64,000 bases of DNA from contig NZ_JAHBRX010000002.1 of NCBI RefSeq assembly GCF_018398335.1, positions 992,001-1,056,000 of the forward strand, written 5' to 3'. Source of the DNA: Chelatococcus sp. HY11. Its GTDB lineage: Bacteria > Pseudomonadota > Alphaproteobacteria > Rhizobiales > Beijerinckiaceae. The position numbers and the translations under genes were made by a program. The notes below the pieces were generated by a model. It ran no database searches and was not told the origin of the DNA. It saw only the letters and a list, made by a program, of their open reading frames with translations. Shown here piece by piece: positions 1 to 64,000 of the stretch (the first letter of the stretch is position 1; the number at the start of each line of letters is the position of its first letter).

Positions 1-2
1 CG

Positions 3-335
3 ATTATCTCGAATTCCCGGCGGGCGAGCTATGGTTACGATCAGCGTATCGAGGTGCACGGGTCCCTGGGGTCGGTCGCCGCGGAAAACCAGCGTCCGGT
101 CTCGATCGAGATTGCCACCGCAAACGGCTATTTGCGCCCGCCGCTCCACGATTTCTTCATGACCCGCTACGCGGCAGCCTATGCTGCAGAGATCGCCGCG
201 TTCATCGACAGCATATCCAGCAGCGCTCCACCATCGCCGTCCATCGAAGACGGCGTCAGTGCGCTGGCCCTCGCTGACGCCGCATTGCTCTCGGCGCAAA
301 GCGGCAAAGCCGTGATCGTCAACGCGTCTCCATGA
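3..335 (+). CDS. iolG: Inositol 2-dehydrogenase, C-terminal part
   Basis: This is the last 110 residues of a Gfo/Idh/MocA-family NAD-dependent oxidoreductase; the 5' part lies outside the window. The reading frame is open from base 3 and begins with the stretch NSRRASYGYDQRIEVHGS, which is characteristic of the C-terminal beta-sheet domain of myo-inositol 2-dehydrogenase (IolG). The end (SIEDGVSALALADAALLSAQSGKAV) is the usual C-terminal helix of the family. IolG oxidises myo-inositol to scyllo-inosose in the cytoplasm. Because the Rossmann domain and active-site Lys are not visible, a related sugar dehydrogenase remains possible, but the motif favours IolG. Confidence 0.8.
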   Translation: MISNSRRASYGYDQRIEVHGSLGSVAAENQRPVSIEIATANGYLRPPLHDFFMTRYAAAYAAEIAAFIDSISSSAPPSPSIEDGVSALALADAALLSAQSGKAVIVNASP

Positions 336-359
336 CCCGCTTGCTCTCATTATGTGATG

Positions 360-606
360 CCGGGTGAGGCGCACGCCGCCTCACCCAAGAAACCGCGCAC
401 GATCACGGCAAGTTCGCGCGCCCGGTCAATCGATGCCGTGTGGCCGGCGTCCGGAATAGCCTCGAAGCCCGCCCGGAGAGCGCATGCCGCCGTTGCGCGG
501 ATCGGCGCCGACGCGGCGACCCGCGCCTTGGGGCTTGAGGTTCTGGCAGACCGCCTTGGGTGTGGTGAGACCGCCGTCGTCCCTGATAGTCGGTTGGTAG
601 CCACCA
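360..606 (-). pseudogene. Remnant of an alpha/beta-hydrolase C-terminus
   Basis: No intact gene fits between the iolG stop and the lactonase-like gene. On the minus strand one frame reads IPDAGHTASIDRARELAVIV followed by RGFLG, which is how the catalytic-His end of 3-oxoadipate enol-lactonase-like alpha/beta hydrolases looks (GH then a helix of the type RP-x-E-x-x-A). The preceding segment that would carry the catalytic Asp is scrambled between two frames, and there is no start or N-terminal domain. I read this as a decayed gene end. The assignment rests on a short stretch and is moderate at best. Confidence 0.35.
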
Positions 607-1443
607 TCAGAACACTTCTTTTTCAGCCAGGCGCCTGAGCCCGTCCGGATCATGGGCCGGAAGGACGACCGTTGGTTCGCCCTCGGCAAACTCCTTGATC
701 ATACGCAGCGTGCGGACCGACAGATCGGGATCAAACGTAACCCCATCGGCCTTCTCCGCCCGCAGATTGACCGTGTCATAGGTTGCATCGCCGGCGAGGA
801 AGTAGGTCACGTCCTCCGCACGGACGATCACAGACGCATGGCCGTTGGCATGCCCCGGAGTAGGTACCAGGAGGATGCGGCCGTCTTGGGTGATGGGATG
901 TGATGTCGGAAATGGCCCGAAAGCATCACCGTCCATCGCGATCAGTTCCGGCTTCAGCCAAATCGGCCAACGCTGGGGCAAGCAACCCGCAAGCATCCCC
1001 TTCAGGCCACGGGATGCGTCATAGCTTTCGCGGGAAGCAATGATGCGGTTGTGCGGGAAATGATCGAGCCCGCCGGTATGGTCGTGATGGAAATGTGTCA
1101 GGATGACCGCGGCGATGTCGCGCGCGGGGTCAAGGCCGAGGTCATGAAGACGCGGACCGATCTCTTCGCCCGGGGCGACCTTGATCACCACCTCCTTGGT
1201 GAAGAACGGGTTCCAGCGTGGCAAATAGCCTGGGACGGAATTGCGCCACGTGTCACCTGTATCGACCAGAAACTTGCCTTCCGGATGGTCGATCAGGAAG
1301 CAAAAGATTGGCAATGGGTCGACCCAATTGCGGTCGCGAAAAATGTCGATCTTGCGTCCGAAGCCACCGCGTCCCTCTCGACCGGTTCGCTGCGCCGTCT
1401 TCATTCTCGCCTTGCCCGTCTCGATTGCCGTCACGGTGATCAT
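607..1443 (-). CDS. MBL-fold hydrolase, N-acyl homoserine lactonase-like
   Basis: A 278-residue metallo-beta-lactamase-fold protein. It has the two-metal motif HFHHDH at residues 117-122, a second metal His in PGHANGH (about 198), the bridging Asp in AGDA (about 219) and a C-terminal PAHD His (264). Order and spacing match the AttM/AiiB/AiiA lactonase group, which opens homoserine lactone or other lactone rings in the cytoplasm. The start at 1443 is preferred over an upstream in-frame one because AAAGGAGG sits seven bases before it. It is divergent from a TetR gene, and two operator palindromes lie between them, so it is probably the regulator's target. The true substrate (signal lactone or a catabolic lactone) cannot be told. 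Confidence 0.75.
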   Translation of the reverse strand: MITVTAIETGKARMKTAQRTGREGRGGFGRKIDIFRDRNWVDPLPIFCFLIDHPEGKFLVDTGDTWRNSVPGYLPRWNPFFTKEVVIKVAPGEEIGPRLHDLGLDPARDIAAVILTHFHHDHTGGLDHFPHNRIIASRESYDASRGLKGMLAGCLPQRWPIWLKPELIAMDGDAFGPFPTSHPITQDGRILLVPTPGHANGHASVIVRAEDVTYFLAGDATYDTVNLRAEKADGVTFDPDLSVRTLRMIKEFAEGEPTVVLPAHDPDGLRRLAEKEVF

Positions 1444-1455
1444 GTCCAGCCTCCT

Positions 1456-1484
1456 TTGAAAAACGAACAACCGTTCTCTAATCC
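1456..1484 (+). promoter_or_regulatory. Candidate sigma70 promoter of the TetR gene
   Basis: TTGAAA at 1456-1461 and TAATCC at 1479-1484 are separated by 17 bases and lie upstream of the TetR start at 1531. The spacer is filled by the first operator palindrome, as expected for autorepression. The -10 match is only fair. Confidence 0.4.
1460..1477. promoter_or_regulatory. TetR operator copy 1 (divergent promoter)
   Basis: AAAACGAACAACCGTTCT. Its reverse complement agrees with the second copy (1503-1520) at 16 of 18 positions. The half-sites GAAC and GTTC form a dyad. It lies between the lactonase-like gene and the TetR gene, inside the spacer of the TetR promoter candidate. Confidence 0.65.
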
Positions 1485-1502
1485 TATACAGGCGCCTTGT
1501 AA

Positions 1503-1520
1503 AGAACGGCCGTTCGTTTT
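1503..1520. promoter_or_regulatory. TetR operator copy 2 (divergent promoter)
   Basis: AGAACGGCCGTTCGTTTT, an inverted near-copy of the site at 1460-1477. Its core GAACGGCCGTTC is a perfect 12-base palindrome. A further half-site AGAACGG follows at 1522-1528, just before the TetR start codon. Confidence 0.65.
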
Positions 1521-1530
1521 AAGAACGGTC

Positions 1531-2133
1531 ATGCCAAAGATTTCCGATGAAGCCCGCGAAACACGTCGTAGCCAAATCCTCGACGCCGCTTGGCGCTGTT
1601 TCGACAAGGAGGGACTGCATGCCACCACGATGCAGCACATCATTGGAGCCAGCGGCCTGTCGGCGGGAGCCGTCTACAGCTACTTCAAAAGCAAGGATGA
1701 TTTGATCTTTGCTGCTGTTACAACCTCCCTCGAGCGCCTGAGAGTGCTCCTCGGCGAAGCAATCCAGCGGCAGCCGCCGCGCTCGGCGGCGGAGTTGATC
1801 GCTCTACTGCTACCGGTCATCACGACGTTTGCGGTCCGCGATGGCTACGATCTGAGGCGTATCGCGCTGCTGGGATGGAGTGAGGCACAGCGCAACAGGC
1901 GGCTTCGCGCGACGATGCAAACCTACTACGCCGCGTTCCGCGAGAACCTCAGCAGGCTCGCAATAGGCTGGGGCCCCGCTCGATCGCCCTCAGATGCGGA
2001 TGCCATTGCCAAACTGCTATTGTCGGTGCTGCTCGGAACCGTCGTCCAGTCCGCGCTCATGGAAGACGCGAGCGCGGAAGACATCGCGCATGGCTTCTCT
2101 CTTCTTTCCGTATCATCAGCCGCAATTTCTTAG
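1531..2133 (+). CDS. TetR/AcrR family transcriptional regulator
   Basis: A 200-residue regulator. The N-terminal helix-turn-helix lies at about residues 12-58 (RRSQILDAAWRCFDKEG, then TTMQHIIGASGLSAGAVYSY ending in FKSKDDLI), followed by a variable ligand-binding helical domain. The ATG at 1531 is chosen because it falls right after the operator region and leaves the usual short N-terminal arm; an in-frame opening further upstream overlaps the divergent gene and is not credible. It most likely represses itself and the divergent lactonase-like gene through the paired palindromes in the 87-bp intergenic space. The inducer is unknown; a lactone or its product is a reasonable guess. Confidence 0.85.
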   Translation: MPKISDEARETRRSQILDAAWRCFDKEGLHATTMQHIIGASGLSAGAVYSYFKSKDDLIFAAVTTSLERLRVLLGEAIQRQPPRSAAELIALLLPVITTFAVRDGYDLRRIALLGWSEAQRNRRLRATMQTYYAAFRENLSRLAIGWGPARSPSDADAIAKLLLSVLLGTVVQSALMEDASAEDIAHGFSLLSVSSAAIS

Positions 2134-2164
2134 ATATCGAGGGACCTGAGCGATCATGATCTGC

Positions 2165-3190
2165 TCATGTTACATAATGGCATGAGACAAACCTTCCACA
2201 GACCACGCGCGGCTGGGGGGCTTCTCGCCTGCAACGCTCCGTCGAAAGGGGGCAGCGCGGATGAAACGTACAGCCGGACGGCGGATCGATCGGGCTCGGC
2301 ACGTCGCCTGCCATGGGCTGGCGCTCGGCGCCGCCCATCTCGATATCGGGTATCGCGGCCAGCAAGGCTTGCGTGTAGGGGTGGAGCGGACGATCGAAAA
2401 TCTTGCGCGCGTCTCCGCATTCGACGAGTCGCCCGAGATACATCACACCGAGTTGGTCCGACATATGCGATACGGCCGCGAGATTATGACTGATGAACAG
2501 ATAGGTCAGTCCGAATTCTTGCTGAAGGTCCCGCATCAGGTTCAGGATCTGCGCCTGCACCGACACGTCGAGCGCGGACGTTGGTTCGTCACACACCAGG
2601 AACTCGGGATTGCCGGCGAGCGCCCGCGCGATCGAGATGCGTTGACGCTGGCCGCCGGAAAATTCATGCGGATATTTCTGCGCATCCTGCGGCTGCAGGC
2701 TGACCAGCGACAGCAGTTCCTCGACACGCCGCATGCGCGCCTTCGGGTCCGGGAGAAGACCGTGGGTGCGTAACGGCTCTGCGATGATATCGGCGACCCG
2801 CCAACGCGGATTAAGGCTGGCGTAAGGGTCCTGGAAAATCATCTGAAGACGGCGGCGCACCGGCTTGGCCGCTCGGCGGCTCTTCAAACCTGCCATGTCG
2901 ACGCCATCGAAGACAACGCGCCCCGCCGTCGGCTGATAGAGGCCGACCACGCATCGCGCGACAGTAGACTTGCCACAGCCGGATTCTCCGACGAGGCTGA
3001 AGGTGGCACCCTGCGGAATTTCAAAGCTCACACCATCTATGGCCTTGAGCATGCGAGTCCGGCCCCGCAGTCTGGCCGTCAATGACGGCGTGACGTCGAA
3101 ATGCATCTGGAGCGCGTCGATGCGAACCAACGCAGGCGGCGTGGAGGAGGCAGGCGACGCGCTGTCGAGGGTCCCGGGTTGCGTGATCAT
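2165..3190 (-). CDS. Peptide-type ABC transporter ATPase (DppF-like)
   Basis: A 341-residue ATPase of an oligopeptide/dipeptide/nickel-type importer. Walker [10 protein letters not shown] is at 68-76, the Q-loop is at MIFQDP (about 117-122), the signature SGGQRQR at about 178-184, Walker B FLVCDEP ends at about 203, and the switch His is in FISHNL. The C-terminus has the CTFHPRCP...C element of the oligo_HPY domain found only in this transporter class. It is the last gene of a minus-strand operon and overlaps the next ATPase gene by 4 bp. It hydrolyses ATP on the cytoplasmic face to drive uptake of the substrate captured by the binding protein at 8013-9596. Confidence 0.9.
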
Positions 3191-4203
3191 GACATCCCCT
3201 CTCCCGGATCATACAGCAGGCAGGCCGCCCTCGACCGCGCCACCGGGACGAGTTCGGGTCTCGTCACCCGGCATACATCCATCACCCTGCCGCACCGGGG
3301 ATTGAAGGCACACCCGGGGGGTATGGCCGCCAGCCGCGGCATCGCACCGTCAATCTGAACAAGGCGCTCGCCATGTCCGATGCGGGGGATCGCGCCCATG
3401 TGGCCGGCTGTATAAGGATGCTTCGGCGCCTTAAGCACCTCACGCACGGGCCCGATCTCGACGATGCGTCCCGCATACATCACGGCGACCCTGTCGGCGA
3501 TTTCCGCGATGACCCCCATGTCATGGGTGACGAGCATAACTCCCACGCCTCGCTCGCGGACCAGCCGCTTCAGCAGGTTGATGACCTGGGCCTGGATGGA
3601 CACGTCCAGAGCAGTGGTCGGCTCGTCGGCGATGATCAACTTGGGGTCGGCGCAAAGGGCCAATGCGATGACCACACGTTGACGCATCCCCCCCGAAAAG
3701 GCATGCGGAAAACTGTCGATTCGCCTTTCAGGCGCGGGAATTCCCACATCACGCAGGAGGCTGATCGCACGTTCGCGGGCAGCCCCCTGGCCGAGCCCCA
3801 TATGGACGCCAATCGTCTCGCTGAGCTGCCTGCCGACGGTCATCAACGGGTTGAGACTTGTCAGCGGGTCTTGGAAAATGGTGCCGATCTCCCGTCCCCG
3901 CACATGGCGCATCGCCTCAGGCGGGAGGTTGTCGATACGTCGGCCGGCAAGGGTGACACGCCCGTCGGTCACCCGACCCGGCGGATCGATAAGTCCAACG
4001 ATAGCGGTGCCCGTCAAGGACTTGCCGGCACCAGATTCGCCAACGACGCCCAGAATTTCGCCGGCGCCGATCGAGAACGAAATATCGTCGATGGCTGTCA
4101 GCGTCCCGCGCCGTGTCGCGAAGCGCACGCTCATATTCTCCACCGCAAGCAGCGGCGCGGCGGCATCACCGGATGTATGGGTGTCTTGCGGTGGCATGCG
4201 CAT
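3187..4203 (-). CDS. Peptide-type ABC transporter ATPase (DppD-like)
   Basis: A 338-residue ATPase, partner of the DppF-like subunit. It shows Walker A GESGAGKS (about 55-62), signature FSGGMRQRV, Walker B LIIADEP, the switch His in LVTHDM and the CAFNPRCGR...C oligo_HPY C-terminal motif. I place the start at 4203, where its ATG overlaps the permease stop as TGATG (translational coupling); an in-frame ATG at 4239 would extend it 12 residues into the permease gene. The two different ATPases are expected to form a heterodimer, as in Dpp and Opp systems. Confidence 0.9.
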
Positions 4204-5114
4204 CAGCGGAGTTTCGGGTTGAGAACGTCGCGTAGCCAATCACCGATCAGGTTGACGGCCAGGACAATAGCGACGAGGACGAGACTCGGAAACAGCGCGA
4301 TCCACCATTCGCCGCTGAACAGGAAATCGTTGCCGATCCGGATCAATGTGCCGAGCGACGGTTGGGTTGGCGGGACCCCCACGCCGAGGAAGGAAAGGGT
4401 CGCCTCCGTGACCACCGCGAGTGCCAGGCCGATGGTTGCGATGACGAGAACGGGACCGACGACATTCGGCAAGATGTGCCTCATCATGATGATTGCGGGG
4501 TGAACGCCCATCACGCGTGCGGCCTGCACATACTCCTTGCCCTTCTCCACCATCGTCGAGCTTCGCACCGTCCGGGCATACTGCACCCAATTGGATAGAC
4601 CGATCGCACAGATCAGCACGATGATGGCCACTTCGGCATGGACATCGCGTGGCAGGGCGGTGCGGGCAACGCCGTCGATGAGCAGCGCGATGAGGATGGC
4701 CGGGAAGGTGAGCTGGACCTCCGCAACGCGCATGATGAAGCTGTCCAGCGTTCCGCCCACATAGCCGCTGAGGAGGCCCAGCGTGACGCCCAGCACCATC
4801 GAGAGCAGCACTGAGGCAAGCCCGACGATGAGCGAGATTCGTGCGCCGAACATGATGGTGGACAGGACATCGCGCCCTTGATCATCCGTGCCGAGCGGGT
4901 AGGTCCAGCGTCCATTTTCAATCCAGACCGGGGGGGTGAGAGCATCCATCAGCTCAAGCGTAGCCGGATCGAAGGGGCGATGTGGCGCGAGGAGGTCGGC
5001 GCCCGCGGCTGCGATCAGGATCACGGCCACGACGAAGACAGCGCAAAGGGTAAGCTTCGACCTGAGGAAGCTGTAACCGATGTCACTGTCGATAAAGCGG
5101 CGGAGCAGCTCCAT
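4203..5114 (-). CDS. Peptide-type ABC transporter permease (DppC-like)
   Basis: A 303-residue inner-membrane protein with one N-terminal membrane segment (about 22-42), a periplasmic loop containing the family phrase YPLGTDDQGRDVLS, and five further segments. The EAA loop that docks to the ATPase is seen as EYVQAARVMG. The C-terminus (LNLIGDWLRD-x-LNPKLR type) is typical of the DppC/OppC group. It follows the DppB-like gene by one base and couples to the ATPase gene by a TGATG overlap. Confidence 0.92.
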   Translation of the reverse strand: MELLRRFIDSDIGYSFLRSKLTLCAVFVVAVILIAAAGADLLAPHRPFDPATLELMDALTPPVWIENGRWTYPLGTDDQGRDVLSTIMFGARISLIVGLASVLLSMVLGVTLGLLSGYVGGTLDSFIMRVAEVQLTFPAILIALLIDGVARTALPRDVHAEVAIIVLICAIGLSNWVQYARTVRSSTMVEKGKEYVQAARVMGVHPAIIMMRHILPNVVGPVLVIATIGLALAVVTEATLSFLGVGVPPTQPSLGTLIRIGNDFLFSGEWWIALFPSLVLVAIVLAVNLIGDWLRDVLNPKLR

Positions 5115-5115
5115 G

Positions 5116-6096
5116 TCAGTGCCCTCGCGTGCCAGCGGACCGCAGACGCGGGTCGATCATGTAATACAGAAAGTCGACCAGAAGATTGATGATGACGAAG
5201 ATCAGCGCGATCAGGATCAGATAGGCCGCCATTACGGGAATATCGGCAAACGTGACCGACTGCATGAAGAGGAAGCCCATGCCCGGCCATTGAAAAACCG
5301 TTTCGGTGATGATGGCGAAGGCGATGATGGATCCGAGCTGCAACCCTACGATGGTGATGACCGGCACCAACGTATTTCGCAGCGCGTGCCCAAAATTGAT
5401 CATGCGTTGCGGGAGGCCGCGGGCGCGGGCGAATTTGATGTAGTCTGTGCGCATGACTTCCATCATCTCAGCCCGTACGAGGCGCATGATCAGTGTCATC
5501 TGGAACAAGCCGAGCGTAATGGCCGGCAGGATCAGCGACTTGAGGCCGCTCCATGTCAGGAGCCCCGTAGACCACCAGCCAATCTGCACGACTTGCCCGC
5601 GCCCGAAGGATGGCAGCCAGCCAAGCGTGACGGAAAACACAAGGATGAGCAGGATGCCGGTCAGGAATGTCGGCAGGGAAATTCCGACGAGTGACAGCGT
5701 CAGGAACAGGCGGCTCAGCCAGCTGTCACGATGGATCGCCGTATAAACCCCCAGGCCGACGCCGAGCCCGACCGCCAGAAGCATCGCGACGAAGCTCAGT
5801 TCCAGCGTCGCTGGCAACCGCTCCGCGATGAGCTCGCTTACGGGCCGAGCTTGCCGGTAGGACACGCCGAACTGCCCCTGCGCCGCCCCTTCGACAAAAC
5901 GGACGAACTGGGACAGGAACGGCGCGTCAAGGCCGAGTTGCTGGCGCATCGCCACGCGTTCGGTCTCTGTTGCTTCCTGTCCCAGCATGTTGTTGACGGG
6001 ATCGCCAACGTAATTGAAGAGAGAAAAAGCGACAAACGCCACGGCCAGCATGACGATGAGCGATTCAATGGCGCGGCGCAGCAGCAGTCCAAGCAT
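5116..6096 (-). CDS. Peptide-type ABC transporter permease (DppB-like)
   Basis: A 326-residue permease with the N-terminal segment LLRRAIESLIVMLAVAFVAF, the conserved GDPV element, and the DppB-type EAA loop DYIKFARARGLP. It ends in the usual FLYYMIDPRLR motif. It forms the membrane channel with the DppC-like protein. The gene lies 83 bp downstream of the cupin gene, and that gap contains no recognised gene, so it is probably in the same transcript as the binding protein, dipeptidase-like and cupin genes. Confidence 0.92.
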   Translation of the reverse strand: MLGLLLRRAIESLIVMLAVAFVAFSLFNYVGDPVNNMLGQEATETERVAMRQQLGLDAPFLSQFVRFVEGAAQGQFGVSYRQARPVSELIAERLPATLELSFVAMLLAVGLGVGLGVYTAIHRDSWLSRLFLTLSLVGISLPTFLTGILLILVFSVTLGWLPSFGRGQVVQIGWWSTGLLTWSGLKSLILPAITLGLFQMTLIMRLVRAEMMEVMRTDYIKFARARGLPQRMINFGHALRNTLVPVITIVGLQLGSIIAFAIITETVFQWPGMGFLFMQSVTFADIPVMAAYLILIALIFVIINLLVDFLYYMIDPRLRSAGTRGH

Positions 6097-6179
6097 AGGT
6101 CAGATCCGGAGACTCTTTCCAACCGGGTCCGTGGTCGCCTGGGCCCGCGGGGACTGCAGCAACCAGGACCGGGTCACAT

Positions 6180-6803
6180 TCAAAGGTCTTTCGCCGCCAG
6201 ATAGACGGGCAACCCAAGGATCTCGTTGGAATAGCCCCCGGTGAACTGCCGGTAGCGTTGCGCGTCAGCATCCCAGAGCTGGCGTTCGATCCGCCCGATA
6301 TCGGAGCCGTAGAGATGCAAGCTCACCGAACGCTCCCCCTCCGCGCATTCGACCTGATGGAAGGCGTTCCTCTCCGGTGCGGCCAGCGTCACCACGCCCG
6401 GCGGACGCAAACGCGATGACACCTCGCGCGGCGCCGCCGAGAGATCGGTTGGCGCGTCATAGAGGCGCTCCCGCTCCGTGCCTTCAAGGCAGGTGAACAC
6501 ACCCCAGCTGAGATGGTTGTGCGTGACCGCCGCTTGGCCGGCCATGAAGATATCGAGCACTATCGACAGGTTGGACTCAGGCGAAAGGTACAGCAGGTAG
6601 GAGGCGTAAGGCGCTGCCGGCTGCAACTGCATGTAGCGCGCGTCGGGCATCCGCCAGCCGGGCGCGAAGTCCGCCGTGAGCTTTGCGACCGCACCCTGGA
6701 TATCGCCGCCCGCACGCACGGCTGCTTGGCAAGCGCGTGCGAAGGCAACAAAGGCGTTGTCCTCTGCTGCCAAGGCTGGAGATGGGGATGCGGTCATTTC
6801 CAT
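6180..6803 (-). CDS. Small cupin-fold protein, cysteine dioxygenase-like
   Basis: A 207-residue protein of the double-stranded beta-helix (cupin) superfamily, resembling COG5553 'predicted metal-dependent enzyme' and more distantly cysteine/3-mercaptopropionate dioxygenase. Candidate metal ligands are the two His of THNHLSWGV (about 99 and 101) and a later His in NAFHQVE or SLHLYG, which is the spacing of a 3-His iron site. The reaction is not known. Its start overlaps the end of the dipeptidase-like gene by 10 bp (ATGGAAATGA), so the two are translationally coupled. A role in processing the imported substrate, or in thiol or amine oxidation, is possible but unproven. Confidence 0.65.
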   Translation of the reverse strand: MEMTASPSPALAAEDNAFVAFARACQAAVRAGGDIQGAVAKLTADFAPGWRMPDARYMQLQPAAPYASYLLYLSPESNLSIVLDIFMAGQAAVTHNHLSWGVFTCLEGTERERLYDAPTDLSAAPREVSSRLRPPGVVTLAAPERNAFHQVECAEGERSVSLHLYGSDIGRIERQLWDADAQRYRQFTGGYSNEILGLPVYLAAKDL

Positions 6804-7876
6804 ACCTGTTTTGCCACGCGCCTGAAGTTGCTGCCCAGAATGCCGCTAATCGCCTCGTCTGGATAGCCACGCCGCACCATAAGCTCGGTCAGTTTCGGCA
6901 GATCCTCGGGCGGCATGAAAGCCATGAGCGGCACGTCGTAACCAAAGCTCTTCATGTCCTTGGTCGGCGCATAATACTCCGGCTGGCGCTGCATGCGCTG
7001 CGTCGTGAGCTCCGGTTGATAGACGTAATCGAGGCCAATGCCGACATGATCAGGGCCCACGAGGTCTACGAGATACTCGATATGCTTCATCACCGCCTCT
7101 GGCGAGGCGTCGTTATTGGCATTGACGATGGGTCCCCATCCGCAGGCACCCACCACGCCGCCGGTCGCCGCGCAAGCCTTGATCTGCGTGTCGGTGATGT
7201 TGCGCGGATGATCGAAGATCGCCTTCGGATTAGAGTGCGAAAAGATCACGGGCTGGTCGTAGATCTCCATGGCTTCCATCGTCGAGCGCTCGCCGGTATG
7301 CGTGCAATCGAGGATCATTCCGACCCGGGACATCTCCTTCACCAGCTTCTGGCCGAAGGTGCTGAGCCCGGCATCGCTGTCCTCATGGCAGCCATCCGCC
7401 GAGATATTGCGCCGGTTATGGGCCAGGAGGGCCTGCTTGATGCCGAGGTCGTAGTAAAGCTGCACGAGATTGGTGTCGCCCGGCTCTTCTGCGAGACCGC
7501 CATGCATAGGGTTGCACCCCTGGAAATGGAAGCCGACGGCAAGCTTACCCTCGCGGCGGGCCCGGTCGAGATCATCGTAGGAGGCGACGAGAATGCAGCT
7601 ATCGGCCATCGTTTCCGTGATAAACTTGCGCTCCCCCGCGATGTAGTGGATCGCGGAGGCGACAAGACCGCCGGAATCACCAGCGACAGTCAGGCTGACG
7701 TAATTCGCGCCGGATGCAAGATAGCGTGGAAGGCATTCTTTCTTCTTCTTGCGATCAGAATGCATAATCTCCATGGAGATCCAGGAAATGCATCCTTCCC
7801 AAACGAAAGACTCTGAATGCAGTCTGGCGGCCTTCTCGGACACACCCCATGCAGCGGTGTTTTGCTGGATCGACAC
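6794..7876 (-). CDS. Peptidase M19 (renal dipeptidase)-like protein, atypical metal site
   Basis: A 360-residue TIM-barrel protein of the M19 membrane-dipeptidase family. The C-terminal half is well conserved: LDCTHTG, FSHSN, HPRNITD, DHVGIGLDY and a final GSNFRRV. The N-terminal metal ligands are not: the usual HxD is replaced by the WEGCISW region (about 26-32), and the bridging Glu is Gln (HFQG, about 119). From memory, M19 homologues in pseudomonad choline/dimethylglycine loci also carry a Gln there, which fits the neighbouring sarcosine oxidase genes. I choose the GTG at 7876 because AAAGGA lies seven bases upstream; ATG alternatives exist at 7900 and 7948 without a ribosome site. The function may be hydrolysis of an N-modified substrate rather than of dipeptides. 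Confidence 0.75.
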   Translation of the reverse strand: MSIQQNTAAWGVSEKAARLHSESFVWEGCISWISMEIMHSDRKKKKECLPRYLASGANYVSLTVAGDSGGLVASAIHYIAGERKFITETMADSCILVASYDDLDRARREGKLAVGFHFQGCNPMHGGLAEEPGDTNLVQLYYDLGIKQALLAHNRRNISADGCHEDSDAGLSTFGQKLVKEMSRVGMILDCTHTGERSTMEAMEIYDQPVIFSHSNPKAIFDHPRNITDTQIKACAATGGVVGACGWGPIVNANNDASPEAVMKHIEYLVDLVGPDHVGIGLDYVYQPELTTQRMQRQPEYYAPTKDMKSFGYDVPLMAFMPPEDLPKLTELMVRRGYPDEAISGILGSNFRRVAKQVWK

Positions 7877-8012
7877 AGATTTTCCTTTCGGGTGCAGCAT
7901 GCCCGGGCCGTGGATGTATTGTCGGCAAGGGCGGTTCAGTCCGGGCATACCGGCAGGTGTTCCGGACTTGTAACGAGCGTCCCGGTGAGCGCACGGCGCT
8001 CGCCGCAGGTGA

Positions 8013-9596
8013 TCATTTCACGCGGACAGACGCCCAGCGTAGGCTCGGATCATTCGTTACTTCCACAAACTCGACTTTTGGTCGCGATGCGTAGAAGACC
8101 GGGGGATAATGCAGCGGCACGAACAACGTCTGCGCGTCGAGAATGTCCCACGCATCACGTGTCAGCTTGTCGCGTTTCACGGGATCTGATTCCGAATTGA
8201 TCTGTGCAACGATCTTGTCGAGCTCAGGGTTGCAGTATCCGCTCAGAGCAAAGCCGCGCTGACCCTCCGGCTTGCAGCCGGCAAGGTCGCTCATGGTATT
8301 CGATGACGCCCAGCCATTGTTGCCCCAGCTGAAGCGGTAGAGGACGCTGTCGCCTTTCAGCAAGGTGCTCAGGAACTGGGTAGACGGCTTGGTCTGCAGG
8401 TCGACCGTGATGCCTATCTTCGCCAGCATGCTCGCGACCGCCTCGCAGGTGGCGGCATCGCCGACGTCCCGATCGTTCGAACAATCCATGGCGACCTTGA
8501 AGCCGTTGGGATAACCCGCCTCCGTGAGCAGCGCCTTCGCCTTCGCGACGTCCAGCGGAAGCCGGGGCCGCTTGGCGTCATAGCCGATCACCCCCGGGGG
8601 CACGATCATGTTGGCGAGGCCGGCATGGCCGCGCATAACAATGCGGTTGATGGCGGCCGCATCGATGGCCTGATAAACAGCAGCCCGGACGCGCACGTCC
8701 GCAAAAGGATTCTTTTCGCTCGATCCGGGCAGCATCGGCCGGGTCGCATCGAACCCGATATAAACGCCGCGTGCCTCCTGGCCGGCCCAGATCTTGGTGT
8801 CAGCGGACTTTTCGAGCTTTGCGATATCCTGCAACGGGGCCGGGACGACGAGGTCAACTTCGCCCGAGAGCAACGCAGCGACGCGCGAGGCGTCTGACGC
8901 GATGGGAACGAGCACGACCCGGTCGACATTGCCCTTGCTGTTCGCCGCATTCCACCAGTTGGGGTTACGCTTGGCGATTGTTTCCTTGTCCGGATCCCGC
9001 TTCTCGAGAATGAACGGGCCGGTTCCGTTTTCCTCCCGAAGCGCGGCGTTTGTCTGGTCCTTGCCGGCGTCCGCCGGCGCCGCGGCCCCCTTCTTCTCCG
9101 ACCAGGCCTTGGACAGCATTGGCAGACGGTCGAACATGTTGATGAGGAAGGGGCGCGGGATATCCGTTACGACGTCGAACGTGTAGTCGTCGACCTTCTC
9201 GGCTCCCACAACGCCACGCACGACACTCTTGGCGCGCGAACTCGGCAATGTCGCGCGCATGACCGAGAAGGCAGCATCGTCAGCCGTGAATTCCTGGCCA
9301 TCGTGGAATTTAACGCCCTTGCGCAGCCAGAAGCGCCAGCGCTTCGGCTCAACCTGCTCCCAGCGTTCGGCCAGAAGCGGCACGAATTTCTCGCCGTCGT
9401 AGTCCAATAACGGATCATAGAAATTCAGCACGAAGCGGATCGTGTTTCCGTCCCAGTTCGCACTGCTGTCGAGCGACGCGGGATCTGCCTTGTAGGCAAC
9501 GCGCAAGTCTTTTGCCTCGGCGGGCGTCCCCAAAAAAAGCATCAGCGCGCCAAGCGCCGCAGAGAGTGAAAGATGTCTCATCAACTTGCTCCACAC
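8013..9596 (-). CDS. ABC transporter substrate-binding protein, family 5 (peptide type)
   Basis: A 527-residue periplasmic protein of the SBP_bac_5 family. It starts with a Sec signal peptide (basic start, hydrophobic core ALGALMLFLG, cleavage near PAEA-KD). The family signature is clear: LLAERWEQ, WRFWLRKGVKFHDGQEFTADD and, later, ADVRVRAAVYQAID. It should capture the substrate and hand it to the DppBC-like permeases encoded downstream. It is the first gene of the minus-strand operon, read from the 207-bp divergent gap shared with the GlxA-type regulator. An alternative ATG at 9581 would shorten the signal peptide by five residues. Confidence 0.92.
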   Translation of the reverse strand: MWSKLMRHLSLSAALGALMLFLGTPAEAKDLRVAYKADPASLDSSANWDGNTIRFVLNFYDPLLDYDGEKFVPLLAERWEQVEPKRWRFWLRKGVKFHDGQEFTADDAAFSVMRATLPSSRAKSVVRGVVGAEKVDDYTFDVVTDIPRPFLINMFDRLPMLSKAWSEKKGAAAPADAGKDQTNAALREENGTGPFILEKRDPDKETIAKRNPNWWNAANSKGNVDRVVLVPIASDASRVAALLSGEVDLVVPAPLQDIAKLEKSADTKIWAGQEARGVYIGFDATRPMLPGSSEKNPFADVRVRAAVYQAIDAAAINRIVMRGHAGLANMIVPPGVIGYDAKRPRLPLDVAKAKALLTEAGYPNGFKVAMDCSNDRDVGDAATCEAVASMLAKIGITVDLQTKPSTQFLSTLLKGDSVLYRFSWGNNGWASSNTMSDLAGCKPEGQRGFALSGYCNPELDKIVAQINSESDPVKRDKLTRDAWDILDAQTLFVPLHYPPVFYASRPKVEFVEVTNDPSLRWASVRVK

Positions 9597-9803
9597 ACTG
9601 GATTGTTATTTTATGATCATCCCGCTTCTGCTGGCCGCCAGCCATTTGCGAGTTTCGTGTCCACCCCGATCCGACAAGGCGGATTTTTCATCGACGCATA
9701 CCCCACACCAAGCCGTTCCTGAGCGTGACAAAAGGTGCGCGAGGCGCGTGCCTAAAAACGACCATGACTTGACTAATTCCGACTGGCGGATGTTCATGCT
9801 CCA

Positions 9804-10835
9804 ATGCGTGACGCTCCCAAGAATCCGGCTACCGCTTATTCATCAGCCGAAGCCCCGACGAAAGTCGGTTTCCTCCTTGTCCCCTCCTTTGCGTTGCTCC
9901 CCTACGCGGCCGCCATCGAACCGTTGCGCGCAGCGAACTCCCTTGCCGGGCGTGAACTCTTCAGTTGGCTCCACATATCTCCCGATGGCCAGCCCATTCA
10001 GGCTTCGAACGGCGTCACCATCGTTCCCGATCATCATGTCGGAGCGCAGATCGAACTCGACCTCGTCATGGTTTGCGCCGGCACCGGCGTCGAAAGTTTC
10101 CGTCACCCCCAGACGCTGGCTTGGCTGCGCATACTGGCGCGCCAGGGGGTACCGCTCGGCGGCATTTCCGGCGGCGCGTACGTGCTCGCGCGCGCCGGTG
10201 TGCTCGGCGGCTATAAATGGACCATCCATTGGGACCATATGGCCGGGATCGCCGAGGAGTTTCCCTTGCTTGAAATGACCGGCAAGCTGTTCGAAATCGA
10301 CCGCGACCGCATGACGTGCTCCGGCGGGATCACCCCACTCGACCTGATGCACGGCATGATCGCGCGCTGGCATGGTCCACGGCTTGCTGCGGCCGTCTCG
10401 GACTGGTTTCTGCACACCAATGTGCGCCACGGCGATGGTCCGCAGCGCATGGACATCGGTCAGCGCACCGGTGTCAGCCACGGCAAGCTACTCAGGGTCC
10501 TTGGCGTCATGGAAAAACGGCTTGAGGAACCGGCGTCGCGTGAGGAACTGGCCGCGCTCGCCAGCGTGTCCGTCCGTCAGCTGGAAAGACTGTTCAAGGT
10601 GCATCTCGGTTGCACGCTTGGCCGATACTATCTGGAGCTCAGGGTCCGCCGCGCGCGAGATCTGATGCAACAAACGGCCCTGTCCGTGCTCGAAGTGGCG
10701 CTCGCCTGCGGCTTCGTCAGCGCCAGCCATTTCTCGCGTGCCTACAGAGCTCATTTCGGCTACGCGCCAACGGCGGAACGGAACCGGAAAGGTCGTGGCT
10801 TGGGCCAGGGAGAGCCTCATCGCCAGCTCTTTTGA
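9804..10835 (+). CDS. GlxA/GbdR-type AraC-family regulator
   Basis: A 343-residue regulator with an N-terminal DJ-1/PfpI (class I glutamine amidotransferase-like) domain at about 20-190 and a C-terminal AraC double helix-turn-helix at about 235-325 (EELAALASVSVRQLERLFK, then LSVLEVALACGFVSASHFSR). The usual nucleophile-elbow Cys is absent (GGISGGAYVLA), so the domain is a sensor, not an enzyme. Regulators of this build (GbdR, CdhR, SouR) activate choline, carnitine and sarcosine catabolism. Here it sits between a divergent importer operon and soxBDAG, which makes sarcosine or dimethylglycine its most likely effector. This is inference from family and context. Confidence 0.85.
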   Translation: MRDAPKNPATAYSSAEAPTKVGFLLVPSFALLPYAAAIEPLRAANSLAGRELFSWLHISPDGQPIQASNGVTIVPDHHVGAQIELDLVMVCAGTGVESFRHPQTLAWLRILARQGVPLGGISGGAYVLARAGVLGGYKWTIHWDHMAGIAEEFPLLEMTGKLFEIDRDRMTCSGGITPLDLMHGMIARWHGPRLAAAVSDWFLHTNVRHGDGPQRMDIGQRTGVSHGKLLRVLGVMEKRLEEPASREELAALASVSVRQLERLFKVHLGCTLGRYYLELRVRRARDLMQQTALSVLEVALACGFVSASHFSRAYRAHFGYAPTAERNRKGRGLGQGEPHRQLF

Positions 10836-10842
10836 GATGGCG

Positions 10843-10856
10843 CATATGGTCATATG
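10843..10856. promoter_or_regulatory. Dyad CATATG-GT-CATATG upstream of soxB
   Basis: Two CATATG hexamers two bases apart lie in the 106-bp gap between the regulator and soxB. They form an inverted repeat with an asymmetric centre and could be an activator site. It is not matched to any known consensus here. Confidence 0.25.
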
Positions 10857-10941
10857 AATGTCGCACTTGGGCTAATCGTCTTTAGTCGATTGGTCATAGT
10901 GGTCGCGCCGCGGAAAGACGCTGCGCACCACAGGTGGCGGA

Positions 10942-12192
10942 ATGCACTATTCGATACTGTCCATTCTGACGCAGGCTTTGCGGGGACAGCAGGGCTGGAC
11001 GCCAGCGTGGCGCGAAGCGGAGCCTCAGCGCCACTACGACGTCGTCATCGTCGGTGGAGGCGGTCATGGGCTGGCGACGGCTCATTATCTTGCCAAGGAA
11101 CATGGCATCACGCGCGTCGCCGTGCTGGAAAAGGGCTACATCGGGTCCGGCAATGTGGGCCGCAATACCACGATCATCCGCTCGAATTACCTTTTGCCGG
11201 AAAACACGCCGTTCTACGAATGGTCGCTGAAGCTCTGGGAAGGGCTTGAGCGGGATCTCAACTACAACGCGATGGTCAGCCAGCGCGGCGTGCTCAACCT
11301 CTTCCATTCCGACAGTCAACGCGATGCATTCGCCAGACGTGGCAATACCATGCGGCTGGCGGGAGTCGACGCCGAGCTTCTCGATCGCGATGCCGTGCGC
11401 GCCCTAGTTCCGCGGCTTGATTTCGACAACGCGCGTTTCCCGATACAAGGGGGGCTCTTGCAACGGCGCGGCGGCACAGCGCGGCACGACGCAGTGGCCT
11501 GGGGGTTCGCGCGGGCGGCCGACAAGCGCGGTGTCGACATCATCCAGAACTGTGAAGTCACCGGCATCCGCACGACGGAAGGGCGGGTCACCGGCGTGGA
11601 GACCACGCGTGGTTTCATCGGTGCCGGCAAGGTCGGCCTGGCCTGCGCCGGCAACTCATCCCGCGTGGCCGCGATGGCTGGCCTGCGCCTGCCTATCGAG
11701 AGCCACGTCCTGCAAGCCTTCGTCTCCGAGGCGGTGAAGCCGCTCGTCAAGGGCGTGGTGACCTTCGGGGCGGGGCATTTCTACGTCAGCCAGTCTGATA
11801 AGGGGGGACTTGTGTTCGGCGGGGATATTGACGGGTACAACTCCTATGCCCAGCGGGGCAACCTGCCGACCATCGAGGATGTCGCGGAGTCGGCGATGGC
11901 GCTGATGCCAGGCCTCGGACGTCTTCGCCTCCTGCGCCATTGGGGCGGGCTCATGGACATGTCCATGGATGGGAGCCCGATCATCGACCGCACGCCGGTT
12001 CAAGGGCTCTTTCTCAACGCCGGCTGGTGCTACGGCGGCTTCAAGGCGACACCCGCCTCCGGATGGTGCTTTGCCTGGACGATCGCCAAGGATGAACCGC
12101 ATCCGCTCAACGCCGCTTTCCGGCTCGATCGTTTCGCGACCGGACACGTGATCGACGAAAAGGGCGCTGGTGCCCAGCCCAACCTTCACTGA
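10942..12192 (+). CDS. soxB: Sarcosine oxidase beta subunit
   Basis: A 416-residue FAD- and FMN-binding subunit of heterotetrameric sarcosine oxidase, which demethylates sarcosine to glycine with formation of methylene-tetrahydrofolate and hydrogen peroxide. The N-terminal dinucleotide motif is VVIVGGGGHGLATAHYLA (about 34-51). The phrase GNVGRNTTIIRSNYL is diagnostic of SoxB. The His expected to hold FMN covalently is H182 in RGGTARHDAVAW. It is the first gene of soxBDAG-purU, with soxD starting eight bases after its stop. Confidence 0.95.
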   Translation: MHYSILSILTQALRGQQGWTPAWREAEPQRHYDVVIVGGGGHGLATAHYLAKEHGITRVAVLEKGYIGSGNVGRNTTIIRSNYLLPENTPFYEWSLKLWEGLERDLNYNAMVSQRGVLNLFHSDSQRDAFARRGNTMRLAGVDAELLDRDAVRALVPRLDFDNARFPIQGGLLQRRGGTARHDAVAWGFARAADKRGVDIIQNCEVTGIRTTEGRVTGVETTRGFIGAGKVGLACAGNSSRVAAMAGLRLPIESHVLQAFVSEAVKPLVKGVVTFGAGHFYVSQSDKGGLVFGGDIDGYNSYAQRGNLPTIEDVAESAMALMPGLGRLRLLRHWGGLMDMSMDGSPIIDRTPVQGLFLNAGWCYGGFKATPASGWCFAWTIAKDEPHPLNAAFRLDRFATGHVIDEKGAGAQPNLH

Positions 12193-12200
12193 GACTGCCC

Positions 12201-12494
12201 ATGCGCATTCCCTGTCCCTTCTGCGGCGAGCGTGGCGTCAGTGAGTTCTCCTATCGGGGCGATGCGACGTTACAGCGTCCTGATGCCGGGTCGGAGAATG
12301 CGCTGGCAGCTTTCGTCGATTACGTGCATTTGCGCGACAACCCCGCGGGCCGCCACCGTGAATTCTGGCAGCACACAGGCGGATGCCGGGCGTGGCTCGT
12401 CGTCGTCCGGGATGTGCGCACCCACGCCATCGAGCAGGTTTCGGCCGCGCGCGGCCTTTCCCAGACCGTAGACGTGCAGATGGTTGAGGTCTGA
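12201..12494 (+). CDS. soxD: Sarcosine oxidase delta subunit
   Basis: A 97-residue zinc-binding subunit. The zinc site is visible as C5-x2-C8 (CPFCG), H58 and C62 (QHTGGC), in the spacing known for SoxD. Length and the pattern FWQHTGGCRAWL match the family. It lies tightly between soxB and soxA (two bases before the soxA ATG). Confidence 0.95.
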   Translation: MRIPCPFCGERGVSEFSYRGDATLQRPDAGSENALAAFVDYVHLRDNPAGRHREFWQHTGGCRAWLVVVRDVRTHAIEQVSAARGLSQTVDVQMVEV

Positions 12495-12496
12495 CC

Positions 12497-15478
12497 ATGG
12501 CAGCGACTTCCCATCGCCTGCCAAAAGGTGGGCTCATCGATCGCAGCCGAAATCTGTCGTTCAATTTCGACGGCCGTGAATATACCGGCCATCCCGGTGA
12601 TACACTGGCATCGGCTCTGCTCGCCAACGGCGTCAGCCTGGTGGGCCGATCGTTCAAATACCACCGCCCGCGCGGCATCCTGAGTGCGGGTTTCGAAGAG
12701 CCCAATGCCCTCGTCGAGCTGCGCGCCGGAGCACGCCGAGAGCCCAACAGCCGCGCGACCGTCGTCGAGCTCCACGATGGCTTGATCGCACGCAGCCAGA
12801 ATCGCTGGCCGTCCCTTGGCTTTGACCTGTTGGCCGTCAATTCCTTGTTCGCGCCCCTGCTTGCGGCAGGCTTCTACTACAAGACATTCATGTGGCCTGC
12901 CGCCTTCTGGGAGAAGGTTTACGAGCCGCTGATCAGGCGCGCAGCCGGCTTGGGGCGCGCAGCGGCCGGACACGATCCCGACCACTACGAGAAGGTTACG
13001 GCCTTTTGCGATGTGCTCGTCATCGGCGCGGGGCCGGCGGGCCTTGCCGCTGCTCTCGCCGCGGCCCGCACCGGTGCGCGTATCATCCTTTGCGACAGTG
13101 ACTTCCAGCTCGGCGGGCGTTGCCTGGCTGAGAACGTCGTCATCGACGCCATGGCGGGCCCGGCTTGGACTCAATCAGTGGAAGCCGAGCTCGCGACTTT
13201 TCCCGATGTCCGCCTTCTTCCGCGAACGACGGTCTTTGGGGTATACGATGGCGGCACCTATGGCGCGGTGGAAAGCGTCGGCGATCATCGGCCCGAACCG
13301 GCGGCCCATCACCCCCGGCAGAGGCTTTGGCGCATCGTCGCCCGGCGCAGCGTTCTCGCCACCGGTTCCCTCGAACGCCCCCTCGTATTCGACAACAACG
13401 ATCGCCCAGGCGTCATGCTGGCAGGCAGCGTGCGCAGCTACCTCAACCGTTTCGGGACAGCTGCGGGCCGGCGCGCCGTCGTCGTCGCCAATACGAGCGA
13501 CAGCGTCCGCACAGCGTTGGAGTTGGCGGCTGCGGGCGTGACCGTTCCGGCCATCGTCGACGCGCGCAAGACTGCGCCCGAGGCAGTCCGAGACGCGGCG
13601 CGAAAGATCGGATGTTCAGTTTTTTCCAACGCATCGATCGCGCGCGCGCGCGGAACACGGCATCTACGCGGGGTGGAGATCGCGACCGCCGATGGCCGGC
13701 GGCTGTCGTTGGATTGCGACCTGCTTGCCATGTCGGGCGGATGGGATCCCACGGTGCATCTGACGGCGCATCTCGGTGGCAAGCCCACGTGGGACGACGA
13801 GCGCGGCTGCTTCATGGCGAGCGGAATGCCACCGGGAATGACGATCGCCGGAGCCGCCGGCGGTGCTTTCACATTCGCGCGCGCGTTGCAGACAGGCGCC
13901 ATGGGGGGCTTGGCCGCCGCGCAGGCATGCGGATTTTCCGGCCGATGCCCTCACTGGACGACAGCCGACGAGGCGGCCCCCGCCAAGGCCAAGACTTTCA
14001 GCTTCGCGTCCCAGGGAGGCAAGGCGTTCGTCGATTTCCAAAATGACGTAACGCTCGCCGACGTCCAGCTCGCCGCGCGTGAAGGTTTCAGGGCCATCGA
14101 GCATCTCAAGCGTTATACCACGCTCGGAATGGGAACGGACCAGGGCAAAAGCTCCAACACCAACGGTCTCGCCGCCATGGCAGCCTTGTCGGGCAAGGCA
14201 ATCGCCTCGCTGGGCTCCACGACCTTCCGGCCGCCCTTCACACCTGTTGCCATCGGTGCTTTGGGCGGCCATGCTCGCGGTAAAGATTTCCGCCCAACAC
14301 GCCTGACGCCTTCCCACGCCTTCGCTGCAGAACATGGCGCGGTTTTCGTCGAGGCAGGTGCTTGGCTTCGCGCTCAATACTTCCCCAAGCCTGGCGAAGA
14401 AGGGTGGTTGCAGAGCGCGAGGCGGGAGGCGCGAGCCGTGCGCGACGGTGTCGGCGTGTGTGACGTCTCCACCCTGGGCAAGATCGACATTCAGGGTCCA
14501 GACGCGGCGACCTTACTGGAACGTATCTACACCAACGGCTGGAAGAACTTGCCTATCGGAAAGGCGCGCTATGGCCTCATGCTGCGTGAGGATGGCTTCG
14601 TCATGGACGACGGCACGACCTCGCGCCTAGCCGATACGCATTTCCTGATGACCACCACGACCGCTAACGCGGCCAGCGTGCTGCAGCATATGGAATTCTG
14701 TCATCAGTGTCTGTGGCCTGATCTCGATGTCCAGTTCGCCTCGGTTACCGAACAATGGGCACAGTATTCCGTCGCGGGCCCGAAGGCGCGTGACGTGCTG
14801 ACCCGGCTGGTCGATCCGGAGCATGATCTCTCGAACGTCGCCTTCCCCTACATGGCCGCGCGCGAAATTACGGTCTGCGGAGGCGTTCAGGCCCGCTTGT
14901 TCCGCATATCCTTTTCTGGCGAGCTCGCGTATGAGATCGCCGTTCCCGCCCGCTACGGCGACGCCTTGGTTCGTGCGCTCATGGCAGCTGGACGGGAGAA
15001 CGGGATCGTGATGTACGGCACCGAGGCCCTCACGATCCTGCGAATCGAAAAGGGTCACGCGGCTGGCGGTGAGCTGAACGGCCAGACGACGGCGAGGGAT
15101 CTTGGCCTTGGCGGACTGATGTCCACGAAGAAGGACTACATCGGCCGCGTCCTCGCCGGACGGCCCGCGCTCACCGATGCCAACCGTCCCGCGCTCGTTG
15201 GCTTCAAGCCTGTCGATCGTTCGGCGCGCCTGCGAGCGGGCGCGCATCTTCTCGGTCGCAGGGTAGCGGCGTCGCTTTCGGCTGACGAGGGTTATCTGAC
15301 ATCCGCAGCCTTTTCACCCGTGCTTGACCATTGGATCGCGCTTGGGTTGCTCCGTGGAGGTCGCGCGCGGATCGGGGATATCGTGCGCGCCCATGATCCA
15401 GTCCGTCACGGCGACACCGAAGTGGAAGTCTGTGACCCCATCTTCTACGATCCTGCCGGAGAACGCCTTCGTGCTTGA
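12497..15478 (+). CDS. soxA: Sarcosine oxidase alpha subunit
   Basis: A 993-residue subunit, the normal length for the family. The N-terminal part holds a 2Fe-2S ferredoxin-like fold without cysteines (about 10-100). A NAD-binding domain follows with VLVIGAGPAGLAAA at about 173-186. The C-terminal part (about 600-990) is a T-protein-like folate-binding domain (GVCDVSTLGKIDIQGPDA, then LRIEKGH) that transfers the methyl carbon to tetrahydrofolate. Its stop overlaps the start of soxG. Confidence 0.96.
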   Translation: MAATSHRLPKGGLIDRSRNLSFNFDGREYTGHPGDTLASALLANGVSLVGRSFKYHRPRGILSAGFEEPNALVELRAGARREPNSRATVVELHDGLIARSQNRWPSLGFDLLAVNSLFAPLLAAGFYYKTFMWPAAFWEKVYEPLIRRAAGLGRAAAGHDPDHYEKVTAFCDVLVIGAGPAGLAAALAAARTGARIILCDSDFQLGGRCLAENVVIDAMAGPAWTQSVEAELATFPDVRLLPRTTVFGVYDGGTYGAVESVGDHRPEPAAHHPRQRLWRIVARRSVLATGSLERPLVFDNNDRPGVMLAGSVRSYLNRFGTAAGRRAVVVANTSDSVRTALELAAAGVTVPAIVDARKTAPEAVRDAARKIGCSVFSNASIARARGTRHLRGVEIATADGRRLSLDCDLLAMSGGWDPTVHLTAHLGGKPTWDDERGCFMASGMPPGMTIAGAAGGAFTFARALQTGAMGGLAAAQACGFSGRCPHWTTADEAAPAKAKTFSFASQGGKAFVDFQNDVTLADVQLAAREGFRAIEHLKRYTTLGMGTDQGKSSNTNGLAAMAALSGKAIASLGSTTFRPPFTPVAIGALGGHARGKDFRPTRLTPSHAFAAEHGAVFVEAGAWLRAQYFPKPGEEGWLQSARREARAVRDGVGVCDVSTLGKIDIQGPDAATLLERIYTNGWKNLPIGKARYGLMLREDGFVMDDGTTSRLADTHFLMTTTTANAASVLQHMEFCHQCLWPDLDVQFASVTEQWAQYSVAGPKARDVLTRLVDPEHDLSNVAFPYMAAREITVCGGVQARLFRISFSGELAYEIAVPARYGDALVRALMAAGRENGIVMYGTEALTILRIEKGHAAGGELNGQTTARDLGLGGLMSTKKDYIGRVLAGRPALTDANRPALVGFKPVDRSARLRAGAHLLGRRVAASLSADEGYLTSAAFSPVLDHWIALGLLRGGRARIGDIVRAHDPVRHGDTEVEVCDPIFYDPAGERLRA

Positions 15479-16088
15479 TGATCAGAAAAGGGGCCTCCGC
15501 CTCACCCCGAGGTCACCGTTCACGCATCCGATACTGCCGCAGGGGAAACAGACCGCAGGCCTGGTGTTCACGGAACGCAACGATCTTGCCCTCATCGGGA
15601 TTGGTGCCCTCGGGCGTGACATGCGCGCATTGGCCTCTCGCGTGAAGACCATGTACGGTATCGCATTGCCTGACGGTCCGGCTTACGCGAACGCTGGTCG
15701 GGCGATATTCATCGGCCTCGGACCTGGACAGTGGCTCGCGGCAGTAGAGGCCACGACCGGCCAGAACGCCATGGTCGAGCTCGCGCTGAAACTTGGCGAT
15801 GGCGCTGTTCTTGTTGACCAGAGCGACGCGAAATGCGTGTTGCGACTGAGCGGGCCGCCCACCCGCGAAGTCCTGATGCGGGGCCTGCCCCTTGACCTGC
15901 ATTCGCGCGCATTCCAGCCAGGATGCGCCGCGCAGACCGTGGTTGAGCATATCAGCGTTCTCATCTGGCAAGTGGACGACGCGCCGACATACGACATCGC
16001 CGTCCCGCGCTCCTACGCGGAAAGTTTCTGGCGGTGGCTGACGGCATCGGCAGCCCCCTACGGCGTATTGACCTCCGACCGAGGTTGA
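15471..16088 (+). CDS. soxG: Sarcosine oxidase gamma subunit
   Basis: A 205-residue subunit. I choose the GTG at 15471 (GTG CTT GAT GAT), which has GGAG about nine bases upstream and overlaps the soxA stop by eight bases; the frame is open further upstream but that part only shadows soxA. The body ([42 protein letters not shown]) is typical SoxG. It contacts the folate-binding part of SoxA in the complex. Confidence 0.92.
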
Positions 16089-16150
16089 CGGGGCCTTCGC
16101 CCCTTTCCGGTCCTTCCTCCGTCCCAGCCTTCTTTTCACGAGACATCGCC

Positions 16151-17014
16151 ATGCAGACTACTGCGCAATTTGTGCTGACCTTGTCCTGCGTCAACCGGCC
16201 CGGCATCGTCGCCGCCGTTTCGCGCTATCTGTTCGAAGTGCATTGCAACATCATCGATGCCCAGCAATTTGATGACAAGCAGACGGATCGCTTCTTCATG
16301 CGGGTGGTCTTCGATTACGCCGGCGAGAACGGCGCGCGCGAATCGCTCGCTTCCGGCTTCCGACCGATCGCTGAAGCGCTGGGCATGACCTGGACCTTGC
16401 GGTCCTGTGACGAGCGTCGTCGCGTCATGATTCTCGCCTCGCGCTTCGACCATTGCTTAGTCGATCTGCTCTACCGCTGGCGCATCGGCGAACTGCCCAT
16501 CGAAGTCACTGGAATTGTCTCCAACTATCCGCGTGAGACCTATCGTCACGCGGATCTCAGAGGAGCGACCTTCCACCATCTACCTGTGGATCGCGAAACC
16601 CGGATCGAGCAAGAAATGCGGCTATGGGACCTGATCGAGGAAACACGGACCGAGGTCGTGGTGCTTGCCCGCTACATGCAGGTCCTATCCGATAGCCTCT
16701 GCGCAAAACTAGCAGGGCGATGCATCAACATCCACCATTCCTTTCTCCCCGGCTTCAAGGGCGCCAAGCCCTACCATCAGGCCCACGCGCGCGGCGTGAA
16801 ACTAATCGGCGCGACCGCCCATTACGTGACTTCCGCACTCGACGAAGGACCGATCATCGAGCAGGACGTCGAGCGTATTAACCACCGCGATACGCCGGAG
16901 GATCTCGTAAGAAAGGGACGGGACATCGAACGGCGCGTCCTGGCCAATGCCTTGCGTTCACATATCGATAACCGTGTCATTCTCAACGGCAACAAGACGG
17001 TCGTGTTCGGCTAG
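16151..17014 (+). CDS. purU: Formyltetrahydrofolate deformylase
   Basis: A 287-residue enzyme that hydrolyses 10-formyl-tetrahydrofolate to formate and tetrahydrofolate. It has an N-terminal ACT domain (about 5-85, beginning [20 protein letters not shown]) and a formyltransferase-type catalytic domain with [10 protein letters not shown] and LDEGPII, which carry the catalytic Asn, His and Asp. The ATG at 16151 gives the usual PurU length; the frame is open upstream but without a family match. Placed right after soxG, it recycles the folate loaded by sarcosine oxidase, a common arrangement. Confidence 0.94.
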
Positions 17015-17587
17015 GTGGGGCTTTACCCAAGCCATTGAGTTAATGCTACAGCGACAGCTCCCTCTGAAGCGGTAGCGCGGCCGAGCGCCAGCAGCGGCCT
17101 CGGCTGTATCAGGCTCGATTCCGCGCCAGCATTTTGGAAAGCTCGTGCACATCGTCAGACTTGCCTGTCCCCGGATTACCAAATCCCAGCCTCATTTTGG
17201 CTCGCCGCGCGCGGACGAGGCGAGTCGGGCTGACGGCAAGGTCACACCAGCCCTGATCCCGAACGGTATCCCTCCTGCTGTGCGCGATCGGCACGGGGTG
17301 GCCAAGCGGGAACGCACGCATAAGACAGATAAATCAAAGTCAATTTTCCGTTATCAAAGTTCGAATCCGTTAAAATTCCTAGCCCTCCAACTCCATCAAT
17401 TTATATTCTTGATTTCTTATTGAACACCAATTCACTACTACAGATTTATTCTGCGCTCTCAACGCGCTTCCGGGATCGAAACCGGTAGCCAACACCTCGT
17501 AGCCGCCATTCCGTGACGACTATTCGGAACCTGAACGGCGAAGAAGCATTAGCGAAAGGAAGGAAGCACCAAGGAGGGAGCGTCACT
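17015..17587. other. Intergenic region, no gene recognised
   Basis: A 573-bp gap after purU. Short open frames exist on both strands but none resembles a known protein. The part from about 17330 to 17460 is markedly AT-rich against its surroundings and probably holds the promoter of the following molybdoenzyme gene. A T-loop-like stretch GTTCGAATCC near 17365 does not fold into a tRNA. Confidence 0.5.
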
Positions 17588-19870
17588 ATGCCTGATCGAG
17601 CCACCTATAAGCCATATAAGCAGCCTACAGGCGGGTGGGGCTCGGTCCGGTCGCTAGTCAAACATTCCACGCGCCAGGGGGCGGTCTCCAGCGCGGTGGG
17701 GCTCCTTCGTGACCACAATAAGACCGGGGGATATATGTGTACGAGCTGCGCATGGGCCAAGCCCGCGGAGCCGCACATCGCCGAGTTTTGCGAGAACGGT
17801 GCGAAGGCAACGTTCTGGGACTTGACCTCAAAGCGCACGACGCCGACTTTCTTTTCGACGCATACGGTGTCGCAACTACTCGATTGGACAGATCACGATC
17901 TGGAAAATCAGGGGCGGCTCACGCATCCCATGCGGTATGATCACGCGAGTGATAAATACGTCGAGGTCCCGTGGCAAGACGCTTTTTCAGACATCGGCGC
18001 GAGGCTGCGGGTTTACGAACCAAGAAACGTTATCTTCTATGCATCCGGGCGCGCTTCTCTCGAAACATCTTTCATGTATCAGCTTCTGGCTCGGCTTTAC
18101 GGCAACAACAACCTGCCGGACAGCTCCAACATGTGCCACGAGACAACCTCCGTGGCTCTGCCGCAAAGCATCGGAACCCCGGTCGGCACCGTGCTTCTGG
18201 AGGATTTCGCCCAGACGGACTGCATCCTCTCCTTCGGCCAAAACGTCGGGACGAATTCGCCGCGTCTGTTGCACACGCTGCAAGAAGTACGTGAGCGCCA
18301 AGTACCGATCGTGGTCTTCAACCCCTTGAGGGAGCGCGGCTGGGAGACGTTCGTCAATCCGCAGCGCCCAGGCCAGATGGTGGCGAACAAGCCCACGCTT
18401 ATTGCCACCCAGTATTATCAGCCCCGCGCTGGAAGCGACATTGCGGTCATGATGGGAATGGCGAAGTTTCTGTTTGCCTGGGATGACGAAGCCCAAACCT
18501 CAGGCATGGCCCGGATCCTGGACTCAGAGTTCATCGCGGCACACACGCATGGGTTCGCGGCCTTCGAGGCCGCTGTGCGCGCGTTGAGCTGGGACGAAAT
18601 TATCGAGGCCTCTGGTCTGACCCGGGACGCACTCCGGGAGGCCGCTGAGACCTATGCGAAGGCCCAATCCGTGATCGCCATCTACGGCATGGGCCTCACT
18701 CAGCACAAACTCGGCATCGACTCCGTGCAGATGCTGATTAACCTTCTCCTGATGCGCGGCAATATTGGACGCGCGGGCGCAGGGATCTGTCCCGTCCGCG
18801 GACACTCGAATGTTCAGGGCCAGCGTACTGTCGGCATCGCGGAAAAGGTGGAGCTGGTGCCGCTCGACATAATGGCGGAGCGTTACGGTTTTGAGCCTCC
18901 GCGCGAAGACGGGATGAACACGGTGGAGGCCTGCGAGGCGATCGTCGCCGGCACTGTCAGGGCCTTCATTGGGCTCGGCGGCAATTTCGTGCGCGCCATT
19001 CCCGAGCGCGCCCTCATGGAGGAGAAATGGCGTGGCCTCGATCTGTCGGTGCAGGTGGCGACCAAGCTCAACCGCACCCATCTCATCACGGCGCGCACCT
19101 CCTACATATTCCCGACGCTTGTGCGTTCGGAAATAGACGAGCAGGCGACTGGTCCCCAGATCGTGACGATGGAGGATTCGACCACTTGCATCCACGCGTC
19201 CCGAGGCATCCATAGGCCGGCGAGCGAGAATCTTCTTTCAGAACCGCGGATCGTGGCTGAGATCGCCAAGGCGGCCCTTCCGCCCACGCCGCAAGTGCCT
19301 TGGGACGAGTGGGTCGGCAATTACGCCCTGGTGCGCGACGAGATCGCAGCAGTCTTCCCGGACGATTTCCACGACTTCAATCAAAGGCTCGATTTGCCGG
19401 GAGGGTTTCCGCGGCCGATCGGGGCACGCGATCGCCGATGGGATACGAACACTGGGAAAGCGAATTTCAAGCTCCCGAGAGCCCTGCACGCCAGCTTCGA
19501 CACAGGCGATGATCCCAGCGTGATGAGGTTGATCACCCTGCGCTCGAATGACCAGTTCAACACCACGATCTATGGGCATACCGATCGTTTGCGGGGCATC
19601 TACCACTCGCGCATGATCGTCATGATGAATGCAAAGGACAGGGAGCGCTTCGGCATCGCAAAGGATGGCACAGCTCGTCTGATGACCGCTGCTGATGATG
19701 GGATCGAACGCAGTGTCGGCGGGCTGCAAGTAATCGACTATGATATCCCTGAGGGTACGATCGCCGCATACTATCCCGAGTGCAACCCCCTTATACCCCT
19801 TTGGCAATTCGCCGAGGAGAGCAAGACCCCGGCCGCGAAATCGGTGCCGGTCCGGGTCACACCGGAGTAA
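17588..19870 (+). CDS. FdhF/YdeP-family molybdopterin oxidoreductase, formate dehydrogenase-like
   Basis: A 760-residue molybdenum enzyme of the FdhF/YdeP family, nearly identical in length to E. coli YdeP. The ATG at 17588 is picked because AAGGAGGG lies seven bases upstream; the frame is open 75 bases further. Near the N-terminus are C51-x2-C54 and C68 (YMCTSCAW, EFCENG), probable iron-sulfur ligands. SNMCHETTSVA (C183-H184) matches the Sec/Cys-His pair at the molybdenum of formate dehydrogenase H, so Cys is the metal ligand. The C-terminal molybdopterin-binding domain follows (RSNDQFNTTIYGH). An FNT channel gene directly downstream supports formate as substrate. Activity of this family is often unproven. 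Confidence 0.82.
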   Translation: MPDRATYKPYKQPTGGWGSVRSLVKHSTRQGAVSSAVGLLRDHNKTGGYMCTSCAWAKPAEPHIAEFCENGAKATFWDLTSKRTTPTFFSTHTVSQLLDWTDHDLENQGRLTHPMRYDHASDKYVEVPWQDAFSDIGARLRVYEPRNVIFYASGRASLETSFMYQLLARLYGNNNLPDSSNMCHETTSVALPQSIGTPVGTVLLEDFAQTDCILSFGQNVGTNSPRLLHTLQEVRERQVPIVVFNPLRERGWETFVNPQRPGQMVANKPTLIATQYYQPRAGSDIAVMMGMAKFLFAWDDEAQTSGMARILDSEFIAAHTHGFAAFEAAVRALSWDEIIEASGLTRDALREAAETYAKAQSVIAIYGMGLTQHKLGIDSVQMLINLLLMRGNIGRAGAGICPVRGHSNVQGQRTVGIAEKVELVPLDIMAERYGFEPPREDGMNTVEACEAIVAGTVRAFIGLGGNFVRAIPERALMEEKWRGLDLSVQVATKLNRTHLITARTSYIFPTLVRSEIDEQATGPQIVTMEDSTTCIHASRGIHRPASENLLSEPRIVAEIAKAALPPTPQVPWDEWVGNYALVRDEIAAVFPDDFHDFNQRLDLPGGFPRPIGARDRRWDTNTGKANFKLPRALHASFDTGDDPSVMRLITLRSNDQFNTTIYGHTDRLRGIYHSRMIVMMNAKDRERFGIAKDGTARLMTAADDGIERSVGGLQVIDYDIPEGTIAAYYPECNPLIPLWQFAEESKTPAAKSVPVRVTPE

Positions 19871-19877
19871 GGTCCCG

Positions 19878-20696
19878 ATGGCTGAGGAGAACACATTTCC
19901 CCAACCGCCGGAACTGACCGAGACCGTCTTCGCGGCACTCGATGACAAGGCGAAGCTTCCAGGCGCCGCTATGGTAGTGCTTGGCATACTCGCCGGCGTA
20001 TACATCGGATTCGGCGGCCTCGTCGCCACAGTCGCGCTCGCCGGAGCCAATAGCCTACCTTATGGCGCAGCGCAGCTCATGGCGGGCGTGGCCTTTTCTG
20101 TCGGTCTAGCACTTGTCCTCATTGCGGGCGCTGAGCTATTCACCGGCAATACGCTGATGGCTGGGTCGATCGCTACCGGCCGCCTTCCGGTGCGTGTGGT
20201 ACTGCGCGCCCTTTGCATCGTTTATATTGCGAATTTTCTCGGTTCCATACTGCTTGCCGCCGCTGCTTTTCTCGCAGGATTGCAAGAAGCTGGCGATGGC
20301 GCCGTCGGCCGGGCTGCGCTCGAACTGGCTGCGGCGAAGCTCGACAAATCCTTCGCAACGGCTTTCGCCAGCGGCGTCCTTGCCAACATGCTCGTGTGCT
20401 TGGCAGTCTGGATGGCCTATGCGGGCAAGTCGGTAACGGACAAGATTGTTGGCCTCGTCATGCCCATAACCGCCTTCGTTGCCGCCGGACTGGAGCATTC
20501 CGTGGCCAACATGTATCTCCTGCCCTACGCCTTCTTCGTCCAGGCCGCTGCCGCAGACGTCACGCCATCCGTCGCGTTCACCGGAATCGCGGGAAATCTC
20601 GTCCCGGCCACGCTCGGAAATATCCTTGGCGGCTCGCTAGTCGCGGGCGCGTACGGCTATGTCAACGGACGGCCAAAGCACTCCGAGGCAGAATAA
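19878..20696 (+). CDS. FNT-family formate/nitrite channel
   Basis: A 272-residue six-helix inner-membrane channel. Family marks are GAELFTGN after the second helix and LEHSVANM, whose His corresponds to the conserved His of FocA/NirC. The ATG at 19878 lies seven bases after the molybdoenzyme stop, so both are co-transcribed. Association with a formate-dehydrogenase-like gene points to formate rather than nitrite. It may move formate in, or release that made by PurU. Confidence 0.88.
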   Translation: MAEENTFPQPPELTETVFAALDDKAKLPGAAMVVLGILAGVYIGFGGLVATVALAGANSLPYGAAQLMAGVAFSVGLALVLIAGAELFTGNTLMAGSIATGRLPVRVVLRALCIVYIANFLGSILLAAAAFLAGLQEAGDGAVGRAALELAAAKLDKSFATAFASGVLANMLVCLAVWMAYAGKSVTDKIVGLVMPITAFVAAGLEHSVANMYLLPYAFFVQAAAADVTPSVAFTGIAGNLVPATLGNILGGSLVAGAYGYVNGRPKHSEAE

Positions 20697-20878
20697 TGCA
20701 TAATGATTGTCAAAATGCGCATCGTGGTGGCTGCGTGACAGAGATCGAGACTGGCAGCTAAGGCTTGCGGAGAGACCGGTCCGGAGCGCCAGAATGCCCC
20801 GCGTCAGCGGCGCGGAGCGAAATCAGGCAACACGCGTTTGTGGGCGTTGCTACGAGAAGTGAGAAGCGGAGGACATTG

Positions 20879-21607
20879 ATGACGGAGGTGTACTGCGGGC
20901 CTGCCGTTACGCCTGAGTCGCTGATTCGCGCATGGAATCTCGATTTCATGGTAATTGTTCTGTCGCTCTCGTTGATTGCCGCCTTTTCCCGGACCGGACA
21001 ATCTTGGAAAAACTGGCCATTATGGACGGGGGTTTTTCTCATTGTCCTTTTGTTCATGTCGCCTTTGTGTACGCTGACCGTGTCGCTTTTTTCCGCCCGG
21101 GCTGCCCATCATGTGGCGCTGATCGGTGTCGTTGCTCCGCTTCTGGCCTTGAGTTTTCCTGAAGGTGGACACACGCGTCGGCACGTGCCGCTGGCGTTGC
21201 TCGTCACCCTCCATGCTGGCATTCTTTGGTTGTGGCATGCTCCGGCGGTCTACGATATCGCGATCCGCGGCGCTCTCCCTTACTGGGTTATGCAACTGAG
21301 CCTTCTCGGCAGCGCTTTCGTCATGTGGCGCCGCATCCTGGCCCCGGGGATGGAGACGGGCCCCGCAATCCTCGCGCTCCTCGCAACGGTTATTCAGATG
21401 GGAATGCTGGGTGCATTGCTGACCTTCGCGCGGGCTCCGCTCTATGAGGCTCATCACGCGACAACGTTCGCCTTCGGCTTGTCGCCACGCGCGGACCAGC
21501 AATTGGCAGGCCTCATCATGTGGGTTCCCGCCGCCCTGCCCTACATGCTCGCGGCGATGGTCATGCTCTTCTCCCGCTTCGAGCGGTGGACGCAGGTGCG
21601 ACGCTGA
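20879..21607 (+). CDS. CtaG-like caa3-type oxidase assembly membrane protein
   Basis: A 242-residue multi-helix protein of the COG3336 family (CtaG of caa3-type oxidases). The ATG at 20879 is preceded by GCGGAGGA. Features include paired His in helices (FSARAAHHVALIG, LWHAPAVYD) and LAGLIMWVPAALPYM near the end. It is thought to help copper loading or assembly of cytochrome oxidase in the membrane. It is followed, with a TGATG overlap, by a CopD-like protein and then the oxidase genes, which fits this role. Confidence 0.8.
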   Translation: MTEVYCGPAVTPESLIRAWNLDFMVIVLSLSLIAAFSRTGQSWKNWPLWTGVFLIVLLFMSPLCTLTVSLFSARAAHHVALIGVVAPLLALSFPEGGHTRRHVPLALLVTLHAGILWLWHAPAVYDIAIRGALPYWVMQLSLLGSAFVMWRRILAPGMETGPAILALLATVIQMGMLGALLTFARAPLYEAHHATTFAFGLSPRADQQLAGLIMWVPAALPYMLAAMVMLFSRFERWTQVRR

Positions 21608-22101
21608 TGATCTGGTTGAAGTCTGTTCATATAGCGGCGATCGCGATCTGGGGGGCGGTGATGATCTGCCTGCCAAGCCTCTATGTTCAGCGTGCTCATG
21701 TCGCAAACAAGGCGTCGCTGCACAGATTGCAGGCCATGGTTCGCTTTCTTTACGTCGCCATCGCTTCGCCCAGCGCCTTCATCGCGATCGGCAGCGGTAC
21801 GGTGCTGATCTTCCTACGTCGGTCATTCGAGCCGTGGTTTTCTCTGAAGCTCGCCTTCGTCGGCGCGCTTGTTGCCCTCCATATCCTCAACGGTCTCGTG
21901 ATCATTCGCCTTTTTGAGGCCGGCAACGTCTATCCTGTCTGGCGATTCATGGCGGTCACAGTGCTGACGTTGCTTATCGTCGCCGCGATCCTTGTCGCAG
22001 TCCTGGCCAAACCCGCAATTCCGGATTTCTTGCCCCATGCCTTGACGGAGCCCGGTGCGCTACGCCGGATTGTCGAGGGCCTCAGTCCTTTTCGGAAATG
22101 A
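21607..22101 (+). CDS. CopD-like membrane protein
   Basis: A 164-residue, four-helix membrane protein that begins MIWLKSVHIAAIAIWGAVM. The His in the first helix, WFSLKLAFVGALVALHILNG and length resemble CopD/HemJ-like proteins. The ATG overlaps the preceding stop (TGATG), so translation is coupled to the CtaG-like gene. A part in copper or haem handling for the oxidase is inferred from context. Its last 20 bases overlap the end of the convergent DUF2231 gene. Confidence 0.68.
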   Translation: MIWLKSVHIAAIAIWGAVMICLPSLYVQRAHVANKASLHRLQAMVRFLYVAIASPSAFIAIGSGTVLIFLRRSFEPWFSLKLAFVGALVALHILNGLVIIRLFEAGNVYPVWRFMAVTVLTLLIVAAILVAVLAKPAIPDFLPHALTEPGALRRIVEGLSPFRK

Positions 22102-22585
22102 TGAGCCCGACACCGTGATCGAAGACCAGCTTGCCACCATGCCAACCTGCCAGCCCGGTGAAGATGCTCGCCAGCAGCGACAGCATCAGACCATGCGGCA
22201 GCACGGCGGCCTCGTCGGCAAGGCGCAGGCCCCAGTTCATTCCGGCGATCGCTATCAGCATCATGCCGGCGATGGCGTGGGTCCAACTTGCCACGCGGAT
22301 GCGGATGCCACGCACGAGAAGCAGTTCGGCGGTGCCGATGAGGCCGGCGCCAACACCCGCAATGAAGGCGAGGCCCGCCGACCACAAACCCGCACGCACC
22401 CAGAATGGATCAGCGCTCCACCAGTACACAATATCACAGCCCAGCGTCGCGATGACGAAGGCGATAGGGAAATGTACGCTCATCGCGTGAAGCGGATGGC
22501 CAGCGACGGCCACGGCGGATTCAACAGGTTCTTTCGCCACTTCCCGGATGACGGGGTTATGGGCGCTGGGATCGGTCTCGCTCAT
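22082..22585 (-). CDS. DUF2231 membrane protein
   Basis: A 167-residue protein with four membrane segments. HPLHAMSVHFPIAFVI (about 30-45) is the DUF2231 signature, with conserved His in or near the first helix, and W-THA in the third. The function of this family is unknown, though it often occurs with redox membrane proteins. It is the only minus-strand gene inside the oxidase cluster and its start overlaps the proposed start of the subunit II gene. Confidence 0.8.
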   Translation of the reverse strand: MSETDPSAHNPVIREVAKEPVESAVAVAGHPLHAMSVHFPIAFVIATLGCDIVYWWSADPFWVRAGLWSAGLAFIAGVGAGLIGTAELLLVRGIRIRVASWTHAIAGMMLIAIAGMNWGLRLADEAAVLPHGLMLSLLASIFTGLAGWHGGKLVFDHGVGLIISEKD

Positions 22586-23299
22586 GAACAGCCTCGCATT
22601 TCAGGACAAAGCTCGCGGCGCGCGCGCAGGTTCCCACCTTTCGCCAAGCTTGCTCCGCTCATTTGTCTATCCGGCTGTGCCGGTCCGTTTTCCACGCTCG
22701 AGCCCGAGGGGCCCGCGGCGCGTGGCGCCGCGACGCTCTGGTGGATCATGCTGGGCTCGGGTGTGGCGATCTTCATGGCCGTTTGGTTCGTTCTCGTCTT
22801 GGCGTTGCTGCGGCCAGGCGCCTTGCGGCGTTTCGGGACACGGCGGACCATTCTTTGGGGCGGGCTCATTGTTCCCACGTTCATCCTCACGGCACTGGTG
22901 GTGGCCGCCCTGGCGCTGGGCGAGCGACTGCTCGCGCTTCCCCGGGAAGACATGCCGCCACGTATCGAGGTCGTCGCGCGCCAATGGTCGTGGGAGTTCC
23001 GCTATCCTGACGGGACGGTGGGCGAAGGCTTGTTGCGTATGCCGGCCGGCCAAGACGTGGATTTCGTGGTAACCAGCGAGGATGTGATCCATTCCTTCTG
23101 GATTCCAAGACTCGGCGGCAAGATCGACGCCATTCCCGGCCACAGGAACATAATTCGGCTGCGGGCCGACCGGCCTGGCGTGTTTGGGGGCATTTGCGCG
23201 GAATATTGCGGCATCGGTCACGCGATCATGCCCTTCACTGTCGAGGCCTATGAAACTCGGCCAAACACACCGCCGGGATCGGCAGGAAACGGATCATGA
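22559..23299 (+). CDS. ctaC: Cytochrome c oxidase subunit II
   Basis: About 246 residues. A lipoprotein signal ends in LICLSGC (Cys about 40), then two membrane helices (about 60-85 and 98-120) and a cupredoxin domain. The CuA ligands are all present: H178 (DVIHSFW) and C213, C217, H221 and M224 in CAEYCGIGHAIM. It takes electrons from cytochrome c on the periplasmic side. The start is uncertain: 22559 is the nearest in-frame ATG to the signal sequence but it lies within the start of the divergent DUF2231 gene. It overlaps the subunit I gene by four bases. Confidence 0.88.
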   Translation: MGAGIGLAHEQPRISGQSSRRARRFPPFAKLAPLICLSGCAGPFSTLEPEGPAARGAATLWWIMLGSGVAIFMAVWFVLVLALLRPGALRRFGTRRTILWGGLIVPTFILTALVVAALALGERLLALPREDMPPRIEVVARQWSWEFRYPDGTVGEGLLRMPAGQDVDFVVTSEDVIHSFWIPRLGGKIDAIPGHRNIIRLRADRPGVFGGICAEYCGIGHAIMPFTVEAYETRPNTPPGSAGNGS

Positions 23300-25821
23300 A
23301 AGACGTGACAGCGCGATCCAATCCGCTTCGGCTGCACCGGGAGCTGGCGGCAATCTGGGACACGCCGCCGGGCTGGGCGCGCCTGTCGGCTGTCAACCAC
23401 ACGGTGCTGGGACGGCGCTTCATCATAGCGGCCTTCGTGTTCTTTGCCATCGGCGGACTGCTCGCGATGCTGATCCGCGTGCAGCTCGCAACCCCGGCGG
23501 CAGCTTTCGTGGGGCCGGACCTATACAGGCAATTTTTCACCATGCACGGCACGGTGATGATGTTCCTGTTCGCTATTCCGATGTTCGAGGGATTTGCAAT
23601 CTACTTGTTGCCGAAGATTCTCGGAGCGCGCGATCTCGCCTTTCCGCGCCTGTCTGCTTATGGGTTCTGGTGCTATATATTCGGTGGCTCGATTCTGATC
23701 TGCGCGATGCTGGCAGGCGTGGCCCCCGACAGTGGCTGGTTTATGTATACGCCGCTGTCATCGTCGGTCTACACACCCGGCATCAACGCCGACGTTTGGC
23801 TCCTGGGCATCACCTTCGTCGAGATCTCGGCCCTATCGGCGGCAATCGAGATCATCGTCTCGATTTTGAAGTTGCGAGCACCGGGGATGAGCCTCGATCG
23901 TATGCCGATCATGGCTTGGTATCTCCTCATCACGGCGCTGATGATGCTGTTCGGGTTCCCACCGCTCATCCTTGGCTCGATCCTGCTCGAACTGGAGCGC
24001 GCCTTCGATCTGCCTTTCTTCGATCCCACGCGCGGCGGGGATCCGCTGCTGTGGCAACATCTCTTCTGGCTGTTCGGGCATCCCGAAGTCTACATCATCT
24101 TCCTGCCGGCGATGGGTGCGGTGTCGATGATGATTCCAACCTTTGCGCGCCATGAGCTGGTCGGCTACCGCGCCATCGTCGTCGCGGTGGTCGCGGTTGC
24201 TTTCTTGTCCTTCGGTCTCTGGGTTCACCACATGTTCACCGTGGGCATCCCGCATCTTGCGCTTGCCTTCTTTTCCGCCGCGAGCGGTCTGGTCGCGATA
24301 CCAACGGCCGTGCAGATCTTTGCCTGGGTTGCGACGCTGGCGGAGGGGCGCAGGATCCGGCTAGACGTCCCGATGCTTTATCTCGGCGGCTTCCTGGCTA
24401 TCTTCGTCATCGGCGGGCTTACCGGCGTTATGCTCGCGATGGTGCCATTCAACTGGCAGGCCCATGACACCCATTTCGTCGTCGCTCACCTCCATTATGT
24501 GCTGGTCGGCGGCTTCGTCTTTCCGATGATGGCCGCCACCTATTACTGGCTGCCGCATTTCACCGGCCGCATGAGTGACCACAGGCTATCGGTGCCAGCC
24601 TTTTGGCTGATCTTTATAGGCTTCAATCTCACCTTCTTTTTGATGCACCTGACAGGCCTCCGCGGTATGCCACGCCGGCTGGATGCCTACCCGCCCGATG
24701 TCGGCTGGAACTGGCTTAACCTGCTCTCCTCCGTTGGCGGCTTCATCATGGCGGCGGGCTTCGCGCTGTTCGTGGTCGACCTGATCGTACAGGTCCGATT
24801 CGGCACCGGGTTTCGCCGCAATCCCTGGCAGGCGAGAACGGCGGAATGGGCTATGGCTACTCCCCCGCCTTCCTATGCCTTCGCTTCGCTGCCGCAGATC
24901 AGCGACCGCGCCGACAGGCTCGATCCCGGTCGCCTCGGCGCCGAACTAGCCGGAGGCAGGGGTTATCTTGGCTCAACGCGCAATGGCTGGATGGAGACGC
25001 TGGGTGTCGACCTCGGCTCGGGACGCATCGAATCCGTCATAGTGTTGCCGAGGCAAAGCTACAGGCCGCTGATCAGTGGTCTGCTGACCTGCGGCTTCGT
25101 GCTGTGTCTTCTCTTCAAGATCTATATCGCTTCACTGGTTTTCTTCGGCTTATGCATTGCCTCCCTCCTGGCATGGTCCCAGGGCATCGGCATGAGAACC
25201 GATGCTTTGGATATCCCGATCGGGAGGGGCAAGGACGCGCCCGTCCATTGGCAAACGGCGCAGCCACCATCCTGGTGGGCCATGATTTTCACCATTGCAG
25301 CCGAGGCGACACTGTTTGGATCGCTCCTCTTTGGCGGGCTTTTCCTCTGGCTTGTTGCGCCCAATTGGCCGCCACCCGATGCGGCTTCGATCCAGGCTGC
25401 ACCTGCGTTCTGGGCCGCGGCCGCGCTGGTCGCGGGCGCCGTCGGCGGGCGATTAGCCGTCCGACGCCTCGGCGCAGCGGCGTCGCCCGCGATGTGGCTT
25501 ATCTTTGCCCTCTCGGCCGATCTTGTAGCAGCGTTTACCTTCGGTTGGATGGCCTCGCTCATCTCTGACCCGACCCGTCACGCACAGGGGGCCTTTCTTT
25601 TTGTCCTGGTCGTCCATTCCGGTCTGCGTGTCAGCCTGAGTGCGGTTTTCGCGGCATTCGGTCTTTGGCGATGGCACGCAGGATATGTTTCGCGCGTCCG
25701 TAGTCTCGATCTGAGGATCGGGCGTGCGTGGCACGCCTACGCCGCGATCTCCGGGCTTATCGCGCTGGCGGCCGGCTGGCTGTTCTCAATGCCCATTGAA
25801 CCAATGGTGCAGGGTCCATGA
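23296..25821 (+). CDS. Cytochrome c oxidase subunit I-III fusion
   Basis: An 841-residue fusion. Residues about 30-520 are subunit I of an A-type haem-copper oxidase: H84 (FTMHGTVMM) and H400 for the low-spin haem, H262 with cross-linked Y266 (GHPEVY, carrying the proton-channel Glu 264), H311-H312 for CuB, and H398 for haem a3. Residues about 640-835 look like subunit III (PSWWAMIFTIAAEATLFGSL). Such fusions occur in some caa3/SoxM-like operons. It reduces oxygen to water and pumps protons. ATGA overlaps link it to both neighbours. Confidence 0.92.
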   Translation: MKDVTARSNPLRLHRELAAIWDTPPGWARLSAVNHTVLGRRFIIAAFVFFAIGGLLAMLIRVQLATPAAAFVGPDLYRQFFTMHGTVMMFLFAIPMFEGFAIYLLPKILGARDLAFPRLSAYGFWCYIFGGSILICAMLAGVAPDSGWFMYTPLSSSVYTPGINADVWLLGITFVEISALSAAIEIIVSILKLRAPGMSLDRMPIMAWYLLITALMMLFGFPPLILGSILLELERAFDLPFFDPTRGGDPLLWQHLFWLFGHPEVYIIFLPAMGAVSMMIPTFARHELVGYRAIVVAVVAVAFLSFGLWVHHMFTVGIPHLALAFFSAASGLVAIPTAVQIFAWVATLAEGRRIRLDVPMLYLGGFLAIFVIGGLTGVMLAMVPFNWQAHDTHFVVAHLHYVLVGGFVFPMMAATYYWLPHFTGRMSDHRLSVPAFWLIFIGFNLTFFLMHLTGLRGMPRRLDAYPPDVGWNWLNLLSSVGGFIMAAGFALFVVDLIVQVRFGTGFRRNPWQARTAEWAMATPPPSYAFASLPQISDRADRLDPGRLGAELAGGRGYLGSTRNGWMETLGVDLGSGRIESVIVLPRQSYRPLISGLLTCGFVLCLLFKIYIASLVFFGLCIASLLAWSQGIGMRTDALDIPIGRGKDAPVHWQTAQPPSWWAMIFTIAAEATLFGSLLFGGLFLWLVAPNWPPPDAASIQAAPAFWAAAALVAGAVGGRLAVRRLGAAASPAMWLIFALSADLVAAFTFGWMASLISDPTRHAQGAFLFVLVVHSGLRVSLSAVFAAFGLWRWHAGYVSRVRSLDLRIGRAWHAYAAISGLIALAAGWLFSMPIEPMVQGP

Positions 25822-26141
25822 ACGGGCGAGCGCTTCTGATGCTCGGGGCCGGCTTTACCCTATGGGCCGTGGTCTTTGTTGCACTCTACGCCATGTTATC
25901 GGTCGGCTGCCGCTTGGGCTGGGATCACGTTGAACTTGCTGGAAGCGTGACGCTGCAGCGCGCGCAGCTCATCGCAATTTTCCTCGTCGGCCTGGTCGCC
26001 AGTCTTGCGCTGACGATGGTCGTCAGCGGCCCTGGTCAAGCTTCCACACTGCGTTCCGCCGCCAGATGGTCGACACTCGCTGCGACCGTCGCTCTGCTCT
26101 TGGTGTTTGCCCCGGTCTTCGCACTGTCGACATGCTATTGA
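25818..26141 (+). CDS. Small membrane protein of the oxidase operon
   Basis: A 107-residue protein with three predicted membrane segments (about 5-28, 51-70 and 84-104). I do not recognise a family. The ATG overlaps the stop of the subunit I-III gene (ATGA), so it is translated with the oxidase and may be a small accessory subunit, in the place where subunit IV often sits. An IS66 remnant begins directly after its stop. Confidence 0.65.
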   Translation: MNGRALLMLGAGFTLWAVVFVALYAMLSVGCRLGWDHVELAGSVTLQRAQLIAIFLVGLVASLALTMVVSGPGQASTLRSAARWSTLAATVALLLVFAPVFALSTCY

Positions 26142-26405
26142 ACGTTCAGCAAGCCGAAGGCTGTGCAGGCGGGCCAGTGCTTCTGCCCAATTCCACGGAG
26201 CAATTGCGCGAGCCTGATGATCGAGCTGTCGGCGATACGAGGGAGCACGCCGGCGAGCCACGCTTGTGGATCGATGTCATTGAGCTTGGCGCTCATAATC
26301 GGCGTCGCCATGAAGGCGGGATCAGCGCCACGATGGGAGCCGGCAAAAAGCTATGCCCTCCTGCCGAGAGCGAAGCCGCGCAGCGCCCATGCCGCCGGTC
26401 GCCGA
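26142..26405 (-). pseudogene. IS66-family transposase (tnpC) C-terminal remnant
   Basis: No intact gene lies here. Read on the minus strand, one frame gives ALRGFALGRRA, a stop where a Trp is expected, LFAGSHRGAD, and then AKLNDIDPQAWLAGVLPRIA, which is the hallmark C-terminus of IS66 TnpC proteins. The terminal PWNW of that family is also present (26187-26198) but in a different frame, so there is at least one frameshift besides the stop. No inverted repeats or tnpA/tnpB genes are seen. It is a fossil between the oxidase cluster and the Ugp-like operon. Confidence 0.75.
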
Positions 26406-26453
26406 TTTACGATCCGACGCTGCGCCCGATTAGCCGTGACATCGGCAGATGGC

Positions 26454-27563
26454 TCAGTCCTGCAAGGCGGGCTCTCGTCTCACACACGCCTCTGCCCGTA
26501 TCCTCCGGCCTGTCTCGACATCGAAGAGGAGGACCGCGTCGGGATCGATCTGCAGACGCACCGCGACGTTTTCGGCAAGCGTGCTGGTGCTCGGCAGAAC
26601 AACGGCGAGTTCGGCTTCGCCAAGGCGGCAGTACGCGATGCGCGTACCGCCGAGTTCCTCGATGAGGTCAACGGTCGCCGACAAGCCTGGCTGGTCGATA
26701 GCCGCGATTCGTAAGGACTCTGGCCTGAAACCCACCTTGACCGCGCTGCCTATCGGCAAGGCGGCAGGCGGGATATCGATCGCCTCAAGGTCGCTCAGGT
26801 CCAGCCCAGCCTTGCCCGGCTCGATGATCCGGGCCTTCAAGATGTTCATCGCAGGCGCGCCAAGGAAGCCGGCGACGAATTCGGTGGCGGGATCAGCATA
26901 GATATCCGCGGGGCGACCGCTCTGCTCGACACGACCGCCTTTCATCACGACGAGCCGGTCAGCCAGCGTCATCGCCTCGGTCTGGTCGTGGGTGACGAGG
27001 ATCGACGTCGCGCCGAGCCGCTTGTGCAGGCGGCGCAGCTCGATCCGCATCTGGACGCGCAACTGTGCATCGAGATTGGAGAGCGGCTCGTCGAAAAGGA
27101 ATACCTTCGGCTCGCGCACGACCGCGCGGCCCATGGCGACGCGCTGGCGCTGGCCGCCGGACAACTGGGCCGGGCGACGGTCGAGATAGTCCTCGAGCCC
27201 CAGCATCTTCGCTGCCGACAGCACGCGTTTCGCCCGTTCCGGTTTGCTCACGCCCGCGATCTTCAGGGGATAGCCGATGTTCTGCGCGACCGTCATGTGG
27301 GGATAGAGCGCATAGTTCTGGAACATCATGGAACAGCCGCGCTGTGCTGGTTCAATGTCGTTCAGGCGCTTGCCGTCCATCGCGATCTCGCCGGACGTGA
27401 TGTCCTCGAGCCCCGCGATCATGCGCAGCAGCGTGGATTTTCCACATCCCGACGGGCCGACGATGACAATGAACTCGCGGCTCGCGAAGTCGAGGTTGAT
27501 GCCGTGCAGCACTTGTTTGCGATCGTAGGACTTGCGGATGTCGCGGATCGAAAGCTGAGCCAT
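26454..27563 (-). CDS. Ugp/MalK-type ABC transporter ATPase
   Basis: A 369-residue ATPase of the CUT1 sugar / glycerol-3-phosphate importer class (UgpC/MalK). Walker A GPSGCGKST is at about 38-46, followed by LSGGQRQRVAMGRA, Walker B VFLFDEPLSNLD and the switch His in LVTHDQTEA. A C-terminal TOBE regulatory domain starts near residue 240. It is the last gene of the minus-strand operon, one base after the phosphatase gene. With the permeases and binding protein upstream it completes one importer. Confidence 0.92.
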   Translation of the reverse strand: MAQLSIRDIRKSYDRKQVLHGINLDFASREFIVIVGPSGCGKSTLLRMIAGLEDITSGEIAMDGKRLNDIEPAQRGCSMMFQNYALYPHMTVAQNIGYPLKIAGVSKPERAKRVLSAAKMLGLEDYLDRRPAQLSGGQRQRVAMGRAVVREPKVFLFDEPLSNLDAQLRVQMRIELRRLHKRLGATSILVTHDQTEAMTLADRLVVMKGGRVEQSGRPADIYADPATEFVAGFLGAPAMNILKARIIEPGKAGLDLSDLEAIDIPPAALPIGSAVKVGFRPESLRIAAIDQPGLSATVDLIEELGGTRIAYCRLGEAELAVVLPSTSTLAENVAVRLQIDPDAVLLFDVETGRRIRAEACVRREPALQD

Positions 27564-27564
27564 G

Positions 27565-28332
27565 TCACTCCCCTCTCAAGGCTTCGCGCTCAAGCAGGCG
27601 GCTGCGCAGTTTATCGGTCGCATTCGGGCTGAGCGCGATCGCGGCGAGATAGGCGGGAATGCCGCCGTGTCTGAGGTCGATGTGGTCCAGCAGCGCCGCC
27701 ATCGTCTCGCGGCGGCTTGCCAGCAAGGCGTGAAGGTTGCGAAGGTCCTGGCCGCGTTCGGCGGCGCGGCGTTCGTAGTCCGGCATGACGGCCGCCATTT
27801 GCAGCGTCGTCAGTTCGTAGTCGTCGAGAATGGCGTCACGGTCGACCTCGGCGATGCTCAGCAGCAGGGCCGCGACGATGCCCGTGCGGTCCTTGCCGGC
27901 CGCGCAATGGAAGAGCACCGCGCCGTCCGGCGCGTTGGCGATCGCATCGAGGATCTGCAGCAGCTTCGCGCCGCGATCGTCTATGACGCGAATGTAGAGA
28001 TCGAGCAGCACATCGCGGCCCTCCTGATATTCGCCATGGGCATCCGGGAGAAGATCCGCCAGCAGATCAACGTTGAGATAGGTGACGCCGGCGTGGGCGG
28101 CGAAGGGGCTCGGAGCGGCGATGAGCTCATGCTCATGGCGCAGGTCGACCACTGTCGTGAGACCTTCCGCCAGCAGCGCCGCGATGCCCGCCTGGTCAAG
28201 CTTGTGCAGCGAGTCCGCGCGCAGCAGGCGTCGCCAGAGGGTGCTGCTGCCGGTGGCCGTGGAATATCCGCCGAGGTCGCGGATGTTGAATGTGCCCGTG
28301 AGCGGGATATGTCGGGAAGGCGAATTGTCCAT
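27565..28332 (-). CDS. Tyrosine/dual-specificity-type protein phosphatase
   Basis: A 255-residue phosphatase of the bacterial tyrosine phosphatase family (Y_phosphatase3). The catalytic loop is HCAAGKDRTG, with nucleophile C143 and R149. NIRDLGGY near the N-terminus is the second family signature. The start at 28332 overlaps the permease stop as TAATG; the frame is open upstream only as a shadow. Proteins of this fold act on phosphotyrosine, phosphoinositides or other phosphoesters. Within an importer operon that also encodes a phosphodiesterase, dephosphorylation of the imported compound is plausible. Confidence 0.85.
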   Translation of the reverse strand: MDNSPSRHIPLTGTFNIRDLGGYSTATGSSTLWRRLLRADSLHKLDQAGIAALLAEGLTTVVDLRHEHELIAAPSPFAAHAGVTYLNVDLLADLLPDAHGEYQEGRDVLLDLYIRVIDDRGAKLLQILDAIANAPDGAVLFHCAAGKDRTGIVAALLLSIAEVDRDAILDDYELTTLQMAAVMPDYERRAAERGQDLRNLHALLASRRETMAALLDHIDLRHGGIPAYLAAIALSPNATDKLRSRLLEREALRGE

Positions 28333-29192
28333 TACCGCAAACCTGATTTCATGAAGGACTGGATCACCTGGCGCTGCATGAAGACATAGAGCAGCAGCAC
28401 CGGCGCGCTGGCGGCGGTGGCTGCCGCCATCATCGGCCCCCAGTTCGTGCCCTCGTCGGTGATGAACATCTGCAGGCCGATCTGGATGACGCTGTTGTCC
28501 GGCGAGCGGGTGAGCAGCAGCGGCCAGAAATACTCGTTCCAGGTGGAGACGAAGATGAGGATGGCGAGCGATACGATGACGCCGCGCAGGTTCGGGACGA
28601 CGATCTCCCCGAGCGTGCGGAACGCCCCCGCGCCGTCCATGCGTGCCGCCTCGATCACCTCGTTCGGAAAGGCGCGCATGGCCTGGGTCAGCATCATGAC
28701 GGCGAGTGCGGCGGCGAAATGCGGCAGGACAAGCGCGGTCAGCGTGTCGAGCAGGCCAAGCCTGACGACCAGCAGATAGTTCGGGATCATCACGACCTGA
28801 AGCGGCACCAGCCACGTCAGGGCGATCAGGACGTAGATGATCCGTGCAAACGGGAAGCGCCAGCGTGAGAAAGCATAGGCGGCGAAGAGACCGGTCACCA
28901 CCTGCAGGATCGTCACCACCGAGGACACGACGAAAGTGTTGATGAGCATCCGCGAGATCGGCAGCGCCTCCAGCGCATAGGCGTAGTGCTCGATCGAAAG
29001 CGCCGATGGGAGAAGAGAGGTCTCGAAGATCACGCCTTGCGGGCGCAGCGACGTGACCATCATCCAGTAGATCGGAAACAGGCAGACGATCGACAGCACC
29101 GCCAGTACCGCATGGCCGCCGATCGCCTTCGCGGAGAAGCGTCGTGCTCCCGCCGCCCGCGCCATCGGCATCGTGAGCGCATCAGTTGTCAT
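28332..29192 (-). CDS. Ugp-like ABC transporter permease (UgpE/MalG-like)
   Basis: A 286-residue permease with six helices, opening with a cytoplasmic tail and the segment AVLAVLSIVCLFPIYWMMVT. The EAA loop reads EVIEAARMDGAGAFRTLGEI. It pairs with the UgpA-like subunit, whose gene overlaps its start by 11 bp, and is coupled to the phosphatase gene by TAATG. Confidence 0.92.
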   Translation of the reverse strand: MTTDALTMPMARAAGARRFSAKAIGGHAVLAVLSIVCLFPIYWMMVTSLRPQGVIFETSLLPSALSIEHYAYALEALPISRMLINTFVVSSVVTILQVVTGLFAAYAFSRWRFPFARIIYVLIALTWLVPLQVVMIPNYLLVVRLGLLDTLTALVLPHFAAALAVMMLTQAMRAFPNEVIEAARMDGAGAFRTLGEIVVPNLRGVIVSLAILIFVSTWNEYFWPLLLTRSPDNSVIQIGLQMFITDEGTNWGPMMAAATAASAPVLLLYVFMQRQVIQSFMKSGLR

Positions 29193-30120
29193 AGAAGGAA
29201 TACCTTTCCATGAGCCAGAACAGGATCGCGGCGAGAACCGAGAAGCCAGCGAAAAGAATGATTGCGGCCGCTGAACTCCAGCCCACGGAGAGAGACGAAA
29301 AGCCGAACTCCCAAAGCAGGTAGTAAATGTTGGTGGTTGTTCCGATGGGGCCGCCGAGCGTCAGCACGTTGATGTAGGTGAAGGTCCACTGCGCGCCCAG
29401 AAGAATGGTCATCAGCACCAGCAGGAAAATCGTCGACGACAGGAGCGGGAGCCGGATGTCGCGGATCACCTCCCAGCCGCTGGCGCCGTCCATGCGTGCC
29501 GCCTCGATCAGCGATGGGTTGATATTGGCATTGGCTGCCGAGAAGATCAGCGTCGCGAAGCCGATGAGCTTCCAGCCGGTGATAAATATCAGCGTCCAGA
29601 TCGCATAACGCGGATCGGAGAGGAAGCCGATGCGCTCGAAGCCGAGCCCGACGAGCATCTCGTTGACCAGCCCGTGCTCGGGATCGAGCAGCCAACGGAA
29701 CACCGCGGCCGCGACCACGGGCGGGATGATCAGCGGCACGAAGATCATGGCGCGGTAGAAGTTGCGCCAGCGCGCCGGCAGGTCATGCGTGTAGATGGCC
29801 AGCGCCAGCGGTATGATCACCGATATCGGCAGGAGACCGAGCATGTAGATCGCCGTATTGCCGAGCGCTTGCCGCAGTTGCGGAAGGTTTAGCAGATTTT
29901 CGTAGTTCTCCGTGCCGATATAGGTCATCGGCGCCGTCGGCAGCATGTTCCATTCAAAGAAGCTGAGATAAAACGCGCGGCCGAGCGGCCAATACACCCA
30001 AAGCACGAAGGTCACGATCGCCGGCAGGATGTAGAGCCATGGCCGTGCGGCGATGAAAATCTTGATGCGTCTGAACGGCATCTCGCTTCCTGAGGGGGGA
30101 AGTGTCTCGACAATGGCCAT
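29182..30120 (-). CDS. Ugp-like ABC transporter permease (UgpA/MalF-like)
   Basis: A 312-residue permease. The first helix is at about 22-42 (LYILPAIVTFVLWVYWPLG), and the EAA loop is SLIEAARMDGASGWEVIRDI. The ATG at 30120 is preferred because AAGGA lies seven bases upstream; another ATG at 30156 lacks a ribosome site. It lies 55 bp after the binding-protein gene. Confidence 0.92.
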   Translation of the reverse strand: MAIVETLPPSGSEMPFRRIKIFIAARPWLYILPAIVTFVLWVYWPLGRAFYLSFFEWNMLPTAPMTYIGTENYENLLNLPQLRQALGNTAIYMLGLLPISVIIPLALAIYTHDLPARWRNFYRAMIFVPLIIPPVVAAAVFRWLLDPEHGLVNEMLVGLGFERIGFLSDPRYAIWTLIFITGWKLIGFATLIFSAANANINPSLIEAARMDGASGWEVIRDIRLPLLSSTIFLLVLMTILLGAQWTFTYINVLTLGGPIGTTTNIYYLLWEFGFSSLSVGWSSAAAIILFAGFSVLAAILFWLMERYSFYDN

Positions 30121-30175
30121 GGCGTCGTCCTTCTGGATGGCAGTCCAGGCCGCCATCCGCTTCTCAGGTGGATCG

Positions 30176-31489
30176 TCAGTTGGCGGGAATCAGACGCTGC
30201 GCCCGGTCCTGCGCCGTCTGAAGCGTCTGTTTGACGTCGCCGTCGCCGAAGACGGCCTGTTCCATCGCGGACATGAAGGTGTTGTGGATCTGCTTGTAGT
30301 TCTGGCCGGGATACGAGACCCACGGGCGCAGGCGGGCAAGCTGTTCCAGGTTCGGACGCACCAGCGGATGCTTCTTCGTCCATTCGCCGAGATACTGCGG
30401 ATCATCCACAATATCGAGGCGCAGCGGAACGTAGCCGATCTCGGACGTGATGATGGTGTAGCCGCGCTTCGACGTCAGGAACTTCATCAGTTCCCATGAC
30501 GCGCGCTGCTTGACCGGGTCGTCGGAGAAGATCACCAAGCCGCTGCCGGAATTCGTCGGCGCGGTTTCCTTCTCGCCGAAGGCCGGCATACCGACTGCGC
30601 GCAGTTCCCACTTGCCGGTCGCGCCCTTCACGAAGGTCGCCTGGCGCACGGCCGTCGTCAGCATCATGCCGAACTTGCCGCTCGCCATGCCGTCGGCGTT
30701 CGCGCCGTTGGGCTCGTTGCGATACAGGCCAGACTTCACCAGATCGCGCAGCATGGCGGCGACCTCGACCGCTTCCGGCTCGGCGAACGTCAGGCGCTTG
30801 CGGTCCTCCGAGAGGACGCGGCCGCCGTTCGAGTAAATGAGGCTCTGCATCAACCAGTCGTCCGCGCCGCCTGAGGCGCCGACCACGTCCGCGCCGAAGC
30901 CACGGAAGCTGGTCTTCTCCTGGATGGTCGTCGCGGCCTGCTTGATCTCGGCCCAGGTCCGCGGCGGCTTGTCCGGATCGAGGCCGGCGGCGCGGAAGAT
31001 ATCCGCGTTGTAGAACAGCATGGGCGTCGAGAAGGTATAGGCCAGCGCGTAGGTCTTATTCCCGATCTTCCCGAGGTCGAGCCCGGCCTTGACCATGCCC
31101 GCGAAATGTTCCTCGCGCTCGTTCGCCGGAATGATGTCTTCAAGCGCCTTGGCGTTGAAGTTGCGGGCGATGTAGTCGAGATCCTTGAAGATGATCTGCG
31201 CGACATCAGGGCCGCGGCCGGCGACGATATCGGCCTGCGTGCGGCTCGCTATTTCGGGCGACGTGACGCCCACACCCTTCACCTTGATGCTCGGGTGGAG
31301 TTGCTCGAACTCCTTGATCATCTTGTTGGTGCCGTCCTGGCCAGAACCGGCCATGGCGAGGTTGTAATTGTAGAAGGTGATCTCGACGGGCTTGTCGACG
31401 GTCGCCGGGATGGATTGCGCCATGGCGGTGCTGGCGAGCAGCACGCCGGCAAAGCCGAGCGTGAGCTTGCCGAAGGTTCTGCGGTGCAT
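30176..31489 (-). CDS. Ugp-like ABC transporter substrate-binding protein
   Basis: A 437-residue periplasmic binding protein of family 1. The signal peptide has a twin basic start (MHRRTF), a hydrophobic core and a cleavage site after TAMA. The mature part shows the family pattern ITFYNYN, FEQLHPSIKVKGVGV, RGPDVAQI and MLFYNADIFRAAGLDP. UgpB is a relevant comparison, with glycerol-3-phosphate or its diesters as candidate ligands given the operon's phosphodiesterase and phosphatase. Sugars are equally possible from the family alone. Confidence 0.88.
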   Translation of the reverse strand: MHRRTFGKLTLGFAGVLLASTAMAQSIPATVDKPVEITFYNYNLAMAGSGQDGTNKMIKEFEQLHPSIKVKGVGVTSPEIASRTQADIVAGRGPDVAQIIFKDLDYIARNFNAKALEDIIPANEREEHFAGMVKAGLDLGKIGNKTYALAYTFSTPMLFYNADIFRAAGLDPDKPPRTWAEIKQAATTIQEKTSFRGFGADVVGASGGADDWLMQSLIYSNGGRVLSEDRKRLTFAEPEAVEVAAMLRDLVKSGLYRNEPNGANADGMASGKFGMMLTTAVRQATFVKGATGKWELRAVGMPAFGEKETAPTNSGSGLVIFSDDPVKQRASWELMKFLTSKRGYTIITSEIGYVPLRLDIVDDPQYLGEWTKKHPLVRPNLEQLARLRPWVSYPGQNYKQIHNTFMSAMEQAVFGDGDVKQTLQTAQDRAQRLIPAN

Positions 31490-31517
31490 GTCTTGTCTTC
31501 CTCGCGATAGGGACGGG

Positions 31518-32402
31518 TCAGGCTGCAGTGGTTACGGATGCGGCGTTGGCTGCCGCGAGGCGTTCCGCCGCGACCTCGCGAATGCGGTCGTAGGGCAGGT
31601 AGTTGATCTCATGACGGTCGGCCGGCATCGGGCAGAACGACACCGTGAGACCCGACGGGCGCACCGTGCCGACCACAAAGCCGGTGCCGGAGAGCTGGCG
31701 AAGGCCGTTGGACAGCGTCAGCGGATCGGTCGCGGCGTGCTGGCCCATGCCGACGACGACCGGAATTCCATGCCAATGACTGACGCGATCGTAGTGGATA
31801 TGCCCGCAGAGAATGCCGAGCACATTGCTGCGGCCGGCGAGCAGTTTGCGCAAACGCTCGGTGTCGGCGAGCGTCAGCGATTCCCATTCCATGGTGACAT
31901 CGTCGTCGAGCGCCGGCGCATGGTGGCTGACCAGCAGCTTCGGCAAGTCCGGGTGGGCGTCGAGGCGGGCTTCCAGCCACGCGAGCTGGCCGGCTTCGAA
32001 CCCGCCGCCGATCCAGTGCGGCACGCTCGAATCCAGGACGATGATATGCACGCCATCGATCACCTGGTCATGGTCATAAGGCTTCAGACCTTGATCGTCG
32101 CGGCCGAGAAAGCCGGGGTAGAAGCCCTCGCGATTGTCATGATTGCCAAGGCTGACGAGCAGCGGCGGCGTGACGCCCGAGTCCGCGATGATCTGCTTGA
32201 GACGCGCGTAGGAAGTGGCGTCGCCATGGTTGGTCAGGTCGCCGCTGGCGACGATGAACGAAGGAACCGGCTCGAGGCGCTTCAGCTCCTCCAGGATCGC
32301 CGCGAGGTTCGCGGATGTATCCGAATGGAGTTTCGTGTCGTTCAGCGACGCGTCCGAGACGTGAATATCCGTCAGATGCACGAAGGTAACTGAACCGGTC
32401 AT
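31518..32402 (-). CDS. Class III cyclic/glycero-phosphodiesterase (CpdA/GpdQ-like)
   Basis: A 294-residue calcineurin-like metallophosphoesterase. All motifs of the class are seen: D12-x-H14 (LTDIHVS), GDLTNHG, GNHDNREG, LLVSHHAP and CGHIHYD. This is the arrangement of CpdA and GpdQ, which cleave cyclic AMP or glycerophosphodiesters. The ATG at 32402 (MTGSVTF) with GAGGG upstream is preferred to an in-frame ATG at 32501. As first gene of a Ugp-like importer operon, hydrolysis of a phosphodiester before or after uptake is the likely job. No signal peptide is visible, so it acts in the cytoplasm. Confidence 0.82.
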   Translation of the reverse strand: MTGSVTFVHLTDIHVSDASLNDTKLHSDTSANLAAILEELKRLEPVPSFIVASGDLTNHGDATSYARLKQIIADSGVTPPLLVSLGNHDNREGFYPGFLGRDDQGLKPYDHDQVIDGVHIIVLDSSVPHWIGGGFEAGQLAWLEARLDAHPDLPKLLVSHHAPALDDDVTMEWESLTLADTERLRKLLAGRSNVLGILCGHIHYDRVSHWHGIPVVVGMGQHAATDPLTLSNGLRQLSGTGFVVGTVRPSGLTVSFCPMPADRHEINYLPYDRIREVAAERLAAANAASVTTAA

Positions 32403-32495
32403 AGAGCCCTCGCCTGATTGGTCGGCGTGCCAGCCATCCATTGCCGCCGGCATGCGCACCGCCAGCGTCTTGCCAGCGCGTGGAAGGGGAGTTAG

Positions 32496-32526
32496 TGTCA
32501 ATCAATGACAGTAGGATGAACGTTCA
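32496..32526. promoter_or_regulatory. Two dyads in the divergent TetR / phosphodiesterase promoter
   Basis: TGTCA-ATCAA-TGACA (32496-32510) and the perfect palindrome TGAACGTTCA (32517-32526) lie between the phosphodiesterase gene and the TetR gene. Either is a suitable operator for a TetR dimer. Their position over the candidate start codons of the TetR gene suggests autoregulation. Confidence 0.5.
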
Positions 32527-33100
32527 CTCTATGACCGTGCAGATCGATACGCGTACTCGCATCCTCCAGGCGGCGTCCATCACCTTCGTGGAGAACGGAC
32601 TGCAATCCTCGATGGCGACGATAGCCGACAAGGCCCGCGTCGCCATGGGATCGCTCTACCACTTCTTCCCGTCCAAGGAGGGGCTCATCCTTGAGGTGTG
32701 CCGCCAGATCGCGGTCACGATGGAGCATGTGGTCGTCGCGAATATCGATCCCGCTCTGCCTTATGAAGAGCGCGTCGAAAGATATGTGCGCGCCTATATC
32801 GAGATGATCTGGTCAGACGCGACCTTGGCAGCGCTCTACGACTATCTGACCAATACACCGGCGATCTCGCGCGTCGAAATGCTGGAGATTTTCCGCACCG
32901 TCACCGAGCATAGCGTCGCCGTATTCAAGCGTTCGGATGTGGAAGAGGCTGAAGCGCCGCTATCGGCGCAATTGACTGGCTCGTTCATTCGCGGCGCGAT
33001 CCGCAACACACTCAAACGACATCGGGCGACCCAACAACCTCTGACGGAGGTTCACGTCAATCGCATCGTCGACATGTGCCTGCGTGCTCTTACCGTTTGA
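32516..33100 (+). CDS. TetR/AcrR family transcriptional regulator
   Basis: A regulator of about 194 residues. The helix-turn-helix is TRTRILQAASITFVENG, then SSMATIADKARVAMGSLYHF ending in FPSKEGLI. The start is unsure: ATG at 32516 and 32531 lack ribosome sites, while an in-frame GTG at 32495 has AAGGGG close upstream. It is divergent from the Ugp-like operon and is its likely repressor. The effector is unknown. Confidence 0.83.
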   Translation: MNVHSMTVQIDTRTRILQAASITFVENGLQSSMATIADKARVAMGSLYHFFPSKEGLILEVCRQIAVTMEHVVVANIDPALPYEERVERYVRAYIEMIWSDATLAALYDYLTNTPAISRVEMLEIFRTVTEHSVAVFKRSDVEEAEAPLSAQLTGSFIRGAIRNTLKRHRATQQPLTEVHVNRIVDMCLRALTV

Positions 33101-33581
33101 TACCTTCCGGTGAAGAACGCAACTCGGCATTAATAAATGGCTTAGCCGGGAAAGAGCTCACCGGGGACATGGTCTTCCTTCAGGCGTCGAGCGGGCGACA
33201 ACTACGGGACGGAAGTGAGATAATATATAAATATTGTGAATGTAAGAATTTCACCTCAATATAAAGCGCTTAAGCCAATTATTATTATCCATGATTGAGC
33301 CGCATTCAGCATATCAACGAGTGTATGCCATCTATAAGTGGTTCTCACAACGCGAGCGCCAAACAAATCTGGATATTGTGTGTCAGGCACACTCCATCCC
33401 GGAGCCATGTCGTTGCTCGGCTTGGGCGGATATCCGCGCCCCGTTTAACAAATACGCGTTAAATGCATTTTTGCTCTTGAACCTCTAGGAACTCGAGGTT
33501 TTACAATGATACCGGTGCTCTTTTTTCAACGCGTGGGACAGGATGGGACAGGTCAGGATTGTGCACCGGATAAGGGCTGCG
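33101..33581. other. Intergenic region, AT-rich, no gene recognised
   Basis: A 481-bp gap. The stretch at about 33220-33300 is clearly AT-rich. Small open frames (33076-33264, 33291-33488) show no familiar protein pattern and no ribosome site. It probably contains the promoter for the transpeptidase-SCO pair. Confidence 0.45.
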
Positions 33582-34604
33582 ATGCGGCAGATCGTTCTGG
33601 TCGTGGGCTGTCTGGCTCTCGGGGGATGCATCTCGGATATCTCCGATGGCAGGCATATGAAGCCGCTTCCGGCAGCGCTTGTCGCTGACATGGCCGCTAA
33701 GGGCATGGCGCAGGGCGACCCGATCCTCATCCGGATTTATAAGAAAGAAAGCGAGCTGGAGGTCTGGAAGCGCGACGGTACAGGCCGCTTTGCACTTCTG
33801 AAAGTCTACCCCATGTGCCGCTGGTCCGGAAAGCTTGGCCCTAAGAAGCGCGAGGGTGACAGGCAGGCTCCGGAGGGATTTTACAATGTTACCGCGGACT
33901 TGATGAATCCACAGTCCCAGTTCTATCTGTCCTTCAACCTCGGATATCCCAATCCTCTGGAGCGATCACTCGGCTATACCGGGTCGGCCCTGATGGTGCA
34001 TGGAGCGTGCTCTTCGTCAGGCTGTTTCGCAATGACCGACTCTGGTGTCACCGAAATTTACGGATTGGCGCGCGAGGCTTTCATTGGCGGGCAACGTAAC
34101 TTCCAGGTGCAGGCGCTTCCGTTCCGCATGACGCCGAACAACATGGCGCGACACCGCTCCGACCCCAATTTTCCGTTCTGGCAAAACCTGAAGGAAGGCA
34201 GCGATCACTTCGAGGCGACGCGGCTTCCACCCCGCGTGTCCGCCTGCGGCACGCGCTATGTCTTCAACGCGCGTGCGGGCGGCGAGCCCCTGGTGCCCGG
34301 AGCGCCGTGTCCGGCCTACGAACTCGATCCTGAGCTTGAGATGCAAGTCAAGGCTTATCAAGGCGCACAATCCGCGCACATTTCTGAGCTTATCGCCGCG
34401 GGAACGCCAGTCGCCACCTATGCCTATGTGGATGGTGGCATGCACAAGAGCTTCCGGAGCATGCTGGAGGAGATGGGACCCAAGAGCATGCAGCCGCTCG
34501 TCGCGGGGAAGGTTGAGATCAGCCAGCCAGGCGCTGCATTGCTCGACCCCTATGACCACCAAAATCAGGAGCCGGACGTTACAGGCGCGATTGCCAAGCC
34601 ATGA
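33582..34604 (+). CDS. L,D-transpeptidase family lipoprotein (YafK-like)
   Basis: A 340-residue protein with a lipoprotein signal (LVVGCLALGGC) and a YkuD-type L,D-transpeptidase domain. The catalytic motif is MVHGACSSSGCFAMTD, with His and the nucleophile Cys in the usual HG-x-C-x3-GC spacing of YafK/ErfK proteins. YafK-type enzymes act on peptidoglycan or on its links to outer-membrane lipoproteins in the periplasm. The ATG at 33582 is preferred for its upstream AAGGG; one at 33543 is also in frame. It overlaps the SCO-like gene by four bases. Confidence 0.85.
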   Translation: MRQIVLVVGCLALGGCISDISDGRHMKPLPAALVADMAAKGMAQGDPILIRIYKKESELEVWKRDGTGRFALLKVYPMCRWSGKLGPKKREGDRQAPEGFYNVTADLMNPQSQFYLSFNLGYPNPLERSLGYTGSALMVHGACSSSGCFAMTDSGVTEIYGLAREAFIGGQRNFQVQALPFRMTPNNMARHRSDPNFPFWQNLKEGSDHFEATRLPPRVSACGTRYVFNARAGGEPLVPGAPCPAYELDPELEMQVKAYQGAQSAHISELIAAGTPVATYAYVDGGMHKSFRSMLEEMGPKSMQPLVAGKVEISQPGAALLDPYDHQNQEPDVTGAIAKP

Positions 34605-35230
34605 GGTCGACCGGCATGGCTGTGTTGAAGTCTGTCCGCTATGGCGCCTGGGCTGGCGTCCTCATCCTGATGTTAGCGCTCGCGGCGCTGGGGCTGGGCT
34701 GGTGGCGGGTTGATGGGCCTGGCGCGCCCGCCCGCCCGGTTCCGACCGCCGTCGCCGATATCGGTGGCAGTTTTCAGCTTGTCGATCACACCGGTCGCAG
34801 CCTGACCGACGCCGATTTCCGGGGAAGGCCGGCGGCCGTGTTCTTCGGGTTCACCTATTGTCCCGAGGTCTGCCCGACAACGCTGTTTGAGCTGTCTAAA
34901 TATCTGGATCAATTGGGGGCGGCCGGGGAGCGTCTGCAGGTTCTTTTCGTCACCGTGGATCCTGAGCGGGACAATCCAGAGCAATTGGCTCTTTACCTGC
35001 AGTCGTTCAACCCAAGGATAGTCGGCCTGACCGGAACGCCGGAGCAAGTGAGCAAGGCACTTGCGGCCTACAAGGCCTACGCAAAGAAGGTGCCCACAGA
35101 GAGCGGATACACAATGGATCACACCGCCTCTGTATTCCTGATGGGATCAGACGGCCGCTTCCGATCGATGATCGACTACCATGAGGCGGAAAGCTCCGCT
35201 TTGGCCAAATTGCGGCTTCTTTTGCAATGA
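34601..35230 (+). CDS. SCO1/SenC family copper chaperone
   Basis: A 209-residue thioredoxin-fold protein with one N-terminal membrane anchor (about 15-35). The copper ligands are TYCPEVCP (C-x3-C) and the His in YTMDHTASVF. SCO proteins deliver copper to the CuA site of cytochrome oxidase or act as thiol oxidoreductases in the periplasm. Its partner could be the oxidase encoded at 22559-25821, although the gene sits apart, coupled (ATGA) to the transpeptidase gene. An alternative ATG lies at 34616. Confidence 0.9.
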   Translation: MRSTGMAVLKSVRYGAWAGVLILMLALAALGLGWWRVDGPGAPARPVPTAVADIGGSFQLVDHTGRSLTDADFRGRPAAVFFGFTYCPEVCPTTLFELSKYLDQLGAAGERLQVLFVTVDPERDNPEQLALYLQSFNPRIVGLTGTPEQVSKALAAYKAYAKKVPTESGYTMDHTASVFLMGSDGRFRSMIDYHEAESSALAKLRLLLQ

Positions 35231-35666
35231 GGCCCCGCCAGATCGTTACGATGAAGGAGAACTATTTCGATACGGGACAAATTATGCCCCCCTGATAGGG
35301 CCAGCTGACAACAGGTGCGCAGGAATTCACTTTCTCAAAAATCGCGGACTGTGGAAACGTTTGTGCCAGCAAGCAGGATGGCGAAGACGATGGCGTCGGC
35401 CGTGGCGCGCGTTCTACCGGACGGCGCCTGGTGTCAAGCGCCTGCCGCACCACTCTCGCCACGTCGTATCGTGTTGGCCACGATGCCGACAGCCGCGCGG
35501 CTCGTGCCAAGAAGATGTCCGGTATCCGTTCCGACAAGGGGGATCTTGAATGACGGCGGCGTCAATTTCCAGCCAAGGTTGTCCGGGACAGTTCGCTGGA
35601 ACCTGACCACTACTGTCGGCCTCCGAGTTTTCGATTTCGGTGCATCACCATATCCACTTTAACTGG
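35231..35666. other. Intergenic region, no gene recognised
   Basis: A 436-bp gap between the SCO-like gene and the broken regulator. It has open frames on both strands but I recognise no protein in any of them. It could hold a decayed gene, as the neighbour is also broken. Confidence 0.4.
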
Positions 35667-36637
35667 TCAGAGGGCGGCATGCATATCGCGGAAGAGGCGC
35701 GGCGTAACGCCGAAGCGGCGCTCAAAAATTTCCTTGAAACGCGCGGCCGGAAACAGGCCCACCTGCGCCGCGACCGACTTCAGCGGCAAACCTTGAGACA
35801 AGAGTAATCGCGCCGTGTCAAGTCTCGCCGTCTCGACGAAGCGGGCGGGCGTTTCGCTGGTCGCCGCCACGAATTTGCGATGAAATGTGCGTTCGCTCAT
35901 ACCAGCGCGAGCCGACAGCGATGGCACGTCCAACGGTTTATCGAGGTTGGACTGTATCCAGCTGACCAGATCGATAAAAGGGCTGTCGCTCTTGACCTGC
36001 GCCTTGAGAACAGGACTGAACTGGGATTGGTGGCCGGGACGCCGGGCATAAAGCACCAACCTTTTTGCGATCTCGCCGGCAATCGCCGGATGCAGATCGC
36101 ATGCGACCATCGCCAGCGCCATGTCAATGCCGGTGGTTACCCCGGCCGAAGTCCACAGATTGCCGTCGACCACGTAAAGTGCATCGGGATCAACCATGAC
36201 CTTCGGGAAGACTTGCGCGAAGGGCTTGCAGGAGTCCCAATGCGTGCAGACGCGACGGCCGTCAAGTGGCCTAACGCGGCCAGCAGGAAGCCGCCGGTGC
36301 AGACGGAACCGAACCGTTCCGCTTTTCCGACGAGCCGCGGAAGGATACCCCGCAAGACCGGGTCGGACACCGCCACGAGGAGGGGATCCCGCTCGGCCCC
36401 TGCTACAAGTACCGTTTGGGTCCCTGCGGGTCGCAGTTCTCCAATTGGTCGCGTCTCCACCGTGACGCCGCTGCTGCTCTCCACCGCGCTGCCTTGGCCG
36501 GAAGCGACCACAACTTTGTAAAATGCCTGCTTGCCGCGCTGACCCAGAGCGTGGTTGGCGCCGTTCAAGACCGCTGCCGGTCCGGAGACATCAAGCACCT
36601 CGAAGCCGGGATAAACAATGAAGATCACATGGTACAT
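35667..36637 (-). pseudogene. GlxA-type AraC-family regulator, frameshifted
   Basis: Two overlapping minus-strand frames together make one DJ-1/PfpI-AraC regulator. The first (from the ATG at 36637, MYHVIFIVYPGFEVLDVSGP) reaches VCTGGFLLAALGH and then loses similarity. The second frame resumes at once with LDGRRVCTHWDSCKPFAQVF and runs through VDGNLWTSAGVTTGIDMALA to a full AraC helix-turn-helix (SLSARAGMSERTFHRKFV) and the end. The break is at about 36265-36270, consistent with one lost base. Everything else is intact, so it is either a young pseudogene or a sequencing error. If intact it would be a 1-component regulator. Confidence 0.82.
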
Positions 36638-36762
36638 TGGCAGAAAGTACACTCTTTTTGTCATTTCTGCCAGCTTCCGCCACCGCTAGAGTTTGGGGGT
36701 GCTGGAAGGCCGGGGACCCGACTGAAAGCGCATTTCTCTTCATTCGTTGGAGACGTCGCGCC

Positions 36763-37914
36763 ATGTCGAAATCCTGGTTCATCTGGAGTGGAGCAGTCCT
36801 CATCTTTATGGCGGTAGCCAGTATCGGCGGCTGGGTCTTGAGCCTGCCATCCGCAACGACCGCCAATGCGCCGACGGTCCCAGTGGAGGAGGTCGAGGCC
36901 ATGCTGCTCGCCTTGAAACCCCCGAAACGGGAACGGCCGCTGATCGCCGTCATCGGTATCAATGAAGCAACCGAGACGACTGATTACTTGATGCCGACAG
37001 GCGTATTGCGGAGGGCCAACATTGCCGATGTCCTCATGCTGTCGACCGGACCGGGACCCATGCAGCTCTATCCGGCACTCAAGGTCGAGCCGGACGCGAC
37101 CATCGTGCAGTTTGACGCCAAGCATACCCAAGGCGCCGACTACGTGATCGTACCAGCGATGGAGCCCCATGACCATCCCGCTGCCCTTGCCTGGATCAGA
37201 AGTCAGGCGGAAAGAGGCGCGATTATCGTTAGTGTGTGCGCCGGCGCCAGGGTCGTCGGAGCTGCTGGGCTGCTCGACGGCAAGCGAGCGACGACACACT
37301 GGTATTTCCTGAAGCAGTTGCGCGACGAAAATCCGACGATCCGGCCTGTCGCCGACCGAAGGCTTGTGGTCGACGGCGTGGTCGCTACGACGACTGGCAT
37401 CACCGCGTCCATGCCGATGATGCTGACGCTGATAGAGGCGATTGCCGGGCGGGCCAAGGCGGAGACCGTGGCTCACGAGCTTGGCCTCAGGCGATGGGAC
37501 GCGCGACACGCGAGCAACGCGTTCAGGCTCACCCGAACCTTTGCCACGACGGTGCTCGCCAACCGGATGGCATTCTGGAAACATGACGAGCTCGCAATTA
37601 GGCTGGAGCCCGGCATGGACGAGGTGTCTCTGGCGCTGGTCGCCGACGCATGGTCGCGAACTTACCGCTCGCATGCGACGAGCTACGCAGGCTCGACGGA
37701 AACGGTGGTGACCTCGAATGGCATCCGTGTCGTGCCCGACCGGACAGGCGCGGATTTGCAGGCAAGCCAACCTGTATCGACCTTTCCCCGTCGGACGCCG
37801 GTTGATGCGCTCGACAACGTGCTCGTCGCCATCGCGGCCCGCTACGGAGAGCACACCGCCGACGTGGTTGCCATGCAGCTCGAATATCCGAGGCAGGCAA
37901 CGGGACGCCGGTGA
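36763..37914 (+). CDS. Membrane-anchored DJ-1/PfpI family protein
   Basis: A 383-residue protein with an N-terminal membrane segment (about 6-28) and a DJ-1/PfpI domain. The nucleophile elbow is VSVCAGARVVGAAGLLDGKR followed by THW, as in GlxA-type regulators, but no AraC helix-turn-helix follows. The C-terminal part (about 230-380) is not recognised. The ATG at 36763 is chosen because the anchor starts there. It is divergent from the frameshifted GlxA gene, about 125 bp apart, and shares its sensor fold; a related signal may be sensed at the membrane. Function unknown. Confidence 0.72.
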   Translation: MSKSWFIWSGAVLIFMAVASIGGWVLSLPSATTANAPTVPVEEVEAMLLALKPPKRERPLIAVIGINEATETTDYLMPTGVLRRANIADVLMLSTGPGPMQLYPALKVEPDATIVQFDAKHTQGADYVIVPAMEPHDHPAALAWIRSQAERGAIIVSVCAGARVVGAAGLLDGKRATTHWYFLKQLRDENPTIRPVADRRLVVDGVVATTTGITASMPMMLTLIEAIAGRAKAETVAHELGLRRWDARHASNAFRLTRTFATTVLANRMAFWKHDELAIRLEPGMDEVSLALVADAWSRTYRSHATSYAGSTETVVTSNGIRVVPDRTGADLQASQPVSTFPRRTPVDALDNVLVAIAARYGEHTADVVAMQLEYPRQATGRR

Positions 37915-38018
37915 TGACGCGCCGACTCTCACAGGTTGATTTTAACGCGAGGCGAATCCCAGCCGTCCGTTCGTCCTGGGAACATCGGACGGCGGAAGCC
38001 TTTCCCGACGACCGAATC

Positions 38019-39200
38019 TCAGCATATGGCCTCGCGCATTCGTAAGTCGTTTAACTCCTGGTCTGAAAAGCCCCATTCCGTCAAAATGACAGATGTGTCC
38101 GCGCCGGGGACAGGGGGAGGACCCTTGATGAGAGATGGAGTACGGCTGAAGCGGGGAGCTGGAGCCGGCTGAACTACACCATCGACCTCGATAAAATTCT
38201 CGCGCGCAATCATATGTGGGTGTGCCGTCGCTTCATCGATCGTGAGGACCGGCGCGAAACACGCGTTGCGGCCATCCATGATAGCGCACCATTCGTTCAG
38301 CGTACGCATTCTAAAAATGTCGCGAAATCGATCCTTCAGGTTAGGCCAAGTCATCCTGTCCATTTGGTCTGGTATCTCGGCCGGATCTAAGCCCATGCCG
38401 AGAAGAAGCTCATTATAGAATTTTCGTTCGACCGACGCGACAGAGACGTGCCGACCGTCTGCCGTCTCATAGGTATTGTACCAAGGTGCACCACCGTCCA
38501 GAAAGTTCGATTCGCGCTCGTAAGTCCATCGATTACTGGCGAAGAACCCGAACTGATGTGTCATCAAAGACCCAACTCCATCGATCATGGCAGCATCAAC
38601 GACCTGTCCATGACCGCTCGATCGTGCAGACAGCAGGGCAGCGAGTATACCTACGGTAAGATAAAGACCGCCGCCGCCGAGATCGGCGAGCAGGTTCAGG
38701 GGAATGGCCGGTGGGCGGTCACGGGGGCCTAATAGCGACAACACGCCCGTCACGGCCAGGTAGTTTAGGTCATGCCCGACATCATCCGCGAGAGGGCCGT
38801 CCTGCCCCCATCCGGTCATTCGGCCGTAGACAAGCTTTGGATTGCGCGCGAAACATGGCTCGGGCCCCAAGCCCAGACGTTCCATGACACCAGGCCGATA
38901 TCCTTCGATTAAAGCGTCAGCCTGCCCGATCAGCCGTAAGGCCACATCCCGTCCCGCTTCCTGTTTCAGATCCAGCATGACGGATTTGCGGCTGCGTGTG
39001 GTGGGATTGAAGCGTGGCTCTTTTGGAATGCCGAGCCCGCTTGGCGTGACGCGATCAATCGTTACGACCTCGGCGCCCATATCAGCCAATAGCATTGCGC
39101 AAAACGGTCCCGGACCCACCCCGGCAAACTCCAAGATCCTGAGTCCTCCGAGAGCGCCACCTTCGCCTTTGGCCTTATCCATAGCGTGATCCCGCGCCAA
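38019..39200 (-). CDS. CaiB/BaiF family protein, alpha-methylacyl-CoA racemase-like
   Basis: A 393-residue class III CoA-transferase-fold protein. GPGPFCAMLLADMGAEVV near the start, together with YNTYETADGRHVSVASVE, are features of alpha-methylacyl-CoA racemase rather than of formyl-CoA transferase. It would invert the 2-methyl centre of a branched acyl-CoA so that beta-oxidation can proceed. It lies 12 bp after the flavin monooxygenase gene, in the first operon of the acyl-CoA island. A true CoA-transferase role is the alternative. Confidence 0.82.
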   Translation of the reverse strand: MARDHAMDKAKGEGGALGGLRILEFAGVGPGPFCAMLLADMGAEVVTIDRVTPSGLGIPKEPRFNPTTRSRKSVMLDLKQEAGRDVALRLIGQADALIEGYRPGVMERLGLGPEPCFARNPKLVYGRMTGWGQDGPLADDVGHDLNYLAVTGVLSLLGPRDRPPAIPLNLLADLGGGGLYLTVGILAALLSARSSGHGQVVDAAMIDGVGSLMTHQFGFFASNRWTYERESNFLDGGAPWYNTYETADGRHVSVASVERKFYNELLLGMGLDPAEIPDQMDRMTWPNLKDRFRDIFRMRTLNEWCAIMDGRNACFAPVLTIDEATAHPHMIARENFIEVDGVVQPAPAPRFSRTPSLIKGPPPVPGADTSVILTEWGFSDQELNDLRMREAIC

Positions 39201-39212
39201 ATCGCCAATCTG

Positions 39213-41024
39213 TCATTGATCCCATCCCGCCAAAGGCAAAGCGGAACGCTCGGGCAAGATTCCCAATAGATCAGCCTTAATCTCAAGAGCGAGAAATCGC
39301 GAAAAAATGCGCGAATCAAGAAGGGCGCCACCAGTTAACCATAGCCCATTCTGGGCCGTGCGGCGCCACATATTCCGCATCTGGAAATGATCGTCGAAGC
39401 CCCATACTGGACCTATCTTGTCCGCGGTCTCGTCACCAAACAGGAGCCGTATGTTCTCCTGCATATTGTGAAATCCCGTCGCCAACACCACGAGATCGCA
39501 CGCCACCAGAGTGCCGTCGCGAAGCCTCAGACCATCGGCCTCGAACCCCGCGCTGTCACTGGCCTGCAGGACCCTGATCTCGCCGCGCGCGATCATCTCG
39601 GAACAGCCTACGTCGATGTAATAGCCGCCTTCGCCGCGCATGTACATCATCTGGAAACCGGCGTCGTCGCCGCCAAAATACGTCTTGAACCCAGCCTTTG
39701 CCAGACCGGCAAGCATCTCGGCGTCCATCTCCGCCGCCTTCCGCGTGATTCCGCGATAAATGTCCTTCAGCTGAGGATAAGGGATCGAGGCCGCGATAAG
39801 GTCGATGTCCTCGATGGAATGGTCTTCATTATAGATATTGTAGATCATGGACGCGCCGGGCTTCAGGCTTATGACACAAGTCGGGCCGCGTTGCAGCATG
39901 GACACCTCAGCGGCGCCTTTCCTGGCGAGATCCTGCGCGATGTCATGTCCGCTATTACCAGTGCCAACAACAATTGCATTCTTGCCCCGATAGTCAGCGC
40001 CATCCTGGAACTCTGCCGAATGCAACACTTCGCCTCTGAAATCGGCGAGACCCGGTACCTCGCCGCGGCGGGGCAAGCTGCCACTCACCCCCGTCGCGAC
40101 GACCACATGACGACATTGTATGGTCCGCTGGAAGCCATCGGCGCGCCGCAGTGTCAACGTCCAGAGCCGTCTTGTCTCGTCGTAATGGCCCGTCTCGAAA
40201 GTCGTCTCGGTCCAGACATTGAGTTCCATGGCGGCCGCATAGAACTCCAGCCAGTCGGCTAGTTGATCCTTGGTCAACCAAACCGGCCACGTCTGCGGAA
40301 AGGCCATATAGGGCAGATGGTTGGCCATAAGTTCATTGTGGAGCGTGAGGGATGTGTAACGGCCCCGCCAGACATCCCCGATACGTGGCGCACGCTCGAT
40401 GACCAAGGTGTCGATATCCAGTCTTGCCAACCTCGCCGCAGCAACCAGTCCGGCATGACCGGCGCCGATGACGACTACGTCCGGGTCCCGGTCTTCAAAG
40501 GTGCGCGCCAAGTGACGAGCTTCCTTCCAGCTGACTTCGGTTTCATTGCGAGAGTATTCGTCGCCTGATGGGCGGTTGCGACCGATCCTCTCCTCGACGC
40601 CGGTAAGATTTTGCAACGTCGTCAGAACGATCCAGGCGCGCGGCAGGTGGCCATCGTCGCCCGCCAACAATCGCACGAATCCCGTTCCGTGGCCGTATGC
40701 CGTGTCGAAATCGAAGAACGCTTCGATCACGCTGCGGCGGGCCCGACGCCGCGCGATTGGCCCTGGTCGGCCGGAGGCGGGCCGCAGGTTACACGGCCGG
40801 GCCGATTGCGCGCTTGCGCGTATGGCTCCGTCGATTTCGACAAGCCCGTCAAATACGCGATGCTGCCATGTAAAGGCCAGCAGGTCCTTCCAATACCCGC
40901 CATCGGAAAATACATCCGAGATATCGCGATCGTTCGGCTGGCTCAAATAGTCGGAGAATCTGTCCAGCCATCCGATGAATATGCTCTGCGGATCCGACGC
41001 AGCCGTCACATTTGCAAAGTCCAT
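39213..41024 (-). CDS. Flavin-dependent monooxygenase with N-terminal SnoaL-like domain
   Basis: A 603-residue protein. Residues about 15-170 look like a SnoaL/NTF2-type domain; from 183 follows a group B flavoprotein monooxygenase with VVVIGAGHAGLVAAARL (FAD), the linker around FRGEVLHSAEF (FMO-type motif region) and AIVVGTGNSGHDIA (NADPH). The ATG at 41024 has AGGGAG six bases upstream; one at 41057 does not. It may hydroxylate, or insert oxygen next to a ketone (Baeyer-Villiger), in breakdown of the island's substrate. A shared operator and a good sigma70 promoter lie upstream. Confidence 0.82.
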   Translation of the reverse strand: MDFANVTAASDPQSIFIGWLDRFSDYLSQPNDRDISDVFSDGGYWKDLLAFTWQHRVFDGLVEIDGAIRASAQSARPCNLRPASGRPGPIARRRARRSVIEAFFDFDTAYGHGTGFVRLLAGDDGHLPRAWIVLTTLQNLTGVEERIGRNRPSGDEYSRNETEVSWKEARHLARTFEDRDPDVVVIGAGHAGLVAAARLARLDIDTLVIERAPRIGDVWRGRYTSLTLHNELMANHLPYMAFPQTWPVWLTKDQLADWLEFYAAAMELNVWTETTFETGHYDETRRLWTLTLRRADGFQRTIQCRHVVVATGVSGSLPRRGEVPGLADFRGEVLHSAEFQDGADYRGKNAIVVGTGNSGHDIAQDLARKGAAEVSMLQRGPTCVISLKPGASMIYNIYNEDHSIEDIDLIAASIPYPQLKDIYRGITRKAAEMDAEMLAGLAKAGFKTYFGGDDAGFQMMYMRGEGGYYIDVGCSEMIARGEIRVLQASDSAGFEADGLRLRDGTLVACDLVVLATGFHNMQENIRLLFGDETADKIGPVWGFDDHFQMRNMWRRTAQNGLWLTGGALLDSRIFSRFLALEIKADLLGILPERSALPLAGWDQ

Positions 41025-41075
41025 TGTGCTCTCCCTGCGCCCGCGTGCAGCCGTCATCGCATGACCTTCTTGTTC

Positions 41076-41103
41076 ATTATCGAGCTGCCTAGGTGAATGT
41101 CAA
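41076..41103 (-). promoter_or_regulatory. Sigma70 promoter of the monooxygenase operon
   Basis: On the minus strand TTGACA (41103-41098) and GATAAT (41081-41076) are separated by 16 bases. The -35 hexamer overlaps the shared operator at 41100-41115, and the start codon lies about 50 bases downstream. Confidence 0.7.
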
Positions 41104-41115
41104 CATTAGTGTTGA
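41100..41115. promoter_or_regulatory. Shared operator, site 1 (monooxygenase operon)
   Basis: TCAACA-TTAG-TGTTGA, a perfect 6-4-6 dyad, 76 bases upstream of the monooxygenase start. It is one of five copies found only in promoters of the acyl-CoA island. It overlaps the -35 box, so binding should repress. Confidence 0.75.
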
Positions 41116-41411
41116 TAGATGGAGTCGGCTCGCCGCTTGTCTGTTCTGCTGGGCATGCACTGCCTTTTGAGGAAGACAAATGCAGTTACCGCATGTTCGA
41201 GTTGGGCGACAGGATTCTGCCTTGCACTAGGAAACACCCGCACATTCGCTGTCGCTTTCACGCACCTATAAGCGCAAGGTACGATTCTGGCCTTGGAGGA
41301 CGCCCCTATATTCCGTTCGAGACAAAGACGTTGATGTCCCTGATGATTTCGTGGAATATTGCGGCTGATCGGTCGGCTCACCCACTAGGGAAACAACGAT
41401 TATCGTTAGTA
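41116..41411. other. Intergenic region, no gene recognised
   Basis: Between the shared operator and the end of the MBL-fold gene there is no convincing coding frame. The part near 41390-41430 is AT-rich and lies at the 3' end of the long thiolase operon. Confidence 0.45.
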
Positions 41412-42497
41412 CTATAGATAACGTAATATAAATGAGCCATTGCTATCGTGGATTTGAACGTGCCCCCGGCGACAGAGCGCATTCACATGGGCCAGAGTTT
41501 CGGCTAATGCCAAGCCGGTCATATGAGGTGACAAGCCCGGCCGATAGAGCAACGGGACGAGGTCGATACACTGACAAGGCGAGCGCTCCACAGCTGTACA
41601 GATTTTCCGAAAGGTCTCCTCATGATGAGCGACCAACGCATCAATCCGCTCGCGTATCCCAATAAACGGCAGCTTATGACCCGATAGCACCAAGGTCGCA
41701 TCCCCAACGCTTTCCTTTATGTGATCCAACGACGCGATATAGTCATCGACAGGGCTGCCGCCAGGCTCGACGTAACTCGCCGCTAGATTGGGTGTGATCG
41801 ACGCAATCACCTGATCGCCGGACAGAAGTATATGATCGTCAGGGCTGTAGAGCATAGCCTGCTCGTCGGAGTGCCCCCCGCCGGTCATTACCGTCCAGCG
41901 CCGTCCTCCGGCTTCAATGACATCGCCATCGTGGAGACGCGCGAAGGTTGCCGGCATTGGCTGCACAACCCGCATGAAGCCGGATCCGCCGTCGGCGACG
42001 ATATGGGCGATGTCCGCAGGCATGCCATGGGCGAGCAGAAAAAGCTTCTCGATATCGGCGTGCGCCCTGAATACGCCGGAAGCTCGCAGATGCGCGTGCA
42101 GGAATTCTGTCCGGGTCATGTGTAGCTGGGCGCCGGTCCGGCGCGCCAGCCATCCGGCGGCGCCCATATGATCGGGGTGGTGATGCGTGAGGATAATGTG
42201 GTGGACTGGCTTTTCGGCAAGCATACCCTGCAGAAGCTGGTCCCACAGCGACAGGGTGGCGTCGTCTCCATAGCCGGTGTCGATTATGGTCCAACCATCA
42301 CCGTTGTCGAGAATGTAGATATTGATATGGTTCAGCCGCAAGGGAAGCGGCATGCGCAGCCAGAGGATTCCCGCCGCCACAGCTATCGCCTCGCCAGGCG
42401 CAGGTGGCGCCAGAAACGGGTAGCTGAGAGGCCTCGCCTCTCGATGCTGCGCGTCCGTACGAGGGGACGAGGGGACTATGTGCTGCGGCGGCCTCAT
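41412..42497 (-). CDS. MBL-fold metallohydrolase
   Basis: A 361-residue metallo-beta-lactamase-fold protein resembling LACTB2/glyoxalase II-like hydrolases. The metal motif is LTHHHPDHMGAAG, with later ligands in GGGHSDEQ and LSGDQVI. The C-terminal third is a helical domain typical of this subgroup. It is the last gene of the long minus-strand operon and its start overlaps the SDR gene by four bases (ATGA). A role as acyl-CoA thioesterase or lactone hydrolase on a pathway intermediate is likely but not provable here. Confidence 0.8.
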   Translation of the reverse strand: MRPPQHIVPSSPRTDAQHREARPLSYPFLAPPAPGEAIAVAAGILWLRMPLPLRLNHINIYILDNGDGWTIIDTGYGDDATLSLWDQLLQGMLAEKPVHHIILTHHHPDHMGAAGWLARRTGAQLHMTRTEFLHAHLRASGVFRAHADIEKLFLLAHGMPADIAHIVADGGSGFMRVVQPMPATFARLHDGDVIEAGGRRWTVMTGGGHSDEQAMLYSPDDHILLSGDQVIASITPNLAASYVEPGGSPVDDYIASLDHIKESVGDATLVLSGHKLPFIGIRERIDALVAHHEETFRKICTAVERSPCQCIDLVPLLYRPGLSPHMTGLALAETLAHVNALCRRGHVQIHDSNGSFILRYL

Positions 42498-43273
42498 GCG
42501 ACTGAGATGCCGCCATTGACACTGATGACCTGCCCGGTCATGCGCGCCGCGCCCGGCCCCGCCAAAAAGACTGCTACCGGTGCGATGTCGGCGGGAGTGA
42601 CGACGCCGAGGCGTGCCTTGCTTTCCGCTTTGGCAAATAGTTTCTGACTGAATTCGCTCGACATCACACGGCGATACGACGATGTATCTTTCACGATTGA
42701 GGGCGTGATTGCGTGGACGCGAATGCCGTGTCGCGAGGCTTCGAGAGCCAAGGTACGCGAGAACATGACGACAGCCGCCTTACAGGCGCCCTGCACGGCT
42801 TCACCCGGCGTTGCCACCTTCGCGGCATCGGACGCCAGATTGATGATTGTCCCGCCCTCGCGAGCGATCATATGAGGCAGCGCCGCATGGCAGGTGTAGA
42901 GGACGCTGCCAATATGCGACTGTAACTGCTCGTCAAAGGCAGATACCGAGATCTCGTGAAAGGGCCGTGGCGACAGATGCCCAGGGATGCTTGTCACGAG
43001 GATATCGAGGGCGCCGAGATCGGCTACCGCGCGATCAACCAGTGCGCGCGCTTCCTCCGGCTTGCTAGCATCGGCGCGCACGAAACGCACGTCGCAAGCT
43101 GGAGCACGAGCGCGCACCTTGGCCACGGCCTCATTGCCGCGTTCGCTATCGCGGCCGTTCAGGACCAACCTCGGGACGCCCGCTTCCGCCAGTTGTGACG
43201 CGATCTCCAACCCGATGCCGCCACTCGAGCCGGTCACGAGCGCCGCACATTCCGCCAATGGTCTGACGATCAC
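42494..43273 (-). CDS. SDR-family protein lacking the catalytic Tyr
   Basis: A 259-residue classical SDR by length and layout: cofactor motif TGSSGGIG (14-21), the catalytic Ser at 148 (INLAS) and Lys 165 (GACKAAV). The Tyr that should stand four residues before the Lys is Gln 161, so the YxxxK motif is broken. Such a protein may bind NAD(P) and substrate without normal redox catalysis, or use another residue. In this operon an SDR would be expected to oxidise a 3-hydroxyacyl-CoA or a related alcohol. Confidence 0.8.
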   Translation of the reverse strand: MIVRPLAECAALVTGSSGGIGLEIASQLAEAGVPRLVLNGRDSERGNEAVAKVRARAPACDVRFVRADASKPEEARALVDRAVADLGALDILVTSIPGHLSPRPFHEISVSAFDEQLQSHIGSVLYTCHAALPHMIAREGGTIINLASDAAKVATPGEAVQGACKAAVVMFSRTLALEASRHGIRVHAITPSIVKDTSSYRRVMSSEFSQKLFAKAESKARLGVVTPADIAPVAVFLAGPGAARMTGQVISVNGGISVA

Positions 43274-43287
43274 CCCGTCCTCCGCCG

Positions 43288-44100
43288 CTATCTGCCTGTG
43301 AAGCGCGGTGTGCGCTTTTCCATGAACGCCCGCGATCCTTCCCGAGCGTCCTCTGAGCGGAGCAGCACTTTGATGCTCGCGTCTTCCACGCCGAATGCCT
43401 CATCGAGGCTCGCGCCGGACGCCGCTACCATACACTCCTTGGCTTTGCGCATCGCCAGCGGCGAATTACGCGCCATTCTCTCCGCCATCGCACGCGCTGT
43501 TGTTTCTACCTCGCCCGCCGGGACAGCCCGATTGACGAGCCCAATGCGCAGGGCCTCACTGGCGGATATGCGATCGCCGACCAGTAGAATTTCCGCCGCG
43601 GCGGCCCAAGAGACCTGGCGCGAGACCCGTGCTACCCCGCCTGCCGCCGGGATGAGGCCCCGTTGCACTTCAAGGAGGCCGAGCTGGCTATCTTCCGCCA
43701 CGATCCTGAGGTCGCAGGCTAACGCCAACTCCATGCCCCCCGCGACGATGTTGCCGCGCATGGCTCCGATCACGGGCGTGAAAAAGTCATTGCGCCGCAG
43801 CATGGCGCGGTTGAGGATCTTAGGCTCGGCGAGCATCGCCTCGTCCCATTCATCTTCGGCCGGGCGCGCACGCGTCAGCAGCGGCGTCAGCCTTCCAAGA
43901 TCCGCCCCGGCACAGAAGGTTCCATCCCCGCGCCCGGAGAGAATAGCAATCCGGATCGCCGGATCTTCCGCAATGGCGTCCCAGGCTCGCGCGAGCCGGA
44001 CAATCATTTCTGGATTGAGAGCATTACGTTTCTCGGGGCGATTAAGCACTACTTCGGCGATGCCGTTTGCGCTGGAGAAAAGGATCGGTGCCTCGCTCAC
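43288..44100 (-). CDS. Enoyl-CoA hydratase/isomerase family protein
   Basis: A 270-residue crotonase-fold protein. The oxyanion-hole segments are FCAGADL and GNIVAGGMELALACD. The Glu of the hydratase pair is seen in QLGLLEVQRGLIPAAGG. The start is a GTG at 44100 overlapping the DUF35 stop (GTGA); the frame is open further upstream but only as a shadow of the DUF35 gene. It probably hydrates the enoyl-CoA made by the acyl-CoA dehydrogenase pair. Confidence 0.88.
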   Translation of the reverse strand: MSEAPILFSSANGIAEVVLNRPEKRNALNPEMIVRLARAWDAIAEDPAIRIAILSGRGDGTFCAGADLGRLTPLLTRARPAEDEWDEAMLAEPKILNRAMLRRNDFFTPVIGAMRGNIVAGGMELALACDLRIVAEDSQLGLLEVQRGLIPAAGGVARVSRQVSWAAAAEILLVGDRISASEALRIGLVNRAVPAGEVETTARAMAERMARNSPLAMRKAKECMVAASGASLDEAFGVEDASIKVLLRSEDAREGSRAFMEKRTPRFTGR

Positions 44101-44516
44101 GCCATGCCCTCCTGGTCTCGATCGGCCCAGACGTAGGAGAATTCGGGATCGATGACTTCGACCCGCAAAGCAACCGGTAGATCGAGAGTGATCTGGTCGG
44201 CCGTCAGTTCGGTGCGTGCCAATAGACGCGGGCCCTCTTCCGTCTCGGCGACGATCGTGACGTAAGGCACCCGATCCTTCCATGCGGTCTCCACAGAGAA
44301 ATGAGAGACCGTATAGGAATGGATTCTGGCCCGCCCGGATACCGGACGGAAGCTGAATTTCTCCGAGGCGCAGCGCGGGCAGTAATAACGGGCCGGGTGG
44401 GTCCACTGACCGCAGTCCTCGCATTGCTGGAGACAGAGGCGCCCGGTAGCTGCGGTGGCAGAATAGAAGGCCAGATCCAGGTCGTCAGGCTGAACTCTTG
44501 GCTTTGCGCTTGTCAT
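44097..44516 (-). CDS. DUF35 OB-fold protein with zinc ribbon
   Basis: A 139-residue protein with a rubredoxin-like zinc ribbon (CEDCGQW at about 32, then YYCPRCAS) and a DUF35 OB-fold (IHSYTVSHFSV, PYVTIVAE). DUF35 proteins pair with thiolase-fold partners; in steroid side-chain degradation such a pair performs a retro-aldol cleavage. It overlaps the thiolase-fold gene upstream by one base, so the two are probably a complex. Confidence 0.88.
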   Translation of the reverse strand: MTSAKPRVQPDDLDLAFYSATAATGRLCLQQCEDCGQWTHPARYYCPRCASEKFSFRPVSGRARIHSYTVSHFSVETAWKDRVPYVTIVAETEEGPRLLARTELTADQITLDLPVALRVEVIDPEFSYVWADRDQEGMA

Positions 44517-45706
44517 CAGCCGTTCCTTCCTAGGATTGCGATCGTTCCGTCGCCAAGATCTCCGTAGCCGGTAACGAGCCCTAACTCGCAGCCGGCGACC
44601 TGAGACTTACCCGCGTCATGACGCAGCTGGCGTACCGCTTCCACGATATGGTTCATGCCCCAGCAGTGTCCTTGCGACATCAGCCCGCCATGCGTATTCA
44701 TCGGAAAACGGCCGCCGAGTTCGATGGCGCCGTCCTTCACGAAGTCCGCCGCTCCGCCACGTTCGGCAAACCCCAGTGCCTCCAGTTCAAGCAGCGCGAC
44801 ATAGGTGAAACAATCGTAGATCTGCAGAAAATCCATGTCCTGCGGCTTGACGCCCGCCATTGCAAAGGCGCGCGGTGCAGCGGAGTCGAGACCAAGTCTA
44901 AGGATATCCTGACGGTTGATCAGCTCATCGGGACGGTTCGGATGGCCCTCGGCCCCACCAAGAAAGGTAACGGGTACATGGCGCAGATCCCGTGCGCGTT
45001 CAGGCGATGTCACGATGATCGCCGCTGCACAATCAGTCTCGACGCAACAATCATACTTGCGTAATGGCTCGGCGATGAATGTGGACGCCAGGTATTCATC
45101 CATAGTCAAGCCGCGATCACGCATGACCGCTCTGTCATTCAGCTGCGCATGTTTGCGACAGGCCACAGCTATTGCACCTGCGGCCTCTGGTGGCACGTTG
45201 TACATCTTGACATAACGTTGCAGATAGAGCGAATACCACCATGGCGCGGAACGCAAACCATACGGCGCGTAGTAATTCTTGACCGTCTCGAAGAACGCTG
45301 CGGAAAAACGTCGTTTGTTCGGCCGTGCATCGGGACGGGGCCGCAAGGCGGAGTAGCCATTCCAGCCGATTGGCACGAGAACGACCTCGGCCATGCCGCT
45401 TGCAATGGCCATGGATGCATTGATCAAACCGGCGGTTGGGCTCGCGCCGCCCATCTGCGGGCACGCCGTATAGCGCACATCCGACACGCCAAGATGCGCG
45501 GCGATCTCGTCCCAGGCCACGAATCCGGGTGGAGGGATGATGCCATCGATATCGGATGGTTTCAGCCCGGCGTCCCTGATCGCAGACATGCTGGCACCGA
45601 CGACCATCTGGAGGATCGATTGGTCCGTGCCACGCATGTATTCGGTCTCGCCGATACCTACAACAGCTGCAGCACCCGAGAGGCCCGAGCCTGATCTCTT
45701 GCCCAT
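44516..45706 (-). CDS. Thiolase-fold protein, lipid-transfer/aldolase type (copy 1)
   Basis: A 396-residue member of the SCP-x/Ltp thiolase group. The C-terminal signature NTHGGLMSQGHCWGMNHI keeps both His-containing loops. The nucleophilic Cys of true thiolases (in C-A-S-G) is not found; the matching stretch reads QMGGASPTAG. This fits the Ltp2-like retro-aldolases rather than acetyl-CoA-forming thiolases. It overlaps the zinc-ribbon DUF35 gene, its likely partner. Confidence 0.83.
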   Translation of the reverse strand: MGKRSGSGLSGAAAVVGIGETEYMRGTDQSILQMVVGASMSAIRDAGLKPSDIDGIIPPPGFVAWDEIAAHLGVSDVRYTACPQMGGASPTAGLINASMAIASGMAEVVLVPIGWNGYSALRPRPDARPNKRRFSAAFFETVKNYYAPYGLRSAPWWYSLYLQRYVKMYNVPPEAAGAIAVACRKHAQLNDRAVMRDRGLTMDEYLASTFIAEPLRKYDCCVETDCAAAIIVTSPERARDLRHVPVTFLGGAEGHPNRPDELINRQDILRLGLDSAAPRAFAMAGVKPQDMDFLQIYDCFTYVALLELEALGFAERGGAADFVKDGAIELGGRFPMNTHGGLMSQGHCWGMNHIVEAVRQLRHDAGKSQVAGCELGLVTGYGDLGDGTIAILGRNG

Positions 45707-45728
45707 ATCACTCTTCCTGCCAGCCCGC

Positions 45729-46190
45729 TCAAACCAAGCGGAAAGAGAAGTCGGTAATCCGCCCCTGCGGATTGTCGATGAATTCCACCTTAACCCGCGG
45801 GAGCTTGCTCAGGCTCTTCGCCGCGGCGTTGATGTCGCTGAGATCAACGCCATGGATGAAGTTGATCAAGGCGGTATCAGCACCGTCAAGGGTCACATAG
45901 CCCATGACTAAAGGCGGCTCGGGCAATCCTGGGAAGGCAGCCGTTATAATCGTGAAGGTCTCCAGCGTGCCTTCCGGCCCCACCGCGACCCAGTCGTCGG
46001 TAGGCTCCATGGTTTCGTCATCGAACGCGCGGGCCGGCACCAGGACACGCCCACCCTCTTGGGTTCGGGTGCCCATGATGCGACGGTTCTCCCGAAGCTC
46101 CCGGAAGAAGCGGCTCGCGCTCTCACCTGCGAAATAGTTGAAATTGAAGTTCCAGTTGCCTGGTATAGTGACAAATTCGTCATTCTTCAT
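45729..46190 (-). CDS. DUF35 OB-fold protein without zinc ribbon
   Basis: A 153-residue protein matching the DUF35 layout (FFRELRENRRIMGTR, then RVLVPARAF and an OB-fold with LETFTIITAAFPG). The four Cys of the zinc ribbon are absent: the place of the first C-x2-C is occupied by GTRTQEGG. The ATG at 46190 has GAGGAG six bases upstream. It lies 10 bp after the thiolase-fold copy 2 gene and probably binds that protein. Confidence 0.78.
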   Translation of the reverse strand: MKNDEFVTIPGNWNFNFNYFAGESASRFFRELRENRRIMGTRTQEGGRVLVPARAFDDETMEPTDDWVAVGPEGTLETFTIITAAFPGLPEPPLVMGYVTLDGADTALINFIHGVDLSDINAAAKSLSKLPRVKVEFIDNPQGRITDFSFRLV

Positions 46191-46200
46191 CTCAGTCTCC

Positions 46201-47364
46201 TCAGTGCACCGGACGACGGCCGAGAACGCAGACCGTGGAGAACTGCGTGGCGCCACCTTGCCCGGTCGCAACCGCGCGTTCGACATCTGCTACTTGACGC
46301 TCGCCCGCCAGCCCGCGCACCTGAAGAGCGCATTCGGCGATGCGAACCATCGCGGTCGCGCTGACCGGATTTGCACCTTGAGGGCCTCCGGACGGGTTGA
46401 AGACCGGCAGTCGCGAGTCGGTGAATTGTGCCTCGACGAACGCTGGACCGTCCTCCGGTGCGCAGAAGCCAAGGGCCGGATAGGCCATGGCCTCGGCGCT
46501 TGAGAAAGCCGAGTAAAGCTCCGCGACGCGCAACTCATCTCGCGGACGCGTAATCCCTGCTTGTCCATAGGCTTTCCCAGCAGCAAGGCGGAGCGACAGC
46601 AGGTCGACGAGGGTGGCCCCCGGGCGATGAATGCGGTCTCCCATGGCATAGCTGTCGGTGATCGAGGCTGCGCCCTGCACCCAGGCTGGCCGGCGATCCC
46701 CGACGTGCTCCGGTGCCACGATGACCATTGCGCAGGCACCTTCCGACATGGGGCATGCCTCAAAACGGTGGATGGGCCAAGCCAGCAGCTGGGAAGCCAG
46801 CACGTCTTCAGGCGAGATATCCTTTCGCAGATGTGCCAGGGGATTCCGAAGTGCGTTCCGGAAGCTGCGCGAGGCAATTTCGGCCCAGTGTCTCTCCGTG
46901 TAGCCATAGAGACGCATCAGCATCGATGCGCGCAACGCAGCCATCGTGATTGTGGTAAGCGGGAAATCCTTCTCATAGATCGGATCGAAGATCGTATTGA
47001 AGACCTGTTGAGACGAGGTCGCTTGCCCCATTCGCTCCAGGCCGACGACGAGCACGGCCTTCGCGCGGCCGGAGTTGATGTAGGACAAGGCGGCGAAGAC
47101 AGTGGAGGAGCCCGTGACACCGCCGGTATTGACCCTCAAAAACGGCTTTCGGCGTCCCAGCATGCCGGTGCGTTCGACGGAATTTTCACCCGAGAGTCCA
47201 TCAGGCGCCACGCCTGCCAGGATAACGTCGATCCCGTCGATCCCGACACCTGCGTCCTCTAGCGCGAGACGGGCGGCTTGCCAAATCAACTCGCGCGAGC
47301 TCTTGTCGGGGTGGGAGCGACGGTAACCGGTCTGGCCGACCCCGATGATAGCGGCGGATTTCAT
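46201..47364 (-). CDS. Thiolase-fold protein (copy 2)
   Basis: A 387-residue thiolase-superfamily protein starting MKSAAIIGVGQTGY. The ATG at 47364 has GGAGG upstream and overlaps the preceding gene by four bases. The place of the active Cys reads NTGGVTGSST, so no nucleophile is visible. The C-terminal loop is NPSGGPQGANPVSATAMV, without the usual GHP His. It is therefore probably a non-thiolytic aldolase or a structural partner within a thiolase-DUF35 complex. Confidence 0.8.
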   Translation of the reverse strand: MKSAAIIGVGQTGYRRSHPDKSSRELIWQAARLALEDAGVGIDGIDVILAGVAPDGLSGENSVERTGMLGRRKPFLRVNTGGVTGSSTVFAALSYINSGRAKAVLVVGLERMGQATSSQQVFNTIFDPIYEKDFPLTTITMAALRASMLMRLYGYTERHWAEIASRSFRNALRNPLAHLRKDISPEDVLASQLLAWPIHRFEACPMSEGACAMVIVAPEHVGDRRPAWVQGAASITDSYAMGDRIHRPGATLVDLLSLRLAAGKAYGQAGITRPRDELRVAELYSAFSSAEAMAYPALGFCAPEDGPAFVEAQFTDSRLPVFNPSGGPQGANPVSATAMVRIAECALQVRGLAGERQVADVERAVATGQGGATQFSTVCVLGRRPVH

Positions 47365-48437
47365 ACAGCCTCCACGATGACGGCGGTTTGGGTTTGTCCG
47401 GCAATGATGGACGAGCCAGACGCGAAGGCGACGCGGGGGGTTCCCTGCTGGTTGCCGCCAGCTCTGCCTTGCAGCTGAAGGGTCGCCTCTGCCAGACGGA
47501 TCAGGCCCATTGCCGGGGCGCAATATCCCGATGCGCCGCCACCCGAGGGATTGCACCGCGGGTCATCCGCCAAACGCCGAAGCCCCCCGCCCTTTTCGGC
47601 AAGCCCGATCGCTTCGAGCGCAATGCCCTCATCGAAGATCGTGAGCCCATCGACTTCGAAGAGATCGATCTGATCGACGGTCATCTGTGCCTCCGACAGG
47701 GCACGTTGCGCGGCCATCCTCAGCGCGTCAGCGCGCGCCAATCGTCGGTCGCCGGGCCAGTAAGGCTCCGAAGACAATCCTATCCCGCGCAGCCGTACCG
47801 ACGCCGGTCGGCGTGACAGCACCATTGTGACCGTCACATCGGCCCAACGCGGAAGGTGCGACGCCTCCAGAGGATAAGACGGAACAGACTGGCGACCGCC
47901 TTCCTTCAACGCGCGAGGATTGGCCCGACGCATCATCTCGCGCCGCTGGTTCGCCTCGGCAACCGAGGCGACGTCGCCGCCGTCGATCAGCCAGCGCTGA
48001 GCATTCATTGCCGATACATGCAATTCCTCGATCCCCAAGGGTCGAAAAAAGACGGGATCGAACAGCGCGCGGGACACCCCTTCCACGTCATGTTCCGATG
48101 CCCTCCCCCAAGCGGAAACGATCGTTCGCTCACATTCGCCAGCTTCAAGCCGATTGACCGCGGCTGCGAACGCACCCGCTCCATCATCTCCGTAACGCAC
48201 TTCATCACGCAGATAGGCACCAGCGGCAGGCGCGGTGACCATGCTGGACAGTGAACGGCCATCAACCAGATCGTGCGCAGCAAGCACGACCGACTCGATT
48301 CCTTCCCAGCCGCGCCCGGCGTCATCAATGGCGCGCGTCGTCGACGAAAAAATCAGTTCCGGAAGGCTACGGCGCGCATCAGCCCAACTGATCTCCATAG
48401 CGACGCCCTCGATAAATATATCGCCACCTTCGGCCAT
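47361..48437 (-). CDS. Thiolase-fold protein, degenerate (copy 3)
   Basis: A 358-residue thiolase-like protein. Fold marks remain (IDDAGRGWEGIESVVLA, QIDLFEVDG, NPSGGGASGYCAPAMGLIRL), but the GHP His is replaced (SGYCAP) and the Cys loop is unrecognisable (DEVRYGDDGAGA). It is most likely a non-catalytic partner of copy 2. The ATG at 48437 follows GAGGAG; the frame extends upstream to 48650 as a shadow of the ligase gene. Confidence 0.75.
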   Translation of the reverse strand: MAEGGDIFIEGVAMEISWADARRSLPELIFSSTTRAIDDAGRGWEGIESVVLAAHDLVDGRSLSSMVTAPAAGAYLRDEVRYGDDGAGAFAAAVNRLEAGECERTIVSAWGRASEHDVEGVSRALFDPVFFRPLGIEELHVSAMNAQRWLIDGGDVASVAEANQRREMMRRANPRALKEGGRQSVPSYPLEASHLPRWADVTVTMVLSRRPASVRLRGIGLSSEPYWPGDRRLARADALRMAAQRALSEAQMTVDQIDLFEVDGLTIFDEGIALEAIGLAEKGGGLRRLADDPRCNPSGGGASGYCAPAMGLIRLAEATLQLQGRAGGNQQGTPRVAFASGSSIIAGQTQTAVIVEAV

Positions 48438-48522
48438 CCATTTCTCCTCTCGACAGGCGTATGCCGCAGACGGCCCGCGCCCGATATCGTGTGTACGGCG
48501 TCCCAGGGCGGCAGCGTTCCGA

Positions 48523-50124
48523 CTATGTCGGCGCCGCGACGAGCGTGCGAAGCGCCATGAGATCTGCTTTACCATTGGGCAGCCGCCCAATATGGGGTTG
48601 AAACAGGATCCGCCGCGGCGCCTTGTAAGACGACAATTGCGATTTGACATGATTGATCAAGGTTTCGGCAGCTACGTCTTCACCGGGAACCGGTTCAACG
48701 ACCGCCACGATGGACTGTCCGAATCGATCATCCGGCACGCCTAGAACAACAGCGTCATAAACGGCGGTATGTCGCTTTAGTACGATTTCGACTTCCTCAG
48801 GAAATACCTTCTCGCCACCAGTGTTGATGCACTCCGAGCCGCGCCCTATCAGTATCACGGTGCCGTCGACATCGACCGTCGCCCAATCACCGGGGACGAC
48901 ATAGCGCTGTCCATCGAACTCCCTGAAGGTCGCAGCGGTCTTGACCGGGTCGTTGTAATATCCAATGGGCTGGCGCCCACCAATCGCCAGCAGGCCCCGT
49001 TCGCCGGAACCGGGCCGAACATCACGTCCGTCTTCCGTAATGACGCGGGTTGTGCCTTTGGCTTTGAACGAAGCCGTCCTGTTGTGTTGTCCTCTTTTAC
49101 TCACCGAGCGTCCCAATGACATCGTCTCAGACGAGCCGAAGACATCCGCGATGGCAACATGGGGAATATGATTGATGATGCCGTCTTTGACTTCGGAACT
49201 GAAGACGACTCCACTCGATATGATCGTGCGGAGTGAGCCAAGATCCCAACGGCCCGGATGCTCATCAAGCGCGCGCAGAACCGGCCGCGCGAAAGCGTCG
49301 CCGACCCACATCAATGTCGCGACGTGGTCGCGCTCGACTGTGTCAAGAAGATCGATCGGATCAAAGCTTCGCTTCCGCAGATGAGAGATTGCGCCGCCTC
49401 GCGAAAGGGTCATAAAGCACGTAAGTAAACCCGCGCCGTGCATTAATGGTCCAGCAGACAGATGAGGTCGACCGTTACGCGCCACTTTACTGCGGATATA
49501 CTCAAGATCCTGTGTTTCTGGATAAGCGTCGCCGTTTTCCGTGTTCAGGCGTAAGAAAAGATCCTCCTGCCGCCACATCACACCCTTTGGCAGACCAGTC
49601 GTCCCGCCGGTATAGAGCAAAAGCAGATCATCGCCGCTAACCGGCCATGGTCTCCAGTCCTCTCGAACGGGCGCGCTTGCGGCCGTCTCGTAAGGCACGG
49701 CCCAGCTTGGGCAGGCTAACGTGCCGTCCTCCACCCAAATCCAAACCTTCACGTCAGGCACACGATCGCGCATCTTTTCGATCGTGTCGGCGAAACTGCC
49801 GTGAAAGACGACACAAGCCACGTCGCCGTTATTCCAGAGATAGGCCAGCTCGTCCGGCCCGTACCTGAAATTTGTGTTTAGCGGAACGAAACCGCCTCTG
49901 AATGCGGCGATAATTGACTCGATATATTCCGGCGCATTGTGCATGTATTGCGCCACCTTGTCCTGGCGCTCGAGCCCGCAACCAACGAGGTAGGTGGCTA
50001 TTGACGTCGCTCGACGATCGAGATCACGCCATGGAACAATACGCTTGCCCTGGATCAACGCTGGCGAATCGGGAATCTCGGCAGCAACGGTTGCGAAGAT
50101 ATCGCTCAGGTTCCAGCTTACCAC
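48523..50124 (-). CDS. Acyl-CoA synthetase (FadD-like AMP-binding)
   Basis: A 533-residue ANL-superfamily ligase. The P-loop is TGGTTGLPKG (172-181), with later motifs DVFGSSETMSLG, GDWATVD, GRGSECINTGGEKVFPEEVE and the C-terminal Lys in LPNGKADL. It resembles the FadD17/FadD19 type that activates branched or cyclic side-chain acids. The start is a GTG preceded by GGGAGGAG. It is the first gene of the nine-gene thiolase operon; a shared operator lies 68 bases upstream. It turns the imported acid into its CoA thioester. Confidence 0.88.
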   Translation of the reverse strand: MVSWNLSDIFATVAAEIPDSPALIQGKRIVPWRDLDRRATSIATYLVGCGLERQDKVAQYMHNAPEYIESIIAAFRGGFVPLNTNFRYGPDELAYLWNNGDVACVVFHGSFADTIEKMRDRVPDVKVWIWVEDGTLACPSWAVPYETAASAPVREDWRPWPVSGDDLLLLYTGGTTGLPKGVMWRQEDLFLRLNTENGDAYPETQDLEYIRSKVARNGRPHLSAGPLMHGAGLLTCFMTLSRGGAISHLRKRSFDPIDLLDTVERDHVATLMWVGDAFARPVLRALDEHPGRWDLGSLRTIISSGVVFSSEVKDGIINHIPHVAIADVFGSSETMSLGRSVSKRGQHNRTASFKAKGTTRVITEDGRDVRPGSGERGLLAIGGRQPIGYYNDPVKTAATFREFDGQRYVVPGDWATVDVDGTVILIGRGSECINTGGEKVFPEEVEIVLKRHTAVYDAVVLGVPDDRFGQSIVAVVEPVPGEDVAAETLINHVKSQLSSYKAPRRILFQPHIGRLPNGKADLMALRTLVAAPT

Positions 50125-50166
50125 GGCCGAGCTCCTCCCAATGATCGAATTTATTATACAGACAGA

Positions 50167-50195
50167 GCATAAAGTGCCTGCGGACGATCTGTCAA
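50167..50195 (-). promoter_or_regulatory. Promoter of the ligase-thiolase operon
   Basis: On the minus strand TTGACA (50195-50190) and TTATGC (50172-50167) are spaced by 17 bases. The -35 box is perfect and overlaps the shared operator; the -10 box is weak. Confidence 0.5.
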
Positions 50196-50208
50196 CACAT
50201 ATGTTGAC
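50191..50208. promoter_or_regulatory. Shared operator, site 2 (ligase-thiolase operon)
   Basis: GTCAACACATATGTTGAC, an 18-base perfect palindrome and the best copy of the island motif. It sits between the stop of the cyclase gene and the GTG of the ligase gene. Confidence 0.8.
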
Positions 50209-50224
50209 TGTCAGTCATTACGAT

Positions 50225-51103
50225 CTACAGGATCGCTACAGGCGTCACGGGACTACCGACTCCCCCCCGGATGGCGAGGGGAGCAACGACGAACATCACG
50301 GCCGACGGCGCGAGTTGCGAGAGGAGCTCGAGATCCAGAAGTTCAGCGAGGTAGACCCCATGATCACGCATGACTGCGATGTGCAGCGGCATCGCACAGG
50401 TGGGATCACGAGAAGGCATGACTTCAACGGCTATATTATCCGCCGCGAGTAATGAAAATTCCTGTTCGATAATCCAAGGCGCACAATTATGATGCAGGCC
50501 CGCCGTACTTGCCTTGTCGGCTCGCCCCTCTCTCCAGGCTTTCAGCCAGCCGGTGCGCATCAGAAGCGCATCGCCGGGGCACGGTGTGATCCCGGTTTCA
50601 GATACAGCCTTACGCAGCCTGTCGACCTCGATCGCCTGCTCCGGGCTAAAGGAAGGATCGTGTGCGAAGTCCACAAAAATGGCGCGCGTGCAGAAGGCGC
50701 CGACGCGCTCAATTCCGCACCGGCTCGCTCCGCGGCTCGTCACCTGCGTTGCGGGGAACCCATTATACATCTCGCCACCCCGCCAGACGTGGGCGAGCGC
50801 ATCGATATGCGTTACCCCGTGCGTCGGCAGCATGATCACGTCATCCGAAAAGCCGTAGCCGGCTCGCTCAGGTAGACCTGCGGCGTAGTCACCACCATGT
50901 CGGGTCATGAAATGCTGCGGCGGGGCCCGCAAATCGGCGCCTGGACCACGCTCCCCATTGGCGATCGGGATGGCGAGCGGAACAACGAGACCGGTTCGCA
51001 CGGATGCGACCCCGCGCAATGTTGCTGCCGCATCGATTAGATTGGCCGCGCCGCGCTCGTCCTCGGCGCCCCAGCGGGACGGCCATACCTTTCCCTCGCT
51101 CAT
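50225..51103 (-). CDS. Cyclase-family (kynurenine formamidase-like) metal-dependent hydrolase
   Basis: A 292-residue protein of the 'cyclase' family (PF04199). The metal site is THGVTHIDALAH, matching H-x-G-T-H-x-D-x-x-x-H with Val for one Gly-adjacent residue. Members hydrolyse amides or cleave C-C bonds in cyclic diketones. It overlaps the acyl-CoA dehydrogenase gene by four bases (ATGA), which sets the start at 51103 rather than further upstream. In this operon it may open a ring, for example a cyclic ketone or lactone made by the flavin monooxygenase. Confidence 0.82.
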   Translation of the reverse strand: MSEGKVWPSRWGAEDERGAANLIDAAATLRGVASVRTGLVVPLAIPIANGERGPGADLRAPPQHFMTRHGGDYAAGLPERAGYGFSDDVIMLPTHGVTHIDALAHVWRGGEMYNGFPATQVTSRGASRCGIERVGAFCTRAIFVDFAHDPSFSPEQAIEVDRLRKAVSETGITPCPGDALLMRTGWLKAWREGRADKASTAGLHHNCAPWIIEQEFSLLAADNIAVEVMPSRDPTCAMPLHIAVMRDHGVYLAELLDLELLSQLAPSAVMFVVAPLAIRGGVGSPVTPVAIL

Positions 51104-52197
51104 CGGGATTGCTCCAGGCTGGCTTGGGCGAGCCACGCCTGCTCGCGTAATGCGGTCGGGCCACCGTAAAGTTGTGCGCTCCAGTTGATCCGCTTGAACC
51201 AATAATGCAGGCCGAGTTCATCCGTAATGCCAATCCCGCCATGAACTTCGACGGCATTGCGCGCAACGACGCGCCCTGCCTCGGAGAGATAGGCCTTGGC
51301 ATGCAGGGCACAGACATGGGAGTCCTGAAGCGCCAGATCGAATGCATGCGCGGCGTACCATAGCAATGCGCGCCCCGGCTCAAGCTCAGCGGCGGCATCG
51401 GCGCAGAGATGCTTGACCGCCTGAAAGCTCCCGATGGGTCTGCCAAATTGCTGGCGCGTTCCAGCATAGGCAACCGCTTCGCGCAACATGTGACCAGATG
51501 CGCCAAGAATATCGGCCGCAAGAGCGAGGCGCAGCGTGTCGCCGAGCCTTTCTAGCACGGGCGGACCGGCGCCAGGCAAGGGATCGGCAGGGACCTCATC
51601 GAACACGATCTCAAAGGCCTGGCGCGTGCAATCCACCGTCTCCAAATATTGCATCGTGAGACCACGAGCGAGCGTGTCGACGAGGAAAAGCCCACCCGCG
51701 TGATCCGCCACAAGCAGGCGATGCGCGCCGGCGACGTCGACTGCAAAGAGCGAGCGACCTGTCAAAAGGCCATTTCGCACGTGGATCCTTGCATCATGGC
51801 GCGCCCCAGCCAGCGGTTCCGACACTGCGATACCGACACGTAGGGTGCCAAGAGCAATTTCGGGCAACAGGGTCGCCTGCTGTTCCGGGCTACCGGCCTC
51901 TATGAGCGCGATCGGCGCGGCGACTACGGAGCCGAGAAACGCGCAAGGCGTCGCGCATCGACCAAGTTCTTCTGCGACCACCACCGCATCGAGAAGCCCA
52001 AGCCCGTGCCCCCCATATCTTTCTGGTACGAGCAGGCCGGGTATGCCCAGATCGCAAAACCCCTCCCACACGTCGGCAGCAAAACGATCGCCTTCTTGCC
52101 CGGCGCGACGCAGGCGCTCCATTGGAACAAGGCAACGTACTGCCTTGCCAACCTGCTCCTGCAGCAAGAGCTGGTTCTCGCTCAAGGAAAAATCCAC
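51100..52197 (-). CDS. Acyl-CoA dehydrogenase, small subunit lacking catalytic Glu
   Basis: A 365-residue acyl-CoA dehydrogenase. FAD-side motifs are present (TRQQFGRPIGSFQAVKH, VEVHGGIGITDE), but neither position used for the catalytic Glu carries one: the inner-helix site reads LRLALAADILG, and the C-terminal E-G-T motif is replaced by YGGPTALRE. This is how the inactive half of heterotetrameric steroid-type dehydrogenases (ChsE1-ChsE2 style) looks. The GTG at 52197 has AAGGGA upstream. Its end overlaps the cyclase gene; its partner lies just upstream. Confidence 0.84.
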   Translation of the reverse strand: MDFSLSENQLLLQEQVGKAVRCLVPMERLRRAGQEGDRFAADVWEGFCDLGIPGLLVPERYGGHGLGLLDAVVVAEELGRCATPCAFLGSVVAAPIALIEAGSPEQQATLLPEIALGTLRVGIAVSEPLAGARHDARIHVRNGLLTGRSLFAVDVAGAHRLLVADHAGGLFLVDTLARGLTMQYLETVDCTRQAFEIVFDEVPADPLPGAGPPVLERLGDTLRLALAADILGASGHMLREAVAYAGTRQQFGRPIGSFQAVKHLCADAAAELEPGRALLWYAAHAFDLALQDSHVCALHAKAYLSEAGRVVARNAVEVHGGIGITDELGLHYWFKRINWSAQLYGGPTALREQAWLAQASLEQSR

Positions 52198-52223
52198 GGT
52201 GTTTGTCCCTTCGATCGACGGAA

Positions 52224-53420
52224 CTAGAGCTTGGCCATCTTGGGTTCGCGTGGAAGTCCAAGTCCGCGTTCCGCAATGATGTTGCGCTGAATCTGCGCAG
52301 TTCCCCCGCCGATGATCATCCCGAGGTCGAACATCAATCGCTTTTGCCAAAGGCCTCCGGCGCGACTATGGGCGGCATCGTTGTAGAGCAGTCCCATCTC
52401 GCCCATGACATCGACTGCGAGCGCAGCGATCTGGTGATTGAGTTCGGTTGCCTGCAGCTTAACGATGAGGCGCGGCAGGACGAGGTCCTCACCCTTATGC
52501 GCGGCCGTCAGAAGACGCATGGCATGGTATTTCATCGCCAGCGCCCGCCCCTGCAGGCGCATGGCCCTGTCGCGCCAGACTGGAAGTTCTATCGCACTGA
52601 CGCCGTCCACGGTTTCATCGGCCATGAGCCCGAGCAAATTCCGGATCCGTGCCAGTGCGGCGTGGGGGTCGCCCAGCATCCCTCGCTCATGCTTGAGGGT
52701 CGAATTTGAAACGCGCCAGCCGTCTCCCCGTGCCCCGATGACCTGATGCTTCGGCACCCGCACATCTGTCAGGAAGACCTCATTGAATTCGGCGGCGCCG
52801 GTCATTGTGCGCAGAGGTCGCACCTCTATACCAGGCGTCTGCATCGACAGGCAAATATAGGTGATGCCCCGATAGCGGTTTTTTGCTTCGAGTTCCGTCC
52901 TCACCAACGCAAACATCATGTCGGCGGCATGGGCAGTGGTGGTCCAGATCTTCTGGCCATTGATGATGAAGTCGTTACCATCCTCAACCGCAAAGGTCCG
53001 GAGCGATGCAAGATCCGACCCCGCCCCCGGTTCCGAGTAGCCCTGGCACCAGATCAATTCGCCACGTATCGTGCGCGCGATCCAGTCCTGCTTTTGAGCC
53101 TCCGTGCCCCACTCGAGCAGGGTCGGGACGAACATCGAAATGCCTTGGTTGACAAGGCCCAGCGGAGCTCTCGCTCGAGCGAATTCCTCACCGAGGATCT
53201 GCGCTCTCATGATATCTGGAGGACATTCCGCGCCGCCGTAGCGCCGCGGCACGCCACGTGCCACATAGCCGCGCTCGATCAACAGTCGCTGCCAAGCCAC
53301 GGCTTCGGCAGTCGGCCGGTTGACCCCGAAGTGCTTTGGTATCGCGCGCGCATTCTCGGCAAGAAAGTTCTGAACTTCCCGGCGGAAGCTCTCGTGCTCG
53401 CCTGAGTAAGACAAGTCCAC
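52224..53420 (-). CDS. Acyl-CoA dehydrogenase, catalytic subunit
   Basis: A 398-residue acyl-CoA dehydrogenase with WCQGYSEPGAGSDLASL, IINGQKIWTTTAH and GGTAQIQRNIIAERGLGLPR. The classical Glu before G-T is Gly (IIGGGTA), but LKHERGML carries a Glu at the alternate (isovaleryl-type) position. It would oxidise a branched or ring-attached acyl-CoA together with the small subunit 26 bp downstream. The GTG at 53420 is picked for its GAGGAG; an ATG at 53465 has none. Confidence 0.87.
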   Translation of the reverse strand: MDLSYSGEHESFRREVQNFLAENARAIPKHFGVNRPTAEAVAWQRLLIERGYVARGVPRRYGGAECPPDIMRAQILGEEFARARAPLGLVNQGISMFVPTLLEWGTEAQKQDWIARTIRGELIWCQGYSEPGAGSDLASLRTFAVEDGNDFIINGQKIWTTTAHAADMMFALVRTELEAKNRYRGITYICLSMQTPGIEVRPLRTMTGAAEFNEVFLTDVRVPKHQVIGARGDGWRVSNSTLKHERGMLGDPHAALARIRNLLGLMADETVDGVSAIELPVWRDRAMRLQGRALAMKYHAMRLLTAAHKGEDLVLPRLIVKLQATELNHQIAALAVDVMGEMGLLYNDAAHSRAGGLWQKRLMFDLGMIIGGGTAQIQRNIIAERGLGLPREPKMAKL

Positions 53421-53655
53421 GCTGCTCTCCTCAACATTAGATAACGCGCAATCACGCGGAGCCATCCTCGATCAGCCTTGGAAATCCATCCTGATCTCGA
53501 TGCAGAGCGGATCGTCGATCAGGCCGCGGTCATCGCCCCGCTGAAATTGGGGTGTCATGATACCGTCAACCGAGGACGACTGATCTTGTACACTTCGGCT
53601 GCTGGCAGGCCAGCTCGTCGCTTGACGATCGTCAAGACGTGCCGGTCCATGGCCG

Positions 53656-54828
53656 CTAGGCAACATGTTTCCCATTGCGCAACGACTGTATCATACTGGC
53701 ATCCAGCCCGAGCACCTGGCTCAAAATCGTGTCCGCATCCTCGCCGATGTCGGAAACGCGCCTTGGCCCGCCGGTCTTCGCGCGAGAGAAACGAAAAGGT
53801 TGATGTGGGATGAGAAACTCCCCGCTTCCGTCGTGGTTCGCTTCGAAACTGCCGCGCTCCTGCATAACCGGATCGGCGATCAACTCGGCGGTGGTCGCAT
53901 AGCGCGAGCACGGCACTCCTGCAGCCATCATGATGGACTCGCACTCACCAGCACTTCGCAGGATGGTCCACTCCTCGATAAGTCCCATCAACTGGGACCA
54001 GTTCTGCTCGCGTGCGCGAATAGTCGAGAATCGGGGATCATCGCGCCATTCGGGCCGCCCTGCAGCCGCAGCCAGATTTTCGAAGTTCTTCTGATTCACC
54101 GGAGCGATCATGACGAAGCCATCCGACGTCCTGAGAGGCTGATATAATGGTCGGCGTTGATCTGACTGAAATTGTGCTTCCTGCATCTCGTAGACCAACA
54201 TGTTCAGCATCGAATCGATGAGTGTGACGTCAATGTGCTGCCCGCACCCGAAGCGCTCACGATGCAACAGCGCCGTCTGAATCGCGCCGAAGGCGTAAAT
54301 TGCCGCGATCACGTCAGCTGTGAAAATTCCGGTTACGGCCGGGCGTTCGAGATGATCGTTGTAGCGCAGATGCGCCATGTCGTAGCCGCTGGCAGCGTGT
54401 ATGATCGGCGCATAGGCAGGGTCGCGTGCTCGCACACCGCTCTGTCCGAAGCCGCTGATTGAACAATAAACGAGCTTCGGAAAACTATCTTTCAAGGCCC
54501 CAAAGCCCAACCCCAGGCTATCCATGACACCCGGACGAAAATTTTCCACGACAACATCCGCGCAAGCAATCAAGCGAAGCGCCACGTCTCGTCCCTTGTC
54601 TGACTTAAGATCAAGAACGATGCTCTTCTTCCCTCCGTTCATCTGTCCGTAATAGGCACTGCGACCGTCGCGCAGGGGTGATCTATAGCGCATGTAGTCA
54701 CCAGCCGCGCTCTCCACCTTGATGACTTCAGCTCCGCAATCGACAAGCATGCGTGTCGCGAACGGGCCCGCCATCATGGAGGTGAAATCGATCACCCGAA
54801 GGCCATTGAGTGTACCGACATCAGACAT
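53656..54828 (-). CDS. CaiB/BaiF family CoA-transferase
   Basis: A 390-residue class III CoA-transferase-fold protein. It begins LNGLRVIDFTSMMAGPFATR, followed by KSIVLDLKSDKGRDVALRLI and ENFRPGVMDSLGLG; the catalytic Asp is expected in FTADVIAAIYAFGA. It moves CoA between acids, or acts as a racemase. Compared with the copy at 38019 it looks more like the CoA-transferase side of the family. It lies 188 bp downstream of the TRAP binding-protein gene, probably in the same transcript, and 235 bp before the dehydrogenase pair. Confidence 0.86.
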   Translation of the reverse strand: MSDVGTLNGLRVIDFTSMMAGPFATRMLVDCGAEVIKVESAAGDYMRYRSPLRDGRSAYYGQMNGGKKSIVLDLKSDKGRDVALRLIACADVVVENFRPGVMDSLGLGFGALKDSFPKLVYCSISGFGQSGVRARDPAYAPIIHAASGYDMAHLRYNDHLERPAVTGIFTADVIAAIYAFGAIQTALLHRERFGCGQHIDVTLIDSMLNMLVYEMQEAQFQSDQRRPLYQPLRTSDGFVMIAPVNQKNFENLAAAAGRPEWRDDPRFSTIRAREQNWSQLMGLIEEWTILRSAGECESIMMAAGVPCSRYATTAELIADPVMQERGSFEANHDGSGEFLIPHQPFRFSRAKTGGPRRVSDIGEDADTILSQVLGLDASMIQSLRNGKHVA

Positions 54829-55016
54829 GCTCTTGTTTCCTCACCATACCGCCCGCCACTTTTTGCGCAACTAGCCAAGCATCTCCGAACACGCCCGCGT
54901 AGTAAAGCGACCTAACGCTTGCGCTTTTTCGCGAACTCTATTGCCCACATCCGTGACGCCGCTCGCGAGCGATTACCTCAGACGTCCGAAATAAGCTAAA
55001 CGCCCTGGGACTCGTG

Positions 55017-56036
55017 CTAGCGTACGGGTTCAGCCGGAACTGCACGCGTCCGATCGATCGATACACGCAGCGCGGCTATGAATTCGTCTGCTTTGTCCGT
55101 GCGTTTTCGGAGATCCGCGAGGTACTTATCCCAGAACGGCGCGGCCGCCGCATGTAATTTTTCGAGTTCAGCTGGCGCGAAATCCGCAATGATTCCACCA
55201 TGCTTGAGCAGTATCTTGAGACCCTCCTCATCCGCCGCGTCATAGGCTGGACCGAGTTTCTTCTGCGCTTTGTCGGAGGCTTCAGTAACGGCACGCTGTT
55301 GCTCCGGTGTAAGCGAATCCCAAGTGTCCAGGTTCATGATGGCAGCAAGAGGAGTCGAGGAGTAGTTGATGCGACTGATAAAGGTTGTCACCTCCTCCAT
55401 CTTGTAACCCGGCGCGCTTGCGAGCGGCATCAGCAGGCCTTCGATCGTTCCACGCTCGAGCCCGACGTATTTCTCCGAGATGGGCATGAAGTCGGCCACC
55501 GCGCCAAGGCCCGCAAGAAACTGCTGCTGCGCCGCGCCGGAACCGCTGATACGCGCCCCGCGAATTTTTTCCACCGTATCGATGGGCCGCTTCGAGGTCA
55601 AAAGCGCGGCAGCAGTGTTAACGGTCATGAAAAGGAACTTTACAGTATCGAACTCCTCCTCGACATAGGGCTGAAGTTCCCTGTAGACGCGGCCTCCGTG
55701 ACTGGCATTGTCGAATGCGAACGGCAAGGACCCTGATTCCGTCAGAGGGAACCGGCCTGCCGTATAGCTTGGAACGACCATTGCGATGTCGGCGATTCCG
55801 TTCTCGACAAGCATCAACTGATCGCTGATTTTCCCTAACACGCTATTCCCGAATAGGACGATCTCAAGCTCGCCGTTTGTGCCGGCCGCAACGTCCTTGG
55901 CAAAGGGAATGAACACCTCAGGTGTCATAAAATGTGACTCGCTGAACCAAAGCGACATCTTCAACTGACGTGCCTCAGCGGAAATGCTGGACAGCATAGC
56001 GGCGATAAGCGAGACTGATGCCAGGATTTTCTTCAT
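55017..56036 (-). CDS. TRAP transporter solute-binding protein (DctP)
   Basis: A 339-residue periplasmic protein. The ATG at 56036 starts a clear signal peptide (MKKILASVSLIAAMLSSISA) and follows GGGGAGG by six bases. The mature part has the DctP pattern (VENGIADIAMVVPSYTAGRF, EKIRGARISGSGAAQQQFLAGLG in pieces, DTWDSLTPEQQRAV). It should bind an organic acid and pass it to the DctQ/DctM proteins encoded divergently. A shared operator lies 69 bases upstream. Confidence 0.9.
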   Translation of the reverse strand: MKKILASVSLIAAMLSSISAEARQLKMSLWFSESHFMTPEVFIPFAKDVAAGTNGELEIVLFGNSVLGKISDQLMLVENGIADIAMVVPSYTAGRFPLTESGSLPFAFDNASHGGRVYRELQPYVEEEFDTVKFLFMTVNTAAALLTSKRPIDTVEKIRGARISGSGAAQQQFLAGLGAVADFMPISEKYVGLERGTIEGLLMPLASAPGYKMEEVTTFISRINYSSTPLAAIMNLDTWDSLTPEQQRAVTEASDKAQKKLGPAYDAADEEGLKILLKHGGIIADFAPAELEKLHAAAAPFWDKYLADLRKRTDKADEFIAALRVSIDRTRAVPAEPVR

Positions 56037-56104
56037 GGCTAACCTCCCCGTTCTTCCGATCTTTTTAGGGCCGCGCGCCCTTCTCCGGAAAAGACATGGC
56101 GCTC

Positions 56105-56120
56105 TCAACACTGATGTTGA
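56105..56120. promoter_or_regulatory. Shared operator, site 3 (TRAP binding-protein operon)
   Basis: TCAACA-CTGA-TGTTGA, a perfect 6-4-6 dyad upstream of the minus-strand DctP gene. On that strand TTGAGA overlaps it as a possible -35; no good -10 is seen. Confidence 0.75.
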
Positions 56121-56313
56121 TCAACCGACTTGTCAATAGCGTCGGCGGTAAACGATCGGTGCCGCATCATGACAAACGTCTGGAAAGATCGTGGACCGTG
56201 CAGCGCGCGGCGAACATCGAAACGAGCAAAAAAGCCGCCGCAGGAGGGCATGTGTGATCCTCCGTGCTCTGGCCGCTAGCAGCGTCGGCAAGGCCGCGAA
56301 ATTCCATCCCGCG

Positions 56314-56329
56314 TCAACATACGCGTTGA
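56314..56329. promoter_or_regulatory. Shared operator, site 4 (DctQM operon)
   Basis: TCAACA-TACG-CGTTGA, one mismatch from a perfect dyad, 131 bases before the DctQ start. It overlaps the -35 of the promoter at 56326-56353. Confidence 0.7.
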
Positions 56330-56353
56330 ATTCCCTTGAGATGGCAATATAGT
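56326..56353 (+). promoter_or_regulatory. Sigma70 promoter of DctQM
   Basis: TTGAAT (56326-56331) and TATAGT (56348-56353) with a 16-base spacer. The -35 lies inside the right half of operator site 4. Confidence 0.65.
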
Positions 56354-56460
56354 CACTTGAGACTCATCAACGGCCGGCCGATCACGTCCAGCGTCTCAGG
56401 GGACAGCCTCATCAGAGCCGGCGCGGTAACGAAATTCCGCAAATAACGGGAGGAGCTGAC

Positions 56461-56958
56461 GTGGCTACGCTATGGGCGAGATTAAGTGGTTTCTGCTCGT
56501 TTGTAGGTATGTACATGATCTTCTGCATGATGTTTCTCATCAGTGGTGAGGTCTTGTTCCGGTACTTTCTCGGGCGATCGATCCCCGGTACGATTGAAGT
56601 CACTCAGTTCCTACAGGTCGTGGCTGTTGGGCTTGGAGTGTCCTACACTCAGCGTCGTGGCGCCAATATTTCTGACGACTTTTTCGTCGATATGCTGCCA
56701 AATCGGTGGCAGATCGTAATTCGCGGTTTTCACTATCTGGTCGCGGCGGTCATTTGCGGGATTATGGCCTATGCCATTTTCAAATTGAGCAGCACGCGCG
56801 GCGCCATGCGCGAGTATACAGACACGTTGCGGATACCTCTTTATCCTTTTCGGTTCTTGCTCGCTGGCGGCTTTGCTCTGTTGGCGATCCAGCTGATTAT
56901 CGACGCGTTTCATCCGGCACGTCCCCATACCGACGCCGCGATCCAGGAGGTGCGCTAA
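56461..56958 (+). CDS. TRAP transporter small permease (DctQ)
   Basis: A 165-residue, four-helix inner-membrane protein. It starts with GTG after GGGAGGAG, and shows the family phrase GEVLFRYFLGRSIPGTIEVT followed by the second helix region. It is the small subunit of the TRAP importer and couples to the large one through a TAATG overlap. Confidence 0.88.
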   Translation: MATLWARLSGFCSFVGMYMIFCMMFLISGEVLFRYFLGRSIPGTIEVTQFLQVVAVGLGVSYTQRRGANISDDFFVDMLPNRWQIVIRGFHYLVAAVICGIMAYAIFKLSSTRGAMREYTDTLRIPLYPFRFLLAGGFALLAIQLIIDAFHPARPHTDAAIQEVR

Positions 56959-58262
56959 TGACCGCGATGGTTATTGCATTCGCGATCCTGCTTGTGCTCC
57001 TCTTTGCGGGAATGCCTGTCGGCTTCGCGATGATGTTGGTCGGTTTCATAGGAACCGCGGCCGTCTATAACTGGAACTGGACTGCGGCTATCGCTCTTGT
57101 CGGCATAGAGCCCTACTCTCAATCCAGTAATTACCTTTTTGTAACAATCCCGCTCTTTGTCTTGATGGGTCATTTCACATTTGCGTCCGGGATAAGTCGT
57201 GAAATGTTCGCGGCGGCGCGCGCCTGGTGTGGACATTGGCGCGGCGGCCTGCCCACGGCGACGATCGGCGCCTGCGCCGGGTTTTCAGCCGCTTGCGGAT
57301 CCAGTTTAGCCACGGCGGGAGCAATTGGTACGATCACAATCGGCGAGATGCGCGAGCGCGGGATTCACCCGGGCATCGCGACGGCGACCGTCGCGGCTGG
57401 CGGAGCGATGGGATCGCTGATACCGCCTAGCATTTCGATGATTCTCTATGGGCTGATTGCAGACCAATCGATCGGACGACTGCTCATGGCTGGCATCGTA
57501 CCGGCACTCATGCTGATTGCCCTGTTTATACTGACGATCCTCATCATCGCCTGGTTTTATCCGCAGCGTATGCCACGGATGGCGAAACTGCCTTTACGCG
57601 ACCGAATCCACGCCACGCGCGGCGTTTTCGGCATCACCATGCTCACGCTGCTTGTTCTTGGTGGAATTTACGGCGGCATCTTCACCCCAACGGAAGCGGC
57701 GGGGATCGGCGCGCTCGGCGCGTTCATCATCGTCATCTACCGGGGGCGCGGCCTGCGCATCAGCGTCTTGAACTCGGCATTGCGAAGCACGCTCGAAACC
57801 ACCTGCATGATATTTATCATCCTGATCGGCGCGCACGTTCTGAATGTCTTCCTTGCGGCCACGCGCGGCCCTGCCGAACTCGCTGCCTGGGTCGAGACCC
57901 TTGGTCTCAGTCCCTATGTATTCTTTGCCCTCATCATCGTCATGTATATCGTGCTCGGCACCTTTCTCGATGCCCTCGCCATGATTGTTCTTACTGTTCC
58001 GGTGCTTCAGCCGGTGCTCATGAACATGGGCTTCGACATGGTCTGGTTTGGCGTGATCGCTGTGCTTGTCATGGAGATGGCGATCATCTCTCCTCCCGTC
58101 GGTATGTGCGTCTATGTGGTCAAGGGTGTAGCAAAGGATGTCCCATTGCATGTAATTTATAATGGGATCTGGCCCTTCATGGGGGCTATGGTTATCCTTG
58201 TTGCGATTCTCACCGTGTTCCCACAGATCGCTCTGTTCCTTCCGAACCTGATGTACAATTGA
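56958..58262 (+). CDS. TRAP transporter large permease (DctM)
   Basis: A 434-residue protein with about 12 membrane helices. Family marks are FAGMPVGFAMMLVGF, IPLFVLMGHFTFASGIS, GSSLATAGAIGTITIGEM and the repeat GTFLDALAMIVLTVPV. The start at 56958 overlaps the DctQ stop. It forms the sodium-driven channel of the importer; with the divergent DctP it brings the island's carboxylic acid substrate into the cell. Confidence 0.92.
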   Translation: MTAMVIAFAILLVLLFAGMPVGFAMMLVGFIGTAAVYNWNWTAAIALVGIEPYSQSSNYLFVTIPLFVLMGHFTFASGISREMFAAARAWCGHWRGGLPTATIGACAGFSAACGSSLATAGAIGTITIGEMRERGIHPGIATATVAAGGAMGSLIPPSISMILYGLIADQSIGRLLMAGIVPALMLIALFILTILIIAWFYPQRMPRMAKLPLRDRIHATRGVFGITMLTLLVLGGIYGGIFTPTEAAGIGALGAFIIVIYRGRGLRISVLNSALRSTLETTCMIFIILIGAHVLNVFLAATRGPAELAAWVETLGLSPYVFFALIIVMYIVLGTFLDALAMIVLTVPVLQPVLMNMGFDMVWFGVIAVLVMEMAIISPPVGMCVYVVKGVAKDVPLHVIYNGIWPFMGAMVILVAILTVFPQIALFLPNLMYN

Positions 58263-58337
58263 GCCACTGGAAGCCAGGCGGCATCCCGACCTGTGCGACG
58301 CCATCAGGGATGCCCCCGCCGTCGTAAAGTCGAGCAG

Positions 58338-58353
58338 TCAACACTTTCGTTGA
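58338..58353. promoter_or_regulatory. Shared operator, site 5 (nitronate monooxygenase-like gene)
   Basis: TCAACA-CTTT-CGTTGA, extended to GTCAAC...GTTGAC (58337-58354), 75 bases upstream of the start. On the plus strand TTGACA (58350-58355) and TAGCGT (58373-58378), 17 bases apart, form a promoter whose -35 overlaps it. Confidence 0.72.
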
Positions 58354-58428
58354 CACCGCCGCAAGCCAGAACTAGCGTGGAGGATACTTCCAACAATCAG
58401 TCCTCCGCATGCGAGGAGGGAGTGTCTC

Positions 58429-59577
58429 ATGCGATCCAAATTGTGCGACCTGCTTGGGATAGATTTCCCGCTATTTGCTTTCTCCCATTGCCGTGACGTC
58501 GTTGTCGAAGTCTCCAAGGCTGGCGGTATGGGCGTCCTCGGAGCGGTCGACGTCCGCTCGGCGGAAGCATTCGAGGCGGAGTTGAGCTGGATCGATGCCC
58601 ATGTCGCGGGCCGTTCCTACGGCGTGGATTTCATCGTGCCTAACCGCTATGAGGGAAAGGGCACTGGGGCTACTCAGGCGGATGCCGCACTCGCGGTGCC
58701 GGAAATCCATAAAGCATTTGCCCGTTCTATCCTGGAGAAGCATGGCATCGACACCTCCGATCTCACGGATGAGCGTTTCAGCCGTGGCTCAAAAATCGGA
58801 CGCAACATTCGCGATGCCGGAGCTCAAAGCCTTCTTGACGTGGCACTGTCACATCCAATCCGCTTGATTGCCAATGCGTTAGGCACGCCTCCCGCCTATA
58901 TGCTGGCGCGTGCGAAGGCGGCGGGAGTGCCCGTCGCGGCGTTAGTGGGTTCGGCGCGTCATGCGCGCGCGCAAGTCGAGGCTGGCGTGGACATCCTTGT
59001 CGCTGCCGGTACGGAAGCCGGTGGTCACTGCGGCGAGATCGGAACTATGGTGCTGGTGCCAGACGTCGTCGAGGCAGTGCGCCAGATGGGGACCTCGACA
59101 CCTGTGCTCGCCGCAGGAGGCATTGTCACCGGCCGACAGATGGCTGCGGCTGTCGCGATGGGGGCTGAAGGCGCGTGGACGGGGTCAGTCTGGCTTACGA
59201 CGCCCGAGGCCGAGACCAGCCCCGTCGTCAAGCAGAAGATGCTCGACGCTGCGGCGACCGGGACGATCCGATCCAAGTCACGTACAGGAAAATTCTGTCG
59301 CCAGCTCCGATCCGCTTGGACGGACGCGTGGGAGGCGGACGATGCCCCCAAACCACTTCCCATGCCCATGCAGTCAATCGTATCCGACACGGCTATGAGC
59401 AAAGTCTTGAAGCTCGCCAACGGCGGGCATGAGGGCGCGAAGGAGTTGGCAAGTTACTTTGTCGGGCAGGGTGTCGGGCTTATGGTATCCCCTCGTTCCA
59501 CACGCGACACAGTACGTGAATTCATGGAGGATTATCTGACGGCCTGCGAGCGAATGTCCGCCAGCATTGAGGGATAG
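58429..59577 (+). CDS. Nitronate monooxygenase/2-nitropropane dioxygenase-like flavoprotein
   Basis: A 382-residue FMN TIM-barrel protein. Marks are AGGMGVLGAVDV near the N-terminus, GTEAGGHCGEIGTMVLVPDV (phosphate/FMN region with the conserved GGH) and VLAAGGIVTGRQMAAAVAMGAEGAWTGS. Members are nitronate monooxygenases, but relatives in CoA pathways act as enoyl-CoA reductases or on enoyl/keto intermediates. Control by the shared operator ties it to the acyl-CoA pathway and favours a catabolic reductase-type role over nitroalkane detoxification. Confidence 0.82.
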   Translation: MRSKLCDLLGIDFPLFAFSHCRDVVVEVSKAGGMGVLGAVDVRSAEAFEAELSWIDAHVAGRSYGVDFIVPNRYEGKGTGATQADAALAVPEIHKAFARSILEKHGIDTSDLTDERFSRGSKIGRNIRDAGAQSLLDVALSHPIRLIANALGTPPAYMLARAKAAGVPVAALVGSARHARAQVEAGVDILVAAGTEAGGHCGEIGTMVLVPDVVEAVRQMGTSTPVLAAGGIVTGRQMAAAVAMGAEGAWTGSVWLTTPEAETSPVVKQKMLDAAATGTIRSKSRTGKFCRQLRSAWTDAWEADDAPKPLPMPMQSIVSDTAMSKVLKLANGGHEGAKELASYFVGQGVGLMVSPRSTRDTVREFMEDYLTACERMSASIEG

Positions 59578-59761
59578 TGGGGCCTGTATAGTATTCTTAT
59601 AAGCCAGCGCGCGCCTCGGTGAAGCATCCCGCTCCATCGAGGGCGGGCGATGTTTGAACGTTCCCCGCATCGGTCTCGAGCTGGCGCGGCTCTGGACAGT
59701 GGGCTCGGCGGGTGGCATAAACGCCATTGTTGATGATCGTGATCAAGCTGAAGATCCTTAT

Positions 59762-60397
59762 ATGAGCAAGATTTCTGCGCGACGCCAAAGCGCCCGGGAG
59801 GCTGGTGCGGAGGAGTATGAGAAGAAGTATGCAGATATCCTGCATGCGGCCGCCTGCGTCTTCAGGGAAGTGGGTTATGAGGCGGCAACTGTTGACGAAA
59901 TAGCTCGTAGAGCGGGATTGGATCGCGCCTCGCTATATTATTATTTCAAAGGTAAGAAGCAGCTATTCCGTGAAATGATCGGCGAGGCGACCGCCGGCAA
60001 CGTGATGATGGCCGAAAAAATCGCGGCCTCGCAGCAGAGACCACGTGACAAGCTTCGAAACCTGATCATTGGGATCTTTGAATCTTACGAGCGACATTAT
60101 CCTTATCTATACGTTTATCTACAGGAGGATATGGCGCGCCTTGCTCAGGATCAATCTGACTGGAGCAAAGAGATCGCAAGTCTCAACACACGCTTCAACA
60201 ATGCCGTCACGAGCATTGTTCAGGAGGGTTTGGATACGGGGGATTTTTCGCCGATTGGCGGTGCAAAGATTATCGTCGCCGGCGTAGTCGGCATGTGCAA
60301 CTGGAGCCACCGCTGGTATCGTGTTGACGGCCCATTGGCGGCGCGACAGATCGCGGAATGCTTCGCCACGATGGTGCTGGGGGGGCTGGAGGCTTGA
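59762..60397 (+). CDS. TetR/AcrR family regulator, likely local repressor
   Basis: A 211-residue regulator. The helix-turn-helix is at about 25-70 (ADILHAAACVFREVGYE, then ATVDEIARRAGLDRASLYYY). The C-terminal domain ends in a helix pair (WSHRWYRVDGPLAARQIAEC) typical of regulators of acyl-CoA catabolism such as KstR2-like proteins. The ATG at 59762 gives normal length; the frame is open to 59654. It is the only regulator in the island, so I infer it binds the shared TCAACA-N4-TGTTGA sites and is released by a CoA thioester. No good copy of the motif lies at its own promoter. Confidence 0.85.
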   Translation: MSKISARRQSAREAGAEEYEKKYADILHAAACVFREVGYEAATVDEIARRAGLDRASLYYYFKGKKQLFREMIGEATAGNVMMAEKIAASQQRPRDKLRNLIIGIFESYERHYPYLYVYLQEDMARLAQDQSDWSKEIASLNTRFNNAVTSIVQEGLDTGDFSPIGGAKIIVAGVVGMCNWSHRWYRVDGPLAARQIAECFATMVLGGLEA

Positions 60398-60701
60398 GAG
60401 GCGGGCGCCTGCCGCCCAAAAACGTGGGTTTTGGGGCTGTGACCGTGATGGTACACGTTCAGGTGTCAAGCATCATACTTTTCAAGACCGCTCAAGCTGC
60501 TCTTCTCACTGTATCCAATCCCGTCTGCGAGGCGGGATAAATTCAAGATGGTACCGATGTCGGATGCTCGTAAAGAAGCAGGCGCCCCGCTTCGGCCGCA
60601 AAAAAGTATTCCGTCGAAGCAAAGCACGGTTATCGCTAGCGCGGCCGCAAGTGGACCTCGTAGTCACTCCGATCTGCGTCAGGCGCTGCAACACTCTGGA
60701 A
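60398..60701. other. Intergenic region, no gene recognised
   Basis: A 304-bp gap between the convergent TetR and ligase genes. A small hairpin-like GGCGG...CCGCC follows the TetR stop. Short open frames on both strands show no recognisable protein. Confidence 0.4.
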
Positions 60702-62648
60702 TTATCGATGTGCGAGCCGTTGGCTCGCTGCCCGCTCAATCGCAGCTAACGCTCCTGGATTGTCAAGCGAGGATTGATCTCCAAGTGGCAGTCCACAGTA
60801 CACTGCTCGTATAAGGCGCCGCATCACCTTCGCCGTCCGTGTCTTAGGTAGCAGCTCAACGAGATGAACACGGCTGGGCTTGAAGGCGCGCCCCAAACGC
60901 TTCTCGGCATGCTCGTAAATCGCCTGCTCCAGGTTCGGTGGTGCATCTGGAGTGGAAACGGCGAAGATGACCAACGCTTGGCCTTTCGCCGGATCCGCGA
61001 CACCGATAGCAGCCACCTCCGCTACACCCGGTAGTTCCATAACCACGTCCTCGATCTCGGCTGGCCCTGTGCGTTTCCCGGCGAGCTTGAGCGTGTCATC
61101 GGAGCGCCCCCTTAAGAAAAAATTGCCCTCGGTGTCGCGTGTGGCGAGGTCCCCATGAACCCAAAGGCCAGGAATGGTGCGCCAATACGTTTCCAGGTAC
61201 CGCTCATCATCCTCCCAGAAGGAGTTCGTCATGCCAATGAACGGCTCACAGATAACGAGCTCCCCGAGCTCATCCCTCACGCGCTTGCCGGTAACGTCCG
61301 CGACATCGACAACAATCCCCGGACAAGGCGTATTGAACCCCGCTGGCGGAATAGGTTTGACGATGACGCTTGACACCAGCGCTCCTGACGCCTCCGTGCC
61401 TCCAGAATAATTGATGACTGGCGCAACGCCATGACCGAAATTTTGTGCGTGCCAGATGAAATGCTCGGCATCGATCGCTTCACCGCCTACAATAAGGAGC
61501 CTGATCGAGGAGACGTCACCGGCCATCGCCAGTTCCGCATTGGCGGAAAACCCGCGGATCATCGTTGGTGCCGCTCCGAAATGCGTAACACGGTAACGTT
61601 CGATGATACGCGACATACGCGACCAGTCCGGAAAATCGGGCGCGCCATCGTAGCAGACCATGGTCGCTCCGCGCATCAAGGTGGTCGCGATGATCAGCGC
61701 TCCCGCCACCCATCCCATGTCCGCCGGCCAAAAGAATATGTCGTCGCGCTTCATGTCAAAGTGGACAACGGCGTCATGTGCAATCTTGATCGGGAAGCCA
61801 CCGTGAGTATGGACGATCCCTTTCGGCGCACCTGTTGTGCCCGACGTAAAGAAGACCATGAATGTATCGTCGGTGGCCATTGGTTCGGCGTCTGGCCCAA
61901 GCGGCGGGCCAGACGCAATTTGATTCCAATTGACCGCACCATCTGGAAAGGACCGTTGCTCAGATGAGGATTTCAGGATCAAGAACTCGATTTCAGCTTT
62001 CTTAGCCGCCTCCATCGCTGCTGTTGCACAGTCGATATACTTGCTACGCCGTTTGAAGCCCGCGGAAGCGATTAAGGCGCGTGCGCGGCACTGCGTGAGG
62101 CGGGACACTATCGGCTCGGCGCCGAAGCCGCTGAACAGCGGAAGCACCACCGCGCCCATGTAGGAAAGCGCAATCATCGAGACGACTGCCTCAAGGCCGG
62201 GTTCCATCAACAGCCCGACGCGATCTCCCCGCTTCAGGCCGAGCTTCACCAACCCGCCGGCGAAATGGCGCACTTGGTCGTGTAAGGCAGCGTAGCTTAC
62301 GCGCCTGATCTCACCGTCCTCGCGTTCCGCGATGACCGCCGTCCGCTCGGAAGTCTCGGGATTTTTCGCCCAAGAAAAAATCGTATCGGCCCAATTCAGC
62401 TGGCCGCCAAGAAACCATTTGGGGAACTCACGCCCGGCGGAGAAATCAACCAGCTGGCTATAGGGTTTTGTCCATTTCAGATCGCAATAGGCTGAAATCG
62501 CGGACCAGTAGCGATCGGGCTCTGCGATCGACGTCTCATACAGCCTCTCATAGCTGTCTGCTCCCAACAGTCCCATGATCTCGGTGACGTTCGCCCGCGC
62601 GATTTGCTCGGCGCTTGGATACCAGATGTCAGATTCTGCCTTTGGCAT
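60702..62648 (-). CDS. Acyl-CoA synthetase, AcsA/acetoacetyl-CoA synthetase-like
   Basis: A 648-residue ANL ligase of the acetyl/propionyl/acetoacetyl-CoA synthetase type. It has an N-terminal lid (ANVTEIMGLLG, PDRYWSAISAY), the P-loop FTSGTTGAPKGIVHTHGG, WPADMGWVAG, INYSGGTEASG, HGDLATRD and the catalytic Lys near LPKTRTAKVMRR (Ala replaces the common Gly). The ATG at 62648 gives the usual length; a TTG at 62699 overlapping the hydratase stop (TTGA) is possible. It probably activates a short or medium acid of the pathway. Confidence 0.86.
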   Translation of the reverse strand: MPKAESDIWYPSAEQIARANVTEIMGLLGADSYERLYETSIAEPDRYWSAISAYCDLKWTKPYSQLVDFSAGREFPKWFLGGQLNWADTIFSWAKNPETSERTAVIAEREDGEIRRVSYAALHDQVRHFAGGLVKLGLKRGDRVGLLMEPGLEAVVSMIALSYMGAVVLPLFSGFGAEPIVSRLTQCRARALIASAGFKRRSKYIDCATAAMEAAKKAEIEFLILKSSSEQRSFPDGAVNWNQIASGPPLGPDAEPMATDDTFMVFFTSGTTGAPKGIVHTHGGFPIKIAHDAVVHFDMKRDDIFFWPADMGWVAGALIIATTLMRGATMVCYDGAPDFPDWSRMSRIIERYRVTHFGAAPTMIRGFSANAELAMAGDVSSIRLLIVGGEAIDAEHFIWHAQNFGHGVAPVINYSGGTEASGALVSSVIVKPIPPAGFNTPCPGIVVDVADVTGKRVRDELGELVICEPFIGMTNSFWEDDERYLETYWRTIPGLWVHGDLATRDTEGNFFLRGRSDDTLKLAGKRTGPAEIEDVVMELPGVAEVAAIGVADPAKGQALVIFAVSTPDAPPNLEQAIYEHAEKRLGRAFKPSRVHLVELLPKTRTAKVMRRLIRAVYCGLPLGDQSSLDNPGALAAIERAASQRLAHR

Positions 62649-62695
62649 GATGCGCTCAACTATCTTACTGGAGAATAAGGATTGCTCGAAACAGC

Positions 62696-63508
62696 TCAAA
62701 GAGACTTATCTTTGGTGAAGTTGGGAGACCGTCGCTCTCGGAACGAGGCGAGCCCCTCGGCAGCGTCGTCCCCGCTAAAGCCCAACATCTCCAAGGCAAG
62801 CGATGTATCAAAGGCAGGTCCCGCAGTCCGGAGCCAGTTGTTCAGCGCGTATTTCGTGAGGCGGATGGCGGTTTGCGAGCCGTCCGTTAGGCGCTTTGCC
62901 ACACCAAGCGCAGTCTCCTCCAGCACGGCTTCGTCAACGGCCAGCGAGACGAGCCCGATCTGCTCCGCGCGCGCTCCGGTTATGGGCTCGTTGAGCAAGA
63001 GATGGTACTTCACCTTCGCCATGCTGCAGAGAAGGGGCCAGAGGATAACGGCGTGATCGCCCGCACACACGCCGAGCCGTACATGCCCGTCCACAAGCCT
63101 GGCGTTATTGGCGGCAATCGAAATGTCGGCCAGCAAGCCAGCAGCCAGTCCACCCCCCACGACGGCACCCTGTAGCGCTGATACAATAGGCTTCGAGCAA
63201 TTCACCATGTTATAGACCAGATCACGCGCCTCTCTCCAGACGCGCATCCGAAATTCGACGTCCACAATCATCGCTTCTACGACATCGAACTCGCCGCCTA
63301 CCGAGAAATGTTCTCCCTCTCCACACAGGAGAACGACCCTGACTTCCGGGTCGGCGTCTATCTCTCTCCAGATATCCGCGATTTCGCGATGCATGTCGGC
63401 GCTTAGTGCATTCTTTCTATCCGGCCGATCGAAGGAAACACGCAAAATGGCATCATCCAATCGCCGGATGCTCAGGGAGCTGTATCGTACATAGCGATCA
63501 ATCATCAC
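62696..63508 (-). CDS. Enoyl-CoA hydratase/isomerase family protein (second copy)
   Basis: A 270-residue crotonase-fold protein. Oxyanion-hole elements are FSVGGEFDV and GAVVGGGLAAGLLADI. The Glu positions of true hydratases are replaced in the region RLGVCAGDHAVILWPLL, where Asp-His may serve instead, so isomerase or hydrolase activity is possible. An N-terminal arm of about 10 extra residues precedes the fold. It lies between the Liv ATPase and the ligase gene in one minus-strand operon. Confidence 0.85.
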   Translation of the reverse strand: MMIDRYVRYSSLSIRRLDDAILRVSFDRPDRKNALSADMHREIADIWREIDADPEVRVVLLCGEGEHFSVGGEFDVVEAMIVDVEFRMRVWREARDLVYNMVNCSKPIVSALQGAVVGGGLAAGLLADISIAANNARLVDGHVRLGVCAGDHAVILWPLLCSMAKVKYHLLLNEPITGARAEQIGLVSLAVDEAVLEETALGVAKRLTDGSQTAIRLTKYALNNWLRTAGPAFDTSLALEMLGFSGDDAAEGLASFRERRSPNFTKDKSL

Positions 63509-63537
63509 AAATCCCGTATATCCGTCATGACCACTGC

Positions 63538-63999
63538 TTAGAGACCGAGATACGCCCGTCGCACTTGTTCATCGCCGAGAAGATCTGATGCCATGCCTTC
63601 CGCAGCAATAACTCCGAGATCGAGCACATATCCTTGGTCCGCAACGGCGAGCGCCTTCTCCGCGTTTTGTTCGACCAACAAGACCGTGATCGACTTGCGT
63701 TTGATTTCCAGGAGAACCTGGAAAATCGTCTCTACGACAAGGGGCGCGAGCCCCAACGACGGTTCGTCCAGCATGAGAAGCCGCGGCCGTCCCATCAACC
63801 CCCTTGCGATAGCCAGCATCTGCTGCTCGCCACCGCTCAGTGCCCCGGCCTGCTGGCTAAGTCGTTCGCGAAGCCGCGGGAATAGCTCAAGCATCGAGTC
63901 GAAATCGCGACGCACCTCGCGGCCTCGCGGTCGGATGTAGGCGCCGAGCATAATATTGTCGTGGACCGACATGCGGCTAAGAACCATCCGTCCTTCCGG
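63538..63999 (-). CDS. Branched-chain-type ABC transporter ATPase (LivF), partial
   Basis: The last 153 residues of a LivF-type ATPase; the start lies beyond the window. Visible are PEGRMVLSRMSVHDNI, the signature LSGGEQQMLAIARGLM, Walker B LLMLDEPSLGLAP and the switch region VLLVEQN. This is the standard LivF C-terminal half. In aromatic and acyl-CoA catabolic islands Liv-type importers often bring in organic acids, so it may be a second importer for the pathway substrate. Confidence 0.92.
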   Translation of the reverse strand, partial: PEGRMVLSRMSVHDNIMLGAYIRPRGREVRRDFDSMLELFPRLRERLSQQAGALSGGEQQMLAIARGLMGRPRLLMLDEPSLGLAPLVVETIFQVLLEIKRKSITVLLVEQNAEKALAVADQGYVLDLGVIAAEGMASDLLGDEQVRRAYLGL

Positions 64000-64000
64000 C

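Follow-up and report, generated by a model that had tools for sequence, protein, structure and literature searches.

A TCAAC-N6-GTTGA palindrome as the putative operator of a TetR-family repressor over an acyl-CoA catabolic island

One 16-bp palindrome recurs in the intergenic regions of a catabolic gene cluster, and the question is what reads it. In the preliminary description, made on the window (the whole 64,000-nucleotide stretch of DNA analysed), the palindrome was proposed to bring five transcription units under the TetR-type protein encoded from 59762. Our answer, to which we give a probability of about 0.9, is that the island is a TetR regulon in which the palindrome would be the operator of the protein encoded at 59762-60397, acting as a repressor through the -35 region and relieved by a thioester. 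The features, with gene calls from a home-made caller and with predicted operon limits, are these:

38019-39134, minus strand: CaiB-type CoA-transferase, unit 1 (with a guessed TTG start)
39213-41024, minus strand: flavin monooxygenase-like protein (Pyr_redox/FMO), unit 1
41100-41115, minus strand: putative operator 1, TCAACATTAGTGTTGA, -35 of the FMO/CaiB unit 38019-41024; score 26.6; TTGACA-16-GATAAT
41412-50124, minus strand: unit 2, with ligase (48523-50124), thiolase-like (47361, 46201, 44516), OB-fold (45729, 44097), ECH (43288), SDR (42494) and MBL (41412) genes; co-transcription assumed
50192-50207, minus strand: putative operator 2, TCAACACATATGTTGA, -35 of the acyl-CoA ligase/thiolase unit 41412-50124; score 26.7; TTGACA-18-TATGCT
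50225-56036, minus strand: unit 3, with DctP (55017-56036), CaiB (53656), acyl-CoA dehydrogenases (52224, 51100) and cyclase (50225); co-transcription assumed, across two internal gaps of about 190 and 235 bp
56105-56120, minus strand: putative operator 3, TCAACACTGATGTTGA, upstream of DctP and probably of the genes behind it (50225-56036); score 18.4; weak -10
56314-56329, plus strand: putative operator 4, TCAACATACGCGTTGA, -35 of DctQM (56461-58262); score 21.2; TTGAAT-16-TATAGT
56461-58262, plus strand: unit 4, TRAP transporter DctQ and DctM
58338-58353, plus strand: putative operator 5, TCAACACTTTCGTTGA, upstream of the nitronate monooxygenase-like gene 58429-59577; score 25.5; TTGACA-17-TAGCGT (3/6)
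58429-59577, plus strand: unit 5, nitronate monooxygenase-like flavoprotein
59718-59733, plus strand: degenerate putative operator, TAAACGCCATTGTTGA, 28 bases before the TetR ATG; one mismatch on the minus strand; score 12.4
59762-60397, plus strand: TetR-family regulator, 211 aa, TetR_N and TetR_C_24
60702-64000, minus strand: distal part of unit 6, with acyl-CoA ligase (60702-62699), ECH (62696-63508) and the start of ABC genes; co-transcription assumed

All five copies of TCAACA-N4-TGTTGA or -CGTTGA proposed earlier (41100, 50192, 56105, 56314 and 58338) are present with the sequences and coordinates claimed. The distances to the start codons are 131 bases at 56314 and 67-75 bases at the other four sites. 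The claim, made by eye, that there is no other copy fails twice, since the degenerate site at 59718-59733 was overlooked and the set extends past the window end, with exact sites at C2:1060287 and C2:1060335, 4.3 kb beyond it. Matches with at most 2 mismatches number 23 in the window, strands counted apart, against 5.8 expected, and at least 23 were reached in 0 of 100 shuffles. Genome-wide (6.95 Mb), the 3 places with the perfect dyad TCAACA-N4-TGTTGA are all in the window, and the 7 with TCAACA-N4-YGTTGA all fall within C2:1033100-1060350, a single 27-kb stretch. One-mismatch matches, by the dozens, are scattered over the genome. On a weight matrix built from the foreign sites of the 80-locus survey described below, the top eight places in an 80-kb scan are exactly the seven island sites and 59718, the eighth best at 12.4, with the next place at 8.3; chance places elsewhere in the genome score up to 15.9, above 59718.

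The looser core TCAAC-N6-GTTGA has 13 places in the genome, 7 of them in the island; the other six, 3 inside called genes and 3 intergenic, score 10.9-15.9 on the same matrix versus 18.4-26.7 for the island sites. When these six and 14 one-mismatch places chosen by hand were scored together, the 20 stretches ranged from 4.4 to 15.9, and 14 lay in called genes; the six intergenic ones score 7.4-15.5, and therefore none equals the strong island sites. For one-mismatch places outside these 20 the matrix ceiling is about 19.8. A regulon reaching across the rest of the genome was thus rejected, the best of the 20 scored places standing at 15.9 and the weakest strong island site at 18.4, and the many equally good matches inside genes that had been named in advance as grounds for doubt did not appear, with none of the 20 non-island places above 15.9.

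How the palindrome might act is suggested by its register with the promoters. The consensus is about yGTCAACR-yWWr-YGTTGACr, with a -35 hexamer as its 3' half-site: hexamers resembling a -10 box are most frequent 17 bp downstream of the TTGACN that it contains (z 6.4, n=211), a modest signal at 34/211 versus a shuffle mean of 14.8 and a largest shuffle of 26. On the side that has no called gene there is likewise a rise, to 1.64 at spacer 17. Both -10 boxes singled out earlier, GATAAT at 41081-41076 and TATAGT at 56348-56353, are in place, each 16 bp from TTGANN; operators 3 and 5 and the 59718 site have poor ones. A TetR homodimer would bind the palindrome and, since the half-site GTTGACN doubles as the promoter -35 hexamer, would block RNA polymerase at the island units, so that the palindromes would lie over promoters that the TetR shuts off by covering the -35. 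The weak site at 59718 would let the TetR repress its own gene too, probably as a weak autoregulation. An opposite sign of action, in which the TetR binds these sites and mainly activates, or acts in both directions, has a precedent in FasR, a TetR-like activator of the same superfamily (PMC7382501), but we consider it improbable, because the dyad sits at the -35 position itself, which favours steric repression.

That the repressor is the 59762 protein is argued by a survey of 80 loci picked by the TetR protein alone (34-57% identity to 59762, mostly from Proteobacteria and Actinomycetota; the best 80 of 169, with close relatives among them). In a scan of these loci for every 5-mer dyad with spacers of 0-12, TCAAC-N6-GTTGA ranks first of all half-site and spacer combinations: 67 of the 80 loci have it, with 160 copies in all. 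At spacer 6, the 59 other half-sites of the same composition (both strands) have at most 10 copies each in the 80 loci, and TCAAC at any other spacer has at most 6. All but one of the 160 copies (159/160) lie between called genes, whereas the 32 dyads from 58 control half-sites are genic without exception (32/32). The conservation in related islands that had been called for is thereby found around the TetR orthologues. The palindrome accompanies the same kind of repressor in very different bacteria and would therefore very probably be that repressor's switch.

The protein itself varies with the site. Alanine at one recognition-helix position occurs in just five of the 80 loci, all of them among the 13 that have no perfect dyad, and the dyad is missing from 5/5 DRAA-helix orthologues versus 8/75 others (Fisher p 5e-5); the five appear to form one clade, so that the correlation does not represent five independent events. 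An alternative operator was sought at these five DRAA loci and not found. Taken with the co-occurrence across phyla, this correlation argues strongly, as far as sequence comparison goes, for the 59762 TetR as the probable cognate regulator. We think it rather probable that one operator code, TGTCAACR-N4-YGTTGACA, has been kept from Proteobacteria to Actinomycetota, retained by its -35 role, with the change of Ser/Thr57 to Ala marking a clade that departed. The code would be constrained by the second role of each half-site as a -35 hexamer, through which one symmetric site may serve two divergent promoters as a shared -35 and operator. The targets differ among loci, including flavin monooxygenases, ligases, TonB receptors, luciferase-like enzymes, and ABC and TRAP importers.

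Among 397 genomes sampled in the taxonomic order, only two have the TetR at E<=1e-25, the genome of the window and one other, in which three exact sites lie within 10 kb of the TetR, one of them 117 bp upstream of its start. Only 18 of 78 TetR orthologues have a site of their own (score at least 12) within 300 bp upstream. No site was found at three loci on short contigs (L033, L039, L097) or at L035. Three TetR relatives that are more distant (G775, G511, G603) show none in their 3.6-kb stretches, although three sites do occur in G775, at 7-13 kb from the TetR. In some genomes, LB400 being one (11 versus 18 for the reversed control), the dyad is not above background genome-wide. A relative occurs on four plasmids, three of which were examined.

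Another improbable account is that the dyad belongs to another regulator that travels with the island, a second TetR or one encoded elsewhere in the genome, and that 59762 is a bystander. Other TetR genes do lie nearby (window 32441-33100; L006:10576-11397), and the genome yields 39 first-look candidates for a TetR of the 59762 type. However, loci selected only by that TetR, with varied gene content, have the dyad in 67 of 80; the 80-kb matrix scan places nothing above 8.3 near either of the other two TetR genes; three genomes of the same genus without the TetR orthologue are also without an exact site; and lack of the dyad goes with a recognition-helix residue of the 59762-type protein itself. 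That the palindromes are chance matches, strong -35 motifs or copies of a mobile repeat, a reading for which it can be said that the half-sites are TTGACA-like hexamers and that scattered chance matches occur across genomes, is ruled out as vanishingly improbable by the fixed spacing of 6, the rarity and genic position of same-composition dyads, the differing flanks of the copies and the gathering of all seven exact genome copies in one stretch.

The preferred reading, repression by the 59762 TetR, extends to a ligand. TetR_N (PF00440) covers residues 26-72 (E 1.3e-17), and the AlphaFold2 model (mean pLDDT 89.7; helix 55-61) bears out an all-helical two-domain TetR fold, its best-ranked PDB matches being TetR regulators. 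Among the closest solved folds are several TetRs that respond to acyl-CoA, the matches including KstR2, AibR with isovaleryl-CoA, FadR and MbdR, and the predicted targets include many acyl-CoA enzymes. Fold similarity and gene content together point to a CoA thioester as the candidate ligand: an island substrate would be activated to the thioester, which may bind the C-terminal domain and release the dimer.

The best solved match by both sequence (E 8e-24) and fold is PfmR of Thermus thermophilus (3vpr), which differs in having about 30% identity, an N-terminal arm without a match and a helix SKAALYHH where 59762 has DRASLYYY. KstR2 (Rv3557c) is the second closest solved sequence and among the closest folds (TM 0.83), and at 28% identity it does not qualify as a close relative; it is a repressor responsive to HIP-CoA, the product of FadD3, which is a member of the KstR2 regulon (PMC5380842), whereas the island here has TRAP and ABC importers and a flavin monooxygenase. 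The fold matches AibR, FadR and MbdR (5k7z, with isovaleryl-CoA and operator DNA; 3whc, stearoyl-CoA; 3anp, lauroyl-CoA; 4uds) have only 16-23% identity, and assignment to the Bacillus FadR type (NF053878) fails at 59.5 bits against an equivalog threshold of at least 200.

In organization, we draw a parallel with KstR (Rv3574), the TetR repressor of cholesterol catabolism in mycobacteria: a single TetR reads a short palindrome, recognised through its conservation, of which many copies lie over promoters and between divergent genes, sometimes two per region, and there is a lipid/CoA catabolic regulon with autorepression (PMC1995591). The KstR palindrome, TAGAAC-N2-GTTCTA, overlaps the -10, whereas TCAAC-N6-GTTGA lies over the -35, and the KstR operator TnnAACnnGTTnnA is not matched by the dyad here, with its TCAAC half-site, a fixed spacer of 6 and few copies at other spacers (PMC1995591). 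EdcR of Caenibius tardaugens is likewise a TetR repressor of a catabolic cluster with palindromic operators on promoters, but its proposed operator, TnnCnnTACnAnTnGTAnnGnnA, overlaps the -10 (PMC8700777). Other palindromes are proposed by the authors for the TetR of the Caenibius bile-salt cluster (PMC12882949), and G/CAAAC(N2-4)GTTTG/C is the motif of the TetR in PMC10304680.

The regulator subfamily and its putative operator appear new, within a kind of system already known. No description of a TCAAC-N6-GTTGA operator was found in the open-licence literature searched, and an earlier one may exist elsewhere. Kazakov 2009 reportedly includes motif work on FadP/LiuQ. The available excerpts of PMC8700777, PMC11667970, PMC5380842, PMC2277422, PMC6352095, PMC5343134, PMC12882949, PMC6921075, PMC10304680 and PMC1995591 do not describe it, and in two papers that contain dyad strings these are, in the parts available, primers or ribosome-binding sequences.

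An unannotated TetR thus becomes a regulator with a defined putative operator and a predicted regulon of seven strong operators and one weak, roughly 28 genes in an acyl-CoA catabolic island of roughly 31 kb. The regulon would delimit one catabolic island and include importers and enzymes past the window end, where the sites C2:1060287 and 1060335, with the gene of an ABC substrate-binding protein on one side and an SDR gene on the other, would be the operators of unit 6. A common substrate was sought in the gene content of related islands and not found; the nearest islands have modules in common (ligase/thiolase/OB/ECH/SDR/CaiB in L026, thiolase-OB-cyclase in L016 and L044), and therefore no substrate is named. 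The FMO is present at 40% or more in 12 of 85 compared sequences. The picture suggested is of a family of related sensors that share one DNA address and presumably differ in their ligands, in which the overlap of -35 and operator, directly testable, would explain the conservation of the site over such distances. Since a dyad-type site lies near the TetR in 71 of 80 other loci (best 80 of 169), it is able to group catabolic enzymes that are as yet unassigned.

Every unit of the acyl-CoA catabolic island has a copy of the dyad TCAAC-N6-GTTGA of its own, units being drawn from gene spacing, with putative operon limits. The sites and the genes that they would serve are as follows:

41100: unit of FMO and CaiB
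50192: unit of ligase, thiolase, OB-fold, ECH, SDR and MBL genes
56105: DctP and the CaiB, acyl-CoA dehydrogenase and cyclase genes behind it
56314: DctQM
58338: nitronate monooxygenase-like gene
59718-59733: degenerate copy, 28 bases before the start codon of the TetR gene itself (59762-60397, plus strand, 211 aa)
L006:5288-5303 and 5336-5351 (C2:1060287 and 1060335, on the window's contig in genome coordinates): exact operators 4.3 kb past the window end, for the ABC importer and second ligase unit and for an SDR

The first five are the palindromes of the preliminary description, which on re-checking of the sequence lie exactly where it placed them; its reading by eye, in which no other copy was found, overlooked the one at 59718, which suggests weak autoregulation of TetR. 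In the whole genome (6.95 Mb in 6 contigs, 99.4% complete), the perfect form TCAACA-N4-TGTTGA occurs at 3 places, all within the window, and TCAACA-N4-YGTTGA at 7, all inside C2:1033100-1060350. Two of these seven lie just beyond the window end, between divergent genes for an ABC substrate-binding protein and an SDR, and since they precede the ABC importer and second ligase unit, the second ligase and ECH genes at 60702-63508 are probably members of the regulon, with their operator outside the window. With one mismatch allowed, dozens of matches are scattered over the genome, so that strong sites are needed for any test.

An unbiased test was made on loci fetched from a genome collection by alignment of seven TetRs and thus chosen by protein only, the best 80 of 169 confirmed (1.34 Mb), in which all 1024 five-base half-sites were counted at spacers of 0-12. 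Among all these combinations TCAAC-N6-GTTGA takes first place on both counts, being present in 67 of 80 loci with 160 copies, which bears out the conservation in related islands that the preliminary description had proposed to check. The runner-up by loci, GTCAA at spacer 8 (61 loci), is an extension of the same dyad, and that by copies is a G+C-rich dyad with 105; the 59 other half-sites of the same composition reach at most 10 at spacer 6, and TCAAC itself no more than 6 at any other spacer. Extended outward, the consensus becomes roughly yGTCAACR-yWWr-YGTTGACr, with C practically never at the operator's sixth base. By home-made gene calls, which were checked by eye against the annotation of L024 and L025 and which miss or mis-start some genes (such as the ligase at 48523), 159 of the 160 dyads are intergenic, against 32 of 32 genic for control dyads from 58 half-sites, called genes making up 83% of the DNA. 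A start codon lies within 400 bp of 149 dyads, and 82 stand between two divergent starts. In three annotated plasmids, from Rhodococcus ruber (L023), Sphingopyxis (L024) and Sphingobium (L025), all nine dyads fall between listed genes of an incomplete gene table. Two or three operators, their starts 16-106 bp apart, share one intergenic region in L029, L040, L051, L052, L056 and L094, which suggests cooperative or double-promoter control. The dyad is absent from 3.6-kb stretches of G775, G511 and G603, whose TetR relatives have 37, 37 and 28% identity.

A weight matrix built from the 160 foreign sites, window sites excluded, and run on the window and the adjoining 16 kb gives 18.4-26.7 for the seven island sites, 12.4 for 59718 and 8.3 for the next best. 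Many equally good matches inside genes elsewhere, which the preliminary description had said would tell against a regulon, did not appear among the places scored: the six other perfect-core places in the genome score 10.9-15.9. As chance places can score above it, 59718 is notable by its position and not by score alone. Across the 80 loci, a score of at least 12 is reached by 241 intergenic matches in 0.26 Mb (training sites included) versus 5 genic ones in 1.08 Mb, and 71 loci have such an intergenic match. Genome-wide counts in 15 genomes with relatives were mixed among the matches listed: G882 has all 6 of its dyads gathered in 22 kb on a single contig, and G888 7 of 9 in 29 kb, but P. xenovorans LB400 (G880) has 11 dyads versus 18 for the reversed control. 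Close pairs of related dyads, 22-45 bp apart and mostly TCAACC-N4-GGTTGA, were also seen among the matches listed (G775:C1:262970/263010, G891:C28:12576/12598, G884:C4:397327/397372 and G890:C3:92539/92579); because a sixth-base C is practically absent from TetR's sites, they are probably the box of another regulator.

Thirteen of the 80 loci lack a perfect dyad. Five of these (L050, L055, L071, L072 and L101, from Pseudonocardia, Amycolatopsis and Streptomyces) are the only ones with alanine in DRA[ST] of the recognition helix (reading DRAA), at Ser57 of the window TetR, a position that we take to correspond to the base-contacting Thr40 of TetR; the association has a Fisher p of 5e-5, but the five loci look like one clade; an operator of their own was sought in these five and not found. 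One-mismatch sites are present in L031, L075, L077 and L081, while L033, L039 and L097 are short contigs of 3.5-8.8 kb, and L035 (15 kb) is left without explanation.

Read toward the gene, the operator's 3' half is GTTGANN, and TATAAT-like hexamers are enriched 17 bp from TTGANN (mean 1.82 of 6 vs 1.25, z 6.4, 211 oriented starts); at least 4 hexamer matches at 16-18 bp occur in 34 of 211, versus a mean of 14.8 and a largest value of 26 in 300 shuffles. Where just one dyad stands between divergent genes (37 regions), the rise appears on both sides (1.73 and 1.70 vs 1.24 and 1.14), as would fit one operator serving two promoters, but the side without a called gene rises too (1.64 vs 1.24). A single symmetric operator with a -35 hexamer in each half could be shared by two divergent promoters. 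In the window, -10 boxes are good at 41100, 50192 and 56314 and weak at the remaining sites.

This TetR is rare: at E <= 1e-25 it was found in 2 genomes (its own and G122) out of 397 sampled from the order, and in 4 out of 385 from the class, its own counted. The three same-genus genomes have paralogues only, in one genome (best 31% identity), and a search of the three for the exact site found none. Of 199 genomes searched, 98 have at least one exact match, mostly one to three copies among the matches listed, where G122 shows a cluster. Of its three sites, one stands 117 bp before the TetR start, another 65 bp before an FMO gene, and the third in front of an SDR/thiolase/OB-fold unit, where it touches the 3' end of the preceding gene.

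The predicted TetR structure (pLDDT 89.7) best matches PfmR and KstR2, with AibR with isovaleryl-CoA, FadR and MbdR further down; several of the fold matches are acyl-CoA sensors. Among 175 genes called downstream of dyads, the 124 scanned (in locus order, L026-L086) carry domains of Pyr_redox/FMO-type flavoenzymes (14), AMP ligases (12), TetR (11), TonB plug (10), SDR (8), luciferase-like (7) and acyl-CoA dehydrogenase (6). The predicted ligand is likely a CoA thioester, of a substrate that we do not name. TetR repressors that combine palindromes over promoters with CoA ligands are well known as a kind. Among published systems the closest in logic is KstR, whose palindrome differs from TCAAC-N6-GTTGA. 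We found no description of the operator or the TetR subfamily in the open-licence literature searched and no NCBIfam equivalog above cut-off for the protein, and therefore take it as a new addition to this kind, with an operator that is conserved unusually broadly.

Two neighboring features may be recorded. The stretch next to the island at L006:6958-14053, which carries a TctA/TctC transporter, a further TetR gene and genes for thiolase-like proteins, has no operator of the dyad family in the matrix scan of the window and 16 kb. At 35667-36664, two overlapping minus-strand frames with HTH_AraC and DJ-1/PfpI domains look as if one GlxA-type regulator gene had been split by a frameshift.
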